From: a virus
Virus record (IMG/VR): IMGVR_UViG_3300009149_010511
Coordinates: 1-61,751 of that record
Direction: 5' to 3' (one strand)
DNA: 61,751 nucleotides
Made by a program: the position numbers and the translations under genes. Positions 1 to 61,751 of this stretch are shown piece after piece. Positions within the stretch are counted from its first letter, which is position 1, and each line of letters opens with the position of its first letter. A model generated the notes under the pieces. It was given only the letters and a program-made list of their open reading frames with translations. It did not search any database and was not told where the DNA came from.

Positions 1-114
1 AAAGCAAGTAAGAAAGCACTCGAAATTCTTAAACCTTATACAGCAAAGGACAAGATGAAAAGATGGAAAGAATTGTATGATAATGAGCCTTACAGGACAT
101 ATGAGAAACTATAA
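1..114 (+). CDS. 3' end of an upstream gene (partial)
   Basis: An open frame runs from base 1 to a TAA at 112-114. It encodes 37 residues rich in Lys, Glu and Tyr, ending PYRTYEKL. The start lies outside the window and the fragment shows no motif. Its stop directly abuts the ATG at 115, as expected for consecutive genes of one transcription unit. Confidence 0.6.
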   Translation, partial: KASKKALEILKPYTAKDKMKRWKELYDNEPYRTYEKL

Positions 115-1170
115 ATGAACTTCACACAAATAGCAACTATTCTTGAAGCAGCAAAAGCTGACGTAGTATACCACTGCTCCCCTGACAAGCATAGTATACT
201 AACACCGCAGAACCTTCATGGTGATCCCGGAAGGAAACAAGATGTCTTTGCATCTCCTTATAAAGAAATGGCTTATGCCTACTTAGGAAAGAAATGGGGA
301 GATAGGGATATGAACCAAAGTGGTTATATCAAGAATGGTAAATACCATTGGGTGCTAGAAGAAATGCGTCCTAATGTATTTGAAGAATTATATAAAGGTC
401 GTACTGGTTACTTATATGTTCTTCCTGCTGCTACTTTTAAGTCAGGACAAACACGTGGCGGTACTTCCGAAGTTGTATCTCAGGTTCCAGTTAAACCTCT
501 CAATGTAGTTAAGATAGAAAATGTTTTAGGTTTTCTGAAAAGTAAGCATCCTATCATTGAGATGAAGAAATATAATCCAAATGGTGCTGGTTATAAAGCT
601 GCTGTTGAGAGAATGAAAAAACGATTAGCAAGATTTGGCAATCCTAAAGAACGACAAAAGTATCTTGATTGGGTTGGTGAGACTAATCCTAAGCTGAAAC
701 AAGAACTTGAAGGCTCTGTTTCAGAAAGATATAAAGATTCTGATCTTGTTCCGCATAGTGCAATAGCTGCTTTAATTCAAAGTGAATCAGGAGAAGTTCT
801 TATTCTCGATCATGTTAAGATTAAGAAGTGGACTATTCCTGTTGGAAAAGTAGACGAAGGTAAAACACCTGAACAAGCAACGAAGCAGGAAGTAAGAGAA
901 GAACTAGGTTTAGTTGTTAGTGAATTAAAACTAATTGAAAAGAAAGTTAAAACGTATACACGAGGTAGACCAGGAGAGCCACAAAAGAAAATCCCTATTA
1001 CTTTATATATTTACAAAGTGTTAAAGTATGCTGGAATACCGTCTAACAAAGAACCTAACAAGCATCGGTCTATGAAGTGGGCAAGCTTACAAGAACTTAA
1101 AGAGCTAATGGCTCAGGGGTTATTAAGCGACGCTACTCAGTGGGCATTGCAAGAGTTAATAAAAGTGTAG
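115..1170 (+). CDS. Nudix hydrolase domain fused to an ART/KptA-like N-terminal domain
   Basis: This protein has 351 residues. Residues about 210-350 form a Nudix domain: the box reads GKVDEGKTPEQATKQEVREE followed by LGL, so the metal-binding E-x-x-E-E core is kept, but the usual GE glutamate is Lys and the REV arginine is Gln. Nudix enzymes cleave nucleoside diphosphate-X bonds. Residues about 15-110 (VVYHCSPDKHSILTPQNL, then VFASPYKEMAYAY) resemble the YH-S...LxP start of ADP-ribosyltransferase or RNA 2'-phosphotransferase folds; that part is an inference from pattern only. The gene directly follows the upstream stop, so it lacks a separate leader. The Nudix call is firm; substrate and N-terminal activity are unknown. 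Confidence 0.7.
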   Translation: MNFTQIATILEAAKADVVYHCSPDKHSILTPQNLHGDPGRKQDVFASPYKEMAYAYLGKKWGDRDMNQSGYIKNGKYHWVLEEMRPNVFEELYKGRTGYLYVLPAATFKSGQTRGGTSEVVSQVPVKPLNVVKIENVLGFLKSKHPIIEMKKYNPNGAGYKAAVERMKKRLARFGNPKERQKYLDWVGETNPKLKQELEGSVSERYKDSDLVPHSAIAALIQSESGEVLILDHVKIKKWTIPVGKVDEGKTPEQATKQEVREELGLVVSELKLIEKKVKTYTRGRPGEPQKKIPITLYIYKVLKYAGIPSNKEPNKHRSMKWASLQELKELMAQGLLSDATQWALQELIKV

Positions 1171-1207
1171 TTGGAGACAAACAATGAGTAAAAAAAAGCA
1201 ACTTAAA
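1161..1207 (+). repeat. direct repeat, copy 1 (47 bp)
   Basis: This segment matches 2734-2780 with two mismatches over 47 bp. It covers the end of the Nudix gene, the ribosome binding site TTGGAGA and the first eight codons of a reading frame. The second copy occupies the matching position at the start of the gene at 2757. Confidence 0.85.
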
Positions 1208-1222
1208 GGAGAAATAAACTAA
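1184..1222 (+). pseudogene. 12-codon remnant of a duplicated gene start
   Basis: ATG at 1184 opens a frame MSKKKQLKGEIN and a TAA whose last base is the A of the next ATG (1222). Its first eight codons and its leader are almost identical to those of the gene at 2757 (MNKKKQLKLDEL). It therefore looks like the 5' stub of a former paralog, or a leader peptide that couples translation into the gene at 1222. Confidence 0.5.
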
Positions 1223-2490
1223 TGGATACTGTTAAATTAACTAGCCACGACTTAGGGTGGCATATAGGGTCTTTGGACATTTTAAGTAGTTACGAGAGTT
1301 CTAGTATAATGATTAAACTCTTTGAGTTTCGAAATCAAGACTTAGGTAAAGGAAAGACTACTACTCCTTATACATTTTATGGTTATGACAAACAACTAAG
1401 CAAATCCTCTTTAGGAAGACTAGGACCATTTATCGCTACTTATTTTGACGCTGGCCCAAAGCGAAGCTCTAATTGGCTTATATGGTATCTACCGGAAGGC
1501 ATTAATACTTTAAAACAGATTGAACAGCTTCCGGCAAGTTGGTATAAACAAATTTGGAATAAACTACTCGCAGTTGCTGCTAAAAAAGCCGGAGAACATG
1601 CTATTGCTGGTGCAAGCAAGAGCTTGATACAAGAAGGCACGCAGCGAGGTAGGCATGAGTTATATGGGAAAAAAATTAACCTTATTATAAGTGGTGCATC
1701 TTTAAAAGGGAAATTAAAGCCTATAGGAGGCGATCTAGATCTTCCGAATGAAGTACAAAAAGCAGAAAAACCCAGTAAAGCATACAATGTAAATGATATG
1801 TTTGGCAATATTAGTGCAAAAGATGTTATTACCAATCCTTTAGATATAGCTAAGAGTGTAAAAAAAGCAGCCCCGGCTGCAGCAGCCGACGCAGAGAAAG
1901 CGATTAATTCTATTAAAGACGCAGCAAAATCAGGTAATGTAGAAGGTGTAGCAAAAGTAGTTGAGAAGGTTACCGAAGGCACAGTGTCTGAGCAAGACTT
2001 AAAAGATATGTCATCAGGAAAAATTCCCGATTCGCTGAATACTATGGTTAAGGATATAAATAAGGATATAGATAAGGATCCTATAAAAAAAGAAGCGTTA
2101 GAGATTGTTAAAAGCAAGAAAAGTTTTCTACAAAAAGTTTTTTCAAAAATTAAGACTATTTTTAAGGAGCACAAAGCTTTAGTAGTACTTATAGGTAGTC
2201 TTATTATAGCAGGTCTCGCAATAGTTGTGTATGTTAAATTAAAATCAAAGAAAAATACTAAGGCTGCAGAATCAGTTTTAGACTCTTTCTGTAGTATAAA
2301 CGATTCTGCCTTCCTAGAAGACACTTCTTCTGATATAGCGAAAATGCTTTTAGCTCTTGGTGCAATGGGATTAATTGCTAAGAGCTTAAAAGGTCTTTTT
2401 TCAAAAGAGTCATCTGGAGCAGATAGAGCTAGATGGGGAGCTACATTACTAATTACGCTTGCTGCAGTATTAGGGTCTGCAGCAGCTTAA
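1222..2490 (+). CDS. membrane-anchored structural-region protein, C-terminal three-TM family
   Basis: This protein has 422 residues. The N-terminal 170 residues are soluble with no recognised fold; residues 195-300 are an Ala/Lys/Asp-rich linker. Then comes a basic helix (KSFLQKVFSKIKTIFKEHK), a TM segment at about 319-338 ending in VYVKLKSKK, and two more hydrophobic segments at about 374-389 and 405-422. The same architecture occurs at 2757, 6312, 14093, 15601 and 18757. The linker motif SGNVEGVAKVV resembles motifs near the ends of the proteins at 4211 and 23279. A 294-codon open frame on the opposite strand is a shadow. Function unknown; probably a virion or ejected membrane protein. Confidence 0.7.
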   Translation: MDTVKLTSHDLGWHIGSLDILSSYESSSIMIKLFEFRNQDLGKGKTTTPYTFYGYDKQLSKSSLGRLGPFIATYFDAGPKRSSNWLIWYLPEGINTLKQIEQLPASWYKQIWNKLLAVAAKKAGEHAIAGASKSLIQEGTQRGRHELYGKKINLIISGASLKGKLKPIGGDLDLPNEVQKAEKPSKAYNVNDMFGNISAKDVITNPLDIAKSVKKAAPAAAADAEKAINSIKDAAKSGNVEGVAKVVEKVTEGTVSEQDLKDMSSGKIPDSLNTMVKDINKDIDKDPIKKEALEIVKSKKSFLQKVFSKIKTIFKEHKALVVLIGSLIIAGLAIVVYVKLKSKKNTKAAESVLDSFCSINDSAFLEDTSSDIAKMLLALGAMGLIAKSLKGLFSKESSGADRARWGATLLITLAAVLGSAAA

Positions 2491-2520
2491 AATTGACATA
2501 ATATAACTTAGAGGTAATAA

Positions 2521-2760
2521 ATGTTTAAATTTCTTAAATGGTATTTGCTTATAGGAATTATTTCCACTATATGGTACAATGCTGAAGATGCTCTCTGTGA
2601 TGTAACCATAACTGAATTAGTGCAGGATTATGATGAACGCATTGTATGTGGTGGCGTTTTTCTTGCTTTGGTTGCGATATCTGTAGTTGTAATGCCATTT
2701 TTTCTTCCTCTTTTGTTATTTGCAAAGTTAAAGAAAAGTGTAGTTGGAGACAAACAATGA
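2521..2760 (+). CDS. small two-TM membrane protein
   Basis: This 79-residue protein starts MFKFLKWYLLIGIISTIW, and residues about 40-70 form a second hydrophobic stretch, so it probably spans the membrane twice. GAGGTAATA lies just before the ATG. Its TGA overlaps the next ATG (ATGA, 2757-2760), implying translational coupling to the membrane protein downstream. I recognise no family; small holin-type or accessory membrane proteins have this shape, but nothing specific supports that. Confidence 0.6.
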   Translation: MFKFLKWYLLIGIISTIWYNAEDALCDVTITELVQDYDERIVCGGVFLALVAISVVVMPFFLPLLLFAKLKKSVVGDKQ

Positions 2761-2780
2761 ATAAAAAGAAGCAACTTAAA
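2734..2780 (+). repeat. direct repeat, copy 2 (47 bp)
   Basis: Second copy of the 47-bp repeat at 1161-1207, with two differences. It contains the ribosome binding site and the first eight codons of the gene at 2757. In both places the preceding gene ends within or just before the repeat. Confidence 0.85.
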
Positions 2781-3467
2781 CTAGATGAATTACAAAAGGA
2801 ATTCGAGAAGTTAGATAGAACTTCCTCAAGACATGACCCTAGAGTATTAACACATGCTTTTTCTCTTGCTAGGGATGGCAAAGTAGAAGAAGCTGCGGAT
2901 GCTATCATGTTTGTCTATGATGAGTTGCCTAAAGAAAAAATAGTCGCTATCTTATCTGAGCCTCCAGGAGAAGAACTTGCTGCATTGCTTTCTGATGCTA
3001 ACAAAGCAATTAACAACTCAAAGCTAAAACATGACAAAGAGTTTGAAAGACTCAAAAAAGAAGTTGCTGACGTACAGAAACCGCTTATTGCTAAAATTTT
3101 AGCTAGCATAAAGAAATTCGTTACTGATAGAAGAGTGTTAGCTATAGTAGGTGTACTTGTTATAACAGCACTTGCAGTTATTGCTTATAGAAAATATAAA
3201 CAAGGTAAAGGTGATTCAATAACTAAAGCAACTGAATCTTTACTTGAGGTATCTCCTTTACTTACTAAAGCAACAAGTAAGAAGACTATCGGTACTCTTA
3301 CTATTGTATTAGGTATCCTATCATTAGTTCTAGCTACATTAAGACTTGTTAAACTTGTTAATTCAGACAAAGACATTACAGCAGAGGGCGGTGTACAGAT
3401 TGTTATATCTTATCTAGCAGGAATTATTACTTTACTGAAAGGTATCTCAATGCGTACGGCCTCATAA
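2757..3467 (+). CDS. membrane-anchored protein, C-terminal three-TM family
   Basis: This protein has 236 residues. I chose the ATG at 2757 because it follows TTGGAGA and overlaps the upstream TGA; the open frame extends further back. The N-terminal half is charged and helical (FSLARDGKVEEAADAIMFV looks like a TPR-type helix pair). A basic helix (KILASIKKFVTDRR) leads into TM1 at about 128-145, followed by YRKYKQGKG, ATESLLE, and hydrophobic segments near 179-199 and 213-230. The order matches the proteins at 1222, 6312 and 18757. No enzymatic motif is visible. Confidence 0.7.
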   Translation: MNKKKQLKLDELQKEFEKLDRTSSRHDPRVLTHAFSLARDGKVEEAADAIMFVYDELPKEKIVAILSEPPGEELAALLSDANKAINNSKLKHDKEFERLKKEVADVQKPLIAKILASIKKFVTDRRVLAIVGVLVITALAVIAYRKYKQGKGDSITKATESLLEVSPLLTKATSKKTIGTLTIVLGILSLVLATLRLVKLVNSDKDITAEGGVQIVISYLAGIITLLKGISMRTAS

Positions 3468-3478
3468 GAGATAATGAA

Positions 3479-3850
3479 ATGAAAAATACACAGAAGTTGC
3501 TAGATGACAAGTTTCGAGAAGCTGTTAGACTTTATCCCAACCAGATTAAGTTTTTTGCAGCATGTGGCGCTAATGTGGATGTAACAAACAGATTAGGCAA
3601 CACTTCTTTAATGTTAGCAGTATTCTTTGAAGAAGTGCACACTGTAAACACTTTAATTGAGTGTGGCGTTAATATAAACGCACAGAACCGTAATGGCGAT
3701 ACAGCTTTAATGATGGCTATTAGAAGCGGTAATAAAGAAATAATTAAGATATTGATTGACGCAGGAGCAAAGACATACGTTACAGATAAAGCAGGCAACG
3801 ATGCATTTACTAAGTTTTATACTACTCAACTAAATCAAAATTCTAAATAG
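3479..3850 (+). CDS. ankyrin-repeat protein
   Basis: This 123-residue protein carries at least two ankyrin repeats: GNTSLMLAVFFEEVHTVNTL then IECGVNINAQNRNGDTALMM and AIRSGNKEIIKILIDAGAK. These show the G-x-TALM-A, V/I-x-x-L-I and GA-x-V/I-N signatures. The first 30 residues (FFAACGANVDVTN) look like a degenerate starting repeat. Ankyrin repeats bind other proteins; the partner is unknown. It lies between membrane-anchored proteins of the virion-like arm, so a role in assembly or against host proteins is possible. No signal peptide or enzymatic domain is present. Confidence 0.8.
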   Translation: MKNTQKLLDDKFREAVRLYPNQIKFFAACGANVDVTNRLGNTSLMLAVFFEEVHTVNTLIECGVNINAQNRNGDTALMMAIRSGNKEIIKILIDAGAKTYVTDKAGNDAFTKFYTTQLNQNSK

Positions 3851-3861
3851 AAGGTGAATCT

Positions 3862-4218
3862 ATGATTATTCTAACATCAGAAGTAGTTAATGTAGCTGAT
3901 AAGTCTATTGGCTTATTTGGTGACTTAGTAAAGCAGTTCGGATCTCAGTACCCAGCAATCGCTTTATTTGCTCTTATTTTCATTGCTATACTTGCTTTAA
4001 TACTTTGGGGTGGTAAGAGCATGTTTAAAATGTTACTTGCTTTCTTTACAGCTAAAGATGTTAAGGAAGGCGAAAACCACTTAGCAGAAGTTAGACGACA
4101 GTTTGAAGCTATGTTTAAAAAACTTGATGTCATTGAAGATAAGATATCTGAGATACGCGGAGCTTTATTTATGAAAGCTAAAGAAGAAGAAAAATCTGAT
4201 GGAGATATTGATGTCTAG
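3862..4218 (+). CDS. single-TM protein with C-terminal coiled coil
   Basis: This protein has 118 residues. A hydrophobic segment at about 33-52 (PAIALFALIFIAILALILWG) is followed by a charged, heptad-like helix (ENHLAEVRRQFEAMFKKL, VIEDKISEIRG) and an acidic tail. The fold suggests an anchor with an oligomerising coiled coil. GAAGGTGAAT precedes the ATG. The last eight bases overlap the next gene. This arrangement is seen in holin-like and tail-accessory proteins, but I cannot choose. Confidence 0.6.
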   Translation: MIILTSEVVNVADKSIGLFGDLVKQFGSQYPAIALFALIFIAILALILWGGKSMFKMLLAFFTAKDVKEGENHLAEVRRQFEAMFKKLDVIEDKISEIRGALFMKAKEEEKSDGDIDV

Positions 4219-5197
4219 AGAAGTACCTACTATTGACGGAAGAGGAAGCATAGTTAAGCCAGACTACCCTTTTGATGGAAAGTTACTTTATAACCAATTA
4301 CTCGCTCGAGCGGCACTTCAAACTATGCTAGATGAAGAAATAGCTAAGAAAAGACTTGATAAAGAGCAGGCTCGTTTGAAGGAACAGCAAATGCGTTTTG
4401 ATCAAATTAAAAAGAATGCTAATATTAAACATGTAGTTTTATGGAATCAAGCTTTAGACAATGTATCACCAGATAATATAATGTTAGATGGTGTATTACT
4501 TCCTGCTATAACTAAAGGACAACAACGCGCAAGAAGTGTAGTTGTGAATAAAGTCTCTCGAGTATATTCAAAATACAAGGAAGATCGTCATAAAACAGAA
4601 GTATCCGAATTTGAAATTAGAAGAGTAGTAGGACCTAATGTAATAGCTGTAGAAGCACCACTTAATGAAAAAGACAGTGAAGGTCGGCAAGCAATCTTTG
4701 TAATTTATGTTGAATGTAAGAAAGCGTTAAACTCACGTGACATAATTCTTGTAATTGAAGCTATTAGAACTTTTTGCGGACTTGTTGGTATAAGTATAGC
4801 ACCTGCAGTACATAATAGTATTAAAGAACTTCTTGCAGGCAAACCTTCTATATGGCTAGTGTGTAAAGAAAAAGCTCGTGAAATGAAAGCTAAGTTAGTT
4901 AAAGCATTAGCCCCTGTGATGAAGAAAATCAAAGAGCGTAAAAAGCAGATAATCATTATAGTACTAGCACTAACTGTTCTTACTATAGCCCTTTATTACT
5001 TATACATGTACAAAAAGAAGAAGGTTTCTGCTGATGTAGTTAAAACACTAGTAACAGCTTCTACAACTAAAAGTTCTCATGATATAGTAAAAGAAATGAA
5101 ATCAGCAGATGATGCAATGAACTCTGGTAATATAGAACAGGCAGGAAAACAAGCTGTAAGTGTAATGAAAACGTTATTTACTCAACCTCAAATTTAA
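4211..5197 (+). CDS. single-TM protein, paralog of the protein at 23279
   Basis: This protein has 328 residues. I chose ATG 4211, which sits 6 bases after GGAG; an in-frame ATG at 4199 overlaps that site. The C-terminal third matches the protein at 23279: KAREMK, a basic helix, TM at about 247-267 (LTVLTIALYYLYMYKKKK versus ITVLAIALYYLYKYKKQ), then a helix pair (DDAMNSGNIEQAGKQAVSVM versus QAMDKGNVPEAGTQAVASM). The N-terminal domains are unrelated by eye. This looks like one anchor module attached to different front domains. Function unknown. Confidence 0.7.
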   Translation: MSREVPTIDGRGSIVKPDYPFDGKLLYNQLLARAALQTMLDEEIAKKRLDKEQARLKEQQMRFDQIKKNANIKHVVLWNQALDNVSPDNIMLDGVLLPAITKGQQRARSVVVNKVSRVYSKYKEDRHKTEVSEFEIRRVVGPNVIAVEAPLNEKDSEGRQAIFVIYVECKKALNSRDIILVIEAIRTFCGLVGISIAPAVHNSIKELLAGKPSIWLVCKEKAREMKAKLVKALAPVMKKIKERKKQIIIIVLALTVLTIALYYLYMYKKKKVSADVVKTLVTASTTKSSHDIVKEMKSADDAMNSGNIEQAGKQAVSVMKTLFTQPQI

Positions 5198-5208
5198 AGG
5201 ATAACTAA

Positions 5209-5703
5209 ATGCACATAACTAACTTAGAAGAAGCAGCTTACTTTTCATTATTGGAAGATGTCGTTCCTATGTCTGCTATATCCTTAAAGGATGTAACTAA
5301 TATTAAAGAAGCAGTTGCTTTATTTAAATCATCCTCCGATTTTGAAGAGTCAGGTATAAGTGATAAAAACGAAGGTGGCTTGTGGAATTATATAATGTAT
5401 GAAGATAAGCCAGCAGGTTTAATTGTTGTAACTATTGTTGATCAGAAGAGAAGACGAATATGCGAAATAAATAGTGTAGTCATTAAAGAAGAATATCGAG
5501 GCAAAGGTTTGCTAAGAGGTGAGCTTTTACTATTTGATAAATATAAGGTAGACATGTTGATAGCTGAAGTTAAAGACTACAACACACAATCAGCAAAGGC
5601 ACATAAGAAACTAGGTTTCAAGAAACATAAACCAGATGTTGATTGGCATGACTTTGTGTTACGCAAGAAGGACTTAGTACCTAAAGGAGAAGATAATGCC
5701 TAA
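5209..5703 (+). CDS. GNAT-family N-acetyltransferase
   Basis: This protein has 164 residues. The acetyl-CoA-binding motif A is visible as INSVVIKEEYRGKGLLRGEL (R-x-x-G-x-G/L type), and motif B as NTQSAKAHKKLGFKKH. The substrate is unknown. A second GNAT at 18278 shares the unusual continuation EYRG(K/R)G...ELLLFD, so the two are paralogs. It lies among membrane-anchored virion-arm genes, which makes a structural protein of the phage, or a host protein, plausible targets. Its last eight bases overlap the next gene. Confidence 0.8.
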   Translation: MHITNLEEAAYFSLLEDVVPMSAISLKDVTNIKEAVALFKSSSDFEESGISDKNEGGLWNYIMYEDKPAGLIVVTIVDQKRRRICEINSVVIKEEYRGKGLLRGELLLFDKYKVDMLIAEVKDYNTQSAKAHKKLGFKKHKPDVDWHDFVLRKKDLVPKGEDNA

Positions 5704-6016
5704 ACCAAACAAAGGTGAACATAAAGACGAATTCATAAGCAGGTGTATACCTAAACTTATTAAAGATGAGAAGTATCCACAGAAACAGGCAATAGCTATT
5801 TGTTATAGTTATTGGAAAGACAAAGACAAAAGAAAGATGGAAGGTGTTTTTTGTGAGTCTAGTGAACATGGCTCACTATATTATAGATCAGGCAAACCTA
5901 TTGCTATGTATGTAAAAGATCTTAGAAAACTATATGTACTTACTGAATACATGACTTCCTACCAAACAATGGCAGACGCTTGTGAAGCTAAAGGCGTTAC
6001 AGTTGTTGGTGTATAA
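5696..6016 (+). CDS. small protein with phage GE-x-x-x-FI-x-RC...AIC-YW motif
   Basis: This protein has 106 residues. The N terminus (PNKGEHKDEFISRCIPKLI then KQAIAICYSYWKD) matches a short motif that recurs in phage portal, protease and head proteins, where F-I-x-R-C and A-I-C-x-x-x-W form a small helical unit. The C-terminal 55 residues (YYRSGKPIAMYVKDLRKLYV) have no recognised fold. The ATG follows AAAGGAG. The frame stays open for 52 further codons after its TAA, described separately. Confidence 0.55.
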   Translation: MPKPNKGEHKDEFISRCIPKLIKDEKYPQKQAIAICYSYWKDKDKRKMEGVFCESSEHGSLYYRSGKPIAMYVKDLRKLYVLTEYMTSYQTMADACEAKGVTVVGV

Positions 6017-6175
6017 TTGTATAACGAATCTTTCTATGTAGAAAACTCTTCTGAGTTATTGGAATTATTATTTCTTGCACATTTACTCGCTGTTGAGGAC
6101 GAAGAATACGAAGAAGAAGACAATGACGAAATAATTGGTTTACTAAACAATTACGTTCTCCCACTGTATTTCTGA
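6017..6175 (+). CDS. possible small acidic protein or readthrough extension
   Basis: Directly after the TAA of the upstream gene, in the same frame, TTG at 6017 begins 52 codons without a stop (YNESFYVENSSELLELLFLA, then an acidic EDEEYEEED stretch) to a TGA at 6173. There is no good Shine-Dalgarno sequence close to the TTG. It could be a weakly initiated small gene, a C-terminal extension made by stop readthrough, or a chance frame. Confidence 0.3.
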   Translation: MYNESFYVENSSELLELLFLAHLLAVEDEEYEEEDNDEIIGLLNNYVLPLYF

Positions 6176-6192
6176 AAGCGAGGTAAACAAAA

Positions 6193-6300
6193 ATGGACCC
6201 TAAGCAGTTTATGATGGCTGTCCTTAGACTTACAACTCTAATATTTATATCAGGTGCAATTCTTTTCGCTGTACTTAATTTTGTAGACTTTATTCTTTAG
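6193..6300 (+). CDS. 35-residue single-TM protein
   Basis: ATG 6193 is preceded by GCGAGGTA. The peptide starts MDPKQFMMAVLRL and continues into a hydrophobic helix (TTLIFISGAILFAVLNFVDF), so it is probably a small membrane protein. The TAG overlaps the AGGAG of the next gene, placing it in the same translation chain. No family is recognised. Confidence 0.55.
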   Translation: MDPKQFMMAVLRLTTLIFISGAILFAVLNFVDFIL

Positions 6301-6311
6301 GAGATGATAGC

Positions 6312-7865
6312 ATGGCTGAAACACACGATTTCGCTAAAATTATTCAAGTAATTGAAACTAACAAAAGGAATCCGGAACTGATTTTAAAATTGTTAGCAAC
6401 ATACAAAACCTTTATTGCGTCAAAAGAAGATCCTTTGATACATTACGGAATGCGTCTCAATAAAGCTATGCTGGGAAGTTCTCCTAAGCCTAAAGATTAC
6501 GACGGTTACGCTGTATTGTCCTTAATTTGGATAACACATGAATTAGGCTCGTATGAAAAAGAATTGAAAACATTATTAAAGCATACAGGACTAGCAGCTA
6601 CTGGCGGAAGAGGTTTACGACATGACTTATTAGCTAAGAGTGTAGACTCATCTATTACAGCTCCAGCAGGAACAATGGATAACTTAGCACAGAATGTTAG
6701 ATACTTACTCGGAACTAAATACCTGAAAGCTGTTAATACAGTAGAAGCTAAGGATGGCACTAAAGGTATTATTGATAGAGTTATAAGAACAGCTGCCAGC
6801 TTGTTTGCATTAAACACAAACGAATTCTTTGCTATAGCTAACTTGTCAAAGTTTAATCTTGATATGTATACTAATATGTCTGATGCTTTTCTTTATACAT
6901 TACGTGCAGGCGGAGAAGACACTGATTTACACAGACTAAATGATAACCCTAGTGCTAATGCTGCCATTATTAATAATGATGTTTTTAAGAATATATTTTT
7001 AGATAAGTTTCCTGAACAGAAAGATATGCTGCTTAAGTTTGCTCTTACTAATGCTTCCATAGCAAGAAAACTTGTTGCTTCAGCTAAAGGTATAGCAGGT
7101 ATGGAAAAAGATGTGCAGCATAACGAAGCTGAAAAGATCCTCAACAGCGCATTAAATATTGATAAAATGAATCAGCCCTATCTAAAAAGATTATTCACAG
7201 GAACAACAGTAGGTATTAAAAATGTAGAACAACCTACAGCAGGCATAACTAAGAATTCACTAATTGAGACTGCTAAAGATTTACTTCCTGCTATAGATGA
7301 TCCTTTTGTACAAGAACATTTTAGCTTTTCAATGGGAAAAGATGCATCTGCTACTGAAATGTTTTCATCAATGGATAGTAGTACTAAGAATGTAATAAAG
7401 AAGTTTGTTGAAGATAAAGAAATTAGTGCAGAGGATGCAGGGCTAGATGATCTTAACGCTAACATAAATAAAGATCCTATGCTGAAACGAATCTATAATA
7501 AAGTGAAGACTAGCATAGGTGCGTTAAAGACACGGTTCGTTGCAATGCTTAAAAAGATAGGTGTTAAACCAAAGACTATTGCTATCCTTGTTGTTTTGCT
7601 AATTGCTGCAGTAGCAATTGTTATTTATATTAGAAAAAAGAAACAATCTTCATCAAGTACAGAATCTACTACAGTTGATGAATTATGTGAAGCAGGTACA
7701 CTTACAAACGTTAAGACAACCGGGCAGACTGTGTTTACTTTAGGTATTTCAGAATTCTTAATGGCTACTTCTAAGATTGGTAATGAAGGATTTACAGTAG
7801 CCTCTATCTTCTTTGTTTTCGGCCTAATTAACATTATGCGTTCATTAGGAGTCCAAAAACAATAA
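6312..7865 (+). CDS. large membrane-anchored protein, C-terminal three-TM family
   Basis: This protein has 517 residues. The first 330 are predicted helical and soluble (starting AETHDFAKIIQVIETNKRNP) with no recognised fold. An acidic linker with DLNANINKDPMLKRI resembles DINKDIDKDPIKKEA in the protein at 1222. Then come a basic helix (LKTRFVAMLKKIGVKPK), TM1 at about 422-441 ending YIRKKKQ, TESTT, and two further hydrophobic segments near 473-487 and 496-512. AGGAGATGATAGC precedes the ATG. It is the last gene before a 98-base gap that precedes the tail genes. Confidence 0.7.
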   Translation: MAETHDFAKIIQVIETNKRNPELILKLLATYKTFIASKEDPLIHYGMRLNKAMLGSSPKPKDYDGYAVLSLIWITHELGSYEKELKTLLKHTGLAATGGRGLRHDLLAKSVDSSITAPAGTMDNLAQNVRYLLGTKYLKAVNTVEAKDGTKGIIDRVIRTAASLFALNTNEFFAIANLSKFNLDMYTNMSDAFLYTLRAGGEDTDLHRLNDNPSANAAIINNDVFKNIFLDKFPEQKDMLLKFALTNASIARKLVASAKGIAGMEKDVQHNEAEKILNSALNIDKMNQPYLKRLFTGTTVGIKNVEQPTAGITKNSLIETAKDLLPAIDDPFVQEHFSFSMGKDASATEMFSSMDSSTKNVIKKFVEDKEISAEDAGLDDLNANINKDPMLKRIYNKVKTSIGALKTRFVAMLKKIGVKPKTIAILVVLLIAAVAIVIYIRKKKQSSSSTESTTVDELCEAGTLTNVKTTGQTVFTLGISEFLMATSKIGNEGFTVASIFFVFGLINIMRSLGVQKQ

Positions 7866-7896
7866 CTTACTGATTTTCGGTAGCAATATGGAATAG

Positions 7897-7925
7897 TTCG
7901 ACAAACACACTAATTGAAATATTAA
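7897..7925 (+). promoter_or_regulatory. possible sigma-70-like promoter before the tail genes
   Basis: In the gap between 7865 and 7964, TTCGAC (7897-7902) and TATTAA (7920-7925) are 17 bases apart. The elements match the consensus only partly. The position, just ahead of a new block of tail genes, supports it; there is no other evidence. Confidence 0.25.
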
Positions 7926-7963
7926 GCGGTTGTTTACATTATTACGAGGAGGTGATAACCCAT

Positions 7964-8131
7964 ATGTCTCAACGATACAGAACAGAAAACGATATCAATG
8001 AGATTATCGAGAGGGCCAAAAAGCGCTATAGTGGACAGGGCCTAACAGAGTCCACTAGGAAGAAGAAACTACGAAATCAGTTAGACAAAGGCATCAGAGC
8101 CGATGTTGCAAATAGAGCCGATAAAGACTAA
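7964..8131 (+). CDS. small basic protein preceding the tail sheath
   Basis: This 55-residue protein starts MSQRYRTENDINEIIERAKK and is rich in Lys and Arg. It is preceded by GAGGAGGTGAT, the strongest Shine-Dalgarno sequence in the window, seven bases before the ATG. It lies 25 bases before the sheath gene. The composition suggests a helical, nucleic-acid- or protein-binding peptide; no family is recognised. Confidence 0.65.
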   Translation: MSQRYRTENDINEIIERAKKRYSGQGLTESTRKKKLRNQLDKGIRADVANRADKD

Positions 8132-8156
8132 TAATTAATACAGGAGGAAAGTACTT

Positions 8157-9872
8157 ATGGCTAGTAATGTTATCAGCCCTGGCGTATATAGGCGGATAAT
8201 CGACCTCTCTACTTTTGTAGATTCCGTGCCTAGCACAATTGCGTTCATTTGTTTTCTGTCAGAAAAAGGTGAAGACAATGTTCTCAAGTTTGTTAGTTCA
8301 CAAGAAGAGTTGATCACTAAAAATGGTCAGCCTAACATCAACAGGTATGGACAAGGTCTGTATAATGCAGATCAGTTCCTACAGAGGTCACAGTCCCTTT
8401 ACTACGTTAGAGTAACTGCACCAGACGCATGTTTTGCTAACGTGTTTGTAACACTTGCTAACTCAGTGGATGACAAGTTCACAACAACATCACATGCAGA
8501 TGTTGAAACTGTTTCCGAGTTAGAAACAATTCTTGCAAGCACAACAGGAGATCCGAACTTTATTGCTTTTTACGGTGTTGGAAGAGGCACGTATTACAAC
8601 ACGACAGCAGTAACCTTAACACCTTCTTCAAGTCTTGCTGGACTAGACACTTATGTGATCGACATCTGGGAAGAAGATCTGACAGGTGATATGGTTATTA
8701 TTGAGTCGTTTGTTGGCTCTCTCAATCCGGATCAGCAGTACAATGGCAGATCCATTTATATCGAAGACATCGTTAACACTTATTCAAACATCTTGAATTG
8801 TCGTGTTAATGTTGCCAACATGACTGAATACCTCAGTTTTAAAGCGTTTGCTGATGCAGGAAATCCAGCAGGATACACAGGACCTATTACTTTCTGGTAT
8901 ACCGTTGGACCTCCAGTTCAGTATACAAAGATTTCTGATCCTTTCAGTGCTTACATTTTACTTGCTGGTGGATTTGATTCAGACATGTACAATGTAGACG
9001 GAACAGTTAACTGGGTAGCCGCTGAGCAATACTTAGCTCAGGCTTATCTTGGTGATCTTCCTTACTACGATCCATCCGTAGGTGATACCGACAGAACTTT
9101 CTTTACAGTTGTATTTGATGCAGACTATCCAGACGGAGTTAAAGACTCTATCAAAGCTCTGTGTGAAACACGTGAAGACTGTGTTGCTATTATGGACAAT
9201 GGTTTCCACACTGGTCCTAATGGTATTCAGGCTGCTATTGATGATGCAGAAGGCGGAGGCGTTCATGATTTCAATAGCTGGTATGTCGCACTATACGAAA
9301 ATCATACACTTGTATACGACAGATATACAGGCAGAAGAATCTGGTTGTCTCCTTCCTATTGGATGAGTGCAATCATTCCTACTAACGATAGAGTAGCTGA
9401 ACCTTGGTTTGCTGCTGCAGGCTATAATAGAGCCGCTCTTAGTGGTATTAAAGAAGGCGCACTGTATCCAACTAAAGGAGATAGAGATAGGTTTTACGAA
9501 ATCCAATTGAATCCTATCGCTCTCTTGAAACCAGGTTGGGTTGTCTGGGGACAGCAAACCAAATGGGACAAACCGTCTGCCCTTAGAGATCTGAACATTG
9601 TAAGGTTGCTGCTTTACATAGATGCAGCTCTTAAACAGTTTGCATTGTTCTACATCTTTGAACAGAATGACTATTTCACATGGTCATCGTTCCAGGATAG
9701 AGTTATTACGTTCCTGGAAGACATCGTGGCAAGGCGCGGTCTGTTCTCATATCAGGTTAAAGTGTTCGCAACTGAATATGAATTGCAGACAAACTCTTTC
9801 CATGCTGACATTTGGCTGAAGGCAATCCCTACAGTTGAAAAGATCTTCCTCAATTATACAATCACGAAGTAA
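8157..9872 (+). CDS. contractile tail sheath protein
   Basis: This protein has 571 residues. The N terminus (VISPGVYRRIIDLS then STIAFICFLSEKGEDN) and the following block (QFLQRSQSLYYVRV) are typical of myovirus sheath proteins of the T4 gp18 type. The C-terminal region (LRDLNIVRLLLYIDAALKQF) matches the conserved sheath core with its R-x-L-x-I-x-x-x-x helix. It polymerises around the tail tube and contracts at infection. GGAGGAAAG precedes the ATG, and the next gene encodes the tube. At 571 residues it is slightly shorter than T4 gp18 (659). Confidence 0.9.
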   Translation: MASNVISPGVYRRIIDLSTFVDSVPSTIAFICFLSEKGEDNVLKFVSSQEELITKNGQPNINRYGQGLYNADQFLQRSQSLYYVRVTAPDACFANVFVTLANSVDDKFTTTSHADVETVSELETILASTTGDPNFIAFYGVGRGTYYNTTAVTLTPSSSLAGLDTYVIDIWEEDLTGDMVIIESFVGSLNPDQQYNGRSIYIEDIVNTYSNILNCRVNVANMTEYLSFKAFADAGNPAGYTGPITFWYTVGPPVQYTKISDPFSAYILLAGGFDSDMYNVDGTVNWVAAEQYLAQAYLGDLPYYDPSVGDTDRTFFTVVFDADYPDGVKDSIKALCETREDCVAIMDNGFHTGPNGIQAAIDDAEGGGVHDFNSWYVALYENHTLVYDRYTGRRIWLSPSYWMSAIIPTNDRVAEPWFAAAGYNRAALSGIKEGALYPTKGDRDRFYEIQLNPIALLKPGWVVWGQQTKWDKPSALRDLNIVRLLLYIDAALKQFALFYIFEQNDYFTWSSFQDRVITFLEDIVARRGLFSYQVKVFATEYELQTNSFHADIWLKAIPTVEKIFLNYTITK

Positions 9873-9886
9873 TTATACAGAGGCAC

Positions 9887-9904
9887 GGGCTGCTTCGGCA
9901 GCCC
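9887..9904 (+). promoter_or_regulatory. UUCG-capped hairpin between sheath and tube genes
   Basis: GGGCTGC-TTCG-GCAGCCC is a perfect 7-bp GC-rich stem closed by the very stable UUCG tetraloop. It is followed by AGCCTTTATC rather than a T-run, so it is a poor intrinsic terminator. It may protect or set the 3' end of the sheath mRNA or attenuate transcription into the tube gene. Confidence 0.7.
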
Positions 9905-9946
9905 AGCCTTTATCATCACTTAAATCTCTAAGGAGGAGTTTTAATT

Positions 9947-10642
9947 ATGCCAGCAAATCCAAATCCTTTTGCAGCACGAAGACTTAACAGGTTCTTTGGC
10001 GGCACAAATGCGCAAAGAGACCCTTATGTGTCTGGATTCTTTCTAATCCAGTTTAGATCACTACCACAAGACATGATACCAGATGATAGTGGAAAAATTC
10101 TAACCGCCGTATGTACTGCTGTTACTCTACCAGATTATTCACTAGACAAAGTTACAGTCAATGCACTTGGTGGACTGAAATTCCATGTTCCTGGAGCATT
10201 AACAATCGGTGAAACTTGTTCACTGACATTCACTGAGTATCAGTATTTGCCAGTATTCAATACTATCCGTGATTGGTCACATGCTATTAGGAATAACATT
10301 CTTGGTTTCTCCAACCATGATTCATTAGTAGGCACTGACGCTTATGTACAGAACAAGTACAAAGCTGGTTTGCTTGTTGCTTACTGTAGACCAAACATGC
10401 AGGAAGTTGAATTCTATGCTTATCTATCAGGTGTATGGCCTCTCAAGGTTCCTACAGATGGTCTTAATGCTGAAATCGCAACAGTAGAAAAGAAAGATCT
10501 TACTGTTGACTTCTCAGTTGATCTTCTTCACCTTGATGAATGGGTCAAACAAGAATGCCAGAATATGGTTGATGACATCCGTGGCTCAGACATCAACAAT
10601 ATTATTAATCTTGACAACTTCACTATCGGTGGACAGAGCTAG
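9947..10642 (+). CDS. tail tube protein
   Basis: This protein has 231 residues and directly follows the sheath. It shows the gp19-like order: an N-terminal DPYVSGFFLIQF strand, AVCTAVTLPDYSLD, a GLKFHVPG turn, then a long strand region with LSGVWPLKVP. Tube proteins stack as hexameric rings that form the channel for DNA. AAGGAGGAG precedes the ATG. The TAG is followed nine bases later by the baseplate gene. The call rests on position, length and overall pattern. Confidence 0.8.
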   Translation: MPANPNPFAARRLNRFFGGTNAQRDPYVSGFFLIQFRSLPQDMIPDDSGKILTAVCTAVTLPDYSLDKVTVNALGGLKFHVPGALTIGETCSLTFTEYQYLPVFNTIRDWSHAIRNNILGFSNHDSLVGTDAYVQNKYKAGLLVAYCRPNMQEVEFYAYLSGVWPLKVPTDGLNAEIATVEKKDLTVDFSVDLLHLDEWVKQECQNMVDDIRGSDINNIINLDNFTIGGQS

Positions 10643-10651
10643 GAATAACCA

Positions 10652-12994
10652 ATGGCAATACTTAAAGAACGATTTCCCATTGAGTATGATGAGTTACGTG
10701 ACGAGTTAAAATCTTTAATAGAAGAAAAGTTTCAAACAGAGAACCCGGATGTTTATGAGTCCGGGTTCATTGCTTTCTTTACTGATGCATTAGCTACCGC
10801 ATCATTAGATTCACTTTTCTACTCATCTATGACTTATAAGGAAGCATTTCTTTCTCAGGCTGTACTGCCCGAATCTGTATTGAATATTGCACAGCAACTT
10901 TCTTACAATGTTCCTAATGCAATACCGTCTGAAGTTGATATTTTAATCTCAGTGCCTTTCGCTAAAAATGGCGTTAGGCTCTGGGATTATATCCAATTTA
11001 CATTTCCTAAGTGGACTAGGTTTTCAGCCTCGTCTTTACCTTTTCTACTTCCGTATGATGTAATCTTTAATTTCAATTATGACCCTGATGCTTTTGTAAA
11101 CAATTTATACAAGCAAACGGATACGGCTATCTCAAAGATTCCTTTTGAATTCAGCACAGTAGAGCCAGATCCAGTTGGACGACCTGGAGAGACTGATACT
11201 TACTTACAGTTCCTAGTAACAGGCGAACAGTATAACATAGAGGAATATACTTTTACAGCACCTAGACCAGAACCACTTAGGTTTAATACTATAGAAGTTG
11301 GTTTCTCTGATCAAGTATACAAAACAGAAGTATATATAAGACCTCCAAACGATGGTGCTGAATATGAATTATGGACAGAAGTTGATAATGTGTTTCAACT
11401 TAATTATGGAGAAAAAGGATACGCAACTAGCGTATTTCAAGATAAGGTAGTTTTCACTTTCGGTAATGGTATCTACGGACGCATTCCTCTTACAGAGTCT
11501 AGCATATTAATTAAGGTATTCGAGACTAAAGGTAAAGAAGGCAAAGTCGTTGCAGGTACAGTTACTACTGCACCTAGAATTTATAATGATGCTCCTACAG
11601 GCGGCATTGTAACTATGTATGTTTCTAATCCTAGAGTTTCTACTGATGGACAGAATAGAGAGACTATAGAGCAGACTAGAAGAAATGCTAGAGATTACGC
11701 ACGCGCTGTAAATGGTTTAGTATCAGAAAGAAACTATGAAAATTTAGGAGCTGTACTTCAGATACCTTTACAGGACTCAATGGCTATTATAAAAAGATCA
11801 GACATTCATTCAAATGAGATCTTTACTTATATAGCAACTAAGTTTTCTGATACTGAATTAGTTCCTAGTAGGTCAGATGTCGTAACCTTTGATAACTTAG
11901 TTCTGCAACCTATTACGAAGGACGGCTACACTTTCCGTTGCCCCTTCGAGATCTATCCTAACATTGCTTCAAATTCATTGGATTACAGGTATGTGGCTAA
12001 AAGTTTAACAGGCAATGTTGACTTAATCGCAACAACTGAAGAAGCAAAGAACCATGCAGCAGTATTAACTGGTTATGTAGCCACCTATGATTCCGTAGCA
12101 AGAACCTTTACATTAAAGATCCCTTACAACTATGTAAAACTTGATAGTGAAGGAAATGATGATCCAACATATCCACCTAAGCTACGACTGTATGGACAAA
12201 TGGGATTACATTCTTACGTATTTAATAATGACACAGGTAACAGATTGTTTGATGTTATTATTGATCGTGATGATGTTGAAGACGGTCTAACAACTATTAC
12301 AGTTGACTTTAAGTATTATGATGATTCAGTTCCTACTGAGAAACTTCTTAGAACATATAAGATGAATTTCATCTTAGTTCAGAATTTAGACTCACTGATT
12401 GCAAGCCCTACAAAAGACCTAGGCGGCAACATTATAGAAGCGTATGATGTTCCTTTAATCGAAGAAAGTTTTTATCTTTCTAACTTGCAGTGGCTTGATA
12501 TAAACATGCTGCAGCAAATGGCTATGTTTGCTGATGTTGTCGTTAGGTATCGTATTATGACTGACCAAGTGTATTTAAAGTTTGCTAATACTATCGGTAA
12601 AGTTCATAACATCGAATATAACGATACTAATCCAAATGCTGTTAAGACGTATGTATCACCTAACTTTCCTCTACCTATAGAAATTAGTATGCGTGTTTAT
12701 ATTAAAGAACAAAACAACGCGCAAGCTGATGTCGTTATTAGAGAAGTTAAGGAAGCTATTTATGAATACTTTAAGCCTAAGTTTGGTTTCGAAGTAAACA
12801 TTTATAAATCAGAAATAACCAAAGTTGCACAAAATGTTGATAACGTTGAATTTGTTGAACTTATTGAGCCTTATGATAGTATAGTTTATGACTACTATAG
12901 AAAAGACTTAACTAAGCAACAGCTAATTGAATTCACTCCTGAGTTTACTTGGTTCAACGAAAGCAATATACAAATTGAAATTATAGTAGACTAA
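10652..12994 (+). CDS. baseplate wedge protein, gp6/J-like
   Basis: This protein has 780 residues. The central region (NARDYARAVNGLVSERNYEN) carries the signature of the baseplate J/gp6 family, in which R-A-x-x-x-x-S-x-x-x-Y-E introduces the core domain. The N terminus (FPIEYDELRDELKSLIEEKF, then DVYESGFIAFF) and the C-terminal region (VYIKEQNNAQADVVIREVKE) also fit T4 gp6-like wedge proteins. It would form the inner baseplate ring around the tube, with the gp25-like protein at 38243. The two genes are about 25 kb apart, unlike the compact T4 arrangement. Confidence 0.8.
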   Translation: MAILKERFPIEYDELRDELKSLIEEKFQTENPDVYESGFIAFFTDALATASLDSLFYSSMTYKEAFLSQAVLPESVLNIAQQLSYNVPNAIPSEVDILISVPFAKNGVRLWDYIQFTFPKWTRFSASSLPFLLPYDVIFNFNYDPDAFVNNLYKQTDTAISKIPFEFSTVEPDPVGRPGETDTYLQFLVTGEQYNIEEYTFTAPRPEPLRFNTIEVGFSDQVYKTEVYIRPPNDGAEYELWTEVDNVFQLNYGEKGYATSVFQDKVVFTFGNGIYGRIPLTESSILIKVFETKGKEGKVVAGTVTTAPRIYNDAPTGGIVTMYVSNPRVSTDGQNRETIEQTRRNARDYARAVNGLVSERNYENLGAVLQIPLQDSMAIIKRSDIHSNEIFTYIATKFSDTELVPSRSDVVTFDNLVLQPITKDGYTFRCPFEIYPNIASNSLDYRYVAKSLTGNVDLIATTEEAKNHAAVLTGYVATYDSVARTFTLKIPYNYVKLDSEGNDDPTYPPKLRLYGQMGLHSYVFNNDTGNRLFDVIIDRDDVEDGLTTITVDFKYYDDSVPTEKLLRTYKMNFILVQNLDSLIASPTKDLGGNIIEAYDVPLIEESFYLSNLQWLDINMLQQMAMFADVVVRYRIMTDQVYLKFANTIGKVHNIEYNDTNPNAVKTYVSPNFPLPIEISMRVYIKEQNNAQADVVIREVKEAIYEYFKPKFGFEVNIYKSEITKVAQNVDNVEFVELIEPYDSIVYDYYRKDLTKQQLIEFTPEFTWFNESNIQIEIIVD

Positions 12995-13009
12995 ATTAGG
13001 AGTTATTAA

Positions 13010-13576
13010 ATGGCAGTCAATCCTTTCCTGTTACACCTTGCCTCAGATATTCCTGTGATAGTTTACACTTTAACAGACAAGGTTATAAAGCCTACTATTA
13101 AAGACAAGAAACGTTTAGTTAAAATCGATGAGGTTTTATCTGAGTTAAGACTAGCTTCTTCTATTTCTGTTATGGAAAGATTAAATCATGCTACTAATAA
13201 AGACTTTTATGAGTTCATGAAAACTTTCTATGACGTTACTACTTTTGAGAAATGGGAAAAAGAAGTAATGGGTTACTACATGTACTTTGTAAGAGAGGAT
13301 GGACCTTTAGTGTTAGGTACTTACATTACATATCTACTACTCTTAGACAAAAGAGTCATATCAAGTAGACTGAAAAAAGATTTCAAAGCAACAATGGAAA
13401 AGTTTGTTGATAGCATTCAGAAGGATCTGCTTAAAGATGAAGTTCGCATTGCTAAACGAATGGACGTAGCGGGCAAACGTATTATTTCTAAAACTTTAGC
13501 AGTTAAGAAAATTACCTTAGAACAACTAGCAGATACAGAAAGATTAGCAGAATTCGTAACAGACGTTTTTAAATAA
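13010..13576 (+). CDS. unknown tail-cluster protein
   Basis: This 188-residue protein is mainly helical and charged (PTIKDKKRLVKIDEVLSELR). No motif is recognised. AGGAG precedes the ATG and it lies between the baseplate wedge gene and another unknown gene, all in one direction with gaps of about 11-15 bases. A baseplate or tail-assembly role is inferred from position only. Confidence 0.55.
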   Translation: MAVNPFLLHLASDIPVIVYTLTDKVIKPTIKDKKRLVKIDEVLSELRLASSISVMERLNHATNKDFYEFMKTFYDVTTFEKWEKEVMGYYMYFVREDGPLVLGTYITYLLLLDKRVISSRLKKDFKATMEKFVDSIQKDLLKDEVRIAKRMDVAGKRIISKTLAVKKITLEQLADTERLAEFVTDVFK

Positions 13577-13587
13577 AAGGAGTAAGC

Positions 13588-14085
13588 ATGAAGCGCACAA
13601 ATCTAGAACAAATATTTGATGCTATCAACGAAAAAGCGGTGTTTTTCTCTAACCTACTAAAGACACAAAAAATGTCTGAAGAATATGAGAAACTTAGAAA
13701 CTTGTATGTAGCTAACCAGAAAGCAGGAATTCTTGACTATGCACAGGATGTTATGAATTCTTATGAAAGACTTGCTACTGGTAAAGAAGTTCCTCCGCGT
13801 AAGCTTGCAATGGTTGCTAGTTGTATAAACAACTATAGAAACTTTGCACCATTCCAGGAATTGACTGATGAAAATTTTGAAAACTCAGAACAGCTACTTA
13901 AGTTTCTGCTTTCTTTTCAGTTCCAGGGCGTAGACAAGAAACGCATACTTGTGTACGGTATTCCTATATTAATGTTAGATAGGCTTGCTACATTGGTTAA
14001 AAGATATGAAACACCTGGACTACAGCTTAAGCTTTTTAAACTGTGTGTAGGTGGTGATATATCGCCTCCAGCATTAATGAGCTGA
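13588..14085 (+). CDS. unknown tail-cluster protein
   Basis: This 165-residue helical protein (FDAINEKAVFFSNLLKTQKM, YAQDVMNSYERLATGKEVPP) has no recognised fold. AAGGAG lies before the ATG. It is followed seven bases later by a membrane-anchored protein. No TM or signal peptide is seen. Confidence 0.55.
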   Translation: MKRTNLEQIFDAINEKAVFFSNLLKTQKMSEEYEKLRNLYVANQKAGILDYAQDVMNSYERLATGKEVPPRKLAMVASCINNYRNFAPFQELTDENFENSEQLLKFLLSFQFQGVDKKRILVYGIPILMLDRLATLVKRYETPGLQLKLFKLCVGGDISPPALMS

Positions 14086-14092
14086 GGATAAT

Positions 14093-15544
14093 ATGCCAAC
14101 TAAAGAACAACTAGAAAACGAGAAGCTTAAGAAAGCTTTAAACGCAGAAAAAGCTGCTCGCAAGGAAGCGGAAGCTGCTGCGCAAATGTATGGCGGAAAG
14201 GAATACAATCCTCAAAGCCAAGACATGCAGGAAGCTCTTAATAAGTTTGCACTGTCCGATATAAAGGTTTTAAATCCTAAACTCGCTGCAACTATTATTC
14301 AAGTTGCTAAAACAGATCAAACAACAGATGTTGCTAGGAAAGCAAAAGCTGTGTTAAGAGCGCTTCCTATGGTTATTGCTGCTGAGTTGTCTAAAGGTGT
14401 ATCAGCTGATGATACTGATATTTATCTTAGAACGTATATACTTTATAAAACAATGATTGACTTAGAGATGTTCCGTAAAGGACAGAACTGGGAAAAGTTA
14501 ATCCTTCCTGCAATGAAAGAAATCAGAGAGCATAAAGATAACGCGTGGGGTGGGAACAAAGCTACTTATAAAGTTAAAGTAGAGAACGCTATTTTAACTA
14601 AAGCTTTACAAGAAGAAACTAAGACTAGATCTGCTGATGAGTTTTATGGTGGATCTAAGAATGATTTCTTTGAAAAACTTGTAGCAGAGCTTTCAGATGA
14701 GAATAAGCACATTATGCAGAACTTTTTTGCTCCGGGAGCAACTCCTGCGTTAGACGATGTTAAAACAGTTGGTCAAGTTAAGTCAAAATATAACAAGATT
14801 AAAGGTGAAACTAAAAACAAAATAAGTGAGATACAATCAAAACCAAAAGAAGTATCTGAAGAAAAGGTTGTAGATCAACTAGAAACTGTACAGACTGAAA
14901 TTAACGCTAAGGTTAGAGAACTCCAAGAGGACGTAGATGCAGCAGAGAAAGAAGCTACTAATAAAATTAATAAGCTTCTTAAGCTTAAAGATAGAACATT
15001 AGCTGGAGTACTGGCTGATGTTGCAACTGACTCTTATGAAGAGACTTGGATGCGTGTTCAGAATTTTGTTAATGAAGTAATTAAACAGACAAAGATCAAA
15101 CCTGGTATGTTAATGGGATTGGTTGAGTCTTTTAAGTTTAAAAAGAAATTCAGAGACGCTAAAGAAAAAGCTAAAGGGTTCGTTAAGAACACTATAGCTA
15201 AGATGAAGAAGCGTTGGTCTGAGTTCAGTACTAAGAAGAAGGCATTAGTAGTTGTTACTTCTATTATATTCGCTTGTGTTGTTATAGGTCTTACCTACTA
15301 CATGATTTATAAAAATAAAATGAAAGCTGTAGTAGGCGATAAGGCTGTTGAGAAGATGGGCGAGAGTTTAATGGAAGCAAAAGATGTGCATGTAGGCTGG
15401 ACTATAACAGTCGTACTAGGTTTTGTTCTTTTGCTAGCTACTGTAATCAAGTTAGCCATCGATGCATTCAAAGATAAACGATATGTTGAAGGAATAGCCG
15501 AATCGGGTTTCGCTATCCTTTTAGTAATGTTCATATTTAGGTAG
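14093..15544 (+). CDS. membrane-anchored protein, C-terminal three-TM family
   Basis: This protein has 483 residues. The N terminus is a charged coiled coil (LENEKLKKALNAEKAARKEA); residues 225-320 form a second coiled-coil stretch. A strongly basic helix (KEKAKGFVKNTIAKMKKRW) precedes TM1 at about 384-406, which ends YKNKMK, then GESLMEAKD, TM2 at about 430-452 and TM3 at about 464-482. The GES-L motif after TM1 corresponds to TES-L/AES-V in the proteins at 2757 and 1222. It is embedded in the tail cluster, which supports a virion-related role for the family. Confidence 0.7.
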   Translation: MPTKEQLENEKLKKALNAEKAARKEAEAAAQMYGGKEYNPQSQDMQEALNKFALSDIKVLNPKLAATIIQVAKTDQTTDVARKAKAVLRALPMVIAAELSKGVSADDTDIYLRTYILYKTMIDLEMFRKGQNWEKLILPAMKEIREHKDNAWGGNKATYKVKVENAILTKALQEETKTRSADEFYGGSKNDFFEKLVAELSDENKHIMQNFFAPGATPALDDVKTVGQVKSKYNKIKGETKNKISEIQSKPKEVSEEKVVDQLETVQTEINAKVRELQEDVDAAEKEATNKINKLLKLKDRTLAGVLADVATDSYEETWMRVQNFVNEVIKQTKIKPGMLMGLVESFKFKKKFRDAKEKAKGFVKNTIAKMKKRWSEFSTKKKALVVVTSIIFACVVIGLTYYMIYKNKMKAVVGDKAVEKMGESLMEAKDVHVGWTITVVLGFVLLLATVIKLAIDAFKDKRYVEGIAESGFAILLVMFIFR

Positions 15545-15551
15545 AGGTTTA

Positions 15552-15571
15552 AAGAGTTACTATAAACTCTT
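15552..15571 (+). promoter_or_regulatory. weak hairpin between membrane-protein genes
   Basis: AAGAGTT and AACTCTT form a 7-bp inverted repeat with a 6-base loop, followed by ATTTATAAAAATAA. It could be a weak terminator or a processing hairpin. Confidence 0.3.
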
Positions 15572-15600
15572 ATTTATAAAAATAATAAAGGAGTAACACA

Positions 15601-16380
15601 ATGAAGTTCAAAGAAACTACCGACAAGTTTGTAAACATACTAAAGAACTTGGGTAAGAAAGACAATGAAGCCGCTAAAAAGGGTGCAGAAGAGTTAGGTA
15701 TTCAGGATGACTTATTTGAAGGATCGCCTGAAGAAGCTGCTGAAAAGCTTTCTATGTCAGCAAAAATTAAAGAGACTGTTTCTAAGTTTCAAAATGCTGT
15801 TAACGAAAATGAGATGATTAAAAAAGCTAAAGAGATTGTGGAAACAAAATTCAGGCCGCAGATTACTAAAATCACTGTAGCAATAAAGAAACATTTCCCT
15901 AATAAAAAGTTTCTTGCTATAGCTATATCTTTACTCGTTATAGGATTCTCAATGTTTCTTTATTTCAAAGCTAGGTCTCAGAAGAAAGGCGAAGCATCGC
16001 AGGAATGTATGGAAACTATGCTTACTGAGGGTATATTTGCAGACATAGACAAAAGTGTTGACAGCTTCAGTGCAGATATGGACATGGACGGAACAGCGTC
16101 TGCAGTAAAGAAGATTACAAAAATAGCAACTGTAGTAGGTCCTATATTAATAGTTATTCTGGTAGGCGCTATAGCCGCAGGACTCTACTATATGGTAACA
16201 ACAGGTGAAATCTTAAAAGGCATAGGAATAATTACAGTAGCTGTATTTGTTTTCGCAGCAATTATCGTTGGTGGCGCTTTTATAGCCTTGTTAACTATGA
16301 AGAAAGGTATAGAGAAAGATGTTGATGCAGAAATGGCTAAAAATGCAGAACCAGCAGAACCAGTAGGTGCGCCTGCATAA
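15601..16380 (+). CDS. membrane-anchored protein, C-terminal three-TM family
   Basis: This protein has 259 residues. A charged N-terminal half leads to FRPQITKITVAIKKHFPNKK and TM1 at about 104-122 (FLAIAISLLVIGFSMFLYFK). That segment closely resembles NKKFLAIAGAVILFGIALII in the protein at 18757, so these two are recent paralogs. Two long hydrophobic segments follow at about 176-200 and 208-232, and the C terminus is Ala/Pro/Glu rich. AAAGGAG precedes the ATG. No catalytic motif is seen. Confidence 0.7.
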   Translation: MKFKETTDKFVNILKNLGKKDNEAAKKGAEELGIQDDLFEGSPEEAAEKLSMSAKIKETVSKFQNAVNENEMIKKAKEIVETKFRPQITKITVAIKKHFPNKKFLAIAISLLVIGFSMFLYFKARSQKKGEASQECMETMLTEGIFADIDKSVDSFSADMDMDGTASAVKKITKIATVVGPILIVILVGAIAAGLYYMVTTGEILKGIGIITVAVFVFAAIIVGGAFIALLTMKKGIEKDVDAEMAKNAEPAEPVGAPA

Positions 16381-16383
16381 ACT

Positions 16384-16402
16384 AACTTCTATCAAAGAAG
16401 TT
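16384..16402 (+). terminator. possible weak terminator or hairpin
   Basis: AACTTCT and AGAAGTT form a 7-bp inverted repeat with the loop ATCAA, starting four bases after the upstream stop, followed by TCATCATAC. The stem is AT-rich and the T-run is missing, so partial termination or mRNA end protection is more likely than full termination. Confidence 0.35.
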
Positions 16403-16446
16403 TCATCATACATTAATAAGTTCGTAATACCAAGGAGGTATACACA

Positions 16447-16830
16447 ATGGAATTCTTGAACAAGTTATTTGAGTTCTTGCTAAGACCTGAAGTTGTAGTT
16501 ATCGTCGGTGCTATTGTCGGTTTCGGTTTTGATGTTTGGAAGACAGCACCTAAGAGGGCACTACAAAGGGCGATTGAGTTGATTACTGATTACTCGCCAA
16601 TTATTTTTAATGCAGTAGAAGAAGCTGCGCGGGTTGCTAAACAAAAAGAAGGTGCCGATGTTGAGAAGATTGACAAAGCACTTTTATTTGAAGAGCACAT
16701 TAAACAACTACTTAAGCAGTATGGTGCTTTAGTAAATGATGAAGTCATTAAGTTTGCGCATGCAAATGCCAAGTCTATTAACTTTGCAAAGAGGCAGGAA
16801 GAGGCAGAAAATGCCAAACTACTGGGATAG
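16447..16830 (+). CDS. single-TM protein resembling LLH-type holins
   Basis: This protein has 127 residues. An N-terminal hydrophobic segment at about 14-28 (PEVVVIVGAIVGFGFDVW) is followed by a charged helical region (FNAVEEAARVAKQ ... KALLFEEHIKQLLKQYGALV). This order (one TM, then E-A-x-x-A, K-x-x-A and a C-terminal V-x-x-x-x-x-A-N-A helix) recalls phage holins of the LLH superfamily. That family call is inference. AAGGAGGTATACACA precedes the ATG, and the gene is followed directly by a strong terminator, so it ends a transcription unit. Confidence 0.45.
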   Translation: MEFLNKLFEFLLRPEVVVIVGAIVGFGFDVWKTAPKRALQRAIELITDYSPIIFNAVEEAARVAKQKEGADVEKIDKALLFEEHIKQLLKQYGALVNDEVIKFAHANAKSINFAKRQEEAENAKLLG

Positions 16831-16865
16831 TTAATCCCACAGGGTCCACACAACCCTAAAACCCT

Positions 16866-16900
16866 AAAGCTAGGATTGAGAAATCAGTCCTAGCTTTTTT
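16866..16900 (+). terminator. intrinsic terminator with GAAA tetraloop
   Basis: AAAGCTAGGATTGA and TCAGTCCTAGCTTT pair as a 14-bp stem (one G-U) closed by the tetraloop GAAA. The descending arm runs into TTTTTTATTTT. This is the clearest intrinsic terminator in the window and ends the tail cluster that begins near 7964. Confidence 0.9.
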
Positions 16901-16925
16901 ATTTTGGTAAAATGAGGAGTTATTC

Positions 16926-17774
16926 ATGTCCAAGTATGTGAAGAACGGGATATTAACCGAAGCTGCAATTACAGCACTAACCGAAGCGGCTACTTCTGCA
17001 AACTTCAAGAAGATTGCAGCTACGCATATAAACAATGTAAGAAATATTGAAGAGACTCTTTCTAAGCATGGTGTAAATGTTAAGCAGTTAAAGCAAGAAG
17101 CAAAACCGATGTCTAAGAAAATACTTGCTGAAATTAAAATTGCAAAAGGTACTGATCCTAAGTCTGCAAGCACAAAGGTTATGGACATGATAGAAAAAGA
17201 AGCTAGAGTCCTACAGAAAAAATTTGAAAAACAGATAAAGACTCCTTCAACAGAAGGCGGAGACACTCTAGCTATAAACTTAGCAAAGTCCTTAGGTTTA
17301 CTTTTGCTTGCTACAATAATACAGCAGTTCTGTATGGGATTTGTTGAAGGAATTTTTAAAGGTTTTCAACAAGAACGCGGTATTTCTATAAATGAGGATG
17401 ACAACAAACTTAAGTCAGTAATGTTAGTTTCTATTATTGTAGCTCCTTTAACAGAAGAGTTTGCTAAACGTATAGCAATTAAAGATGATTTTGGGTGGAC
17501 ATTTGGTTTTGTATTTACAGGTGTTGAAACTGCGGGAGCTATCCACAAAGGTGTAACCGCCTTCGGGGTGAAGGGTTCTAAGAACATATCAAGATTAGTT
17601 TTCCTAAGACTACTAGCAGTTGTTATGCACTTTACTACAATTTTTGTTCAGAAATTGTTTGGAAAAGATAGTAAAAATGGCTTTTACATAGCTGTATTGA
17701 TACACGCTGTTTATAATGCAACTGCTTTCTTATTTGGTAAGCAGATTGCAGGATTTCTGGGTGTAACAGATTAA
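16926..17774 (+). CDS. PrsW/CPBP-like intramembrane protease
   Basis: This protein has 282 residues. The first 110 are soluble and charged; the rest is a polytopic membrane domain. It shows the signature residues of PrsW-type glutamic intramembrane proteases: EE-x-x-x-R at E177-E178, FGFVFTGVE with E201, R-x-x-x-V-V-M-H with H235, and H-x-x-x-N at H260 and N264. CPBP proteases share the EE-x-x-x-R and H-x-x-x-N parts. Such enzymes cut TM proteins within the membrane. It is the first gene after the terminator, close to many membrane-anchored phage proteins that are obvious candidate substrates (inference). GAGGAG precedes the ATG. Confidence 0.75.
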   Translation: MSKYVKNGILTEAAITALTEAATSANFKKIAATHINNVRNIEETLSKHGVNVKQLKQEAKPMSKKILAEIKIAKGTDPKSASTKVMDMIEKEARVLQKKFEKQIKTPSTEGGDTLAINLAKSLGLLLLATIIQQFCMGFVEGIFKGFQQERGISINEDDNKLKSVMLVSIIVAPLTEEFAKRIAIKDDFGWTFGFVFTGVETAGAIHKGVTAFGVKGSKNISRLVFLRLLAVVMHFTTIFVQKLFGKDSKNGFYIAVLIHAVYNATAFLFGKQIAGFLGVTD

Positions 17775-17789
17775 AAAGGAGAATAAATA

Positions 17790-18281
17790 ATGTACAGTTT
17801 TATGTTCTTAGTTATCTGTATCGGACTCGTTGTATATAAAAAAGAAGTTTTCGCAAACAAATTACTCATTACTAAAGTATTAAATCAAATACCATCCTTT
17901 GTAAGAATGGTGCGTGAGATTCAGAAGTGTATGGAAAAGAATGGCGACGATCCTAAGAAGATAAACTTAGTAGATGCTGTAGCAGACGAATGTGAACGCT
18001 TAGCTACTTTGCTAGGTATAGCCATTGACGGTAAGACAGGTAAAATTATTCGAATGTTAACATTAGCTTATTACAGTGAAGCACATTTCAAAAAAGATAT
18101 TACTATAGACTTTTATAATGTACTAGAAAAGACTGACTTGAAAGAAGAGAAATGCGATCACTTAGTTTATATCTTTAATAGGTTTATCGGAGAAATGCTA
18201 AGGAACCCATACCGTGCTCTTTTAAACGGTGCTTACAGGTTTTATAAATACTTGAGGCATTTTGGATACATAGGCGAATGA
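17790..18281 (+). CDS. N-terminally anchored protein of unknown function
   Basis: This protein has 163 residues. The first 19 (MYSFMFLVICIGLVVYKKE) form a TM anchor or uncleaved signal; the rest is helical and soluble (RMVREIQKCMEKNGDDPKKI). AAAGGAG precedes the ATG. Its TGA overlaps the next ATG (ATGA at 18278), so it is translationally coupled to the acetyltransferase. No motif is recognised. Confidence 0.55.
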   Translation: MYSFMFLVICIGLVVYKKEVFANKLLITKVLNQIPSFVRMVREIQKCMEKNGDDPKKINLVDAVADECERLATLLGIAIDGKTGKIIRMLTLAYYSEAHFKKDITIDFYNVLEKTDLKEEKCDHLVYIFNRFIGEMLRNPYRALLNGAYRFYKYLRHFGYIGE

Positions 18282-18679
18282 CACTTGAACGTATAGAAAG
18301 AAAAGATAGAAAGCAAGTTTACGAAAACTTTGTTAAGCAGATTCACGAATTTGAGAAAGCATGTATATACTCGAAGGGGGATGCCCACTGGTTTTACATT
18401 ATGTCTAATGACGAGCCGGTGGGTATTATTGCTTGTAGAAAAGAAAAGAAAGAAGAAGGCTATGCAGGCTATTTACATATTGTAATTAAACCTGAGTATA
18501 GAGGACGAGGTTTTGTTAAGTCAGAATTACTGTTATTTGATCATATGCCAGAATTAACTTACTTAGTTGCTATAACTAGGAAGTGGAATAAGGCATCACA
18601 AATAGCTCATGAACGCATTGGGTTTCAATTTCATAGTTATCGTGACACCAACAAAATTTACAGATACTACCAAAAATAA
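18278..18679 (+). CDS. GNAT-family N-acetyltransferase (second copy)
   Basis: This protein has 133 residues. Motif A is visible as LHIVIKPEYRGRGFVKSELL, followed by LFDHM, and motif B as WNKASQIAHERIGFQFHS. It shares Y-R-G-x-G-x-x-x-x-ELLLFD with the acetyltransferase at 5209 but is shorter at the N terminus. It overlaps the preceding anchored protein by four bases. The substrate is unknown; both GNAT genes lie next to membrane-anchored proteins. Confidence 0.8.
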   Translation: MTLERIERKDRKQVYENFVKQIHEFEKACIYSKGDAHWFYIMSNDEPVGIIACRKEKKEEGYAGYLHIVIKPEYRGRGFVKSELLLFDHMPELTYLVAITRKWNKASQIAHERIGFQFHSYRDTNKIYRYYQK

Positions 18680-18756
18680 CCAAAGAAAAATACTGTGTTT
18701 GAGATATATATCCATAAACACAACAATTGATAATTATACTCTTGGAGGATACTGTT

Positions 18757-19425
18757 ATGAAAATTGTAGAGTCGATTAAAGAATTCTATGCAAGTATGTC
18801 GGGTAAGGACAAGGCTGAAGTAAAGGAAATGCTTAATAACTTAAAGAATGAGGATTCTGCTAAGTATAAAGCTACTATCGAGGACTTAGAAAAAGAAACA
18901 GGAGCCCCTGCTAAAGAAGAGTTTGAGAAAGAAGATAGTCCTGAAGTTGATAAGTTTGCAGACAGGATGAAAAAAACTCTTAATGATGTACAAGCTAAGT
19001 ATATGAATCAGGATTACTTCAGAAAAATCTATGATGAAGTTAAAGGAAAAGCAAGACCTTTAATTGAAAGGCTTATGAAGCAGATGAGAGAGAAGATTAC
19101 AAACAAAAAATTCCTTGCTATCGCAGGTGCTGTTATTCTGTTTGGTATTGCATTGATTATATATTTCAATATGAAAAGAAAAGAAGGTGAACCTACAGCC
19201 GAAGCTATTCAAGAAGCAGTAGCTGGTTTTGAGCAGTCTGCTTTAACCGAAGCTGTAGCAGTAAAATTTTCAACTATAGCAGGACTCTTCCTAATTCTTC
19301 TAGGGTTTAAATATATTATACAACTACCTGACGATAGAGATAAGATGAATGATGCTGAGAAGAAATTATTTAACTCTGCAATAGGACACATAACTGTAGG
19401 AATGCTTTTACTTTTTGTAATCTAA
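18757..19425 (+). CDS. membrane-anchored protein, C-terminal three-TM family
   Basis: This protein has 222 residues. I chose ATG 18757, which follows TTGGAGGATACTGTT; a TTG at 18727 in the same frame lacks a good site. The N-terminal half is acidic and helical. KARPLIERLMKQMREKITNK leads into TM1 at about 119-137 (FLAIAGAVILFGIALIIYF), then FNMKRKEG, and two hydrophobic segments at about 170-188 and 206-222. It is closest to the protein at 15601. The 77-base gap upstream is AT-rich (GAGATATATATCC, GATAATTATACT) and may hold a promoter, but I cannot define one. Confidence 0.7.
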   Translation: MKIVESIKEFYASMSGKDKAEVKEMLNNLKNEDSAKYKATIEDLEKETGAPAKEEFEKEDSPEVDKFADRMKKTLNDVQAKYMNQDYFRKIYDEVKGKARPLIERLMKQMREKITNKKFLAIAGAVILFGIALIIYFNMKRKEGEPTAEAIQEAVAGFEQSALTEAVAVKFSTIAGLFLILLGFKYIIQLPDDRDKMNDAEKKLFNSAIGHITVGMLLLFVI

Positions 19426-19436
19426 AAGGAATAAAT

Positions 19437-21539
19437 ATGCCAACATCTCGAGACCAACTTCTCCATAAAGCAGGAATTGCCGAACTGCGTGATGGCTTAA
19501 CTCTTGAACTGTTAAGAGATAATCCTAACACAGGTTGGATAGTAAAGTCTTGCCGTACTAAGGATGCTGTAATAGGTGTACAAAAAATTAAAGGGATAGA
19601 AACTATCATTTGGTATGATGGTTCTTTCCTAGACGGCACGTGGCGTGGAGGAATTTGGCACTCGGGTCAATGGATGAACGGAACCTGGAAGTCAGGTGAA
19701 TGGAAAGATGGCACTTGGCATAAAGGTGAATGGAAAGATGGAACTTGGTATAATGGTGACTGGAAGTCAGGTACCTGGACAAATGGTACCTGGCTTGCCG
19801 GTAACTGGTTAAGTGGTAGTTGGTATGGTGGAAACTTCGGAACTGCCAAATGGCGCTATAGTACATGTATTTGGAAAAACGGAACATGGTATAATGGTGT
19901 ATTCAGAGGCGGTATATGGAGTGATGGTGATTGGCAAAACGGAACATGGAATGATGGTACGTGGAAAAAAGGTTCATGGAGAAATGGAACGTGGAAATCC
20001 GGAGAATGGGACAAAGGTGATTGGTATAGAGGAGATTGGTTAACTGGTGAATGGTATGGTGGTACTTGGTACGATGGTAAATGGAGAGATGGCAAGTGGG
20101 CTGATGGTTCATGGAAGTCTGGTGTCTGGTTTGACGGAACATGGAAAGATGGAACGTGGGAAAACGGAAAATGGCATAATGGTCTCTGGCTGAAAGGTTC
20201 TTGGAGAGGAGGCCATTGGTTTAAAGGAATATGGAAAGAAGGCAGTTGGAGAGCCGGAACCTGGTACGATGGTACGTGGCATTCTGGTACATGGGGTTCT
20301 GGGACTTGGAAAAGTGGTACTTGGATGACTGGAATGATTTTTGATCCAACTACTCAAAGATATATTGACTCTAATAAACCTCCAAAGGTTGTAGAGAAAG
20401 AAGAAAAGCAACAACATGATAATCCTTCTCCAAATGAGTCTGGTGTTTATATGCCGCAGCACCCTCAGCAAGACTCAACATTAGAGGAGAACAACATCTC
20501 TAAGCAAGGAGAAACAAGTCAGATGCACAATTTAACGTTACAGGAGATACTGCAAGATTCCTCAAGTTCTGTATATTTACCTATGTTACTAGGGTCACTA
20601 CGCAGTTTCCGTAAAGTATACATAGCTGTTAAAGATCAGGTTGAGAGCAAAACGGAAAAGGCTATTTGGGGCATCATGCAAACATTTTGTGCAACTCTTG
20701 GTATTACAGGAGCTGTCTTTCAAGAAGCAATAGTCTATAACATGCATTCAAAACACCCTGACTTATTTGAGAAGGGCATCCTTCCTTCTCGTTGGGAAGC
20801 TGCTAAAAAATATTTAAACAAAAAAAGACAGACAGCAGTAATTATACCTGAACTAAAGGAATGCGTCGATGAATTTTTAGTTAGAGTTTCTGGTAAAGGC
20901 AAACCTGCTATAAAGGTTACTTATGATGAAACGGTTGCTGGTTATACAGCACAAGCTTATACTATTGCTACAGGTACAAGCACAATCACACTTTATTTAC
21001 CGTCCATAGTACTAATGTATAGAGTTGCTAAAAAGCACAATGTTTCTTTTAAAGTAATGCTGATGGGAATCTTAATGCATGAATATGGACATATTGCCAA
21101 AATAAGCAGCACACCTTACGATGCGTTAGGTTATAAACTATTAAAAAGTGTAGTTCCTTACATAATCAGTGAATTTATCAAAAAGTTAGCAGTCGATGCA
21201 TTTATTAAGAAATTAAAGAAACGCTTAAACACTTTAGACGATAAGCAGAAGCAAAGAATACTTATTATAACGTTTGCTGCATTGATTGCGTATTCAATAG
21301 CACAGATACTTATTGTGGCAAGAGTAAACCGCAATGTGGAATATGAAGCTAACAGCTATTTAAACGCTGAAGAAAAGAAGGCGATGGCTATTTATTTCAA
21401 AGAAGGTGTTGCAAAAAAGCAAAAGGTTACGCCTATTGACCAAGGAAAGTTACATAAGATATTAAAAGAATTGTTAACTTTGTTTAATAAGTATCCTAAC
21501 TCTACTCAATTTATAAAAGATTTAACTAAGGAGTCATAA
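19437..21539 (+). CDS. Trp-pentad repeat (beta-solenoid) protein with HEYGH metalloprotease domain
   Basis: This protein has 700 residues. After a cap (GIAELRDGLTLELL), residues about 59-300 hold about 48 pentads of the form W-x-x-G-[TSEDK], which should coil into a beta-solenoid. A Pro/Gln-rich linker follows. The C-terminal half is globular and has HEYGH (H548-H552), the H-E-x-x-H zinc metalloprotease signature, within VMLMGILMHEYGHIAKISS. A hydrophobic stretch lies at about 604-624 (ILIITFAALIAYSIAQILIV). The solenoid resembles virion fibres or cell-binding proteins; the protease might cut envelope or phage proteins (inference). The next gene has the same cap and repeats. Confidence 0.75.
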   Translation: MPTSRDQLLHKAGIAELRDGLTLELLRDNPNTGWIVKSCRTKDAVIGVQKIKGIETIIWYDGSFLDGTWRGGIWHSGQWMNGTWKSGEWKDGTWHKGEWKDGTWYNGDWKSGTWTNGTWLAGNWLSGSWYGGNFGTAKWRYSTCIWKNGTWYNGVFRGGIWSDGDWQNGTWNDGTWKKGSWRNGTWKSGEWDKGDWYRGDWLTGEWYGGTWYDGKWRDGKWADGSWKSGVWFDGTWKDGTWENGKWHNGLWLKGSWRGGHWFKGIWKEGSWRAGTWYDGTWHSGTWGSGTWKSGTWMTGMIFDPTTQRYIDSNKPPKVVEKEEKQQHDNPSPNESGVYMPQHPQQDSTLEENNISKQGETSQMHNLTLQEILQDSSSSVYLPMLLGSLRSFRKVYIAVKDQVESKTEKAIWGIMQTFCATLGITGAVFQEAIVYNMHSKHPDLFEKGILPSRWEAAKKYLNKKRQTAVIIPELKECVDEFLVRVSGKGKPAIKVTYDETVAGYTAQAYTIATGTSTITLYLPSIVLMYRVAKKHNVSFKVMLMGILMHEYGHIAKISSTPYDALGYKLLKSVVPYIISEFIKKLAVDAFIKKLKKRLNTLDDKQKQRILIITFAALIAYSIAQILIVARVNRNVEYEANSYLNAEEKKAMAIYFKEGVAKKQKVTPIDQGKLHKILKELLTLFNKYPNSTQFIKDLTKES
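19611..20336 (+). repeat. 15-bp coding repeat array (about 48 Trp-Gly pentads)
   Basis: Codons for W-x-x-G-x recur every 15 bases, most as TGG-n6-GG(A/T). One irregular break (residues around FGTAKWRYSTCI, near 19842-19880) interrupts the register. Many apparent frames on both strands here are shadows of this periodicity. Confidence 0.9.
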
Positions 21540-21541
21540 CA

Positions 21542-23263
21542 ATGAGCACCATTAGACCTATATCGCATATTACAAATCAAACCTTAGATGGGGTTAAAGA
21601 AGGGTCAGACATAATTGCTAGCAAGCATGTTCGTCCTATTGACTCCGCATTAGCTTCTAGTAAGCAAGAAGCTGTAATGCCTGAAGGTGATGAAGATCCT
21701 AAAGGAACTGAAAAGAAAGAACCTTTAACTGAAGCATCTACAAAACTACCATTTAAACAGCACGACGAAAAACAAATGCATATGTTTAAAAAACAAATGG
21801 CGCATAAAATAGCTTTAGCTGTTAATGATGCAAAAGGTGATAAAGAGAAAAAGAAGGAAGCTACAAGACTCGCTAAAGAAATAATCAAGCTTGCTCAAAA
21901 TACATTCGGTAAGCATTATGCGTTTAGGGATACATTTTGTGATAATATAATATATTTTGATACATTCACTAAAGCTCTTATTTGGCAACTGTATGTCGCA
22001 ACAGGTAAAACAGTTAAGTTACCACAAGTAACAGAAAGTGTAACTAGCCCTAAGTCAACAGTAAGGGCTGAAATGTATCGTAATAATAAAGTATTATATG
22101 ATACTTTCTTTGAACAGCGTATTGCTGCAGCTAAAAGAGTTTTCCCTGCACTAAAACAGTTAGCAGAAGAATACATTACTAACGGTAAAGAATTTAAAGA
22201 ATTTTTTGAACAGGAAAAGGATAACTTAGAAGGAAGAGGTTTTCTGTTTCTTCCTTGGATAATTAAGTTAGTTACAGCTTGGTCATTAGAAGAGTGGCTT
22301 AAAGTTCATATAGATGATTATGATCAGGTAGCAGATTTGTACAATACTTTTCTTAAAATGAATGAAAGTAAGTTTATTGAAGAAGCAGTATCTGCTAAAT
22401 ACTACAAAGGTGAACAAGCAGCACCTAGTAAACTTTTCATAGACATTCTTCAAATAGACTCAGGTGTAGAGAATATGAATTATCTTCTTTATGGTTATAC
22501 AGGAACTAATGCTGTAACAGAGATACTTAATGAGAATAAACAAGCTAAAGTTTCTACTATGGAAGAATTAAAAGAAGCTAATAGAAAAGATTCAATGATA
22601 CCTATGTCTAAGCATGAAAAATTCGGCATCTCTCAATTGCGCGATGGCTTGACAATGGAAATGTTAGAACGAAGATTCAAATGGGTCTTAGAAGCGAAAA
22701 CAAGAAATGCTGTTTTAGGAATTTCTCAAAATTCAGACTCTAATAAAATATCTTTAGTCTGGTACTCAGGAGACTGGGAAGGTGGAGAATGGAAAGACGG
22801 TACTTGGATGAGTGGTACATGGCATAGAGGGACCTGGAACAAAGGTACTTGGGTTAACGGAAAATGGCACAAAGGTGATTGGATAAATGGAGAATGGCAG
22901 TTTGGAGTGTGGTACTCTGGACATTGGTATAATGGCACATGGAAGAATGGCCTTTGGGTCAAAGGTAAATGGCACAATGGTTTACATCAGTTAGGCTCTT
23001 GGGAAAATGGCATCTGGATTAAAGGAACCTGGGCTGGTGGAACTTGGAAAAGCGGTCTTTGGAATAATGGATTATGGCAGCAAGGAACTTGGGAACAAGG
23101 TACTTGGAAATCGGGCAAATGGAAAGCAGGCTCTTGGAAAGCTGGTAAATGGGGTAAAGGCTCAGTGTATGACTCTTCGAAAGATAAGTTTGTACATATT
23201 AAGATTAATCCTATGGAATACTATAAAACAGTTGAACACCTCGATGCCGAGGAAGAAGAATAA
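21542..23263 (+). CDS. Trp-pentad repeat (beta-solenoid) protein, second copy
   Basis: This protein has 573 residues. Residues 1-350 are a soluble, mostly helical domain not found in the neighbour. Residues 362-406 repeat the cap of the upstream protein (GISQLRDGLTMEML). Residues 407-541 carry about 27 W-x-x-G-x pentads, and a short tail ends in DAEEEE. So the same solenoid module is C-terminal here and N-terminal in the protein at 19437. It starts two bases after the previous stop. A fibre, adhesin or assembly-scaffold role is inferred. Confidence 0.7.
   Translation: MSTIRPISHITNQTLDGVKEGSDIIASKHVRPIDSALASSKQEAVMPEGDEDPKGTEKKEPLTEASTKLPFKQHDEKQMHMFKKQMAHKIALAVNDAKGDKEKKKEATRLAKEIIKLAQNTFGKHYAFRDTFCDNIIYFDTFTKALIWQLYVATGKTVKLPQVTESVTSPKSTVRAEMYRNNKVLYDTFFEQRIAAAKRVFPALKQLAEEYITNGKEFKEFFEQEKDNLEGRGFLFLPWIIKLVTAWSLEEWLKVHIDDYDQVADLYNTFLKMNESKFIEEAVSAKYYKGEQAAPSKLFIDILQIDSGVENMNYLLYGYTGTNAVTEILNENKQAKVSTMEELKEANRKDSMIPMSKHEKFGISQLRDGLTMEMLERRFKWVLEAKTRNAVLGISQNSDSNKISLVWYSGDWEGGEWKDGTWMSGTWHRGTWNKGTWVNGKWHKGDWINGEWQFGVWYSGHWYNGTWKNGLWVKGKWHNGLHQLGSWENGIWIKGTWAGGTWKSGLWNNGLWQQGTWEQGTWKSGKWKAGSWKAGKWGKGSVYDSSKDKFVHIKINPMEYYKTVEHLDAEEEE
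22760..23164 (+). repeat. 15-bp coding repeat array (about 27 Trp-Gly pentads)
   Basis: Second array of W-x-x-G-x codons, in the 3' quarter of the gene at 21542. One pentad has His in place of Trp (HQLGS near 22987). Confidence 0.9.
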
Positions 23264-23278
23264 TCTCAGGAGGATATA

Positions 23279-24208
23279 ATGACTAAACTAACAGAAAAGC
23301 AAGCACCTTGGCCGGTTCAAGGAATAAAAAATCAGCCACCTTATGATGTAAGTACATTTGCAGAAGGAGAAGCAGGGTGGTGGAACAAACCAAATGCTGA
23401 TCCTGTAAAAACAATGCTTCCTCCACAGTGGAAAGCAGCTCCTCTCAGAAGTGACGCTGCTAATATTGTATTAATTGGTAAACCGGGTGTAAAAGGTTGC
23501 TTAACAGCTACTCTACCTTACAAGACTACAATAGAAGTTGCACTGTATTGGGAGACGCCAGAAGAGGTTGCTGCTGGAAGGAGAAAAAACCCTTCTGCAC
23601 AGGAAATGTTAATAATGCGGTTCAAGCTTGAACCTTTCTGGGCTACACATTTTATTAACATCTTGGGAAGTTCAAACACCGAAAAAGAAATGCAAGAGAA
23701 GTTTGAACAGCTGGAACGAGAAGGATTCCCTGAAAGTAAGGAATCCACTTTAGATTCTGATATGCCAGAAGTTAGTTCTCAAGATGTCGACTCCTTACAA
23801 AAAGAAGCAGGTGTTGAACAAACAGGCGGAACAACTGATGTAGAGAACCCTCCTAAAGATTCACTCTGGCAAACATGTGTTAATAAAGCACGTGAAATGA
23901 AAGATAAGATTGCTAAGTTTCTTAGAGGAGTATTAGCAAAGATATCTGATAAACAGAAAAAGATCATTTTAATAATGCTCGCTATTACTGTACTTGCGAT
24001 TGCTCTTTACTATCTGTATAAGTATAAGAAACAAAACAGTAGTGCAGCGATTGCTTCCCTTTCTAAGAAAGAAGGCTTGTCTACTGTATCGGATTCAAAG
24101 TCATTGATCGGTACTATGTTTAAAGCTAAGCAAGCTATGGATAAAGGCAACGTTCCTGAAGCAGGTACACAAGCTGTTGCTTCTATGACTTATCTATTAA
24201 AACAATAA
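23279..24208 (+). CDS. single-TM protein, paralog of the protein at 4211
   Basis: This protein has 309 residues. Its N-terminal domain (PWPVQGIKNQPPYDVSTFAE) is Pro/Trp-rich and unlike that of the paralog. The C-terminal third carries KAREMKDKIAKFLRGVLAKI, TM at about 229-250 (AITVLAIALYYLYKYKKQ) and a helix pair with DKGNVPEAGTQAVASM. The shared anchor with different front domains suggests module shuffling. CAGGAGGATATA precedes the ATG. Function unknown. Confidence 0.7.
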   Translation: MTKLTEKQAPWPVQGIKNQPPYDVSTFAEGEAGWWNKPNADPVKTMLPPQWKAAPLRSDAANIVLIGKPGVKGCLTATLPYKTTIEVALYWETPEEVAAGRRKNPSAQEMLIMRFKLEPFWATHFINILGSSNTEKEMQEKFEQLEREGFPESKESTLDSDMPEVSSQDVDSLQKEAGVEQTGGTTDVENPPKDSLWQTCVNKAREMKDKIAKFLRGVLAKISDKQKKIILIMLAITVLAIALYYLYKYKKQNSSAAIASLSKKEGLSTVSDSKSLIGTMFKAKQAMDKGNVPEAGTQAVASMTYLLKQ

Positions 24209-24224
24209 TCTACTGGAGGAAGCT

Positions 24225-24830
24225 GTGGATAACGAAAGACAAACAATGGAGTACAAAGACTTTATTAAATCTGTTAATGAGCATCTGCAACAGATTAATG
24301 ACTCGTACGATGCTTATAAGAAGAAACTAGGCAATGCTGTAGGTTTCGTCTTAAACGCAATAGCAGATGACATAGCAGAAAGTGAAGGCTTTGCAGATTA
24401 TAAAAACCTTCATAGCAGAATTTTCTCAGCTTCCGCAGAATTCTATAGCAAGTATAAAGATACTTATAACACGCATTGGGCAAAAGGTATTGAACGTATT
24501 GCTAAGAACTTTCCTGCTATCAAAGAAACTTGGGATGAGTATATTAAGCACTGTAAAGAATTTGTAGAAGTACTAAAAGCTAATCCTGAATATGCTCGTG
24601 GCTACGAACAGTTTTATCTAGTTTCTTTAAGAGCTAGAAAATTACAAGATGTGCTCAATGAAGTTAACAAGCGCATTGAACTAATCAATCAAGCTAAACC
24701 AATGTCATCTATCAAGTTTGCACAAGAGTTTCTAAACATTTATTACTTATCAGGAAAATCTTCTGATAAGGCTCCAATGATGGGAATAGTATCAAACGAT
24801 GATTACTGGCATATGATGTTTATTTATTAA
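24225..24830 (+). CDS. helical protein, paralog of the protein at 24849
   Basis: This protein has 201 residues. I chose GTG 24225 because GGAGG lies five bases upstream; the first in-frame ATG (24246) is too far from it. It is mostly helical. Its last 50 residues (IKFAQEFLNIYYLSG, DDYWHMMF) match the end of the next protein (LKFANAFLDVDFFVG, EDYKMLI), so the pair arose by duplication. No domain is recognised. Confidence 0.55.
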   Translation: MDNERQTMEYKDFIKSVNEHLQQINDSYDAYKKKLGNAVGFVLNAIADDIAESEGFADYKNLHSRIFSASAEFYSKYKDTYNTHWAKGIERIAKNFPAIKETWDEYIKHCKEFVEVLKANPEYARGYEQFYLVSLRARKLQDVLNEVNKRIELINQAKPMSSIKFAQEFLNIYYLSGKSSDKAPMMGIVSNDDYWHMMFIY

Positions 24831-24848
24831 TTAATAAAGAGGTTAACA

Positions 24849-25613
24849 ATGGCATTATCACAACAAGAATTAAAAGCAGCGAAAAGCGAGTTTAAAAAAC
24901 TACTCGCAAACACTCGTTCTATCTACATTCAGTACTATAAAGTATTAAAGTATGCTACGGGGAATATGCTGTTTGATATTTGTAAAGATGTTTTTACAAA
25001 AGAACACCCTACTTTTGCACCTTATAAAAAATATGAGGATGACACGACTCTTACACGTATGGCAGATACTGACGAATTTAAAGAGATTTATGAAAATATA
25101 ACCTCTAACGATAAGTCTAAAAGAGGTAGGATGTATAGACAGTATACTGATATATACAAAGATAGATTAGGTTTTGCTTTAAGCGAATTAGTTCGTGTAA
25201 ATCCTGAATTAAAAAAACTGTGGAAACAGTATCGTTCTTCTTTAGCAGACCTTACAGTATTTTATAAAAAGTATGGGAAAGACCTTGACCCTGACAAAAT
25301 GCCTTGGTACAAAAAAGCGTGGCGTTGGCTTGTTGGCAATCATAAAGATAGTATGGAACATTTTAAGCTAAGAGCAAAAGCTGTTAAGAAAGCTATAACA
25401 ATGGATCCTCTGAAGTTTGCAAACGCATTTTTGGATGTTGACTTCTTTGTAGGAAGAAGAGATAAAAATGATCTTCTTATATATGTTCTGTATGCTGAAG
25501 ACTATAAAATGTTAATCGCAGGTATTCCTTATAGCGAATATCAGACTAGGTACGCATCACAATATAAAGACATACAATTGCATGCACGCATTAACCCTAA
25601 AGATCATAAATAA
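24849..25613 (+). CDS. helical protein, paralog of the protein at 24225
   Basis: This protein has 254 residues. The N terminus is helical and basic (ELKAAKSEFKKLLANTRSIY), and KLWKQYRSSLADLTVFYKKY parallels KETWDEYIKHCKEFVEVLK of the upstream neighbour. The shared C-terminal motif is K-F-A-x-x-F-L...G...D-Y. AAAGAGG lies before the ATG. Function unknown. Confidence 0.55.
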   Translation: MALSQQELKAAKSEFKKLLANTRSIYIQYYKVLKYATGNMLFDICKDVFTKEHPTFAPYKKYEDDTTLTRMADTDEFKEIYENITSNDKSKRGRMYRQYTDIYKDRLGFALSELVRVNPELKKLWKQYRSSLADLTVFYKKYGKDLDPDKMPWYKKAWRWLVGNHKDSMEHFKLRAKAVKKAITMDPLKFANAFLDVDFFVGRRDKNDLLIYVLYAEDYKMLIAGIPYSEYQTRYASQYKDIQLHARINPKDHK

Positions 25614-25636
25614 TAATTAAGAAGGAGAACTACGTT

Positions 25637-26098
25637 ATGACAAAGAAAAGTTTAGAAAGGTTACAGGAAATTAAAGCACAGCAACAGGCTTGGGATGACT
25701 TAGTGAATGAAGCTAGAATGCATCCAGAAAAATATCAGAAGCTTACTGAGCTTGATTTTACTTCTAAAGACATAAATAAAGTATATGGATTCGTAATGAG
25801 GAACGGCTTACCTTTGTTTAATGCTACTTATGCAAATACTGAAACTAGAGAAGTAAAAGTTACTTTAAGGGATAATCAAAGATTTAGTTTTAATAAGGAA
25901 GGCGAATTATCAGATTTTATGGCTATAACTTCTGAGCCTGTTATCACATGGAAAGGTAATGAACCAGAAAAGATGGAAATTACAATAAAAGATGATGCAC
26001 TAATTGAGATATTTCGGCTTCATCATCAGACTATGGAACTTATTCCTATAGATGATGAAGCCAGTTTGAATAACAGAGGTGAGAAAACCAATGAATAA
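25637..26098 (+). CDS. unknown 153-residue protein
   Basis: A helical start (KKSLERLQEIKAQQQAWDDL) is followed by a strand-rich region (LFNATYANTETREVKVTLRD). GAAGGAGAACTACGTT precedes the ATG. Its last eight bases overlap the next gene. No motif is recognised. Confidence 0.5.
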   Translation: MTKKSLERLQEIKAQQQAWDDLVNEARMHPEKYQKLTELDFTSKDINKVYGFVMRNGLPLFNATYANTETREVKVTLRDNQRFSFNKEGELSDFMAITSEPVITWKGNEPEKMEITIKDDALIEIFRLHHQTMELIPIDDEASLNNRGEKTNE

Positions 26099-26645
26099 TT
26101 ATGATAGTGAAGTTCTAATTAGGCTCCTGGAGAACTTTAATTCTTTTGCTAAGCCTGTTACGAAAGGTATTAGATATCGTAAAGAAGAGTTTGAGGTATG
26201 TCCTCATTGCGGAAAAGAGATTGGAGAGAAAGAACTTTCCTATGATGGCAAAGATTGGTTTCATAGACCATGCCATGACAAAGGACCTATCTCTTTAAAT
26301 GATAATATGTGGCAAGGACCTGTAACTACAGCAGACCCTAACGCTAATCTTGAACATGCTAAATTAACAGAAAGTCAAGAAGATGTTGACACAGCAGCAG
26401 CTGACTTTATTCATGCTATAGATATTGCTATTATGTTCTGCAGACAGCAAGATAATTATGGTAGTGCAATTCAGTCACTACTAACTTTAAGACACAAAAT
26501 AGACAATGCTGAAGAGTTTAATGCTAACATAATCGGTTACAAGATTCAAAAGACTTTACTTCGCATTAAAGATTCATTTGGTGAAGGCACAAAAGAATAT
26601 GATATGCTGCAAGCTGAAGCAGCTAATTTAGATAAATATACTTAA
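26091..26645 (+). CDS. zinc-finger protein of unknown function
   Basis: This protein has 184 residues. I chose ATG 26091, nine bases after AGAGGTGA; the open frame extends to a GTG at 26079. CPHCGKEIGEKELSYDGKDW followed by FHRPCHD gives a C-x2-C...H-x2-C zinc site, similar to half of a LIM or treble-clef finger. The C-terminal part is helical (DFIHAIDIAIMFCRQQDNYG). The zinc-binding inference is good; partner and role are unknown. Confidence 0.6.
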   Translation: MNNYDSEVLIRLLENFNSFAKPVTKGIRYRKEEFEVCPHCGKEIGEKELSYDGKDWFHRPCHDKGPISLNDNMWQGPVTTADPNANLEHAKLTESQEDVDTAAADFIHAIDIAIMFCRQQDNYGSAIQSLLTLRHKIDNAEEFNANIIGYKIQKTLLRIKDSFGEGTKEYDMLQAEAANLDKYT

Positions 26646-26658
26646 GGAGATAAATAAA

Positions 26659-27060
26659 ATGGCATCGAAACAAGTAGTAGTTGAAGTTACTAAGTTTTTA
26701 CTAGCAAACCCGAAACCATCTGATTCTGAGATGCACGAATGGGCAAAAGGAAAAGGATTAGATATTCATGACGTAGAAGCTGTTTGTTACGAACTAGCAG
26801 CTAAGTTTATTGCTTTTATGAATTCAGGCAATGCTAAGAAAGTTGGTTTTACAAAAGGACAAGCTGATCCAGAACAACTTAAGATGGGAATTAAAGTTGA
26901 AATGGAGCACACTGACGATCCTGTGCTTGCTGAAAAAATCACTTTAGATCATTTGTCAGAAAACAGAGCCAGCAACAAGAAATACTATACTAAGCTTGAT
27001 GGGGTGGAAAAAGAACTTGAAGCTGAAGATAAGAAAATGGACGAAGAAGAAGGAAAATAA
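26659..27060 (+). CDS. DUF5661-like protein
   Basis: This protein has 133 residues. Residues about 70-115 (DPEQLKMGIKVEMEHTDDP then ITLDHLSEN...YYTKL) match the DUF5661 signature of L-x-x-G-x-x-V-E-x-E-H-T, A/I-x-x-DHL-E, YY-x-x-L. The N-terminal half (VTKFLLANPKPSDSEMHEWA) recurs in the short protein at 27472. AAGGAGATAAATAAA precedes the ATG. The domain is known in phages and has no assigned function. The TAA shares a base with the next ATG. Confidence 0.7.
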   Translation: MASKQVVVEVTKFLLANPKPSDSEMHEWAKGKGLDIHDVEAVCYELAAKFIAFMNSGNAKKVGFTKGQADPEQLKMGIKVEMEHTDDPVLAEKITLDHLSENRASNKKYYTKLDGVEKELEAEDKKMDEEEGK

Positions 27061-27461
27061 TGAATAACTATATGACCCCTTCAGAAGAGAAGCGCATTAA
27101 ACAAGAGTTTGTAACATACCTTAGAAAGGGCGACATTGACGCTAATATAAAAAGTGATCTCATTCGCATAAACAAAATCAAAGGTATTGCAACTCTTGTT
27201 TCCTGCGAGGGTCATAACAGTAAGTGTCCTTACATAGTGTTTGCTGTTAGCAAAGCACAAGAAAAGAAACTTAACGAATGGATCTCTTATTTCGTTAAAT
27301 TACATATAGACACAAAGAAACGATACAAAGTTAAAACTATTGAGATACCTTTGTACGACTTTGATGCAAAAAAGAAATCTGCAATCAAACCTGCTATTGC
27401 AGTGTACGGTGATGTTAAGTCACCAGAATTATTTAGAGAAGCTTTACACAAGCTTCGCTAA
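27060..27461 (+). CDS. SCEGH-motif protein, copy 1
   Basis: This protein has 133 residues. The core INKIKGIATLVSCEGHNSKC matches FNRIPGIATIWSCEGHTGNE in the protein at 31272, with the same helical front (EEKRIKQEFVTYLRKGDIDA). Conserved Cys, Glu and His could bind metal or catalyse. It overlaps the upstream gene by one base. No characterised family is known to me. Confidence 0.6.
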   Translation: MNNYMTPSEEKRIKQEFVTYLRKGDIDANIKSDLIRINKIKGIATLVSCEGHNSKCPYIVFAVSKAQEKKLNEWISYFVKLHIDTKKRYKVKTIEIPLYDFDAKKKSAIKPAIAVYGDVKSPELFREALHKLR

Positions 27462-27471
27462 GGAGGTCGGA

Positions 27472-27681
27472 ATGACTAAAGGTATATTGACAGAGGTTGT
27501 CAAATTCCTGAGGGAAAATCCTTCGCCTAGTGAAGGCCAAGTACAATCTTTCGCTATTGATAATGATTTAAATTACACGACAGTTGAGGAAAGTATATTT
27601 CGCTTAGCTGGCATGTACATTAAAAGCTTAGATGGAAAATCAGAAGCTGGTCCAGATAATGTGGAGCAGCAGGAGGAATAA
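27472..27681 (+). CDS. short paralog of the DUF5661 protein N-terminal domain
   Basis: This protein has 69 residues. I chose ATG 27472, which follows AAGGAGGTCGGA; the frame is open further upstream inside the preceding gene. VVKFLRENPSPSEGQVQSFA is homologous to the first half of the protein at 26659, but the DUF5661 core is missing. The acidic tail ends NVEQQEE. Confidence 0.6.
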   Translation: MTKGILTEVVKFLRENPSPSEGQVQSFAIDNDLNYTTVEESIFRLAGMYIKSLDGKSEAGPDNVEQQEE

Positions 27682-27682
27682 A

Positions 27683-27934
27683 ATGACTTATAGTAGTTTG
27701 GAAAAACTTCCAATCAGTGCGCCATGTTTAAGGATATGGACATTCGTTGATGATGCAGATAGCAAAACTTGTAAGGCTATTTGGAATCACAGCTCAATTT
27801 TAATTATCAGCAAACTGGAAAGTATAACAGAAGGAGAAGATTGGAAAGAATTAGAACAGCGCAGTTTCCTTTATGCCAACTTTCATAGTATTCTGTCTGA
27901 TCAAATGCTTGAAGACATATTAGCAGCTATTTAA
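27683..27934 (+). CDS. unknown 83-residue protein
   Basis: I chose ATG 27683, after AGGAGGAATAAA; upstream codons in this frame overlap the previous gene. The protein (SAPCLRIWTFVDDADSKTCK, FHSILSDQMLEDILAAI) has no recognised motif. Confidence 0.5.
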   Translation: MTYSSLEKLPISAPCLRIWTFVDDADSKTCKAIWNHSSILIISKLESITEGEDWKELEQRSFLYANFHSILSDQMLEDILAAI

Positions 27935-27949
27935 TAGGAGTGTGAGACA

Positions 27950-28069
27950 ATGAGATTCTTTCAAGATCTAGAGTTCTGGATGTTGATTGGTTTAGTCTTT
28001 ACTCCGGTTGCTACAATTGGTTTAAACAAAGATTTCTTAATATTTTACTGGAGGACAAATGATTCGTAA
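27950..28069 (+). CDS. 39-residue membrane peptide
   Basis: ATG 27950 follows AGGAGTGTGAGACA. The peptide MRFFQDLEFWMLIGLVFTPV continues ATIGLNKDFLIFYWRTNDS and has one hydrophobic segment. Its end overlaps the next start by 11 bases. Confidence 0.5.
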   Translation: MRFFQDLEFWMLIGLVFTPVATIGLNKDFLIFYWRTNDS

Positions 28070-28145
28070 TGCATTTTGGATTGTTGTAGGTTTTATGTTG
28101 TACGCACTGTACGTGCTTGTTCCTATCAATGGAGGGAAGCAATGA
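28059..28145 (+). CDS. 28-residue membrane peptide
   Basis: ATG 28059 follows TGGAGGACAA. The peptide MIRNAFWIVVGFMLYALYVL has one TM helix. The TGA overlaps the ATG at 28142 (ATGA), and GGAGGGAAGCA within its end provides the ribosome binding site for the next gene. Confidence 0.5.
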   Translation: MIRNAFWIVVGFMLYALYVLVPINGGKQ

Positions 28146-28498
28146 AACGTTATTTAGTTATTTTCTTAATGCTACTTGCCTTTATTTGCGTACAAGCAAA
28201 AGAGTTACAGTTTGATGATCAAGGTAACTTAATTGATCATGATTTAGATAAACTGTATCACATTACGAGTAAGTATAGCTTAGTTATTACTTGCGATGTT
28301 GTTACACCTGGTTATGAAGTTGTATTCAGAGAGGATTGGGGCTGGGAGTTGGCTTTTGGTTTTGGTTATAAACTGCTTTACAGTAACTTTCAGAAACAAT
28401 TCTTTTATAAAGCAGTAGGTATCGGGTTTGTTCTCGGTTATTCGTTAGATAGTCATAGACCAACTTATGGGATAGGATTTACACTCAGGAGGTTTTGA
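28142..28498 (+). CDS. secreted protein with outer-membrane-like C terminus
   Basis: This protein has 118 residues. I chose ATG 28142, after GGAGGGAAGCA and overlapping the upstream TGA. MKRYLVIFLMLLAFICVQAK is a typical signal peptide. The mature part has alternating hydrophobic and aromatic strands (ELAFGFGYKLLYSNF, AVGIGFVLGYSLD) and ends in GFTLRRF, with a terminal Phe as in outer-membrane beta-barrel proteins. I infer a small protein directed to the outer membrane, perhaps for superinfection exclusion or lysis. That function is speculative. Confidence 0.55.
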   Translation: MKRYLVIFLMLLAFICVQAKELQFDDQGNLIDHDLDKLYHITSKYSLVITCDVVTPGYEVVFREDWGWELAFGFGYKLLYSNFQKQFFYKAVGIGFVLGYSLDSHRPTYGIGFTLRRF

Positions 28499-28499
28499 G

Positions 28500-28880
28500 A
28501 TGATATTAAAACCATACGTAGGAGAAGATCAAAAAGCTTTCTTAAAGAGAGCTCTTACAATGCTTGTTACGAAACAAAATTACAAACCAGAAGAAGCTAA
28601 AATCATTGTTTCTTATCTATGGAAGCATAAAGAATCTCCTGAGGTAATAGCTGCGCAGAATGCTTTAGCAAAACCTACAATGGAATCAACAAGTACTACC
28701 TTTGTTAATAATATTCCTGTGCAACCACCTACCGGAGGTTTCCCTACGACACAAAATCTAGCTGGTCCTAATAATCAAATGCCGCAAGCTCCTACACAGA
28801 TGACTCCTATGATGACAATCTTTGAAAAGAAGCGACAAGAAGAACATGCTAAATGGTTAGCATCGAGAAATAAGAAATAA
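28500..28880 (+). CDS. small protein with GE...FL-x-R motif and Pro/Gln-rich tail
   Basis: This protein has 126 residues. The front (PYVGEDQKAFLKRALTMLV, KPEEAKIIVSYLWKHK) loosely matches the short helical motif in the protein at 5696 and other phage head proteins. The middle is Pro/Thr/Gln-rich (PTGGFPTTQNLAGPNNQMPQ) and the end is basic. The start is one base after the previous stop. Low-complexity linkers of this kind are common in virion proteins. Confidence 0.5.
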   Translation: MILKPYVGEDQKAFLKRALTMLVTKQNYKPEEAKIIVSYLWKHKESPEVIAAQNALAKPTMESTSTTFVNNIPVQPPTGGFPTTQNLAGPNNQMPQAPTQMTPMMTIFEKKRQEEHAKWLASRNKK

Positions 28881-29111
28881 ATGTAGTATTTATTAGTATG
28901 ACGTTAGACAAAAAAGATTTTATTGTTTTTTCGCACACTTTGACATACAGACGTATGTGTTTAGTAGGCTCCCTGTGACAAATACACAGTCATCACTAAT
29001 AAGTAGAAATTACAGAAATGTATTGTGCTACAATCACTTTAACGATACAGAGAAGTTTTTGTTAACAAGAATGTACACATCAGTAATTGGCCATTATTGG
29101 AGAAAGAGATA
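28881..29111 (+). promoter_or_regulatory. longest noncoding gap of the + arm, with promoter-like and dyad elements
   Basis: These 231 bases carry no convincing reading frame. Visible elements are TTGACA at 28940-28945 and an inverted repeat ACATAC-AGAC-GTATGT (28943-28958) overlapping it. There is also a short stem CTGTG/CACAG (28973-28989) and an extended -10-like TGCTACAAT (29026-29034). No clear TATAAT lies 17 bases after TTGACA. A promoter or operator for the small-gene cluster downstream is plausible but not proven. Confidence 0.35.
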
Positions 29112-29321
29112 ATGAGGATTAAACCTAAACGCAAACCAATGGATGTTTCTGAATTCTACAATGTAGGAGAGTTGGTTAGAGGTACTAAGAAAGATAGTCC
29201 TTATGCAAGATTTAGGAAAGAGAATCAAACTATGTATTTTAAATGTTGTGTTTATGTTTTATACATATGTCAGACTAGGCGAAGACGCTTTGGTCTTTCT
29301 AAAGCAGGAGTGGTTACGTAG
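29112..29321 (+). CDS. small basic protein, tail-box family (divergent)
   Basis: This protein has 69 residues. I chose ATG 29112, nine bases after GGAG; a TTG at 29097 is upstream in frame. It is basic (MRIKPKRKPMDVSEFYNVGE). LYICQTRRRRF near the end resembles the [FY]-I-F-x-x-[KR]-[KR] box of its neighbours with Cys in place of Phe. Confidence 0.5.
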   Translation: MRIKPKRKPMDVSEFYNVGELVRGTKKDSPYARFRKENQTMYFKCCVYVLYICQTRRRRFGLSKAGVVT

Positions 29322-29548
29322 TGGGAATCGTTTACGGACAACGAGATGAAGTTTTTCATGAGATGATTCAAGCATTCTGTGATAAAGAGGATGCTCTTGA
29401 CAAATATATGTTTCCAGTTAAGTTTCAGAACATTTTACAAAAATTTAGGATAAAGCGTCCTCACGGTGCAAAGATACACGAACTACTTGGATTCTCTGAT
29501 ATGGTATCTACTTTTATTTTTAAGAGAAAGGGTCTATTGCATCAATAG
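29321..29548 (+). CDS. small tail-box protein
   Basis: This protein has 75 residues and starts with GTG, sharing one base with the upstream TAG. It is helical (DEVFHEMIQAFCDKEDALDK) and ends STFIFKRKGLLHQ, carrying the F-I-F-x-x-K box eleven residues from the C terminus. No known fold. Confidence 0.5.
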   Translation: MGIVYGQRDEVFHEMIQAFCDKEDALDKYMFPVKFQNILQKFRIKRPHGAKIHELLGFSDMVSTFIFKRKGLLHQ

Positions 29549-29573
29549 AGTTATAATAAGTGTTAATTAATAT

Positions 29574-29783
29574 ATGAGACATATTTCACAAGCAATATTA
29601 GTCGCTTATACTTTAACTCGTCCTTCTGCAATAGTAGGAAGGAATAAGTATTACTCGATAGTAGCACGTAGGCTAGATTTACTGGAAGTACATGCTTTTT
29701 GTAGTAGTAGTGACATACTAATTCCGTTATGTATAACAGAGTCTATCATCAACGTTGAGAAGTGGAAACTAGATGTTAAGTAA
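29574..29783 (+). CDS. small hypothetical protein
   Basis: This 69-residue protein (MRHISQAILVAYTLTRPSAI) has no clear ribosome binding site, so it is less secure than its neighbours. Its end (ESIINVEKWKL) may be a degenerate form of the tail box. It overlaps the next start by 11 bases. Confidence 0.35.
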   Translation: MRHISQAILVAYTLTRPSAIVGRNKYYSIVARRLDLLEVHAFCSSSDILIPLCITESIINVEKWKLDVK

Positions 29784-30072
29784 CTGTACAACTAAACTTA
29801 AACAACTATTTTCAACACTGGAGAAAGAATCGTATGTGCAAACGCTGCAGCAAGTTTCTTCTATGGAGAAGCTTTATGGTGTTTTAGGTCTTACTGCTAG
29901 CGCTTTAATTAGATTTAATTTATCTATCGATAAATATGTCTTTTGCAAACCATTAAAATTTTATATTGAACCAGACACACTTGTTAGTGGCTCTGTTACA
30001 ACTGCATACTTACATACCTGCTTAGAATCTGAAAATACTATGATTAGGAAATACGTTTATGCCACACACTAA
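29773..30072 (+). CDS. small hypothetical protein, tail-box-like
   Basis: This protein has 99 residues. A helical front (LKQLFSTLEKESYVQTLQQV) leads to DKYVFCKPLKF, similar to the Y-V-F-x-K box but internal here. It overlaps both neighbours, consistent with coupled translation. Confidence 0.45.
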   Translation: MLSNCTTKLKQLFSTLEKESYVQTLQQVSSMEKLYGVLGLTASALIRFNLSIDKYVFCKPLKFYIEPDTLVSGSVTTAYLHTCLESENTMIRKYVYATH

Positions 30073-30319
30073 CGTTGAAACACGTTATCAACTTCCGTCC
30101 AAAGTAGCAGTAATTGACTCTTTATTAAGAAGAGGTGTTTTCACAGTTAAGCTATTTTCTATGCGTGCTTGTGCTGAGTATGCAGCTACTGTTAATTTAT
30201 ATTGTAAAGCTCACTATTATTGTTATAATAAACATGATTGCAGTTCTTGTTTTTATCATAGCCGCAGAAACGGGCCTTCTTGCATACATTGTTATTCAGG
30301 AGCGTTAGGATGGAAGTAA
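30059..30319 (+). CDS. small Cys-rich protein, tail-box-like
   Basis: This protein has 86 residues with several cysteines in its second half (YYCYNKHDCSSCFYHSRRNG). This could bind zinc, and C-F-Y-H-S-R-R resembles the box. Its last ten bases overlap the next gene. Confidence 0.45.
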   Translation: MPHTNVETRYQLPSKVAVIDSLLRRGVFTVKLFSMRACAEYAATVNLYCKAHYYCYNKHDCSSCFYHSRRNGPSCIHCYSGALGWK

Positions 30320-30606
30320 TATATGCTTTTCCTAGCCATGATGAATTCACAATAGACTTACTTACGAATGAAACATTTTTCCATACAAAGGCAAGGTTGA
30401 AATTTGGTACACGTATGAGAAGAGATTTTAAGTATCGTGCAGATTGGTTTAGTCAACAAACATACGGGATGGCTGATACAGGGTTAGGTACTTATTGGAA
30501 TTTTCCAATGTTACTTACGTTACAATCAAGAGGAACGTTGACTACTCTCCCTTTTCCTATAGTAGTAGCACAATTACTATTTGTAAGAAAGGTTAAAAGA
30601 TGCTAG
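30310..30606 (+). CDS. small tail-box protein
   Basis: This protein has 98 residues. I chose ATG 30310, after CAGGAGCGTTAGG; the frame is open to 30280. It has FPSHDEFTIDLLTNETFF near the start and ends AQLLFVRKVKRC, containing the L-L-F-x-x-K box. It overlaps the following gene by seven bases. Confidence 0.5.
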   Translation: MEVIYAFPSHDEFTIDLLTNETFFHTKARLKFGTRMRRDFKYRADWFSQQTYGMADTGLGTYWNFPMLLTLQSRGTLTTLPFPIVVAQLLFVRKVKRC

Positions 30607-30788
30607 CAGTAAGAGCAAGGAAGTCTTTAGCGGCAGAACATTTACATCCTTATATTTTTAAAATATGTAGAGTTACTATTTATGAGGATGAGCGCTGCCT
30701 TCGTCGACTATTTAATCGCTATGACAGCCAGTTAGTTGCTGAGTTACAGTGGTTTAATATAATACTGCGAGGCAGGTATATTCGATGA
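30600..30788 (+). CDS. small basic protein
   Basis: This 62-residue Arg-rich protein (LAVRARKSLAAEHLHPYIFK) ends FNIILRGRYIR, a possible degenerate box. AAAGG lies eight bases before the ATG. Its TGA overlaps the next ATG. Confidence 0.45.
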   Translation: MLAVRARKSLAAEHLHPYIFKICRVTIYEDERCLRRLFNRYDSQLVAELQWFNIILRGRYIR

Positions 30789-31021
30789 GCAGGAAAAAGA
30801 TTAGAGAATGTGAAGGTTTTACATGGTTACTGTGTGGGCGAAGTAAAAGTAGTATGATATCCTTTTTATATGGGGAGGAAGCAGCGTTACGTAGCGCTGC
30901 TTTTGGCTTATATATGAATGCAAGGCATGATCCCTTTACGCAAGGGTTACCAGAAATACCTACATACATTTTTTGTCGAAGAGGCTGCATGGCTTATAAA
31001 TATGCTGGAGCGAGAAGATGA
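30785..31021 (+). CDS. small tail-box protein
   Basis: This protein has 78 residues. It begins SRKKIRECEGFTWLLCG and carries PTYIFCRRGC near the end, a clear Y-I-F-x-R-R box. It overlaps both neighbours by four bases (ATGA). An open frame on the opposite strand mirrors it and is a shadow. Confidence 0.55.
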   Translation: MSRKKIRECEGFTWLLCGRSKSSMISFLYGEEAALRSAAFGLYMNARHDPFTQGLPEIPTYIFCRRGCMAYKYAGARR

Positions 31022-31260
31022 CGTCTACGGATGGTCACTTAGAGTGGTTAGTTTTTATACCTTGCTTTAAAGGCAACTTTTATCTTAGAAAAGAAAGTTT
31101 TGGCTTTTCAAGTAATTCCAGTCAGTATATGATTAAACCTGAGATAGATTCGCCACCTTTTGTTATAAATATAAATTATCTTCCACAACAGGGTGTGCTT
31201 TTTGAATTATTTATGACTTCAAGAATTTTCGCAAAGAAGTTAGTTACTAATATAGATTAG
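31018..31260 (+). CDS. small tail-box protein
   Basis: This protein has 80 residues. It has strand-like segments (LEWLVFIPCFKGNFYLRKES, PPFVININYLP) and ends MTSRIFAKKLVTNID with an R-I-F-x-K-K box. GGAG lies before the ATG, which overlaps the upstream TGA. Confidence 0.55.
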   Translation: MTSTDGHLEWLVFIPCFKGNFYLRKESFGFSSNSSQYMIKPEIDSPPFVININYLPQQGVLFELFMTSRIFAKKLVTNID

Positions 31261-31271
31261 GAGATAGTAAA

Positions 31272-31766
31272 ATGATTCAACGATGGTTACCGAAAGAAGA
31301 AGAACTGAAAATCAAAAGTAACTTCCTTAAACTTGTAAAAGAGAATAAAATTGATTTTGGTATAGTTAAGTTAATGCAGTCTTTTAATCGTATCCCAGGC
31401 ATAGCCACTATCTGGTCTTGTGAAGGTCATACAGGGAACGAACTTTCAGGCTATACGCCTTACGTTAGTTTTGTATATAGTTTACATAGGAAGCCTAATG
31501 TAGAAAAATTCTGCAGATTAGTAAGAGATGAACTTAGATTCAAGAAGCCTGTTATTCAATTATCTATAAAGCCTAAAGAAGAAATGAGTTACTTTTCTGG
31601 ATATGATAAAGTATTAAAAGGCGAATGCGATAAAGAAGGTAACGTTGACAACTACAAAGAATGTGTTGCTTGTCATGTTCATTGTTACTCGAAAAACAAC
31701 ACCAGATTGTTTTGGTCTGTTGTTAAAAAGCACTTACCAATACTGAATAAGGAAATTGAACTTTAA
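31272..31766 (+). CDS. SCEGH-motif protein, copy 2
   Basis: This protein has 164 residues. FNRIPGIATIWSCEGHTGNE matches the copy at 27060, and the front (EEELKIKSNFLKLVKENKID) aligns with it too. The C-terminal half has extra cysteines and histidines (NYKECVACHVHCY). AGGAGATAGTAAA precedes the ATG. A metal-dependent role is possible from C, E and H conservation; no characterised homolog is recognised. Confidence 0.6.
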   Translation: MIQRWLPKEEELKIKSNFLKLVKENKIDFGIVKLMQSFNRIPGIATIWSCEGHTGNELSGYTPYVSFVYSLHRKPNVEKFCRLVRDELRFKKPVIQLSIKPKEEMSYFSGYDKVLKGECDKEGNVDNYKECVACHVHCYSKNNTRLFWSVVKKHLPILNKEIEL

Positions 31767-31769
31767 ACT

Positions 31770-32057
31770 ATGAAATTGAATGGGAGCACTAACTATTTTT
31801 TTGGGAAAAAGAATCAGCCTAACACATACTTAGAAAGTAAAGAGTCAGGACAGATATCCTATGTTAGTAATCGGTGCTTTTTTCCAAATAGAGCATGCAC
31901 TGATTTTTGTTCGTCGGTTGCAGTAGATTGTCCAAGCCAACACTATTACTTCACTAGATATTTTCTTCCTCAGCTAATATTTGTAACTAAAAGGTTTTTT
32001 GATAAATATTATCCTCTTGATGACACTGTCGGAGGGAGTAAGGGTGGACATAGATGA
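31770..32057 (+). CDS. small tail-box protein
   Basis: This protein has 95 residues. It is aromatic and Cys-rich (SNRCFFPNRACTDFCSS) and has PQLIFVTKRFFDKYY near the end, an L-I-F-x-x-K-R box. There is no strong ribosome binding site. It overlaps the next gene by four bases. Confidence 0.5.
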   Translation: MKLNGSTNYFFGKKNQPNTYLESKESGQISYVSNRCFFPNRACTDFCSSVAVDCPSQHYYFTRYFLPQLIFVTKRFFDKYYPLDDTVGGSKGGHR

Positions 32058-32320
32058 CTCGTGGCCAAGTAGTTCGTAAAAGCATAATCTCTGACTATTT
32101 GCTTGGTACTGGTAAAAAACTTAACCTTTTTTTAAGGAGGAGTTGGCAGCCGTCAATTGTTCTATGGCATTATCAGCTCGATTATTGGCCTCCTAATGGA
32201 GATAAAGCTTCTGTATACCCATTAGGAGAACCTGTTGCTAATATAGCTCGCACGTCGGCAATTCGGTATTATGTATTTGCTAACAAGAAGATGGTTGACC
32301 CCTCTTTGGAGATTAGATGA
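32054..32320 (+). CDS. small tail-box protein
   Basis: This protein has 88 residues. It ends IRYYVFANKKMVDPSLEIR. The heptapeptide YVFANKK is identical to one in the protein at 41135-41491 on the other strand and in another cluster, which is the best evidence that the box is shared. GGAGGGAGTAAGG lies upstream; the start overlaps the previous TGA. Confidence 0.6.
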   Translation: MTRGQVVRKSIISDYLLGTGKKLNLFLRRSWQPSIVLWHYQLDYWPPNGDKASVYPLGEPVANIARTSAIRYYVFANKKMVDPSLEIR

Positions 32321-32547
32321 ATAGAATACCTTCATACATTCGACAGTATATATTTACCGAGGATCATACCTATAATCGTTTTTTTAGTTATCACGATTAT
32401 AATTTGGGTGACCAACATTTATACATAGAAGGATATTATGCATTTGACTATTTCCGTACGAGAGTAACTTATCCTAAAAGGACTGATAATGTAGTTGATT
32501 CCTATGCAATGTACGAATACATTTTCAATGCTAAGAGGTTAGTGTGA
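32317..32547 (+). CDS. small tail-box protein
   Basis: This protein has 76 residues, with many Tyr and Phe (EDHTYNRFFSYHDYN). It ends MYEYIFNAKRLV with a Y-I-F-x-x-K-R box two residues from the C terminus. TTTGGAGATTAG precedes the ATG, and it overlaps both neighbours. Confidence 0.55.
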   Translation: MNRIPSYIRQYIFTEDHTYNRFFSYHDYNLGDQHLYIEGYYAFDYFRTRVTYPKRTDNVVDSYAMYEYIFNAKRLV

Positions 32548-32780
32548 TATGCGAGGGAGATTTTTTTGATAGTAGGGATAAAGGAAATGCTTTCTTAGGT
32601 TCCGGTAAATACATATTTCAAGAACCAATGAACCTATCCTGTATAAAATATTATCTTGGGCCAAAGGATACCTTATGTAATATCTGTGCTTATGGTCCGG
32701 TTGGTTTACCTGAAGTGTTTAGAATTGCATGTCTCACATTCGTATTCACAGCTAGACGCTCAGTAAAGTACACTTACTAA
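32544..32780 (+). CDS. small tail-box protein
   Basis: This protein has 78 residues and starts with GTG overlapping the upstream TGA (GTGA). It contains CEGDFFDSRDKGNAFLG and ends LTFVFTARRSVKYTY with an F-V-F-x-x-R-R box. It is the last member of the + strand chain of small genes. Confidence 0.5.
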   Translation: MICEGDFFDSRDKGNAFLGSGKYIFQEPMNLSCIKYYLGPKDTLCNICAYGPVGLPEVFRIACLTFVFTARRSVKYTY

Positions 32781-32826
32781 TTATTAAAGTATTTAATCAT
32801 CTCATAAGAAAAGGAGTGTGATAATT

Positions 32827-33228
32827 TTGGCATACTTTCTTAATGACCTAGAAGAAAGAGATATTAAGACTAAGTTTAAAGAGAAGGTTAGGAAAGAGGA
32901 GGTAGACTCACATCTTATCGAAATACTTAAAAGCTTTAATCGTATACAAGGTATAGCAGCATCAAAGTTTTACGATGGTAAGAATGGTGCGTATATCTTA
33001 ATCAGATCATCTTACGATAAGTCAAATAAACTTTCAAACTTTTTAGAAGCAGTAGCAAGTAGTTTTAGAACTAAAGACTTACCCTGTGTGTTCAGACACA
33101 GAGCTGGAGAACTATTAATCCAATGTAAGTCACGAGACTACAATGACATGTTCTGGTTTATAGTGATGTCACATGTAAGTAAACTTGCAGAAAAACCTAG
33201 TAAAAAAACAAGAAGGCCTAAGTCATGA
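32827..33228 (+). CDS. SCEGH-family protein, copy 3 (motif lost)
   Basis: This protein has 133 residues. I chose TTG 32827, ten bases after GGAG; a GTG at 32818 is too close to that site. LKSFNRIQGIAASKFYDGKN aligns with FNRIPGIATIWSCEGH of the other copies, but the S-C-E-G-H residues are replaced. The front helix (ERDIKTKFKEKVRKEEVDSH) and the W-F near the end also align. It may be a catalytically dead paralog. The tail is basic. It overlaps the next gene by four bases. Confidence 0.55.
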   Translation: MAYFLNDLEERDIKTKFKEKVRKEEVDSHLIEILKSFNRIQGIAASKFYDGKNGAYILIRSSYDKSNKLSNFLEAVASSFRTKDLPCVFRHRAGELLIQCKSRDYNDMFWFIVMSHVSKLAEKPSKKTRRPKS

Positions 33229-33935
33229 AGTTATTTCATTTTATTTCTGAAGCAGATTCAGAGACCGATCAATACTTAAAGAAGTATGGATTGTGTTCTC
33301 CTAGGAAGCTTTACCACGCGAATCTTACACTGTTTATGAAGTATCCTTTTGCTATTTATGGAGAAAGAGCTGCTAAATGGTTAAAGATACCTAAAGCGCA
33401 ACTACTTCCACAACAAGTACTTGACTATTTGGATAGAAGTCCTAAGAGAGCCCCTTATCTTAATTCAAGTTCTCTTTTCTTTTCACTATTACCATTAAGT
33501 GACTACCACGAAGATTTTAAAAATAACTTAAGGGAGGTATTAGAACTGGAAGTTGATTCAGCTATATTTCATGTTAAGCATGAACCTATTTTATTAAATA
33601 GAAAAGACATTCATCCTACTAGTTGGTCAATTGTTGGTAATGAGCGATACTTAGATACAGTTAGAGAAAAAGCAGCTAATAAACCAATAGGATCTTTATT
33701 ATTCAGAGACGTTCCTCATGTAGCTGTTAACTGTTATCATATCCTTTACAAACAATTGACAATCCTAAATGAAAAATTAGCTGATAAAACAGATCTCTCA
33801 AGAAACACAACAATCGAAGAGGATAATGACCATTTGGTAGAAAAGCCTAAAAATCCTCAACAAGCAAAGACGTTAATAGCTTCCGGATCTACCTCAGCAG
33901 AGGCATTAGAAAAGCTATACAATAAATTTAAGTAA
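33225..33935 (+). CDS. unknown 236-residue protein
   Basis: The protein starts MKLFHFISEADSETDQYLKK, then YGLCSPRKLYH and a strand region VLELEVDSAIFHVKHEPILL. The order of an early His, then G-L-x-x-P, loosely recalls ADP-ribosyltransferase or KptA-like folds, but I do not assign it. The C-terminal 50 residues are charged and end in EALEKLYNKFK. It overlaps the preceding gene by four bases and is followed 20 bases later by an acidic protein. Confidence 0.45.
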   Translation: MKLFHFISEADSETDQYLKKYGLCSPRKLYHANLTLFMKYPFAIYGERAAKWLKIPKAQLLPQQVLDYLDRSPKRAPYLNSSSLFFSLLPLSDYHEDFKNNLREVLELEVDSAIFHVKHEPILLNRKDIHPTSWSIVGNERYLDTVREKAANKPIGSLLFRDVPHVAVNCYHILYKQLTILNEKLADKTDLSRNTTIEEDNDHLVEKPKNPQQAKTLIASGSTSAEALEKLYNKFK

Positions 33936-33955
33936 ACCTTTAAGGAGGATACACA

Positions 33956-35347
33956 ATGACAAGAGAAAGTATTGTACAAAGTGCTCTTGATGCAGCATTT
34001 ACAAAGCATAGGGGTAGTGGGCACAATAGAGACTATTTTGGTGTTAATGACATAACTCCGCATTTTGAATCAAAAGTTGATACAAACATCAACTATGATA
34101 AACAGATTGCTGAAGCTGTTAAAGTCACTAAGCCCGAAGAATCTGAGAAAGGTAAGCCTGCCGCTAAGAACAAAAAAGATGCGCCTAAGTCTGCTGGAAA
34201 GATTATCGAAGAGCAGACAGCTGATAAAAAATTAGCTGAAGGTGTCAAGCAAGCAAAGAATGATAGGAACTATGACCCTAGTGTTAAAGGTGAATTGAAA
34301 AAGACTAAGAATGATGGTGTTGGTGGTTATTCTGGAACACAGGAACACATTGCAGCTAAGAATAGCACAGGTGTAGCAAAAACTAAATATGCTGTCGATA
34401 GTTTCACTAAAGCTCAGAAGACTTCTGCTAAACTAGTTGAAGCTGAGAACTATGAAGCAGACATTAAGAAAAATGCTAATAATTCTGCTCCTGCTAAGAA
34501 AGCAAGTAAGTCTTATGAAGGTGTTCATAGCAACGTAAATGATCCTAGAGCTAAGAGAGCAGTTGCTTCTTTTACTAATGCTGAAAAGTCTGATGCTAAA
34601 CTTCGTGAAGACACATCTTCTGATGTTGACGATTTAACACCGACAACTAATCCAGAAAAAGCTGTAGCTCCTATAAAGGCTCCATTAAAAGAAGACTCTA
34701 TTGAAGTGCAGTCAACTGATGAAGGCGACACTCCTCAGGATGTAATTGCAAACAATGTTGATGATCTTACTCCTACTGCTGGCCCTGGATTAGCTGTAAA
34801 GCCTGAAACTATTGCTGTAACGCAAAAGCAGCTTCCAACCTCCCCCGAAGATGTTCAAGCACAGAATTCACAGCAAGAAGGTGAAGTTGTTACGGTTGCT
34901 GTTGAAGACGACACTGAAGGCGAAGGCGAAATGCATCAGTATAGGCATGGACAAGACGATGGTGATGATTATGATGATGAAGAAGTTGACGAAGATGATT
35001 CTGACAATGACGAAGGCGAATACGAAGAAGACGAGGATAAAGATGCATACGAAGCCGATGAAGACGAAGACGACGATGAAGTAAATGAAGAAAGCACTGC
35101 AGTTGAATGTAACACCAAAAAAGGCAAAGGTCCTAAGATGGTTTACTTGACTGATGACAAACAGCGTGTTGCTTATATGCTTAATGAAAACGTTGTTGGT
35201 ATTCTTGACAAAACTTCAAATAAGCTTTATGTATCTGAATCGCTTGCAGAGTCTGTAAGAGACCAGTTAGAGAATCTTTCAGCCGGACTCGCTGTTCATG
35301 CAGTACCTGCTGGTAAGATGATAAGGAAGAATTATCCTAAAGGTTAA
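33956..35347 (+). CDS. acidic low-complexity protein with internal duplications
   Basis: This protein has 463 residues. Residues 60-240 are Lys/Ala-rich with an imperfect duplication (AVDSFTKAQKTSAKLVEAE versus AVASFTNAEKSDAKLRED), and VDDLTPTTNPEKAV recurs as VDDLTPTAGPGLAV. Residues about 325-385 are almost entirely Asp and Glu with some Tyr. The C-terminal 80 residues form a small globular domain (KMVYLTDDKQRVAYML). AAGGAGGATACACA precedes the ATG. The composition suggests a flexible scaffold, DNA mimic or chaperone-like protein; no family is recognised. Confidence 0.55.
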   Translation: MTRESIVQSALDAAFTKHRGSGHNRDYFGVNDITPHFESKVDTNINYDKQIAEAVKVTKPEESEKGKPAAKNKKDAPKSAGKIIEEQTADKKLAEGVKQAKNDRNYDPSVKGELKKTKNDGVGGYSGTQEHIAAKNSTGVAKTKYAVDSFTKAQKTSAKLVEAENYEADIKKNANNSAPAKKASKSYEGVHSNVNDPRAKRAVASFTNAEKSDAKLREDTSSDVDDLTPTTNPEKAVAPIKAPLKEDSIEVQSTDEGDTPQDVIANNVDDLTPTAGPGLAVKPETIAVTQKQLPTSPEDVQAQNSQQEGEVVTVAVEDDTEGEGEMHQYRHGQDDGDDYDDEEVDEDDSDNDEGEYEEDEDKDAYEADEDEDDDEVNEESTAVECNTKKGKGPKMVYLTDDKQRVAYMLNENVVGILDKTSNKLYVSESLAESVRDQLENLSAGLAVHAVPAGKMIRKNYPKG

Positions 35348-35381
35348 TTACGTAGCGATTATATAAGAAGGAGTCTTTACA

Positions 35382-36665
35382 ATGAAATTCGTGTTTATCA
35401 GCCGATACGGTTTAGGTTTTTCAACAGCATACAGAGTACAACAAGAAGGTAATGAAGTTTACTTCTGCATGCTTGAGGATGACGGTATAATGTTGAATAC
35501 ATATAAAGGTATGTTAAAAAATGTAGTTTCAGACTATACCAGTTATATTGATAAAGATACTACGGTAGTCTTTGATAGTTCTACCAATGGTGATAGTGCG
35601 TACTGGTTAAAGAAAGCTGGCTACAAAACCTTTGGCGGTTCAGTATTTGCAGACCGTGTTGAGAGAGACAGACTCTGGGGACTCCTTACAGTTGCAGCTG
35701 ATTGCGGTTTAAACATTCCTGAAACAAGATTGTTTACTGATTTAAATGATGCACTTGTGTTTTTAAGAAAGACTAAGAATCTTAAACGATGGGTCTTTAA
35801 ACCACAAGGTTTCTATCATGAAAGTTATACACCCGCAACAGCTGTGCTATCTAAAGAATATCCAGAAGATGATCTAGAACAGATTTTTGGAATGTTTGCA
35901 ATCGGTGACTTTATACTACAAGAGTTTATTCCAGGTGAAGAAATTGCTTGGGAAGCTTGGTATAGTGAAGGTGAAAGAGTTGGCGACATTAATATGACCT
36001 TTGATGGAAAGAAATTGTTTGACCACGATAAGGGTCCTACAGTTGGCGGAACCGTTAATGTTGACATTGTTAGAGAACCTGAAACCTGTAAGATATATCA
36101 AGAGACTTGTATAGGTATAGAGAAACTTCTTAAGGCTGCTAGATACACAGGACCATTTGATTTAGCATTTATTATTTCAAGCGAAGACGGAAAACCTTAT
36201 TTCTTAGAGTTTACTCCTAGAATGGGTTATCCATCGTCTTATGCTTTATTTCATGGCACACCTGAGGTAGGTAAAGTCTTTTATGAATATGCACACGGTA
36301 AGGCCACAGAGCGGTACTTAGATAGAGATAAGTTTTATGCCACAGCTTTATTATCAGCTGCACCATTTCCTTACAATCCTATGCCTAGAGGAGTTCCTAT
36401 TAGATTTAATCCTGCGCATAGAGATAACCTTTGGTTTCAATTTATGATTGAGGAACAAGGTGTTATTAAAACTGCTGGAGCGTGTGCTGAGATTGCTTAC
36501 GTATGTGATTATGGTAACTCACTATTAAAAGTTAATGAAAACATTTTAAATATTATGAGACAGGTAAAAGTTCCTGTAGTATATCCTTTACAGTATAGAG
36601 AAGACATGGTTGAGGTTACTCTCAAAAGAATTAAAGCAGCTATCGCAACTGGCTACGTTGAATAA
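35382..36665 (+). CDS. ATP-grasp enzyme, PurD-like (phosphoribosylamine-glycine ligase fold)
   Basis: This protein has 427 residues. Start (MKFVFISRYGLGFSTAYRVQ), ATP-grasp segments (RWVFKPQGF, DFILQEFIPGEEIAWEAWYS) and the metal/ATP end (GPFDLAFIISSEDGKPYFLE, FTPRMGYP) follow the order of PurD, with E-F-x-P-R for the usual E-x-N-x-R. ATP-grasp enzymes join a carboxylate to an amine using ATP. True purine synthesis is doubtful, since no other pur gene is present. Ligation onto a peptide, protein or modified base is an alternative. It lies among virion-arm genes with AGAAGGAG before the ATG. Confidence 0.7.
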   Translation: MKFVFISRYGLGFSTAYRVQQEGNEVYFCMLEDDGIMLNTYKGMLKNVVSDYTSYIDKDTTVVFDSSTNGDSAYWLKKAGYKTFGGSVFADRVERDRLWGLLTVAADCGLNIPETRLFTDLNDALVFLRKTKNLKRWVFKPQGFYHESYTPATAVLSKEYPEDDLEQIFGMFAIGDFILQEFIPGEEIAWEAWYSEGERVGDINMTFDGKKLFDHDKGPTVGGTVNVDIVREPETCKIYQETCIGIEKLLKAARYTGPFDLAFIISSEDGKPYFLEFTPRMGYPSSYALFHGTPEVGKVFYEYAHGKATERYLDRDKFYATALLSAAPFPYNPMPRGVPIRFNPAHRDNLWFQFMIEEQGVIKTAGACAEIAYVCDYGNSLLKVNENILNIMRQVKVPVVYPLQYREDMVEVTLKRIKAAIATGYVE

Positions 36666-36678
36666 GGAGCAATAATAT

Positions 36679-37356
36679 ATGCCTGATATATTTGCCGAGA
36701 TTTCTGATATTCAAGAATATATTGACATATCTGAAAAGGCGCATGAGGATCTTAAAACTACTCGACTGTCTATAGCTTCTCCTTTAGTAATGGCTTTGCG
36801 TAAAGAGCAAGTTGTTCTAAAGCAGGAAGAAGAAAAAGTAACTAAGATTAAGCAGCGCCTAATGCAGTTAATGCGTCAAGGTAATTACGAATTAGTTGCT
36901 AGAATAGTGCGGCAGGTTAAAGGCTCTGAATCTTTTGATGATATTCAAGGTTATGTTGATGATCCTGCAACGTTCTATAAAGATGTGCAACAAGTAGTAA
37001 CGTCTCAAGGATTAGATGTTGGTCAGTATACAGAAAGCTACAAAAAGTTTCTTAGAAGTTTTCTTACACACTTTAGAACATCTATGGAAGATTGGGAACA
37101 ATGGCAAGTTGAGATCTTTATGTTTGAGATAGAGATAATATCAGTGTTCCTTTCTTATAGAACAGTTGATGGCTCTATTACAGAAGATGAAGTTATAACA
37201 CAGCTTATTGAAAACCTTAATCCTTATGATCCAGATATCTCTAAGTCAGATGTTTTCCTGAAAGGTGCATTTATAAAAGATGTAGCTACTTTAGGCATTA
37301 TTGGAATGTTAGCATTAGTAGCTGCGGCTTACATGTCTAAGAAGGGAGCTAAGTAA
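36679..37356 (+). CDS. C-terminally anchored helical protein
   Basis: This protein has 225 residues, mostly helical with a coiled-coil region (LKQEEEKVTKIKQRLMQLMR). A C-terminal hydrophobic segment at about 203-219 (ATLGIIGMLALVAAAYMSKK) makes it tail-anchored. Its TAA shares a base with the next ATG. Unlike the three-TM family it has a single terminal helix. Confidence 0.55.
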   Translation: MPDIFAEISDIQEYIDISEKAHEDLKTTRLSIASPLVMALRKEQVVLKQEEEKVTKIKQRLMQLMRQGNYELVARIVRQVKGSESFDDIQGYVDDPATFYKDVQQVVTSQGLDVGQYTESYKKFLRSFLTHFRTSMEDWEQWQVEIFMFEIEIISVFLSYRTVDGSITEDEVITQLIENLNPYDPDISKSDVFLKGAFIKDVATLGIIGMLALVAAAYMSKKGAK

Positions 37357-38225
37357 TGATATACGCCATTAAACCTGCAAGTACTTACACAGACTTAGTT
37401 CCTACTAAGGAAAAGATTAGCAGGTTAAGTCAACAGGCATATGAAAGTAAGAAGTTTTATAAAGATTTCTTAGTAACCTTTGCTGAGTACGCACCTAGGT
37501 TAGGTATACAGAGATTCACTGGATTGTTTGAGAAGCTATTTGAGAAAGGAAAGATTGTTGTTTTCTTTACGAAAAGGCCACCAGAAGAATTAACATACGG
37601 TGCTTATTACAATTCAGCCTCTAATATACTGTTTGTTCCTTATACTACATTCTATCAAGGAACATATACAGTTAACTTTGTGAAGGCTTTATCTGTTATA
37701 GTACATGAATTAGCGCATATGGTTTATGCTAATAAACCATTCTTAACTATAAACACATTCAAGGATCTACTGAGAGTGTTTTATAAATATTCTATTACAC
37801 TTTGGATCAAGAGTCAGAACATTGTTGTTAATCAGGAATTAAGAGATGACATAGATGAGATGGCTGAAAGGTTTTTCATTACAGCTGATGCCGGTCTTGC
37901 AACCGTGTTAATGGCTAACCTTGAGGACTTTTATAAAGAAAAAGGTTTCCCTAGAGAAGTTAGAAAGAGCGTTGACGATCTTTTAAACATACTCTTTATT
38001 ATAAGAAGCGGAAAAGCTCTAAAAGAGAATCACAAACGTTTAATATGGATCTTAATTAAAACCCATTCAATGATATCTGGAGTTGATGTTAAGACTTATT
38101 TTAAAGCAGATGCTGGAATTCCTTATCAGGAATTCTATTTCCCCTCTGAAATTATTTCGTTACAGTCACAAGTTAACCAAGCGGTCCGAGTAAAGGTACT
38201 TGGTATCGTAAACCGCATTGTTTAA
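37356..38225 (+). CDS. zinc metalloprotease-like protein (HELAH)
   Basis: This protein has 289 residues. VIVHELAHMVYAN places H-E-x-x-H at H117-H121, the zincin active site. A plausible third ligand is not obvious; E/D residues about 50 residues later (DDIDEMAERFF) are candidates. It is coupled to the tail-anchored protein upstream by a one-base overlap and precedes the gp25-like baseplate gene. Substrate unknown. It is the second H-E-x-x-H protein of the arm, after the one at 19437. Confidence 0.65.
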   Translation: MIYAIKPASTYTDLVPTKEKISRLSQQAYESKKFYKDFLVTFAEYAPRLGIQRFTGLFEKLFEKGKIVVFFTKRPPEELTYGAYYNSASNILFVPYTTFYQGTYTVNFVKALSVIVHELAHMVYANKPFLTINTFKDLLRVFYKYSITLWIKSQNIVVNQELRDDIDEMAERFFITADAGLATVLMANLEDFYKEKGFPREVRKSVDDLLNILFIIRSGKALKENHKRLIWILIKTHSMISGVDVKTYFKADAGIPYQEFYFPSEIISLQSQVNQAVRVKVLGIVNRIV

Positions 38226-38242
38226 AAGGAAGGTAATTACTC

Positions 38243-38662
38243 ATGGCTAGAACAACAAATTATTTTGAGACTAGAGCTAGTTCTGGTGATTTCACAAAGA
38301 TCATAGATAAAGAAACTATCTTAACATCAATACGTAATATCATAACCACTCCCAAAAATGCTAGAATCTTTTTACCAGGATACGGAGTAGACCTTTACAA
38401 GTATTTGTTTGAACCTTTAGATGACATAACTCGAACACAACTAACAACAGAATTATACAGAAATATTGCTACTTGGGAAGACCGAGCAATTATTAATGAT
38501 ATAACTGTAGAACAAGATTTAGTCAATATGGCATTACGTGTTAACATTAGCTTTTCTTATTTAGGGGATGATTATGAAGAGCCAATTACGTTGACTCAAG
38601 ATGTGTGGGAAGAAATTAAGACCGATTTTGAAATCCCAATCTCAGAACAACTGGGGCTTTAA
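38243..38662 (+). CDS. baseplate wedge protein, gp25/GPW family
   Basis: This protein has 139 residues. SGDFTKIIDKETILTSIRNI, GYGVDLYKYLFEP and TTELYRNIATWEDRAIINDI follow the gp25-like pattern (early I-x-N-I/L, G-x-x-L-x-x-x-L-F-E-P, then E-P-R or E-D-R before I-x-x-I). In T4-type phages gp25 sits at the inner baseplate next to the first sheath ring. Here the E-P-R motif reads E-D-R. AAGGAAGG precedes the ATG. It is the last gene of the + arm; its TAA overlaps the TAA of the convergent gene. Confidence 0.85.
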   Translation: MARTTNYFETRASSGDFTKIIDKETILTSIRNIITTPKNARIFLPGYGVDLYKYLFEPLDDITRTQLTTELYRNIATWEDRAIINDITVEQDLVNMALRVNISFSYLGDDYEEPITLTQDVWEEIKTDFEIPISEQLGL

Positions 38663-39717
38663 ACTTTTCTCTTTTTCATAGCATTGTAATATCTATATAG
38701 AGCGATAATACAAATGTAAGCAATCTTTCTTTTGGAAGAGTCTGCTAACGTTTTGTATCGCTCTTTCAGTATATCGTTCTCTTGCACTTTCGTGTGAACC
38801 AACTCAAAAAACGCTTTCCGTTCATTAACTAATTCTTTACTTCGGCTAAAAGCGGTTAGAACAGTATTTTCAGGTTCTAGGTTTACGACTCGGGCAAGGG
38901 CTGGAATTAGAGTTGGAATGTCATTTGTATCAAATGATACCAAGACGTAATAAGGGTAAAGGGGTCGTACTCCTAAGTTCTTTGCAAGAGTGGTAACAAT
39001 GTCCTTCTTGAACTCGTTCTTTTCATTTATAAACAAATTCAATATATTAGATAGTCTACTATCAACGGATTCGGCTTCCGTTCCTTGACCATCAGAAACA
39101 TCATCACCTTCTTTATCTTTACCCTTTTTTGTTTTGTCATACATATCATAATATTGTTTAGCGAGTGCTTTCATTATCTGAGATGTTCTATTGCGTGATT
39201 GCGTTATTAAATCCTCAAGGATGCTAAACTTGTCTTCGCCTTTTTTAAGTTTTTCGTTTACACGATTATTTAAACCTTCTGCTAAGACTTCGATTACCTT
39301 AGAGATAGATCCATGCTTAGTAAGGTAAAACTTCTTTGATAAAGAAGCAATAGTCATTTCAAACACGGTTTCATCAAAGCCTCTAGGGAAGCTTCTCCAC
39401 ATAGCGGTATTCCAGAATTTATAAACAAGTATGTATAAACACTTTTTGGAGTAGTCGATATCTTGTCGAGCAACCTTTGGGTATTTTGTTAAGTATCTAA
39501 ACAATGTAAGGTAAGGCCAGAACACGTTCTCCTTTCTCTTAGTAAGAGGAGTCCTCATTTTTACTTGTTCATAAACTTTGTCGAAGTCTTTAGTAGGGAA
39601 GTCTTGTTCGCGCATTAATTCAGTCACAACTGCATCAGACACTGAAAACCTTTTAGAAGGTTCATTTGCGATTAGTGTCACTTTATTATATAGCTTATCA
39701 ACTTCCTTATCAATCAT
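38659..39717 (-). CDS. unknown 352-residue protein
   Basis: This protein is mostly helical. Residues about 195-220 are a charged linker (KKGKDKEGDDVSDGQGTEAE), separating two folded parts. No motif is recognised. GGAGGAGTCAGA precedes the ATG, which overlaps the upstream gene by four bases. It converges with the baseplate gene, the two stops sharing a TTAA. Confidence 0.5.
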   Translation of the reverse strand: MIDKEVDKLYNKVTLIANEPSKRFSVSDAVVTELMREQDFPTKDFDKVYEQVKMRTPLTKRKENVFWPYLTLFRYLTKYPKVARQDIDYSKKCLYILVYKFWNTAMWRSFPRGFDETVFEMTIASLSKKFYLTKHGSISKVIEVLAEGLNNRVNEKLKKGEDKFSILEDLITQSRNRTSQIMKALAKQYYDMYDKTKKGKDKEGDDVSDGQGTEAESVDSRLSNILNLFINEKNEFKKDIVTTLAKNLGVRPLYPYYVLVSFDTNDIPTLIPALARVVNLEPENTVLTAFSRSKELVNERKAFFELVHTKVQENDILKERYKTLADSSKRKIAYICIIALYRYYNAMKKRKV

Positions 39718-40475
39718 TCTGACTCCTCCGAAGAATATTCCGCATTTATTGTGTTTTCTGATATTCCTCTTTCCTGTAGGATATCAAGCAAGCACTGTCT
39801 AAAAGATTGATTAGCATTTAGAATACAGCCTGTATAATCTGAATTATAGGATACTCCTGGTATTGTATCAGGGTCTACAGTTCTTTTGTCAAACACCATT
39901 CTAATAAGTATTGCATCAGGCAAGCGATTAAGAAGTGAAAGTACCTTAGGCGCTAAGTCAAGTTCATATATTTCATAAGGTGCAGGATATAGGTTTTTAA
40001 ATACATTGCCTCTTTCAGCACATAATATTAAAATAGCTTCAATTAACTCATCAGTGATAGATAGGTGATTAGGATCAGTTTCAAGTAAGCCTAATCCGAT
40101 GATAGCAGGTATTTCTTTTAACCAATCAAGATCTGTCCAATCACCCCACTTGTAATAAATTAGTTTCTTTGCAAGAGTAGACCATGGTTCAAAGTTATCT
40201 GGAACAGGTTCTTTTAGTTTACCAGGTTCGTATGTTAAAGTGTATTGAATTTCTTTAATTGTATGTATAAAAACATCATTCAATCTATAGCGTCTACTTC
40301 TTTCCTTTGTATAATCTGTTTCACTAAACTTATTAGCATAACTCGCTTTTGCAGTTTTACTACTAATTAAGTATTCAATAAGCTCTCCGAAACTCCAAGG
40401 CTCCGCTATTATCGACCTATGTGTTGGTTTATTCGGAGAATATCTTAATTCAGCTACAGGTTCCCAATTAGGCAT
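39714..40475 (-). CDS. unknown 253-residue protein
   Basis: The protein starts MPNWEPVAELRYSPNKPTHR and is rich in Trp, Tyr and Leu in the middle (YYKWGDWTDLDWLKEIPAII), with an acidic end. No known domain. AGGAG lies before the ATG. It forms a coupled pair with the gene at 38659; both may be head or neck proteins or early proteins, which cannot be decided here. Confidence 0.5.
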   Translation of the reverse strand: MPNWEPVAELRYSPNKPTHRSIIAEPWSFGELIEYLISSKTAKASYANKFSETDYTKERSRRYRLNDVFIHTIKEIQYTLTYEPGKLKEPVPDNFEPWSTLAKKLIYYKWGDWTDLDWLKEIPAIIGLGLLETDPNHLSITDELIEAILILCAERGNVFKNLYPAPYEIYELDLAPKVLSLLNRLPDAILIRMVFDKRTVDPDTIPGVSYNSDYTGCILNANQSFRQCLLDILQERGISENTINAEYSSEESE

Positions 40476-40495
40476 TTTTTTTCTCCTACGTATAT

Positions 40496-40822
40496 TTAAA
40501 TACTAAGCTTTGCTGGTCGCTTCCTTTTGGTGAATATGAATTCTTCCTCATTAGTTACAAGCAATTTTTCAACTGTTATGTTCTGTACGTCATCAACACA
40601 TCCATCAGATGTATAGCAATTAGCAGGTTCCCAAGCTTCTTTTTCGCGAATCAAGCATAATTTTGCTCGAAGGATATGTTCTTCACAACAATGAACTTTA
40701 CAATCCCTATACCTCTTAGAAGATTTATTAAGCAATGTCAACTTATAAGCCGAAGTGTTCTCACAACCATCGATTTGGCACTGATAATAAGTTGCCCCAT
40801 TGTGAATTAATTTGTTCTTCAT
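40496..40822 (-). CDS. small Cys-rich tail-box protein
   Basis: This protein has 108 residues. Cysteines in CQIDGCENTSAYKLTLLNKS and CKVHCCEEH suggest a zinc knuckle. It ends EEEFIFTKRKRPAKLSI, with an F-I-F-x-x-R-K box. No strong ribosome binding site is seen. It is the last of the tandem array on this strand. Confidence 0.55.
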   Translation of the reverse strand: MKNKLIHNGATYYQCQIDGCENTSAYKLTLLNKSSKRYRDCKVHCCEEHILRAKLCLIREKEAWEPANCYTSDGCVDDVQNITVEKLLVTNEEEFIFTKRKRPAKLSI

Positions 40823-40842
40823 TATACTAATGCAACGCCTTA

Positions 40843-41145
40843 TTATATTGATTCAGAATCTGCAATTCCTAAAATTCTTAAAAGGTCAAACTTTCTCGGA
40901 CATATAACATTGCTTAGTTCATCATCGTCATCTATAATATGTAGCTTGATATCGAATACATCTCTTAAAGGTGCATTGGGTGTAAAATCTATTGAGCGCT
41001 GTAATTCTTTTACTAAAAAGTCTTTAACTAGTCTAGGAAAACATTCTTCACATACAGGTTCCAACACAGTCTTGTGTTTCCCCGTTAAATAATATTTAGC
41101 AGGACGTCTCTCACAACAATAACACATTCTCTTTTCATGTAACAT
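40843..41145 (-). CDS. small zinc-finger tail-box protein
   Basis: This protein has 100 residues. I chose ATG 41145, eight bases after GAGG; another ATG at 41151 is too close. CYCCERRP ... CEECFPRL makes a four-Cys zinc site. Near the end, VICPRKFDLLRILGI aligns with MFPRKRSMREMLGVGI of the protein at 41828, so the box is present with Cys for Phe. Confidence 0.55.
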   Translation of the reverse strand: MLHEKRMCYCCERRPAKYYLTGKHKTVLEPVCEECFPRLVKDFLVKELQRSIDFTPNAPLRDVFDIKLHIIDDDDELSNVICPRKFDLLRILGIADSESI

Positions 41146-41491
41146 AGACATTTCCTCTTAGCAAGTTCTGTTTCCTAAATGGAGTTTCAACATGCTTCTT
41201 GTTTGCAAAGACATAGAAAGCTAGAGCATTAATAGGTGCGTGTGTGATATCAAATAATTCTGCAGGTGTATAACAATGCGAAGCCATGCTAAACTCGTAG
41301 CTAAACCCGTAGTTAATAGCTTGGCTCAAACAGTTCTCACATACATTATAATTCATGTTAGGTTGTTTGAGCCAAATACTGAATAAAGCAATTAGAGAAA
41401 ACTCATCACACAAGTCACATATAACATGTTTTCCCGCAGGAATAATTTCTTGTCGTATCCAGTTTTGCATTTCTTGATGTGTTGTATACAT
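41135..41491 (-). CDS. small zinc-finger tail-box protein
   Basis: This protein has 118 residues. CDLCDEF ... CENCLSQA gives two C-x2-C pairs. Near the end LAFYVFANKKHVETPF contains YVFANKK, identical to the + strand protein at 32054. It overlaps the next gene by 11 bases, and its ATG shares a base with the upstream TAA. Confidence 0.6.
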   Translation of the reverse strand: MYTTHQEMQNWIRQEIIPAGKHVICDLCDEFSLIALFSIWLKQPNMNYNVCENCLSQAINYGFSYEFSMASHCYTPAELFDITHAPINALAFYVFANKKHVETPFRKQNLLRGNVYVT

Positions 41492-41778
41492 TATTCGTGG
41501 TGCCTCAGTAAACTGTATGCTCTAAAACCAAATACAAACTTTGCCGTCATTGCTTCAAGACCTAAAGGACTTTTCAAGATATGTATTTTGACTCCATGCA
41601 AAGGTTCTTTGTTGTCGCCTTTAGGAATGTCGTCACGACCTCTTAACGTATAGTAAATAGCTTTAGCACATCCCCTTTTTCCACAACAATAAAAAGAAGC
41701 TGTCCCCTGTTCCTTACTTATGAAGGTGTCTATTAAGATACTAGCTTCTTTACAACAAATATGACAACGATTTATCAT
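41491..41778 (-). CDS. small zinc-finger tail-box protein
   Basis: This protein has 95 residues. CHICCKEA and CCGKRGC form a zinc site. The end is AKFVFGFRAYSLLRHHE. The leader TGAGGTACCACGA resembles TGAGGCACCACGA before the gene at 41135-41491, because each leader is itself the end of a family copy (LLRHHE or SLRYHE). Confidence 0.6.
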   Translation of the reverse strand: MINRCHICCKEASILIDTFISKEQGTASFYCCGKRGCAKAIYYTLRGRDDIPKGDNKEPLHGVKIHILKSPLGLEAMTAKFVFGFRAYSLLRHHE

Positions 41779-41831
41779 TCGTGGTACCTCAGTGAATCAA
41801 CTAGCTTGGAACCACATCTAAACTTTGTCAT
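41775..41831 (-). pseudogene. remnant of a tail-box gene
   Basis: An 18-codon frame MTKFRCGSKLVDSLRYHE starts inside the stop of the upstream gene (ATGA) and ends at the next ATG. It aligns with the end of the next copy (TAKFVFGFRAYSLLRHHE). The zinc-finger front is missing, so this is the 3' remnant of a deleted tandem copy. Confidence 0.55.
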
Positions 41832-42133
41832 TTTTGTATCCCTACTCCAAGCATCTCCCTCATAGAGCGTTTCCTAGGAAACATTTGGAAAGAAAAAAGC
41901 CCATCATTAAACGACGAAATGTTAATTACTTTTAATGTATCTTCGATAGAATTAAATCCTCCCGTAGCTAACGCCTCTCCTAAGACTATCAAGAATTGTT
42001 TCTGCAAACATTTGTCACAACAACAATAACGTCGGTTCGCCATATTTAACATTCCTGTTTTTCGCTCAACAAAATGTTGAGCTGCTGCATCTTTGCATAA
42101 GTGACATTTAATATCTTTACGCGTGTTTAGCAT
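41828..42133 (-). CDS. small zinc-finger tail-box protein
   Basis: This protein has 101 residues. CHLCKDAA ... RRYCCCDKCLQKQ gives the zinc site. It ends FSFQMFPRKRSMREMLGV, then GIQK. TGAGGAACGTGA precedes the ATG, again similar to the leaders of the neighbouring copies. Confidence 0.6.
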   Translation of the reverse strand: MLNTRKDIKCHLCKDAAAQHFVERKTGMLNMANRRYCCCDKCLQKQFLIVLGEALATGGFNSIEDTLKVINISSFNDGLFSFQMFPRKRSMREMLGVGIQK

Positions 42134-42142
42134 TCACGTTCC

Positions 42143-42421
42143 TCATTCAAGACTATAGCATTTTACAAGACTAAAAGGCTTTTTGCCAAAAATAAACTTA
42201 GATAGTCTTAGTTCTTTGTTAAATATTTTTATTCCAATAGTTTCTCTTTCTTTTTTAGTGAGGGCAACTATATCAGCGATAGCAACTATATCAGCGAGGA
42301 TGGCTCTATAGCACTTAGGAGATGTACAGCAGTGATAAATGAAGCTACCATCTACTGAAATACCAAAAGATGCTTCTTTCCTGCAGATTGAACAATCACT
42401 TGCCGAGCCATGAAAACTCAT
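42143..42421 (-). CDS. small zinc-finger tail-box protein
   Basis: This protein has 92 residues. CSICRKEA and HCCTSPKC form the zinc site. ILADIVAIADIVALTK contains a short internal duplication (ADIVAIADIVAL). It ends LSKFIFGKKPFSLVKCYSLE. The ATG follows the upstream TAA directly; GGAG is 13 bases away. Confidence 0.6.
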   Translation of the reverse strand: MSFHGSASDCSICRKEASFGISVDGSFIYHCCTSPKCYRAILADIVAIADIVALTKKERETIGIKIFNKELRLSKFIFGKKPFSLVKCYSLE

Positions 42422-42643
42422 TTATTTATTTATTTCTCCTTCATCCTCTTCTGGTACTTCAAAATAATCGCCTACAGGGAATACTTCTCTAAGGGACAAA
42501 ATGAAATGATCGATATCACAAAACATTCCAATTCCGATAGGAGAAAGTATAAGAGTGCAACACAGTGCAGTTGCGAAAAACAAATAAAGCGAAATCAATG
42601 TAAGTTTACACATAGCATGTGCAAATACTAAAACCTCTTTCAT
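42422..42643 (-). CDS. small membrane protein
   Basis: This 73-residue protein has hydrophobic segments (LTLISLYLFFATALCCTLIL, SPIGIGMFC) and an acidic tail (VPEEDEGEINK). GAGGAAAAAGA precedes the ATG, which overlaps the upstream stop by four bases. Function unknown. Confidence 0.5.
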   Translation of the reverse strand: MKEVLVFAHAMCKLTLISLYLFFATALCCTLILSPIGIGMFCDIDHFILSLREVFPVGDYFEVPEEDEGEINK

Positions 42644-42864
42644 TCTTTTTCCTCAACAGTTAATATTATTTTCCTAGGCACATCAGTGTACTTGAGGGTA
42701 GGGACTAAGTCGATTGGAGGAGATTTAAACCTGCAAACGAGATGGTTGTCTTCATGTCCACCTCTCCATAAGAGCCGTCCTTGAAAATCAAACTGCTCCG
42801 GTCTTTCTTTAAAAATAACACAGTCGCCATCCTCGTTCCGTGCAATGTATCCTTCGAAGTGCAT
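42640..42864 (-). CDS. unknown 74-residue protein
   Basis: ATG 42864 is preceded by AGAGGAGGTAAG, a strong ribosome binding site. The protein MHFEGYIARNEDGDCVIFKE looks strand-rich and globular. It overlaps the 3' part of the upstream frame (42705-43082) by 160 bases in another phase. The ribosome binding site supports this one as real. Confidence 0.55.
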   Translation of the reverse strand: MHFEGYIARNEDGDCVIFKERPEQFDFQGRLLWRGGHEDNHLVCRFKSPPIDLVPTLKYTDVPRKIILTVEEKE

Positions 42865-43082
42865 CTTACCTCCTCTGTTACTTCATCTACATCTTTTTGT
42901 GTAACCCTTGACTTTGTTAATAGTGTCTCAAGGATGTGCTTATCAATATCTACTCTTATTTGATCAGCCATTAGTTTCATTAGACTGCATTGTATGGAAC
43001 AACTACCCCATACAATACGTTTACATACATTGCAGACATACATGTATGATTCTTTTAGTTTCTTTTCTCGCTCATTTGTCAT
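42705..43082 (-). CDS. Cys-containing protein with long overlap into the next gene
   Basis: This protein has 125 residues. I chose ATG 43082, which overlaps the upstream TGA (ATGA). The first 70 residues (YVCNVCKRIVWGSCSIQC, then helical) look genuine. The last 50 (after VTEEVR) overlap the next gene in a different frame and look less natural. The true protein may be shorter or frameshifted. Confidence 0.4.
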   Translation of the reverse strand: MTNEREKKLKESYMYVCNVCKRIVWGSCSIQCSLMKLMADQIRVDIDKHILETLLTKSRVTQKDVDEVTEEVRCTSKDTLHGTRMATVLFLKKDRSSLIFKDGSYGEVDMKTTISFAGLNLLQST

Positions 43083-43444
43083 TCTTCCGTTGTCCACTGT
43101 AAGTTGTCTGGAATACTCATAATGGGAGGACAAGCACTATTTGTCTCTAGTAGTATTAGCTCGTCTTCTACCATTAAGAATACTTCTATCTTTGTAAGGC
43201 TTAAAACCTTATGTGTTTTCTTAACTTTAAGTGTATACATATGCTTGGTCTGCCGATTCTTAATAGTTGATGTTTGATAAGTTGCGTATGTATATGTGCT
43301 AGGCAGTTTGTAACACTTATATGCACCTAGTGCAAGTAAACATGCAACAAAAAGACACTGGAGACCTTTACTTGTACTTTCAGTCAAAAACAATACAAAA
43401 CTTACAATTAAAGCAAGGCTGCTTAGGCTTAACAAAATTATCAT
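43079..43444 (-). CDS. two-TM protein with soluble C-terminal domain
   Basis: This protein has 121 residues. I chose ATG 43444, after AAGGAGAACTGAT. Two hydrophobic segments (IILLSLSSLALIVSFVLFLT, LQCLFVACLLALGAYKC) precede a strand-rich domain (MYTLKVKKTHKVLSLTKIEV). Function unknown. Confidence 0.5.
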   Translation of the reverse strand: MIILLSLSSLALIVSFVLFLTESTSKGLQCLFVACLLALGAYKCYKLPSTYTYATYQTSTIKNRQTKHMYTLKVKKTHKVLSLTKIEVFLMVEDELILLETNSACPPIMSIPDNLQWTTEE

Positions 43445-43445
43445 A

Positions 43446-43820
43446 TCAGTTCTCCTTGTCCTCAATTAAGCATAATCCGAATTCATCGTATAATTCGAAT
43501 GGAGATATATAATAATAATTAACTCTATAATCGGCATAATCGACAGTTTTAGTTTGATAATAAATTTTAACACTTGCTTCATCGTTAGAATGTAATTCGA
43601 TATAATAACAATTCTTACTATTAAGCCTCCAAGCGTGTTCAGCTAATACTGTTATGTTATCTCCTACTAAATGATCGCCTTCAAATTCAATGTAGGGCCC
43701 TCTTTGCCCTATAACAACTTGTACATAGCCTGTAGCGACTAAAGTGTTATCAGCAGTATAGAAATCTCTATCATTGCCTTCTAAAGGAATGTGTAAACGT
43801 TTTTCATAAGAATTATGCAA
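43446..43820 (-). CDS. strand-rich protein of unknown function
   Basis: This protein has 124 residues and appears to start with TTG at 43820; GAGG lies 11 bases upstream and no in-frame ATG fits. It is strand-rich (TLVATGYVQVVIGQRGPYIE, YYIELHSNDEASVKIYYQT). No motif is recognised. Confidence 0.5.
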   Translation of the reverse strand: MHNSYEKRLHIPLEGNDRDFYTADNTLVATGYVQVVIGQRGPYIEFEGDHLVGDNITVLAEHAWRLNSKNCYYIELHSNDEASVKIYYQTKTVDYADYRVNYYYISPFELYDEFGLCLIEDKEN

Positions 43821-43839
43821 CTTCCTTAAAACCTCTTAT

Positions 43840-44178
43840 TCACATTTCTTCATCATCTTCATAAAAGTCATCATCGTCATCAATAAACTCTTCATCATCG
43901 ATATCATATGCACCAGGTTCTGCTTCTTTGCCGTCAAATTCTGAAGCTTGTTCATACATCATCATTAGCAAGTTCATGCAGTCAATAATTTCCTCTTGCA
44001 CACGTTCAGTACTCTCGGAAAAGCAAATTGCTGCTTCTAAATTTTCTTGTGTATCTTTAAAACGTTTATGAAGGTCAGCAAAGGACATATCATCCCACCC
44101 ACCTTTATAATCGTTTAACTCAAGCTTTACTTCCATGACGTCTGCTATAGCTGTTATTGACTGCTTTATTTTTCCCAT
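43840..44178 (-). CDS. MazG-like nucleotide pyrophosphohydrolase-fold protein
   Basis: This protein has 112 residues. KGGWDDMSFADLHKRFKDTQ and ENLEAA, then EEIIDCMNLLMMMYEQ, follow the pattern of phage MazG-like proteins (K-G-G-W, E-x-x-E, E-x-x-D-x-x-N). The first E-x-x-E is partly degenerate. The C terminus is a run of Asp and Glu. MazG enzymes hydrolyse NTPs to NMPs; in phages they may adjust dNTP or ppGpp pools. AGGAGGAAGTA precedes the ATG. The call is moderate. Confidence 0.5.
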   Translation of the reverse strand: MGKIKQSITAIADVMEVKLELNDYKGGWDDMSFADLHKRFKDTQENLEAAICFSESTERVQEEIIDCMNLLMMMYEQASEFDGKEAEPGAYDIDDEEFIDDDDDFYEDDEEM

Positions 44179-44864
44179 TACTTCCTCCTGAGCTTTTTAA
44201 ACAATTTAGGTATTTCAACGTTTTCAACATGCTTTGTCAATAGATTAATAACAAGTTTTTTCATACACTTCGGACATTGATCTATTCTGTCATGAACATC
44301 ATCCATATCTCCTGCACCTGTAGCAACTCTATCTACAGGTACTGATATTGTTTGTACTCCTTCTCGTGCATCACATGAATCACAGCATAAAATTTTTAGT
44401 TCCATGGGTACCTTCTCCTCATCGTCAAAATTTAAAACTCTGGTAACTCTTTTTACAGGGATTGCTATGCTTTTTACAGGGACAACTCTGCTTTTCCTTT
44501 TCTGTGGAGCAGCTTCGGGTATCTTAGGATCATAACAATAAACACTATGCTTTGTTAAAGTAAAACAAATAAGGATTCCTCTGGTTATCAATTTTATAGT
44601 AACGTCCGTCTCAACCTCACTTACAAATTGAAGTTTTATTGTTTCAATGTTCTTCGCTAGTGTAACTAATGAGCAGTTAAATTTCGCTTGTTTATTTAGC
44701 TGCTTCATAAAACCTTTTGTGGGGTAAAGATGAACAGTATCATCAGCATACCGCTTAATAGTGAATACATTTGTTGAACTTAGTTTTGGTTCTACACTTG
44801 TAACATCATAGTGAAAACCTTCAAATTCTAGCCTTCCCCAATCCGTCCCAAACTTTTCAAGCAT
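44178..44864 (-). CDS. zinc-finger protein of unknown function
   Basis: This protein has 228 residues. The C-terminal part has CCDSCDAREG and QCPKCMKKL, two C-x2-C pairs about 46 residues apart, probably a zinc site. The middle has tandem VPVKSIAIPVKRV and SVPVDRVA motifs. GAGGAGGTTAA precedes the ATG; the TAA shares a base with the next ATG. No family is recognised. Confidence 0.5.
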   Translation of the reverse strand: MLEKFGTDWGRLEFEGFHYDVTSVEPKLSSTNVFTIKRYADDTVHLYPTKGFMKQLNKQAKFNCSLVTLAKNIETIKLQFVSEVETDVTIKLITRGILICFTLTKHSVYCYDPKIPEAAPQKRKSRVVPVKSIAIPVKRVTRVLNFDDEEKVPMELKILCCDSCDAREGVQTISVPVDRVATGAGDMDDVHDRIDQCPKCMKKLVINLLTKHVENVEIPKLFKKLRRK

Positions 44865-44874
44865 TTAACCTCCT

Positions 44875-45126
44875 CTAATGATCCTCAATAGTGATTATCT
44901 TGCTTGCGCCTAGTGGAGTCCTTACTTCAGTAGTATCGCCTTCTCCCGGAATAAGGACAGACTGCACAGGCATGTCACCTTCATAGTGATGTTCAATCTT
45001 TATTGCTGGCTTCTTAGGATCTTTTTTCGCAAATGTAGGTAAACCGAGCTGCACCCAGATACCTACAACTGTTGCTATAATACCTAAAAGCAAAGCTACC
45101 CTCTTCATTCGTAATTTTCTTTTCAT
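44875..45126 (-). CDS. small anchored or secreted protein
   Basis: This protein has 83 residues. KRKLRMKRVALLLGIIATVV is an N-terminal anchor or signal, with GLPTFA as a possible cleavage site. The rest is strand-rich and exported (KIEHHYEGDMPVQSVLIPG). GAGG lies nine bases before the ATG. Confidence 0.5.
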   Translation of the reverse strand: MKRKLRMKRVALLLGIIATVVGIWVQLGLPTFAKKDPKKPAIKIEHHYEGDMPVQSVLIPGEGDTTEVRTPLGASKIITIEDH

Positions 45127-45130
45127 AAAG

Positions 45131-45316
45131 TTAAACCTCGAAAACTACTAGTGTGGTGTATGTAGTTGTTATCTTACAATTGGAGTCTACTACAGAACTA
45201 ATTTTTAGTTTGATATCATCAGTTGCATTAGGATCAGCTAACTGTTGAATAAACTCATTTGTCCTGGTAATAACATCGTTAGGGTCTGAACTTGTGAAAA
45301 TTCCTATCTGTTGCAT
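45131..45316 (-). CDS. small protein resembling the Cse60 family
   Basis: This protein has 61 residues: IGIFTSSDPNDVITRTNEFI then KISSVVDSNCKITTTYTTLV. The V/I-F early, an N-E/F-I helix and a late strand pair loosely match Cse60-type small proteins. That similarity is from memory and weak. AAGGAGGCAACGAA precedes the ATG. Confidence 0.4.
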   Translation of the reverse strand: MQQIGIFTSSDPNDVITRTNEFIQQLADPNATDDIKLKISSVVDSNCKITTTYTTLVVFEV

Positions 45317-45364
45317 TTCGTTGCCTCCTTAGTGTTTACATTGCTTTTTTTATCTGGCATAAGG

Positions 45365-46042
45365 CTATCGTTCATCCATTACCTCAATTATAAGATCACG
45401 TATTCTTCGTGTTGTATTAAATTCAGGCTTAAATAATAAAGTACTTAGGTAGCCAGGAGAGTTTATATGCAGGGCTTCAAGTCCTTTCTTTACTGTACGA
45501 ATAACATACTCTGATATATGCGTATATCTGAACCGATCAGGAGAATGTAGCGTAAATACATTCTCATAGCTGGTAGCACTTTTGTATACAACCTCATCTA
45601 TTGTATTAAAAATATGAAGTGCATTCATCCCTATAGCTTTCAACAATTCCTTATTCGAACTATTGGTAGACCAGACTGTATAAAGACCTGTCAGTATAAT
45701 CATAGGTTGATTATGTGTACACCATGCAGTATCACTCCAAGCAGTATTATGAAAATACTGAAAATTCTTTACGAAGCTGCGGGCAGCGTCGTGGGAGCAA
45801 AAAAGCTCAATTTCAAAGCTTAACCCATTTACTTGCATTTGTAATATATGTTTTGTTGACGTAGGTATGTGCATTTGACTTCCGCCTACACTATTCACAT
45901 ATTGATAATCTGTTTTTATTTCAAGGTTATAATCAAATATAGGTGAGTTGTCGTAGCCTAGATTAATAGTAATATTGTCGGGGATTAAAGGCTCCCCGAC
46001 AATATTATAAGTACAAGAATCAGTTGTAGGCTCGTAGGACAT
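45365..46042 (-). CDS. unknown 225-residue protein
   Basis: The protein starts MSYEPTTDSCTYNIVGEPLI and is strand-rich at first, then helical (LLKAIGMNALHIFNTIDEVV). No motif is recognised. There is no strong ribosome binding site; the start overlaps the thioredoxin gene by 23 bases. Codons 13-24 form a long perfect RNA hairpin, described separately. Confidence 0.5.
   Translation of the reverse strand: MSYEPTTDSCTYNIVGEPLIPDNITINLGYDNSPIFDYNLEIKTDYQYVNSVGGSQMHIPTSTKHILQMQVNGLSFEIELFCSHDAARSFVKNFQYFHNTAWSDTAWCTHNQPMIILTGLYTVWSTNSSNKELLKAIGMNALHIFNTIDEVVYKSATSYENVFTLHSPDRFRYTHISEYVIRTVKKGLEALHINSPGYLSTLLFKPEFNTTRRIRDLIIEVMDER
45971..46006 (-). promoter_or_regulatory. 13-bp perfect inverted repeat inside a coding region
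   Basis: AATATTGTCGGGG and CCCCGACAATATT pair perfectly over 13 bp with a 10-base loop, within the 5' part of the gene at 45365-46042. No T-run follows. In the mRNA this would be a very stable hairpin near the start codon, able to affect translation or transcript ends. Confidence 0.75.
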
Positions 46043-46361
46043 CGTCTATTGCCTGCTCATTTACTTGACCATCTATGAAAGTATGTTTTAATTCACCTTG
46101 AACATAAACAAAAGCTGCTGGCAGAGACTTAATACCCATCTGAGCAATAGTATTTGGGGCATCATCAGCATTTAATTTACAGATAGTGATTTTGTCCCAG
46201 TACTTGTCGTGCAACCTAAATAGCGACGGAATAAAGATTTTACATTTAGTACACCAATCAGCATACACATCTATGAGAACAACTCCTTCACTAATCGTTT
46301 CTTGGAAATTGCTATCATCGATATCGATAATGTTTACAAACTGTTTATCGTCCTGTTCCAT
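46020..46361 (-). CDS. thioredoxin-like protein
   Basis: This protein has 113 residues. I chose ATG 46361, preceded by GAGGAGGCAGCA; an earlier ATG at 46397 lacks one. VYADWCTKCKIF holds the active site C37-T-K-C40, and SLPAAFVY carries the cis-Pro. The fold order (VLIDVYADWC, ITICKLNADD, GIKSLPAAFV) is complete. It could reduce ribonucleotide reductase or other phage enzymes. Classical CGPC is replaced by CTKC, so the redox potential may differ. Confidence 0.85.
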   Translation of the reverse strand: MEQDDKQFVNIIDIDDSNFQETISEGVVLIDVYADWCTKCKIFIPSLFRLHDKYWDKITICKLNADDAPNTIAQMGIKSLPAAFVYVQGELKHTFIDGQVNEQAIDDVLRAYN

Positions 46362-46386
46362 TGCTGCCTCCTCAAACCAAAGAGCC

Positions 46387-47016
46387 TCAAGCGTCATTAC
46401 TAATTGCGTCTTTGAGTAAAGTTGTAAGAACCTCTACGCCATTCCAATAACCAGGCTTCTTAGTTCCCATTTCCACATTGTCTACCATTAACCTTTGATA
46501 GTCTTCACAAAGTCTTGTAGCTTTCTCGATAGCTGCTGCTTTAGGCGATGGAGTAGCGGACATTGCTTCTTCTTTCAATTTAGCAATTTTTCTGTTCTTT
46601 AGCGCAATGTCTGTTTCCAAAGTCTTGATTGTTTCTTCAAGTGCTGTAACTTCAGCTTGTTTGGTTGTAGCATCTACAAAACCCGCTTCCGGTGTTTCTT
46701 TAGCATCTACAAAACCTGTAGCTGGTTTTTCAGAAAGTGTTTTTAGTTCAGCTGCTACTTTAAGCAAATCTACTTTGGCTTCGTTAAGCTGCTTGTCGAG
46801 CTCTTCGTTTCGTTTTTGAAGACTTGCAATTGTTCTGTTTTCTTTTCCCAGTTCTTTTGCTTCAGCACGTTCCTGACTTTTTATCTTATTTAGTTCACTC
46901 CTAAGATCGCAGTTTTCTTTCTCAAGGATTCCTGCTTTTGCTAGTACTTCAGGAGCCATCTTCTTTGCAACTTTCTTTGCCATTGCGTTTTTCCTATTCG
47001 TGCTTGGCCTACCCAT
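46387..47016 (-). CDS. coiled-coil protein with AGFVD motifs
   Basis: This protein has 209 residues. I chose ATG 47016, after AAAGGAGGGTTTA; the frame is open further upstream. It is basic at the front (GRPSTNRKNAMAKKVAKKM), then a long coiled coil (LEKENCDLRSELNKIKSQER). Two copies of GFVDA (PATGFVDAKETPEAGFVDAT) interrupt it. The same motif occurs in the protein at 55972. The C terminus is globular. Confidence 0.5.
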   Translation of the reverse strand: MGRPSTNRKNAMAKKVAKKMAPEVLAKAGILEKENCDLRSELNKIKSQERAEAKELGKENRTIASLQKRNEELDKQLNEAKVDLLKVAAELKTLSEKPATGFVDAKETPEAGFVDATTKQAEVTALEETIKTLETDIALKNRKIAKLKEEAMSATPSPKAAAIEKATRLCEDYQRLMVDNVEMGTKKPGYWNGVEVLTTLLKDAISNDA

Positions 47017-47188
47017 TAAACCCTCCTTTAAGGTCAAAGTATATACACCTATTGTCAGCATTAGTTTTCTTTTCCATGTGGGCACAAATCTTAGTATCTT
47101 TGTCCCACCTTGCACAAGCACCGCAACAAGCTTTATTACTGATTTGTTTTTCCGATGCTTTGCTCATCCTATTACCGTATTTACTCAT
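47009..47188 (-). CDS. small Cys-rich zinc-binding protein
   Basis: This protein has 59 residues: ATG 47188, after CGGAGGCTTAACAACAC. ACCGACARWDKDTKICAHME then NADNRCIYFD gives C-x2-C...C...C, a compact zinc-binding pattern seen in small phage proteins. It ends at 47009, overlapping the next start (47016) by eight bases, as is typical here. Confidence 0.65.
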   Translation of the reverse strand: MSKYGNRMSKASEKQISNKACCGACARWDKDTKICAHMEKKTNADNRCIYFDLKGGFNG

Positions 47189-47194
47189 GTGTTG

Positions 47195-47422
47195 TTAAGC
47201 CTCCGTATTCCTCCATATGACATGACGATTAAACATCTCTGTAACCAATTCAACTGCTGGTTCGTCTCTTTTAGCTTTAGGATCATTGTCAAGAGACATC
47301 ATTGTATTCTCAATCATCTCTTCCATAAAGTCCTGATCCTCAGCCTGCTTGATTCCTTCTTCAATCATGTCTGCCAGATTGATTCCTACTAGTGTGTCCT
47401 TTCCTGGTGTTCCGAATGGCAT
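47195..47422 (-). CDS. unknown 75-residue acidic protein
   Basis: The protein MPFGTPGKDTLVGINLADMI continues as an acidic helix (EEGIKQAEDQDFMEEMIENT). TAGGAGGAACGTAAC precedes the ATG. No family is recognised. Confidence 0.5.
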   Translation of the reverse strand: MPFGTPGKDTLVGINLADMIEEGIKQAEDQDFMEEMIENTMMSLDNDPKAKRDEPAVELVTEMFNRHVIWRNTEA

Positions 47423-47441
47423 GTTACGTTCCTCCTAGGTT

Positions 47442-48104
47442 TTATGTTAAGGCAGTATACCTTTCATATATTAACAGAACTTTCTTTGCATATTTCTCAG
47501 CTTTTTTGCATAATCCAAAATATCTCATGAGTGCTCTTCTATATAGTTCGACATCGTTTACCAATCCATCTCCAGCAGCACTATACTGTTCTTCTTGCTT
47601 CTTATATTTATTAAAAATGTAAAGACCGCATTTTATATTATTACCGATATCATACAGATATTCTCTGCTAGAAATAGATAATTCTTTTTGCCACACAGGA
47701 AAGTTAATTTGCATTAAACCATGACAGTCAGCATGTGATTCTAAATACTGATTAAAACCAGACTCCTGTTCTATAATAGCATATATTAATGCAGGAGGTA
47801 GCCCATATTCTTTAGCATAAGATAACACATACTTACTTATCTTAGCCATGTATTCTTCTGTTAAGTCAAACTTAGTCATTGCATAAGCTGCCCGTTTAGT
47901 TAGTTGTACTTCTTGCGTAGTAATTGTTATTTCTTCTGAATCTTCTAATCCTGGGTAAGTGTGTATAATTTCTTTTACTACTACTAATGTTTGAGGTTTA
48001 CTTTCTTGCGGTGAATTACCAAATAAAGTTCCAAACATAAACATACAGAATAATATAATAATTACCCCTATAGTATCTCGATGCTTACTAAACCAGTTTT
48101 CCAT
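47442..48104 (-). CDS. membrane-anchored lytic transglycosylase (SLT domain)
   Basis: This protein has 220 residues. An N-terminal TM helix at about 12-29 (IGVIIILFCMFMFGTLFG) anchors it. The SLT domain starts near 88: PPALIYAIIEQESGFNQ holds the catalytic Glu (E114), then HADCHGLMQINFP and NNIKCGLYIFNKY. These are the motifs of Slt-type enzymes that cleave peptidoglycan glycan strands. It could be the lysis enzyme or act in entry. No other endolysin is seen in the window. AAAGGAGAATTAGA precedes the ATG. Confidence 0.85.
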   Translation of the reverse strand: MENWFSKHRDTIGVIIILFCMFMFGTLFGNSPQESKPQTLVVVKEIIHTYPGLEDSEEITITTQEVQLTKRAAYAMTKFDLTEEYMAKISKYVLSYAKEYGLPPALIYAIIEQESGFNQYLESHADCHGLMQINFPVWQKELSISSREYLYDIGNNIKCGLYIFNKYKKQEEQYSAAGDGLVNDVELYRRALMRYFGLCKKAEKYAKKVLLIYERYTALT

Positions 48105-48116
48105 TCTAATTCTCCT

Positions 48117-48605
48117 TTAGTCAAATCTTAAGCGTCTGGTGGTGATTTTTTTCATGGGAGGTTTAAGAGGGTCTACAAAGTGTACCTTGTTGAAGCCCTT
48201 AACACTTGCTGTATAAGTAGCACGATCTGTTACTAACCTTTTATTTCTTCTAACATCTTCTATAAAGTAAGGATCAACTATTTCTCCATTTAGAAATAAA
48301 AATGTTATAAAATTAGCTGCTGTGATAGTTAAAGTGTTTCTTCCATTATCTGAGAATAGAGCTTCTACGTTTAAAGTAGATAGAAAAGGTTCTATATCCG
48401 TACAAGGACATGCAAAGAACTCATCTCTGTTTTCCAGAATATATTTTTGAAGCTGACAATTAAATGTTTGTGCTGCCTTAAATTGAAGCTCTAATGTCAT
48501 TAATTCATATAGATATATCTCTAGCGCTGCATAGCAGCTATCTAAGCATTTTTTTACAGCATCCATCTTGTATGTGTATACTTTAGGAAAACCACTATTA
48601 GCCAT
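48117..48605 (-). CDS. unknown 162-residue protein
   Basis: I chose ATG 48605, five bases after TAGGAG; the frame is open further up. The protein MANSGFPKVYTYKMDAVKKC is followed by helices (LYELMTLELQFKAAQTFNCQ). It has a basic C terminus (KKITTRRLRFD). No motif is recognised. It overlaps the upstream gene by eight bases. Confidence 0.5.
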   Translation of the reverse strand: MANSGFPKVYTYKMDAVKKCLDSCYAALEIYLYELMTLELQFKAAQTFNCQLQKYILENRDEFFACPCTDIEPFLSTLNVEALFSDNGRNTLTITAANFITFLFLNGEIVDPYFIEDVRRNKRLVTDRATYTASVKGFNKVHFVDPLKPPMKKITTRRLRFD

Positions 48606-49098
48606 CATTGCTCCTATTAGTATAAATAATTTCGTACATTTTATCAAAACATTCTCTGTAAGGATTGCTCATCTGCTGCATCTTCAAAAAGTGTAATATT
48701 CCTGTATCCTTAACTTGCTGCATTGCATGTTCATACACATAGCCACATCTTGAACTTATGGTCAGAATAGAGGGTCCTGTTACAAAAGTTGTATGCAAAA
48801 ACTTTGCTAAAGTGTCATGTGGTATTGTTTCCATAACATTAATAATTTCTTTGTACCATTGCGCTGCACCACACACTGTTACTGAAAAATTATCATCTAG
48901 TAGCCATCTAAAGTCAGTGCCACCTTGTGTACGATAGTAAGTTTGTCGAATAGAGTAATCCTCATCTTCAGCAGCATCAGGGTCTGTCCAAAGTTTATCA
49001 GAATAATAATATCTTCTGATTAAAGATGAGGAGGCTTGTTTAGCCTCCTCATCCCAATTCCTAGATCTATGATAAGCCAGGAGTTCTTCTATCGACAT
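48598..49098 (-). CDS. short IR-x-x-YY repeat protein
   Basis: This protein has 166 residues. Residues about 25-62 (LIRRYYYSDKLWTDPDAAED, then YSIRQTYYRTQ) carry two copies of the 22-23-residue repeat of its upstream neighbour. The remaining 100 residues (FRWLLDDNFSVTVCGAAQWY) form a different helical domain. The ATG overlaps the upstream TAA by one base, and there is no strong ribosome binding site. Confidence 0.55.
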   Translation of the reverse strand: MSIEELLAYHRSRNWDEEAKQASSSLIRRYYYSDKLWTDPDAAEDEDYSIRQTYYRTQGGTDFRWLLDDNFSVTVCGAAQWYKEIINVMETIPHDTLAKFLHTTFVTGPSILTISSRCGYVYEHAMQQVKDTGILHFLKMQQMSNPYRECFDKMYEIIYTNRSNDG

Positions 49099-49964
49099 TA
49101 TTTGCTAACAGAGGCTTCTTTACCTACAGGCTTTCCAGCCATAATCTCAGTAATCATTTCTCTTAAGTTATCCTTCAAACCTTTTCTGAGAAGGAGTTGA
49201 GAAAGAATAGCACCATCTGTCTTCTCGAAAATCTGTTTGAGTTTTTCTGGTGGCAGGAATGTCTCAGGAGAATCATCTGTCATCATGAATGTATAAAGAC
49301 ATTCGTAAAAATCTTCGGTTGGTTCAAATTCGTTTGAGAATAAGAGGGCAAATCTTTTTACGTATGCTTCTTCATCTGTACACCATCCTTGATCTTCATA
49401 CTTACCTGTCATGAAATAATGATTCCTTACGACAGGATCTTTATCAGTTTTACCATCTTTGTCTTCTGGATGCATTTTATAGTAGTATGCTCTGATTCCC
49501 CAGTCTTCGTCAACCTTAGCATCTACATCGTCGATGTTATGCAGATAGTAGATTTCTCTAATGTCTGAATTTTCATCTGTCTTCGCAGCAGCATCTTTCC
49601 ACTGATTGAACTCATAATACTTAAGACGAATAGTTGCTTCTTTATCAGTCTTAGCCCGCTCGTCTTTCCACTGATTAACACTGTAGTATAAAGTTCTGAT
49701 ATGACTGTCATCATCATTAGCAGCGTCTGGGTCATTCCATTTTACTTTTTCATAATACCACTGCCTGATTTCTTGCTTTTCATCATCTTTAGCACCTGCG
49801 TAATGTTCTGGATCGGCACTGTAGTAACCCATTCTGATCAACCAGTACTCATCTTTCTTTGCTTTGCTGTCTGTGAAATTGCTTGCGGAGTGCCAGCAAT
49901 AACGAAGTGCGCTGTTCTCTGATTTCCCCCATTCTTTCTTCGGTTCAATCTTAATTGTACTCAT
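49098..49964 (-). CDS. tandem IR-x-x-YY repeat (alpha-solenoid-like) protein
   Basis: This protein has 288 residues. Residues about 20-200 consist of eight units of 22-23 residues: [IV]-R-x-x-Y-[YF]-x6-W-x-D-x-x-A-K-x-D-E/K, for example IRTLYYSVNQWKDERAKTDK. The pattern recalls LRV/HEAT-like repeats (D-x-x-x-V-R-x-x-x-A), with Tyr in place of Ala. The last 85 residues are a helical domain without repeats. TAGGAGGGTTACGTAA precedes the ATG. A protein-binding scaffold is likely; the partner is unknown. Confidence 0.65.
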   Translation of the reverse strand: MSTIKIEPKKEWGKSENSALRYCWHSASNFTDSKAKKDEYWLIRMGYYSADPEHYAGAKDDEKQEIRQWYYEKVKWNDPDAANDDDSHIRTLYYSVNQWKDERAKTDKEATIRLKYYEFNQWKDAAAKTDENSDIREIYYLHNIDDVDAKVDEDWGIRAYYYKMHPEDKDGKTDKDPVVRNHYFMTGKYEDQGWCTDEEAYVKRFALLFSNEFEPTEDFYECLYTFMMTDDSPETFLPPEKLKQIFEKTDGAILSQLLLRKGLKDNLREMITEIMAGKPVGKEASVSK

Positions 49965-49998
49965 TTACGTAACCCTCCTAAAGAGTATATTTAAAGTG

Positions 49999-50142
49999 TT
50001 AGTCACTTTCTTTTTCAACTTTGTCTCCGCAATTTTCTAAATCTTCACAACAATAATCATCCGATTCTGCAAGCTCCTCAAGTTCAACTGCAATTGCTAG
50101 CCCTGTAACTATCCCTGCTAAGAAAAACAATACCGATTTCAT
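49999..50142 (-). CDS. 47-residue secreted or anchored acidic peptide
   Basis: ATG 50142 follows CGGAGGATCAG. MKSVLFFLAGIVTGLAIAVE is a signal or anchor; the rest is acidic with three cysteines (DDYCCEDLENCGDKVEKESD). The three cysteines suggest disulfide or metal binding in the periplasm. No family is recognised. Confidence 0.6.
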   Translation of the reverse strand: MKSVLFFLAGIVTGLAIAVELEELAESDDYCCEDLENCGDKVEKESD

Positions 50143-50180
50143 CTGATCCTCCGTTATTCATTGTATGCTTCCATACGTTT

Positions 50181-50225
50181 TAATACTCTGCTTTTCCTTC
50201 TTATGTGTTGTAATACTCTACTTTT
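50181..50225 (-). repeat. two 15-bp direct repeats in a noncoding gap
   Basis: TAATACTCTGCTTTT (50181-50195) and TAATACTCTACTTTT (50211-50225) differ at one base and start 30 bases apart, in the 90-base gap between 50142 and 50233. On the transcribed strand each reads AAAAG(T/C)AGAGTATTA. Three-turn spacing suggests a repeated protein-binding site or tandem promoter element. Confidence 0.5.
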
Positions 50226-50232
50226 TTATTTT

Positions 50233-50601
50233 TCACCAGAGAAATATTACATTTTTATAATTTTTTAATGCTTTCTTAATTCCCGGCTCAATTACTTCTT
50301 CGAATATTCCATGTTTGTTTGCTAACCCTGAACCAATCTTTGAAATCAAAAAAGTCTTGCTAGGGTTCTCTTGTATCTTCGCTTTGAGTTTCATTAGCTC
50401 TTGTTGATATATCTTCTTGTATTCCTTTGGAGTGAAGTAAGCTTCGTCTTTAAAGTTGGGCGCTCTTTTAGTAATAAAGCCATACGTGTTTAGTTCATCA
50501 CGTAATTCGGCCGCTCCGCCTTTTCCTGTTCTTTCTATATTATCACCAAAAACGAATATGTGGTCTCTATGGGTTCGTAAAAAGGAGACTGTTACATTCA
50601 T
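50233..50601 (-). CDS. macro-like / FGDN-motif phage protein (DUF7831-like)
   Basis: This protein has 122 residues. HIFVFGDNIERTGKGGAAEL then NTYGFITKRAPN and FLISKIGSGLANKHGIFEEV follow a phage family with V-F-G-D-N-x-x-R-x-G-x-G-G-x-A, G-I-x-T-K and I-G-x-G-L-A motifs. I associate this with macro-domain-like folds, which bind ADP-ribose or nucleotides; the fold link is from memory. GAGGAGCAAGGCAA precedes the ATG. It overlaps the upstream gene by four bases. Confidence 0.6.
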   Translation of the reverse strand: MNVTVSFLRTHRDHIFVFGDNIERTGKGGAAELRDELNTYGFITKRAPNFKDEAYFTPKEYKKIYQQELMKLKAKIQENPSKTFLISKIGSGLANKHGIFEEVIEPGIKKALKNYKNVIFLW

Positions 50602-51131
50602 TTGCCTTGCTCCTCTTTTTCAATCTCATCCATCATTGTTAATGTGTCCACTATTCGCTTCAGTTCTGCTTCCTTCTCTTCCTTAGTAGAACCTTCAGGC
50701 ATTTTTTCGGAGACTAAGTCTGCTAGCTTAGTAGCGTAATATGTAGGTTTAGCAGCAATGTGGTTTTCCGCAAGAAGAATTATATTTAAAAAGTGTATAT
50801 TGCCACACTTCTTACAAGTAACAGGAAGCACTTCAAGATGTCCAAGATCTATGGAAACGCCTGCGTCTTTACACTTACTAGTAATTCCTCTGAGGAAGTC
50901 ACCAAAGCCCTCGCCTAAAGCAAGATCTTTAAACAGGTTATGCTTAGTTTCAGGACTATGTAGTTCAAAGACCCCTTTTGGCACTTTCCAGTCCATTGCG
51001 CCGCATAACAAACATCTTATATCTTTCATAGTAGTTCCAACAGTGTCAATTACTTCTTTTTTAAGTTCGTTATTTACACTTTGTATAGCTTCTACTGCTG
51101 GCTCTATTTTATCATCAAATAAACTATTCAC
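50598..51131 (-). CDS. zinc-ribbon protein of unknown function
   Basis: This protein has 177 residues. CLLCGAMDWK and CKKCGNIHFL are two C-x2-C pairs, about 65 residues apart, and probably form one zinc site. The C-terminal region is a charged helix. TAGGAGGATTACGTGA precedes the ATG. It is coupled to the macro-like protein. Confidence 0.55.
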   Translation of the reverse strand: MNSLFDDKIEPAVEAIQSVNNELKKEVIDTVGTTMKDIRCLLCGAMDWKVPKGVFELHSPETKHNLFKDLALGEGFGDFLRGITSKCKDAGVSIDLGHLEVLPVTCKKCGNIHFLNIILLAENHIAAKPTYYATKLADLVSEKMPEGSTKEEKEAELKRIVDTLTMMDEIEKEEQGK

Positions 51132-51140
51132 GTAATCCTC

Positions 51141-51437
51141 CTAAGTAATCTGTGCTACTAGCATAATAATCCCGCACCAGAATATTGCTACCGCTATAGA
51201 CACGCCTAATACATCAGCAACGAAATCCCAAACATCTGCTATGTGATTAGGATCCTTGTAGTCTTTAACTTCTTTTAAGAAACCTCCAACCATTACTAAT
51301 ACTGCTCCAGGCCACCATTCTCCTGTTAGTTTAACACCTAAAGGAATTGCGATTAGTGCAAGCAAGCAACAACCTAAGCAGTGCCATACTTTATCCCAGC
51401 CCATTTTAAATTTCCAATTCAATCCTGTGTGTGGCAT
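51141..51437 (-). CDS. small multi-TM protein, VanZ/YfiM-like
   Basis: This protein has 98 residues. WDKVWHCLGCCLLALIAIP, PGAVLVMVGGFLKEVKDY and VWDFVADVLGVSIAVAIFW give three TM segments, with D-K-x-x-H, G-G-F-x-K-E-x-x-D and D-x-x-A-D-x-x-G motifs. This pattern matches small VanZ-like or YfiM-like membrane proteins found in phages. Function unknown. AAAGGAGATAACTTA precedes the ATG. Confidence 0.55.
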   Translation of the reverse strand: MPHTGLNWKFKMGWDKVWHCLGCCLLALIAIPLGVKLTGEWWPGAVLVMVGGFLKEVKDYKDPNHIADVWDFVADVLGVSIAVAIFWCGIIMLVAQIT

Positions 51438-51441
51438 TAAG

Positions 51442-51540
51442 TTATCTCCTTTTACTTCTATTGTTATTTAACACTGGAACTGTGTGAAATTCCAGTTGAC
51501 TAATTTTAGAAAGTATACCATGTACTTGCCAAGCATGCAT
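51442..51540 (-). other. gap with a possible 32-codon frame and a hairpin
   Basis: A frame MHAWQVHGILSKISQLEF runs from 51540 to TAA at 51442, but AGG lies immediately before the ATG, too close for a usual ribosome binding site. The segment also has an inverted repeat ACTGGAA/TTCCAGT (51473-51479 and 51490-51496). Either could be real. I favour a structured leader or terminator region. Confidence 0.3.
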
Positions 51541-51542
51541 AC

Positions 51543-51944
51543 CTAATTTACAGAATATAGACTTTGCCATGGTTCACTACGCCTTCTACCAAATAGTATT
51601 TCTTGCCCTCTTCCTTTCTTCATAAGTTCTGTAAGAGAATTGAGCTTATTAATTTCTTGTTGTATCTTACAAGCTTGATCTCTATAACATCCTACCCGAT
51701 TAATAAAATAATTAGTTGCATCCTTTTGTTGTTTTCCGCACACGCTACATTGTTGATCAACCAGTAAAGTTTGTTCTCTTTCTCGGAGATAATAAGGCAG
51801 CAGTAAGCAATGCAAAGAGACTTTGTACCTTCGGTAAAAAAAGTCGTATACTTCCCTATTTATACTATCGTGAGTCCTCGTTCGACTTACTTCCCAATCA
51901 TGGAATCCTAGTTTACAGCAGAGGCGAGAGAACATTTTTTTCAT
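51543..51944 (-). CDS. zinc-ribbon protein with C-x-L-G-x-H-x-W motif
   Basis: This protein has 133 residues. FSRLCCKLGFHDWEVSRTR then CSVCGKQQKDAT gives the C...H-x-W...C-x2-C-G-K zinc pattern of small phage proteins. The C-terminal part is charged and helical. It overlaps the upstream gene by four bases (ATGA). It is a paralog of the gene at 51941-52360. Confidence 0.6.
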   Translation of the reverse strand: MKKMFSRLCCKLGFHDWEVSRTRTHDSINREVYDFFYRRYKVSLHCLLLPYYLREREQTLLVDQQCSVCGKQQKDATNYFINRVGCYRDQACKIQQEINKLNSLTELMKKGRGQEILFGRRRSEPWQSLYSVN

Positions 51945-52360
51945 TGAATGCTCATTCTCTCTTTACTTTTATTTTGTAATGAAGGGATGATATATTTTCT
52001 TGCTTTATCTAAAGCGTCTTCATGTAATTTTCCTAAAACTGTAGGAGTCGCTATACGATTTATAACAGAGCCTGAGTCATTATAAACAGCATAAAAGACC
52101 ATATCACTCGCTAGGTCAACTCTATTATCTTCTTTTCCACACCTAGCACATTTGATATTCTTAATTGTTCTATGGTCAGCTAAAGGTGCTCGATTATGCT
52201 CTATGTTATGTATAAGCCTGGAGTAATCCGCGAATGAAAGTTTTTGTTTTTCGACGTCTGTTAAACGATCGTAAATACCACAAAAACTTTTACAGCTTAC
52301 TATTGTCCATTTGTGTATGTTAAGTGTGCGACATAAAATATAAGCAAGTAATTTACTCAT
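51941..52360 (-). CDS. zinc-ribbon protein with C-x-x-L-x-x-H-x-W motif
   Basis: This protein has 139 residues. LLAYILCRTLNIHKWTIVSC then CARCGKEDNRVDLAS has the same pattern as the downstream neighbour. I chose ATG 52360; two earlier in-frame starts (52366, 52369) are possible because no strong ribosome binding site decides. It overlaps the end of the ATT-initiated frame upstream by eight bases. Confidence 0.55.
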   Translation of the reverse strand: MSKLLAYILCRTLNIHKWTIVSCKSFCGIYDRLTDVEKQKLSFADYSRLIHNIEHNRAPLADHRTIKNIKCARCGKEDNRVDLASDMVFYAVYNDSGSVINRIATPTVLGKLHEDALDKARKYIIPSLQNKSKERMSIQ

Positions 52361-52613
52361 TATCATCACATAGTATCATCCCTAGTGCATTATTATTTCT
52401 AGAATTAGGGTTGAACAGTTTATTGAGTAATTCATTATCTCTTCTTTCTTCCTGCATTTCCCATGAAGCTGCTTCCACGCTTTTAAGAAAATCTGTTGCC
52501 AGATACCACGATTTGTCTCCTGGCTGGAAATCAACTATTCCCGCATGTTCAAGAAGACTTTGAATACGAGAAAAATATGAACGTCTTTGAGGTTTCTTAG
52601 ATTTCTTACTAAT
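52353..52613 (-). CDS. 86-residue protein probably initiated at ATT
   Basis: A frame with no ATG, GTG or TTG at its beginning runs from 52613 to TAA at 52353. It reads ISKKSKKPQRRSYFSRIQSL then LEHAGIVDFQPGDKSWYLAT. AAGGAG (52621-52626) lies exactly seven bases before ATT, the position expected for a start codon, and SKKSKKPQRR is a typical protein N terminus. The ATT overlaps the sigma-factor TAG (ATTAG) as ATGA does elsewhere. Its end overlaps the next gene by eight bases. ATT starts are known for translation initiation factor IF3. Confidence 0.55.
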   Translation of the reverse strand: MSKKSKKPQRRSYFSRIQSLLEHAGIVDFQPGDKSWYLATDFLKSVEAASWEMQEERRDNELLNKLFNPNSRNNNALGMILCDDNE

Positions 52614-53358
52614 GATTAAACTCCTTGAAAGTTGTATCGCTTGCGTAGGCTATTCTTAATCTTTCTACTGCCCCTTTGTAAATCTGTCTAATGCGTTCAT
52701 GAGACTTTCCAAATACATAAGCAATTGCACGAAAGGACATACGTTTAAATACGTGCATTTCTACAATTTTTCTCTCTCGGTCCGGAAGATTTCTTACTTT
52801 TTTTAAAGCAGCTACTTCCCCATAATATCTTTCATACATTATTTCAAAAGGCTGCCCACTAGAATCACGGAACTCTTCCTCTAAATCCATACCACATTCA
52901 ATTGGAGTAGGGTATATAATCCTTCCTAACGATTGTAAGTTATGTATAGTTTTTTTACGTAAAGCAAAATGTTTTGCCAATTCGTCTAGTGTAGGGTAAC
53001 TATCCTTATCCGTATAGTATGCTTGAATAAATGATTTAAGCTTAGTACATCTAATCAAAGTTTCTCTTGCAACACCTAATGTCCTAGATACCTCAATCAC
53101 AGTATAAGTGTGCATCCTAAGCATAGCATATGTGCTAAACTGCGCTCTTTTAGGATCATATGTTTCTACAGCGTGGATTAATCCAAGATTTGCATAACCA
53201 AGTACATCCTCGAAATCCATATGGTTGCTGAAGTTGCTATGTAGTTTACTAGCAAGACGTTTTGCTAGAGGTAGATTCCTCGTTGCTAATTCATTTCTAA
53301 GTTTTATATCTCTTGTTTTAAAGTAACGCTCCCACAAATCTTTTTCTTCCGGCCTCAC
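52609..53358 (-). CDS. phage sigma-70 family RNA polymerase sigma factor
   Basis: This protein has 249 residues and starts with GTG at 53358, after GGGGGAAAATTAAC. Region 2 is clear: MDFEDVLGYANLGLIHAVET then YDPKRAQFSTYAMLRMHTYT. Region 3-like sequence (LDELAKHFALRKKTIHNLQS) follows, and region 4 is NLPDRERKIVEMHVFKRMSF with the HTH KSHERIRQIYKGAVERLR. It should direct host or phage RNA polymerase to phage promoters, probably middle or late ones. It is longer than ECF factors and lacks region 1. Confidence 0.9.
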   Translation of the reverse strand: MRPEEKDLWERYFKTRDIKLRNELATRNLPLAKRLASKLHSNFSNHMDFEDVLGYANLGLIHAVETYDPKRAQFSTYAMLRMHTYTVIEVSRTLGVARETLIRCTKLKSFIQAYYTDKDSYPTLDELAKHFALRKKTIHNLQSLGRIIYPTPIECGMDLEEEFRDSSGQPFEIMYERYYGEVAALKKVRNLPDRERKIVEMHVFKRMSFRAIAYVFGKSHERIRQIYKGAVERLRIAYASDTTFKEFNH

Positions 53359-53417
53359 GTTAATTTTCCCCCATGTTATCGTTTACTAAATGTGCTCCAA
53401 CTATTAATATAACAAAG

Positions 53418-53768
53418 TTATGAGCGTCTTTTCATTATCTCTGCTCGATCAATTGTTTCCTTTATTCTTTCCCATTTTGTAGCTAACGGTTGCGGATCAT
53501 TCAGCCAATCGATACTTTTGTCATCGATGTAAAACTAAGCGCTAATTTTCCCAGGAGCTATCTTATCAAAGACAAGTCCCCTTTTGGCACACCAATCAAC
53601 AGCTTCCTGTAAGAGATTTTTATCGTGAGACCGACAAGTCCAAAGGATAAGCGTGTGCCCCTTACTCTGCAGTTTTTTTAATGTATCTACAGCACCAGGC
53701 ATCTCTGCTCCTATCATAGGATAAGCGTCTTTTACAAGTGTGCCATCAAAGTCAATTGCTAATTGCAT
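53418..53768 (-). pseudogene. HAD-family phosphatase interrupted by an in-frame amber codon
   Basis: ATG 53768 starts MQLAIDFDGTLVKDAYPMIG (motif I D-F-D-G-T), with HTLILWTCRSHDKN (motif II T) and GLVFDKIAPGKISA, then TAG at 53535-53537. The same frame continues FYIDDKSIDWLNDPQPLATK to TAA at 53418, and FYIDD is the HAD motif IV expected at that place. One base change (AAG to TAG) would explain the break. Without suppression the 77-residue product lacks motif IV. Small phage HADs of about 115 residues are common. Either an inactivated gene or an amber-regulated one. Confidence 0.7.
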
Positions 53769-54214
53769 TTTATTTCCTCCATATTAATGAAAGGTACAGC
53801 ACCTTTCCGCGTAAAGAATACTAATAGTATCTTAACTCCGTCTACAATACCAGTTTCCTCATTGTAGTCATTGACACTAAGCGTTACACGTGCTTCGAGT
53901 TCGCCATCTTGATAACATTTTTTTATTTCATCGTATAATGTAGGACGCTTTGTGAAGATGCTGCATTTAGGATTAAGTTCAAGTAACGCTTGTAATGTAC
54001 CATCTTGTAAGAGTACTACAGAATCTGCTATGCCTATCATTAACTCATTCATAGCGTCTATTGTTACCGTAGGCGGTGTGTCTATACATAGTGGTAAAGG
54101 CTGAGTCCTTTCATTGAAATGTTTCACTGTATTAATTAAAACATCTTTAGTGTAAAGTCTACCATTGCTCGTACGAACATCTGCTTTGATAGGTAGATCC
54201 GCGAATATTCTCAT
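53759..54214 (-). CDS. unknown 151-residue protein
   Basis: I chose ATG 54214, after AGAAGGTGTTT. The protein MRIFADLPIKADVRTSNGRL then YTKDVLINTVKHFNER has the N-G-R-x-Y opening seen in some prohead proteases and structural proteins, but it lacks their further motifs. It is strand-rich (LQALLELNPKCSIFTKRPTL). It overlaps the HAD start by ten bases. Confidence 0.45.
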   Translation of the reverse strand: MRIFADLPIKADVRTSNGRLYTKDVLINTVKHFNERTQPLPLCIDTPPTVTIDAMNELMIGIADSVVLLQDGTLQALLELNPKCSIFTKRPTLYDEIKKCYQDGELEARVTLSVNDYNEETGIVDGVKILLVFFTRKGAVPFINMEEIKCN

Positions 54215-54225
54215 AAACACCTTCT

Positions 54226-55167
54226 TTATGATTTTGGTTGCAGTTTCTTAAGCAGCGGAAACCAATCAACTAAGTTAACGGATTTTATTTCTTCACAGAA
54301 GTCAATCCAATTAGTATTCTTAGCTTTGGCAGCTTCTCGTTCTGCCTCTACTAAAAGTTTATCAAAGAATGGCGTATCCTCTAAGACTACGTCAAACCCT
54401 ACTAGTCTGTGGTTCCTTTCATACACTGCATAATGTTCTTCATCTTCTAGTAAATCCCCGCGACGAAGATTTTTAACATCCCCTCCCAGTACCATGGCCT
54501 TTGCTATCGGTAATCCATAAACGTTACCAATTCCATTAATACCTTTAATGTTATCAGAAGTATCTCCTACTAAAGCTTTAAGTGCTCTCATAATCTGTAA
54601 GGGGCTTTCAGCTCCAAACTGATTAACAATATCATCCCATTTGACTGTTTCTTCTTTAATAGGTTTATGATGCAAGCATGTTGTATTCTCTCTTAACATT
54701 AAAGTCCAATCCCCGTCTTCTGTTAGCAATACAAAGTCATTATGCTTTCTTGTGATATGAAAAGCAATATCGTCCGCTTCTACATCTTCGCACTTCAAAG
54801 AAACTAAACCTAATCCAGGAAAGACTGTATGAAGATAATCTCTCGTTTCTCCATAAACTTGTAAGGAGTGTGCCTCGTGTGGCTCCGGCTCTTTTTGTTT
54901 GTATTCTGGATAGATAGCAACACGTTTAGGATTCAGACCTCCATCCCAACATACATATGTTTTTGTAAATATGAGATTGTTTTCTCTTGCAAGGTCATCT
55001 AAGCTTGACAGTAATGTTCTTGTAAAGAAATAACTAAACGTATTTCTATCCTGATTAAACGATTTAAATCTAGTGCGGTGAAGCATGTGGCTACCATCTA
55101 CGATAGCCACTGCTTTAACACGCTGCGGAAGTTGATTTGCATTGTTCATTAAGTCTGCAAATTTCAT
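54226..55167 (-). CDS. 5'-3' flap exonuclease (PIN-like, T4 RNase H / T5 D15 type)
   Basis: This protein has 313 residues. AVAIVDGSHMLHRTRFKSF, TYVCWDGGLNPKRVAIYPEY, EDVEADDIAFHI and LTEDGDWTLML carry the acidic metal ligands; KALVGDTSDNIKGINGIGNV is the H3TH DNA-binding motif. It removes RNA primers and flaps during phage DNA replication. Its ATG overlaps the upstream TGA. No adjacent polymerase lies in this window. Confidence 0.85.
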   Translation of the reverse strand: MKFADLMNNANQLPQRVKAVAIVDGSHMLHRTRFKSFNQDRNTFSYFFTRTLLSSLDDLARENNLIFTKTYVCWDGGLNPKRVAIYPEYKQKEPEPHEAHSLQVYGETRDYLHTVFPGLGLVSLKCEDVEADDIAFHITRKHNDFVLLTEDGDWTLMLRENTTCLHHKPIKEETVKWDDIVNQFGAESPLQIMRALKALVGDTSDNIKGINGIGNVYGLPIAKAMVLGGDVKNLRRGDLLEDEEHYAVYERNHRLVGFDVVLEDTPFFDKLLVEAEREAAKAKNTNWIDFCEEIKSVNLVDWFPLLKKLQPKS

Positions 55168-55988
55168 AAGCTCATCTTGTCCATTTTAAGAACGTGCAAC
55201 GCAAAGTTGGGGGTAGTGCCCTCTTTAAGTCTCAGTTCTGTATACTTTTTAAAGACCTCAGTTTTATCCATGCCTTTTGACATAAACATTACTTCGCCAT
55301 TAGAAAGCATAATATTGTCCGCAAGTAGTACTTCCCTGGTTGCGCCTATTCTCTTTTCTTTCACAAGATGAAATCTAAACACTAAATCATCATCTGTAAA
55401 ATTATAATTTTCCTTTAATGTTTGTCTTTCTTCATCTGTAAAGTCATACGCATATCCAATAAGTTCAGTACAGTAGAGAGCCTTATGGTCTGTATAACGA
55501 AAATCAAAGTCATACGGTCTACCTAAACAATCCAAAGCTCTCTTTGCTGCTAGCTCACATGCTTTTTCAGGAAGGCTTGGTCTAAATATAACAGCATGGT
55601 CTGTCCTAAAGAAGTCAATTGCATTGGCTTTGAGCACACCCTCTGACATTGAATGTACTACCGTGTGCCTTTTAATTCCATCTTCCCATGCAATTTTACC
55701 TACGTACATTCCAGCATGTTTCAGATCGCCTGGAATAAAAAAACTGCTCCAGTATTTATCATACTTCCTTAGAAAGACATCGCCAGGTCGTAAATGATTA
55801 TCGTATATTAGTCTGCTGACAGTATCACTATCGTCACCTTTTAGTTTATAACTTGTTGGAGCATACACAACCCAGAAGGGGCATTTAGCCCCTTGCCAGG
55901 TTAAGTCTCCGATAAAAGTAAAAAGTTTTTCTTGACCTTTTGCGAGCAGACCTTTCTGGAATTGAAAGTTATTAGCCTGCTTGCTCAT
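55164..55988 (-). CDS. permuted papain-like (YiiX/NlpC-P60-type) peptidase
   Basis: This protein has 274 residues. LRPGDVFLRKYDKYW, PGDLKHAGMYVGKIAW (His91) and HKALYCTELIGYAYDF (Cys173) give the circularly permuted His...Cys order of YiiX-type NlpC/P60 enzymes, which cleave peptidoglycan-related or lipid-linked peptides. CLGRPYDFDFRYTDH between them is also typical. GAGGAAGAAAAAACAA precedes the ATG. A signal peptide is absent, so the substrate may be cytoplasmic. It overlaps the upstream gene by 17 bases. Confidence 0.75.
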   Translation of the reverse strand: MSKQANNFQFQKGLLAKGQEKLFTFIGDLTWQGAKCPFWVVYAPTSYKLKGDDSDTVSRLIYDNHLRPGDVFLRKYDKYWSSFFIPGDLKHAGMYVGKIAWEDGIKRHTVVHSMSEGVLKANAIDFFRTDHAVIFRPSLPEKACELAAKRALDCLGRPYDFDFRYTDHKALYCTELIGYAYDFTDEERQTLKENYNFTDDDLVFRFHLVKEKRIGATREVLLADNIMLSNGEVMFMSKGMDKTEVFKKYTELRLKEGTTPNFALHVLKMDKMSL

Positions 55989-56394
55989 TTGTTTTTTCTT
56001 CCTCCACTACTTCTTCTGTAAAAGTTGTTGTAGCTTCTTCTGTTGTAACTGTTTCAGCCACATCTACAAAGCCTGCATTTTCCTTGGGAGAGGCTATGCC
56101 TTCGGCTTGTGTTCCATCTTCTTTTGTAACAAATTTTTCTGGGTTCTGTTCTTTGTAGTAATTAAAGAGGAACTGAAGATCCTGTTCTTTCTTTAAACAC
56201 TGCTTGCATACACAAGCTCCTGAATTCTTTGGATCTTCCCATGCAAGGTCTTTTGTCTTATCATACAGGTTAAGACATCTGTCGCAAATAAAAAGACCGG
56301 ATGTGTTATTTTTGTTGAAGACTAATATCTGTCCTCGTACTGCAGGAACCATTACTACTTCTTCTGCGTGCTTTACCAGTGACATTCCGTTCAT
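55972..56394 (-). CDS. zinc-finger protein with AGFVD motif
   Basis: This protein has 140 residues. LFICDRCLNLYDKT and GACVCKQCLKKEQ form a C-x2-C...C-x2-C zinc site. The tail is Thr/Glu-rich and contains NAGFVDVAET, matching AGFVDA in the coiled-coil protein at 46387. AAGGAGGCAACGAAC precedes the ATG. Confidence 0.55.
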   Translation of the reverse strand: MNGMSLVKHAEEVVMVPAVRGQILVFNKNNTSGLFICDRCLNLYDKTKDLAWEDPKNSGACVCKQCLKKEQDLQFLFNYYKEQNPEKFVTKEDGTQAEGIASPKENAGFVDVAETVTTEEATTTFTEEVVEEEKTNEQAG

Positions 56395-56407
56395 GTTCGT
56401 TGCCTCC

Positions 56408-56512
56408 TTAGAGAAAATAGATTATAATAGCAACTATAAAAGCTGCGATTGCTGTGGGAATATAGCACTCACGTGCCCTTTCACTCAGTTTCGGTTTCGG
56501 ATTTTGTTTCAA
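56408..56512 (-). CDS. 34-residue single-TM peptide with TTG start
   Basis: TTG 56512 follows GAGGTTAACA. The peptide reads KQNPKPKLSERARECYIPTA then IAAFIVAIIIYFL, a basic front and a C-terminal TM helix. It overlaps the end of the gene at 56481-57026. The ribosome binding site and the TM helix support it; the TTG start lowers certainty. Confidence 0.5.
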   Translation of the reverse strand: MKQNPKPKLSERARECYIPTAIAAFIVAIIIYFL

Positions 56513-57026
56513 TGTTAACCTCGGTTTCAGTTGCAGGTTCAACCTTAGCCTCTATTTCAGTTTCAATAACTGTCTCAGGCTTACTCGGATCTTGTGCATC
56601 TTTAATGGAATAGCCCGCCTGGCTTACTAAGCGCTTATGCACCTGCGTATACTTCATATAAGCGTGCATTAAGTCTGCTTGTGGGTTTTGCATATCCTCT
56701 TTTTTCTTAGCTTCATACACTTTCCTGAAGCCTTGCAGGTTTCTTAATATTAAGCTCTCTAATATTATATACTCTTCGTGTGATAGTTTTAAGATAGTTC
56801 TTCTATTATCAGCCCAATTGACCTTTTTACTTTGAAGCTTCTTATCAACACTTTCAGCAATTGCGAAAGACTCTGTAGCTTGTGCAGTATGCGGGTCATC
56901 TGGGTTAGGCTCTACACCCTTCATAGATTCTTTAAAACCTTTTACTGTGTTGTGAACTAAACCTTCAAGTAAAAGAAAATCTGTAGCAGGAAGTTTTAAA
57001 ATTACGCGACGACGAAAACTACTCAA
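56481..57026 (-). CDS. protein with duplicated helical domain
   Basis: This protein has 181 residues and a TTG start at 57026 after AAGGAGGCAACAA. RRRVILKLPATDFLLLEGLV and NRRTILKLSHEEYIILESLI are two copies of the same unit of about 35 residues, at about 5-40 and 73-108. The C terminus is a low-complexity T/E repeat (ETEVNIETKSETETE). Function unknown. Confidence 0.5.
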   Translation of the reverse strand: MSSFRRRVILKLPATDFLLLEGLVHNTVKGFKESMKGVEPNPDDPHTAQATESFAIAESVDKKLQSKKVNWADNRRTILKLSHEEYIILESLILRNLQGFRKVYEAKKKEDMQNPQADLMHAYMKYTQVHKRLVSQAGYSIKDAQDPSKPETVIETEIEAKVEPATETEVNIETKSETETE

Positions 57027-57516
57027 TTGTTGCCTCCTTATCTGTACTGCCTAATCCACCCCTTGAGTTATTATCAGGTATAAACTCTTCTACTGTTATG
57101 CCTGTAGCAGGTTCAAGTACTAATTGAGCGATAGGCGTGCCTTTAGGAAGGATCTGTTTAAGTCTACCAGTCTCATCTGTTTGCACGTCAAGGCAATAAC
57201 AAGGCCAAAAGACTCTATCTTCCGGTCCACAATAGTCAGGGTCAATTATGCCTACACTATTAGCTTGCATTAAACCCCATTTCATAAAAGTAGAGCTTCT
57301 AGCATACAGCACAGCTCTCATCCCTTCAGGTGGCTTTACTATTACGCCTACAGGAATCAAAAAGAACTTATTCTTAATTAACTTGATGTCTTCCGTAGTC
57401 ACCAGATCAAAACCAACCGAGCCCTCAGTCTTAACTCCACCCTTCGTCTTATAGAGTTCTTTCACCTCATCAGACGTAAAATGAACTAACAACGTCTTGT
57501 CACTAAAATGTTTCAT
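57019..57516 (-). CDS. dUTPase
   Basis: This protein has 165 residues with all five trimeric dUTPase motifs in order: SVGFDLVT, YARSSTF, NSVGIIDPDYCG, GTPIAQLVLEP and RGGLGSTD. It hydrolyses dUTP to dUMP and pyrophosphate, keeping uracil out of phage DNA and feeding dTMP synthesis. Motif 5 ends G-L-G-S-T-D instead of the usual G-F-G-S-T-G, so the base-stacking Phe is replaced by Leu. TAGGGAGATAAA precedes the ATG. Confidence 0.9.
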   Translation of the reverse strand: MKHFSDKTLLVHFTSDEVKELYKTKGGVKTEGSVGFDLVTTEDIKLIKNKFFLIPVGVIVKPPEGMRAVLYARSSTFMKWGLMQANSVGIIDPDYCGPEDRVFWPCYCLDVQTDETGRLKQILPKGTPIAQLVLEPATGITVEEFIPDNNSRGGLGSTDKEATIE

Positions 57517-57737
57517 TTTATCTCCCTATTTTGTATTATCTCCAATGCCCTCTCTTTTACACTGTCTTTGATAGGTTGGAGAAAAACTGTATGTTCCTTT
57601 TCCCACTGTTTAAAAAAATCGTCGAAACTGCTGTCTTGTCTAAGATAGGCAACTGCTAAGTGCATCGCCTTTGTTTCAACATTAATACTTTCAAAATATA
57701 TTTGTTTAGCCAAGAGAAGACCTCCAAGGTTCATCAT
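57513..57737 (-). CDS. unknown 74-residue protein
   Basis: The protein MMNLGGLLLAKQIYFESINV is followed by a helix (MHLAVAYLRQDSSFDDFFKQ). AAAGGAGCAACACT precedes the ATG. It overlaps the dUTPase start by four bases, so the two are probably co-translated. Confidence 0.5.
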   Translation of the reverse strand: MMNLGGLLLAKQIYFESINVETKAMHLAVAYLRQDSSFDDFFKQWEKEHTVFLQPIKDSVKERALEIIQNREIK

Positions 57738-57780
57738 AGTGTTGCTCCTTTAATTACGGATGTCTACTCTTTACTCAATA

Positions 57781-58293
57781 CTACTGATCTAAGTATATAA
57801 GTAACTGTAATGTCTTCTGTAACATAGCATAAAATGGTTGAGGAAAATGGAATCTATTAGCCTGTCGTATTTCTAAGCATTCTAATACATCAGTCCCATA
57901 CTGCTTACTTCTAGCATACCAGTCTATTGCTAACTCCATCATAGCTGCTTCTTCCATCTCTGTAATATCTTTGTAAAATTCTGGATGGTGATCGTTTACT
58001 TCATAATGTTTTCTGATGTAAACCATCTTTTCATCAGATGCTACTTTTGTGACATTAGGATCTTTTAATGCTGCAACATCGTCTGCAAACTTAGCCATCC
58101 CATAGAATTCATTTTTTGTAAATTTACTTAAATCATGCGATGCTACTCTTTCGGCTAATATTCTTGCGTATTCTACTTTCCTTTTTTCTAACAAATGAAG
58201 TACAACTTTGTTTCCAATCTCTAATACAAATGATCTATGTATGAGTGTATCATTCATTTGAGCAGTGCAGTTCTTTTGTAGAGTATCACTCAT
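57781..58293 (-). CDS. DUF5662-like protein (HD-like)
   Basis: This protein has 170 residues. ERVASHDLSKFTKNEFYGMA, HYEVNDHHPEFYKD and MMELAIDWYARSKQYG match DUF5662: H-D-x-S-K-F, N-x-H-H-P-E and D-W-x-A-R-S. The His/Asp pairs suggest an HD-type metal hydrolase on nucleotides; the substrate is unknown. The ATG overlaps the TGA of a frame discussed for 58290-58477. Confidence 0.7.
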   Translation of the reverse strand: MSDTLQKNCTAQMNDTLIHRSFVLEIGNKVVLHLLEKRKVEYARILAERVASHDLSKFTKNEFYGMAKFADDVAALKDPNVTKVASDEKMVYIRKHYEVNDHHPEFYKDITEMEEAAMMELAIDWYARSKQYGTDVLECLEIRQANRFHFPQPFYAMLQKTLQLLIYLDQ

Positions 58294-58477
58294 TTAGTAT
58301 CCTTAATGTTGTTAGTAGGGATTACAGGGTTGGTAATCTTTTTATCAACAACCAACCCTGCTGTAATAGTGAACTGCCTGCGCTTCTTAGCGACTCGACT
58401 TCCTGCTTCATAGATTCCGGTAATCCAGACATCTCCACAGGCTCTTCGGACAGTCCCTGCCGTGTACTAAGTAAAGA
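58290..58477 (-). other. gap with two competing reading frames, possible broken or frameshifted gene
   Basis: Frame 1: ATG 58432 opens MSGLPESMKQEVESLRSAGS and ends at TAA 58322. Frame 2: open from 58466 (just after a TAG) to TGA 58290, ending RRQFTITAGLVVDKKITNPV then IPTNNIKDTK; it lacks a standard start, but its stop overlaps the next ATG (ATGA) as in real genes here. Frame 2 lies in the -1 phase relative to frame 1. A frameshifted or decayed gene, or programmed frameshifting, would join them. Confidence 0.35.
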
Positions 58478-58666
58478 TTATTTTACTTCACCCTTTTCTA
58501 CTGCGATGCTGTACTTACGGAAAGCAGCATTAGCTTTTTCAAGTTGTCTCTGAGCCTTACGTGCTCTAAGACCTGCGGACTTGTTCCCTTTGTCGTAGAA
58601 CTTGTCCATTTCAGCTTTCACCTCTTCCATTAGTACATAAATTTCGGTTCTGTGATCGGCTCCCAT
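58478..58666 (-). CDS. histone H1-like (Hc1-type) protein
   Basis: This protein has 62 residues. DKGNKSAGLRARKAQRQLEK is the core of the bacterial/phage histone H1-like family (K-G-N-K-x-A-G-x-R-A-R-K-A-x-x-x-L-x-K), followed by ANAAFRKYSIAVEKGE. It is basic and helical and may bind phage or host DNA. AAAGGAGGTAAACGT precedes the ATG. A 22-bp palindrome lies between it and the upstream gene. Confidence 0.7.
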   Translation of the reverse strand: MGADHRTEIYVLMEEVKAEMDKFYDKGNKSAGLRARKAQRQLEKANAAFRKYSIAVEKGEVK

Positions 58667-58692
58667 ACGTTTACCTCCTTTGGCAAATTAAA

Positions 58693-58714
58693 ATGAGTAA
58701 TTATAATTACTCAT
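58693..58714 (-). terminator. 22-bp perfect palindrome, AT-rich terminator or operator
   Basis: ATGAGTAATTA-TAATTACTCAT is a perfect palindrome that includes the stop codon of the upstream gene (58707-58709). On the transcribed strand it is followed by TTTTAATTT. It could be a weak intrinsic terminator or a protein-binding site ahead of the histone-like gene. Confidence 0.5.
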
Positions 58715-58931
58715 AATAGTTAACTTTTGTTTTTAAAACTTTTTTATCTTTAGGCTTTCTTGCTATCTTCGCAATAACTGCGACTCCCTCCTCGGCTAAA
58801 AAGTCCTCATAATCTTCTTCCGTCATTCTAAAAGCGCATGAATCGACAGTACAGAAAATAATATCTTCTCCTCCAGGTACATTCATTACTTCCAGCAGTT
58901 TACCGCAAACAGGGCATACAAACTCTGACAA
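58707..58931 (-). CDS. small zinc-ribbon protein
   Basis: This protein has 74 residues and appears to start with TTG at 58931, nine bases after GGAGGA. MSEFVCPVCGKLLEVMNVPG then IFCTVDSCAF give C-x2-C...C-x4-C. The tail is basic. Such ribbons in phages bind RNA polymerase, tRNA or DNA; no specific assignment is possible. Confidence 0.6.
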   Translation of the reverse strand: MSEFVCPVCGKLLEVMNVPGGEDIIFCTVDSCAFRMTEEDYEDFLAEEGVAVIAKIARKPKDKKVLKTKVNYYE

Positions 58932-58933
58932 AA

Positions 58934-60268
58934 CTATTGTCCTCCTTTACTAAGTGTAGTTACAAACTGGAGTCCGTCCTCTTTAGTTTTAATCTTTCCT
59001 TGTATTTGTAACTCAATTACTTGTTTTTTTATCTCACCTATTTGTTTACCTGAGATATCTTTTATTATATCCATAATTTCAAAACCATCTATAACACAGG
59101 CAACAACTGACTTAGCTTTAATACTGATGTTTTGTTTCAAGGTTTCAATCCTCGCAGCAAGTGGCTCATTGTCTACTAATTCTCTATCCGCACGCACTAG
59201 CATTATCGAAGGCTCCAAGTAACTGTAATGCTCTCGTATAAATTTCGCAACAGTTTTATCCGAACCTTTAGCCGCGATCTCTTTAATCTTAATGTGTGCC
59301 GCCACGACGTGTTTTGCAAGTTTTCTCTCCTTCGCAGGCATATGTAATCTTCTAAAAATTACTCGAACCATTTCTGCTCCAACTTCGTCATGCCCCTTAA
59401 AGTTGTATGTTCCGTATTTTTCAGAAATACCTCTTGTACGCTTTTTTCCTACATCGTGTAAGAGAGCAATTAACCTTAGCATTGGGTCTGGTGTCTGCTC
59501 TGCCATATACTGCATGACATCTAAGGAATGCTCGAATACACTTTTAATATGATATCTACTATATTGTGAGAAGTCGATTAGATCATGGAGTTCAGGAAGT
59601 ATATGATGTAACATGTTTGTATCAACTAAAAGTCTAATACCCCTCTTAATTGCATGTGGAGGAGCTGTTAACATTTTTAATAACTCTACAGACACCCTCT
59701 CACCAGAGAGCTTGGTTATGCTTTGGGAGTTCTGCTTAATGGCCCGGTAAAGTGTCGGAGCTAAAGAAAAACCAAGCAGAACTGCGCAATTCAATGCTCT
59801 CAGCATTCTAAGATAATCCTGAGTCATTTTATCTTGTGGACAACCGACTGACCGAACTATTTGGTTTTCTAAATCTTTTAATCCTCCTAAAGGATCAATA
59901 ATTTCTCCTGTCACAGGATCCAGTGCCATAGCGTTTACAGTAAAATCTCTTCTTACTAAATCTTTCTCTATACTGTTTATAAATGTAACATTAGCATGTC
60001 TCCCATTTTGATTACTGTCTGTCCTAAAGGTACCTACTTCAAGAATGCTGTCCTTGTACTTTACTTGGACAGACCCATAAGTCTTACCCAAGTCTCTGCT
60101 ATCAGGAAAAAGCTTCTTTACAATATCAGGTGTAGCATTAGTAGCAATATCGAAATCTTTAGGAAGTCTGTCTAGAAGTATATCTCTAACAGCTCCTCCA
60201 ACTATGTAAGCTTGAAAGCCTTGATACTGTAATATTTTTATTATTTCTGTAGCATTCTTTAAAGACAT
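58934..60268 (-). CDS. cca: CCA-adding enzyme (tRNA nucleotidyltransferase) with HD domain
   Basis: This protein has 444 residues. YIVGGAVRDILLDRLPKDFD has the class II nucleotidyltransferase G-G-x-x-R-D and D-F-D (D38, D40); RRDFTVNAMALDP and MLRALNCAVLLGF follow as in PcnB/Cca. LIALLHDVGKKRTRG is an HD phosphohydrolase motif. It adds or repairs the CCA end of tRNAs and may keep tRNAs active during infection. In L-R-A-x-x-C the usual R-F is replaced by N-C. Its ATG shares a base with the upstream TAA. Confidence 0.85.
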   Translation of the reverse strand: MSLKNATEIIKILQYQGFQAYIVGGAVRDILLDRLPKDFDIATNATPDIVKKLFPDSRDLGKTYGSVQVKYKDSILEVGTFRTDSNQNGRHANVTFINSIEKDLVRRDFTVNAMALDPVTGEIIDPLGGLKDLENQIVRSVGCPQDKMTQDYLRMLRALNCAVLLGFSLAPTLYRAIKQNSQSITKLSGERVSVELLKMLTAPPHAIKRGIRLLVDTNMLHHILPELHDLIDFSQYSRYHIKSVFEHSLDVMQYMAEQTPDPMLRLIALLHDVGKKRTRGISEKYGTYNFKGHDEVGAEMVRVIFRRLHMPAKERKLAKHVVAAHIKIKEIAAKGSDKTVAKFIREHYSYLEPSIMLVRADRELVDNEPLAARIETLKQNISIKAKSVVACVIDGFEIMDIIKDISGKQIGEIKKQVIELQIQGKIKTKEDGLQFVTTLSKGGQ

Positions 60269-61167
60269 TACACGCTCTTTGTATCCACTGAGTCAAGACC
60301 CTTCCAACGTTTTGTAGAACTCCAGAGGTATGCAGCAGGAAATTCCATATACTTTCTTTTACCTTTCTTTACTTCTACCTTAGAAAGTGATAAATTAAAA
60401 CTAACTTCATCTTCAGTTGGGAAAGGGCGTCTCTTTCCTCTGTAGTATGCAACGTCTGTAAATCTTGTGTATATAAGCTTTACAAGTCGTGTTTCTAGCT
60501 CCTTAGACTGCAAAGTTCCCTGTATGTAAGAATTATATACAGTTTTAGTTATAGTCTTTATTATTGTACTAGAAGCCTTTTTTGCAAACTTAGGAAGATC
60601 AACATAATCAGGAGTAAATGTTTCGCCTGCTTTATGTGCTTTTATTCCTTTTACCATAGACGACACAAGCGCATTTATATCTGCTTGCATTTCCTCAGGA
60701 CCTTTTTTGCTAATGTTGCCAAGCTCAAGCACAGGAAGTGTATGCTTATCTTTAGGAAATAATGTTTCCTGACCTGGAGTGGAACAATAATCAGTGTCAA
60801 TTGCAGGTAACATAATTGGCGTAGATTTAGTTGAATGTCCTAACATCATTTTTGCAACATTCTTAATATAAGGCTGGATAACATCCTTATCAAAAGAATA
60901 CTCTGCTCCTGCAAGACCCTTTTCTAAGTTACGCACCCTGGATGGACGCATATAAGCATAACCTGGAAGTAAGTCAGCCTTGAAAAATTTTAAGACTGTT
61001 CTTCTAGAACAATTCAACTGTTTTGCTATGTAAGCGGTACCTACCTCGGCTTCTTCAGGAATTAAAGCATCTCCCGGACATAGAATAATCTTAGCGTTTT
61101 TAAGGTTTTGTAAACTCTTGTGAAGTTTTACTCCTAATTTAAGTAGAACTGCTTCTAATTTACTCAT
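60268..61167 (-). CDS. HTH DNA-binding protein of unknown function
   Basis: This protein has 299 residues. I chose ATG 61167, after AGGAGGGATACGTAAC. EVGTAYIAKQLNCSRRTVLK then FFKADLLPGYAYMRPSRVRN matches a MerR/excisionase-like helix-turn-helix that ends in a G-Y-x-x-R/P wing. The remaining 200 residues are helical with no recognised domain. It may be a transcription regulator or replication protein; one base overlaps the CCA-adding enzyme gene. Confidence 0.6.
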   Translation of the reverse strand: MSKLEAVLLKLGVKLHKSLQNLKNAKIILCPGDALIPEEAEVGTAYIAKQLNCSRRTVLKFFKADLLPGYAYMRPSRVRNLEKGLAGAEYSFDKDVIQPYIKNVAKMMLGHSTKSTPIMLPAIDTDYCSTPGQETLFPKDKHTLPVLELGNISKKGPEEMQADINALVSSMVKGIKAHKAGETFTPDYVDLPKFAKKASSTIIKTITKTVYNSYIQGTLQSKELETRLVKLIYTRFTDVAYYRGKRRPFPTEDEVSFNLSLSKVEVKKGKRKYMEFPAAYLWSSTKRWKGLDSVDTKSV

Positions 61168-61181
61168 GTTACGTATCCCTC

Positions 61182-61751
61182 CTATTTCTTTTTCATCGGA
61201 GAACCTTCCCAAGCAAGCTCAAACATTAACCCACGTATGAACTCAAAGAAGGTAACCTCTGTATCCATTTTTTCTCTATAAGAAAATTTTAATGGCTCAT
61301 TTGTAATGTAGACTTCGTTGTCTCGTTCTATTTTTAACTTAGCAGGTATTAAATTTCCTATAGGAGTATACTCTATAGCCCAGTGCGTATCGTCCCCTTC
61401 ATGTATAACACTAGGGGCTGCATACATATCAAGCCAGTTACTGCCTTCGCAGCATGTTACTCCTACTGATTTATAAATAACAACTTCTTTTACCTTGTAG
61501 GTTTCATCAACAATATGTCTTTTAACTTTAGCAGCTTCTAGCAAATCTTTTATGTGAGCATCCAGATTTTGTAAAGACTTATAATGAATAAACATCTTAA
61601 TAAAACTAAGAAATGTGCATTTGTCTTCAAGATAGATTTTCTCGCCTAAGTAGTGCAGTGCTTTCTTTTTACTTATAAGCTTCTCCACCTTTTGCGTAGA
61701 CACGCTTAGTAGCATTCCTTCAGCTGTAAGTCTAATGTGTTCTGTTGCCAT
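61182..61751 (-). CDS. unknown 189-residue protein at the window edge
   Basis: The ATG occupies the last three bases of the window, so the protein MATEHIRLTAEGMLLSVSTQ may be complete, but an upstream start or ribosome binding site cannot be checked. It has a helical front, then strands (VKEVVIYKSVGVTCCEGSNW) and LKIERDNEVYITNEPLKFSY. No motif is recognised. Confidence 0.5.
   Translation of the reverse strand: MATEHIRLTAEGMLLSVSTQKVEKLISKKKALHYLGEKIYLEDKCTFLSFIKMFIHYKSLQNLDAHIKDLLEAAKVKRHIVDETYKVKEVVIYKSVGVTCCEGSNWLDMYAAPSVIHEGDDTHWAIEYTPIGNLIPAKLKIERDNEVYITNEPLKFSYREKMDTEVTFFEFIRGLMFELAWEGSPMKKK

Follow-up and report, generated by a model that had tools for sequence, protein, structure and literature searches.

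Passage of DNA and proteins through the host inner membrane is poorly known for contractile phages, above all for large ones. In the virion of the giant phage SPN3US, paralog families with 2 members and 20 members have been assigned to the head (PMC5694885), and its protease cleaves after A-x-E (PMC10052503), so glutamate-directed cutting is established in large phages. The literature and family libraries that we searched contain no description of membrane-anchored paralog sets in tail operons. Here we analyze such a set, T1–T8, in an entire IMG/VR virus record, a linear fragment of 61,751 bases (the window). Its source is a large uncultured contractile-tailed phage.

The tail-gene arm

Four structural genes define the tail region of the window:

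8157..9872, plus strand: tail sheath (PHROG tail sheath, 3.5e-59)
9947..10642, plus strand: tail tube (PHROG tail tube, 5.9e-4)
10652..12994, plus strand: baseplate wedge subunit, gp6-like (PHROG, 3.9e-19)
38243..38662, plus strand: gp25-like baseplate wedge subunit (PHROG, 1.3e-24)

The closest annotated phage by sheath is phiR1-37, at only ~27% identity, which places this phage far from any isolate. The gp25-like gene lies ~25 kb from the gp6-like gene; in relatives, few genes separate the two. ORFs encoding transmembrane (TM) proteins are concentrated in the first part of the window, accounting for 13 of 24 before 24.2 kb versus 8 of 68 after it (Fisher p = 7e-5). Eight of the proteins encoded there form the set considered here; a slash in a linker sequence follows its glutamate:

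1222..2490, plus strand: T1, 422 aa; unrelated front domain, basic helix, TM1 at ~2179–2241, then linker AESVLD and two weak hydrophobic segments
2757..3467, plus strand: T2, 236 aa; TM1 at ~3126–3188, linker TESLLE/V at 3240–3251, TM2, TM3
4211..5197, plus strand: T3, 328 aa; additional hydrophobic stretch at residues 178–196, TM1 at ~4946–5008, helical tail without a TM pair
6312..7865, plus strand: T4, 517 aa; large front domain, TM1 at ~7566–7634, linker LCE/A at 7683–7694, then two segments, the first one weak
14093..15544, plus strand: T5, 483 aa, the most divergent of the window's members; charged, helical front, TM1 at ~15233–15304, linker GESLME/A at 15368–15379, TM2, TM3
15601..16380, plus strand: T6, 259 aa; TM1 at ~15910–15969, linker LTE/G at 16021–16032, TM2, TM3
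18757..19425, plus strand: T7, 222 aa; TM1 at ~19108–19170, linker LTE/A at 19243–19254, TM2 and TM3 forming the C-terminus
23279..24208, plus strand: T8, 309 aa; TM1 at ~23960–24022, helical tail as in T3

All eight ORFs were confirmed at their ATGs. A pattern search found a clear Shine-Dalgarno sequence for six of them, and T2 and T3 have a GGAG-like sequence upstream. T1–T8 lie on the same strand as the sheath, tube, and baseplate genes, closely spaced and interleaved with them. Together they constitute a lineage-specific tail-arm family, presumably late, with a common membrane-anchor module and differing front domains. Further membrane proteins of the arm are:

2521..2760, plus strand: ORF of 79 aa separating T1 from T2, with a pair of hydrophobic stretches; family membership not demonstrated
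3862..4218, plus strand: small single-TM protein, outside the T module family
16447..16830, plus strand: small single-TM protein, outside the T module family
16926..17774, plus strand: PrsW-like intramembrane metalloprotease homologue (Pfam PrsW-protease, PF13367, 4.3e-4), with PLTEEFAKR and HAVYN read in its sequence
17790..18281, plus strand: N-terminal single-TM protein, outside the T module family

Other genes of the arm are of varied kinds. The protein at 115–1170 is a fusion of a NUDIX hydrolase (Pfam 7e-16) and a domain at the N-terminus that, by eye, appears ADP-ribosyltransferase-like; its first residues, MNFTQIATILEAA, resemble a T4 capsid-targeting leader. Two acetyltransferase-like genes (5209, 18278) and ankyrin repeats (3479) are also present, as are two WxxGxW-repeat proteins (19437–21539 and 21542–23263), whose domain and repeats match proteins of 634–735 kb phages (LR745206, LR756501–LR756504) at 30–43% identity. 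The first of the two additionally bears a HEYGH zincin-like motif and a TM segment near its C-terminus. LR745206, LR756501, and LR756504 contain no credible member of either the T family or the cysteine family described below.

Outside the arm, a 225-aa protein beside gp25 (36679–37356) has a C-terminal TM segment and a basic end (AAYMSKKGAK), a plan similar to that of the T proteins, and is not significant as a member of their family. Three more groups of repeats or apparent paralogs were seen: six small proteins in a row at 40496–42421 (minus strand), whose CxxC...C(C)xxC patterns suggest zinc-binding paralogs in tandem; proteins at 27060–27461, 31272–31766, and 32818–33228 with a common N-terminal plan (I.GIA), two of them with SCEGH; and repeated units of the type DxxAKxDEDxxIRxxYY at 49098–49964 (minus strand).

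A common C-terminal module

Lysine-rich helices and TM segments can look alike without common descent, and we therefore ran two controls on the similarities among T1–T8, each trimmed to its start as listed above before comparison. By blastp, most pairs among T1, T2, T4, T6, and T7 match at ~1e-4 to 1e-10, T3 and T8 are 47% identical over their last 120 residues (2e-18 to 2e-26), and T8 and T5 match T2 more weakly. The first control, using local shuffles that preserve the hydropathy profile, gave z-scores of 3–9 in many pairs (maximum 8.7) and 13.2 for T3/T8, with values near zero in some pairs involving T3, T5, and T8. For the second, leave-one-out profile HMMs were run against two control sets, 200 local shuffles of this kind and 92 TM segments taken from other proteins. 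These HMMs recovered all eight T proteins, at E values of 1e-8 to 6e-17 (30–58 bits), and none of the shuffles or control segments scored as high as the real modules. T5 had been borderline in a first leave-one-out test, at 3e-5, equal to a background low-complexity match; it was clear in the later, controlled one. Given recovery of every member with no control reaching a real score, the C-terminal module is most likely homologous across the eight proteins. The sequence-only reading had proposed a paralog family of this kind with at least eight members, and the mutual profile matches among the modules agree with it.

Chance or convergence, in which a lysine-rich amphipathic helix followed by a TM segment yields spurious matches among unrelated tail proteins, would fit the weak pairwise links of T5 and T3, as well as one protein of the sister phage described below (L054 5312–6187), which falls inside the background. 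Against it stand the scores of all eight window modules above the hydropathy-preserving shuffles and the other TM segments, together with the identity between T3 and T8, making this explanation very improbable. Chance similarity is refuted for the T set as a whole and could still apply to single outlying members.

The module consists, in order, of an amphipathic basic helix, TM1, and a Tyr/Lys-rich stop. Each of the eight proteins has one TM helix with basic residues on both sides, TM1 is strongly hydrophobic throughout (Kyte-Doolittle 2.4–3.2), and membrane anchoring of T1–T8 is well supported by prediction. Several finer points of the sequence-only reading needed revision. Its motif for all the TM segments, A-L-x-[IV]-x-[YF], occurs in literal form in T7 only; a looser pattern, approximately [ILV]-A-[ILV]-x(1-3)-Y and then K/R, is the common trait, though even this does not fit T5 and T6. 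Nor do the proteins end with TM1 and a basic stop, as 62–137 residues come after TM1. A linker with two more hydrophobic segments was correctly ascribed to six members, T1, T2, and T4–T7, with the qualification that the segments are weak in T1 (TM2/TM3 Kyte-Doolittle ~1.3–1.4), as is T4's middle segment; in T3 and T8 a helical tail takes the place of linker and TM2–TM3. ES-[LV], said to be frequent in the linker, is found in T1, T2, and T5 and is absent from the other three of the six. The front domains are for the most part unrelated, as claimed, with the exception of T6 and T7, which align across nearly the whole pre-TM region.

The 20 residues ahead of TM1 carry a net charge of +2 to +8, from which the N-terminal domain is predicted to be cytoplasmic (N-in). 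TM1 would be a signal-anchor, to which we infer that the TM2–TM3 hairpin adds in six members. An AlphaFold model of T7 (pLDDT 49) was too poor for a fold search.

Between TM1 and TM2, the motif [LI]-x-E-[AGV] is present in five of the six three-segment window proteins, T1 being the exception, and in all three L054 proteins. These eight of nine linkers compare with 0.7 expected in shuffled linkers, and 0 of 5000 shuffles were as good, figures to be read with the motif's shortness and the relatedness of the nine linkers, which are therefore not independent tests. Judged from these sequences, it is a better signature of the linker than ES-[LV]. The T4 prohead protease prefers [LI]-x-E, and the linker motif may be a protease cut site.

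Sister and distant phages

Relatives were sought with the window tail sheath as anchor gene. Single-protein scans with the sheath and with gp6 returned no relatives, and alignments were required. Sheath alignments found no relative in genome contigs, and we accordingly infer no host. Among viral sequences, a scan with a T3/T8 alignment gave no match. A recurrent match, L005 21226–21636, was dismissed as a non-membrane, charged helical protein.

The sheath-alignment scan did identify a 10-kb sister fragment, L054 (IMGVR_UViG_3300024262_003125), with a sheath 59% and a tube 53% identical to those of the window; no other close relative was found. Upstream of its sheath, L054 encodes three proteins with the TM1-linker-TM2-TM3 plan. 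By leave-one-out profile, the first (2935–3834) is a clear member of the T module family, with T2 as its closest window match, the third (6345–7235) is a marginal match, and the second (5312–6187) has no sequence support and is the same by architecture only. L054 also encodes a protein (4629–5372) homologous to those at 24225–24830 and 24849–25613 in the window, which form a second small paralog family directly after T8 and bear a PMSSxxFAxEFL-like motif at the C-terminus.

More distant phages carry a different anchor. Members of what we term the cysteine-hairpin family have an N-terminal domain, a basic stretch, a weakly hydrophobic, Ala/Gly-rich TM segment, and a helical hairpin that bears two pairs of cysteines; they were found in the related uncultured T4-type myophages L056, L057, L083, L092, L103, L155, L159, and L164–L166. 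Seven loci found first (L009–L014, L035) have tail clusters without such TM proteins. In many relatives, the single-TM protein after gp25 belongs to this family. L159, L164, and L165, with sheaths ~41–44% identical to that of the window, each have three consecutive cysteine-hairpin genes flanked by the tube gene and a gp26-like gene (Pfam T4_baseplate), and further members lie upstream of the sheath; by profile matches, distinct genes number ~5, ~6, and ~4 per contig, respectively. Several paralogs lack cysteines 3–4 together, as expected for two separate pairs, and some lack all four. The pairs probably form disulfides outside the cytoplasm. In a model of L165 11550–12500 (pLDDT 76, fair), the front domain is all-helical, a long helix covers the TM segment, and the hairpin is formed; this model had no match in the PDB or BFVD. 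We considered whether N-terminal [LIFVM]-x-E-[ASG] in this family (15/26 versus 3.7) represents a capsid-targeting leader and rejected the idea, as it overlaps the conserved front-domain sequence FIxxEASDxQI.

The cysteine-hairpin proteins resemble T1–T8 in having an N-terminal domain, a basic stretch, one TM segment, and a tyrosine/lysine-rich stop, and in occurring as several paralogs per phage around the sheath, tube, gp26-like, and gp25 genes. They differ in that a cysteine-paired hairpin, rather than a linker and TM2–TM3, follows the TM segment, and in that their front domain is conserved within the family; four paired cysteines after the TM segment are absent from the T1–T8 sequences. 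Profile comparison by hhalign gave a probability of 0.4%, and of 23% with larger alignments (single-comparison P 9e-4). In the window, the cysteine model scores best on T proteins, seven of the eight, all of them weakly (E 0.026–0.55), and L166 16641–17612 matches the models of both families (1.7e-23 and 3.9e-5) and may bridge the two. On these comparisons the cysteine-hairpin set appears analogous, and not demonstrably homologous, to T1–T8, with common origin of the basic-TM-basic core possible.

Recurrence of the arrangement in relatives with a different anchor is the strongest new point of this analysis. A set of membrane-anchored paralogs among tail genes, as first proposed from the window, is seen again in the sister phage and, with the other anchor, in distant relatives, which points to selection for such a set and not to chance. 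The companion claim that ordinary contractile phages carry no such set may hold. T3, T4, and two cysteine-family members had no match in 50,697 annotated phage records, but a plain count of TM proteins near the sheath gives 9 of 18 in the window against 6 of 21 in phiR1-37 and 6 of 22 in QdP_Psa3, not far below. Neither family has a convincing match in Pfam or PHROGs, including holins and lysis or exclusion families.

Some of the phages with a T set or a cysteine set also encode a homologue of the PrsW-like protein. The window copy scores 20.3 bits, below the Pfam gathering threshold of 23.5. It has homologues in L155 (8e-15), L139 (3e-8), and L159 (1e-6), of which the L155 protein (20–796) passes the cut-off at 27.0 bits; the L159 and L166 records also contain PrsW above the cut-off. 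Window and relatives share the EE-containing motif region with PrsW (PF13367), although the window copy falls short of the family threshold. The homologues L155 20–796, L159 2523–3311, and L139 5–418 are near tail or capsid genes, that of L139 adjoining a capsid gene. Co-occurrence suggests that the PrsW-like protein may act on the anchors. Relatives with long contigs encode a T4-type S77 prohead protease and a gp23-type capsid protein, indicating T4-type head biology at least in relatives; no prohead protease was seen in the 61,751-base window.

Possible roles: entry, assembly, or host modification

Our preferred reading, held tentatively, is that the virion carries T1–T8 to the host, where they work at the inner membrane as the phage enters. 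It is favored by the repeated linkage to tail genes, by the number and diversity of the proteins, by the virion paralogs of SPN3US, and by effector-like neighbors. At that membrane, the common anchors would allow several neighboring subunits to come together within the bilayer, and the front domains, facing the cytoplasm, would engage the tail, DNA, or host targets. The linker site could be cut by a T4-type prohead protease, a kind that relatives encode, or by another protease, with the PrsW-like protein as a second candidate for clipping the anchors. Two observations weigh against parts of this. The hydrophobicity of TM1 is awkward for storage in a virion without lipid, and prohead proteases act on head proteins, whereas the T genes are among tail genes.

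The same strong TM1, with its positive-inside bias, would suit tethers made late in the producing cell's inner membrane, whose cytoplasmic front domains hold tail or baseplate intermediates and which stay out of the virion. T4 prohead assembly begins on the inner membrane with gp20 and gp40 (PMC9958956), and interleaving of the T genes with sheath, tube, and baseplate genes fits such a role. So does the anchor of the relatives, with paired cysteines that are expected to pair outside the cytoplasm and are lost pairwise in several paralogs. Eight different tethers are many, however, the Ala/Gly-rich, weakly hydrophobic TM segment of the cysteine family looks less like a permanent anchor, and no known assembly factor was matched; we regard assembly tethering as possible but rather doubtful.

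The probable effector-like genes of the arm (NUDIX fusion, two acetyltransferase-like genes, ankyrin repeats, PrsW-like protein) also raise the idea of late host-membrane modifiers, serving lysis control, superinfection exclusion, or defense and counter-defense, that merely happen to be located in the tail operon. Against this, the sets stay closely linked to sheath and tube in the sister phage and in the distant ones, and no PHROG lysis or exclusion family was matched; we consider it unlikely.

Returning to virion delivery, its broadest form would have a clade of large T4-type myophages deliver 3–8 protease-trimmed, tail-encoded, anchored paralogs of two anchor designs, which build a multi-subunit inner-membrane complex serving as a DNA-entry channel or compartment seed. 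We offer this as a long shot. Of the sequence-only reading, the paralog set and its place among the tail genes are thus supported, and the role that it suggested, an ejected DNA-entry channel or an assembly or membrane compartment, is a proposal. Both the T and the cysteine modules are short, testable protein modules.

Among known systems, ejection proteins of the T7/P22 type are virion proteins that enter the host membrane, which for T1–T8 is proposed only; they belong to a different virion type. No known ejection or channel protein was matched in sequence, or in a fold search with a cysteine-family protein. The SPN3US/phiKZ families differ in being virion head proteins by mass spectrometry, with no Pfam or PHROG match to T1–T8, yet they resemble them in arrangement, since a single large phage encodes many paralogs as part of its virion genes (PMC5694885).
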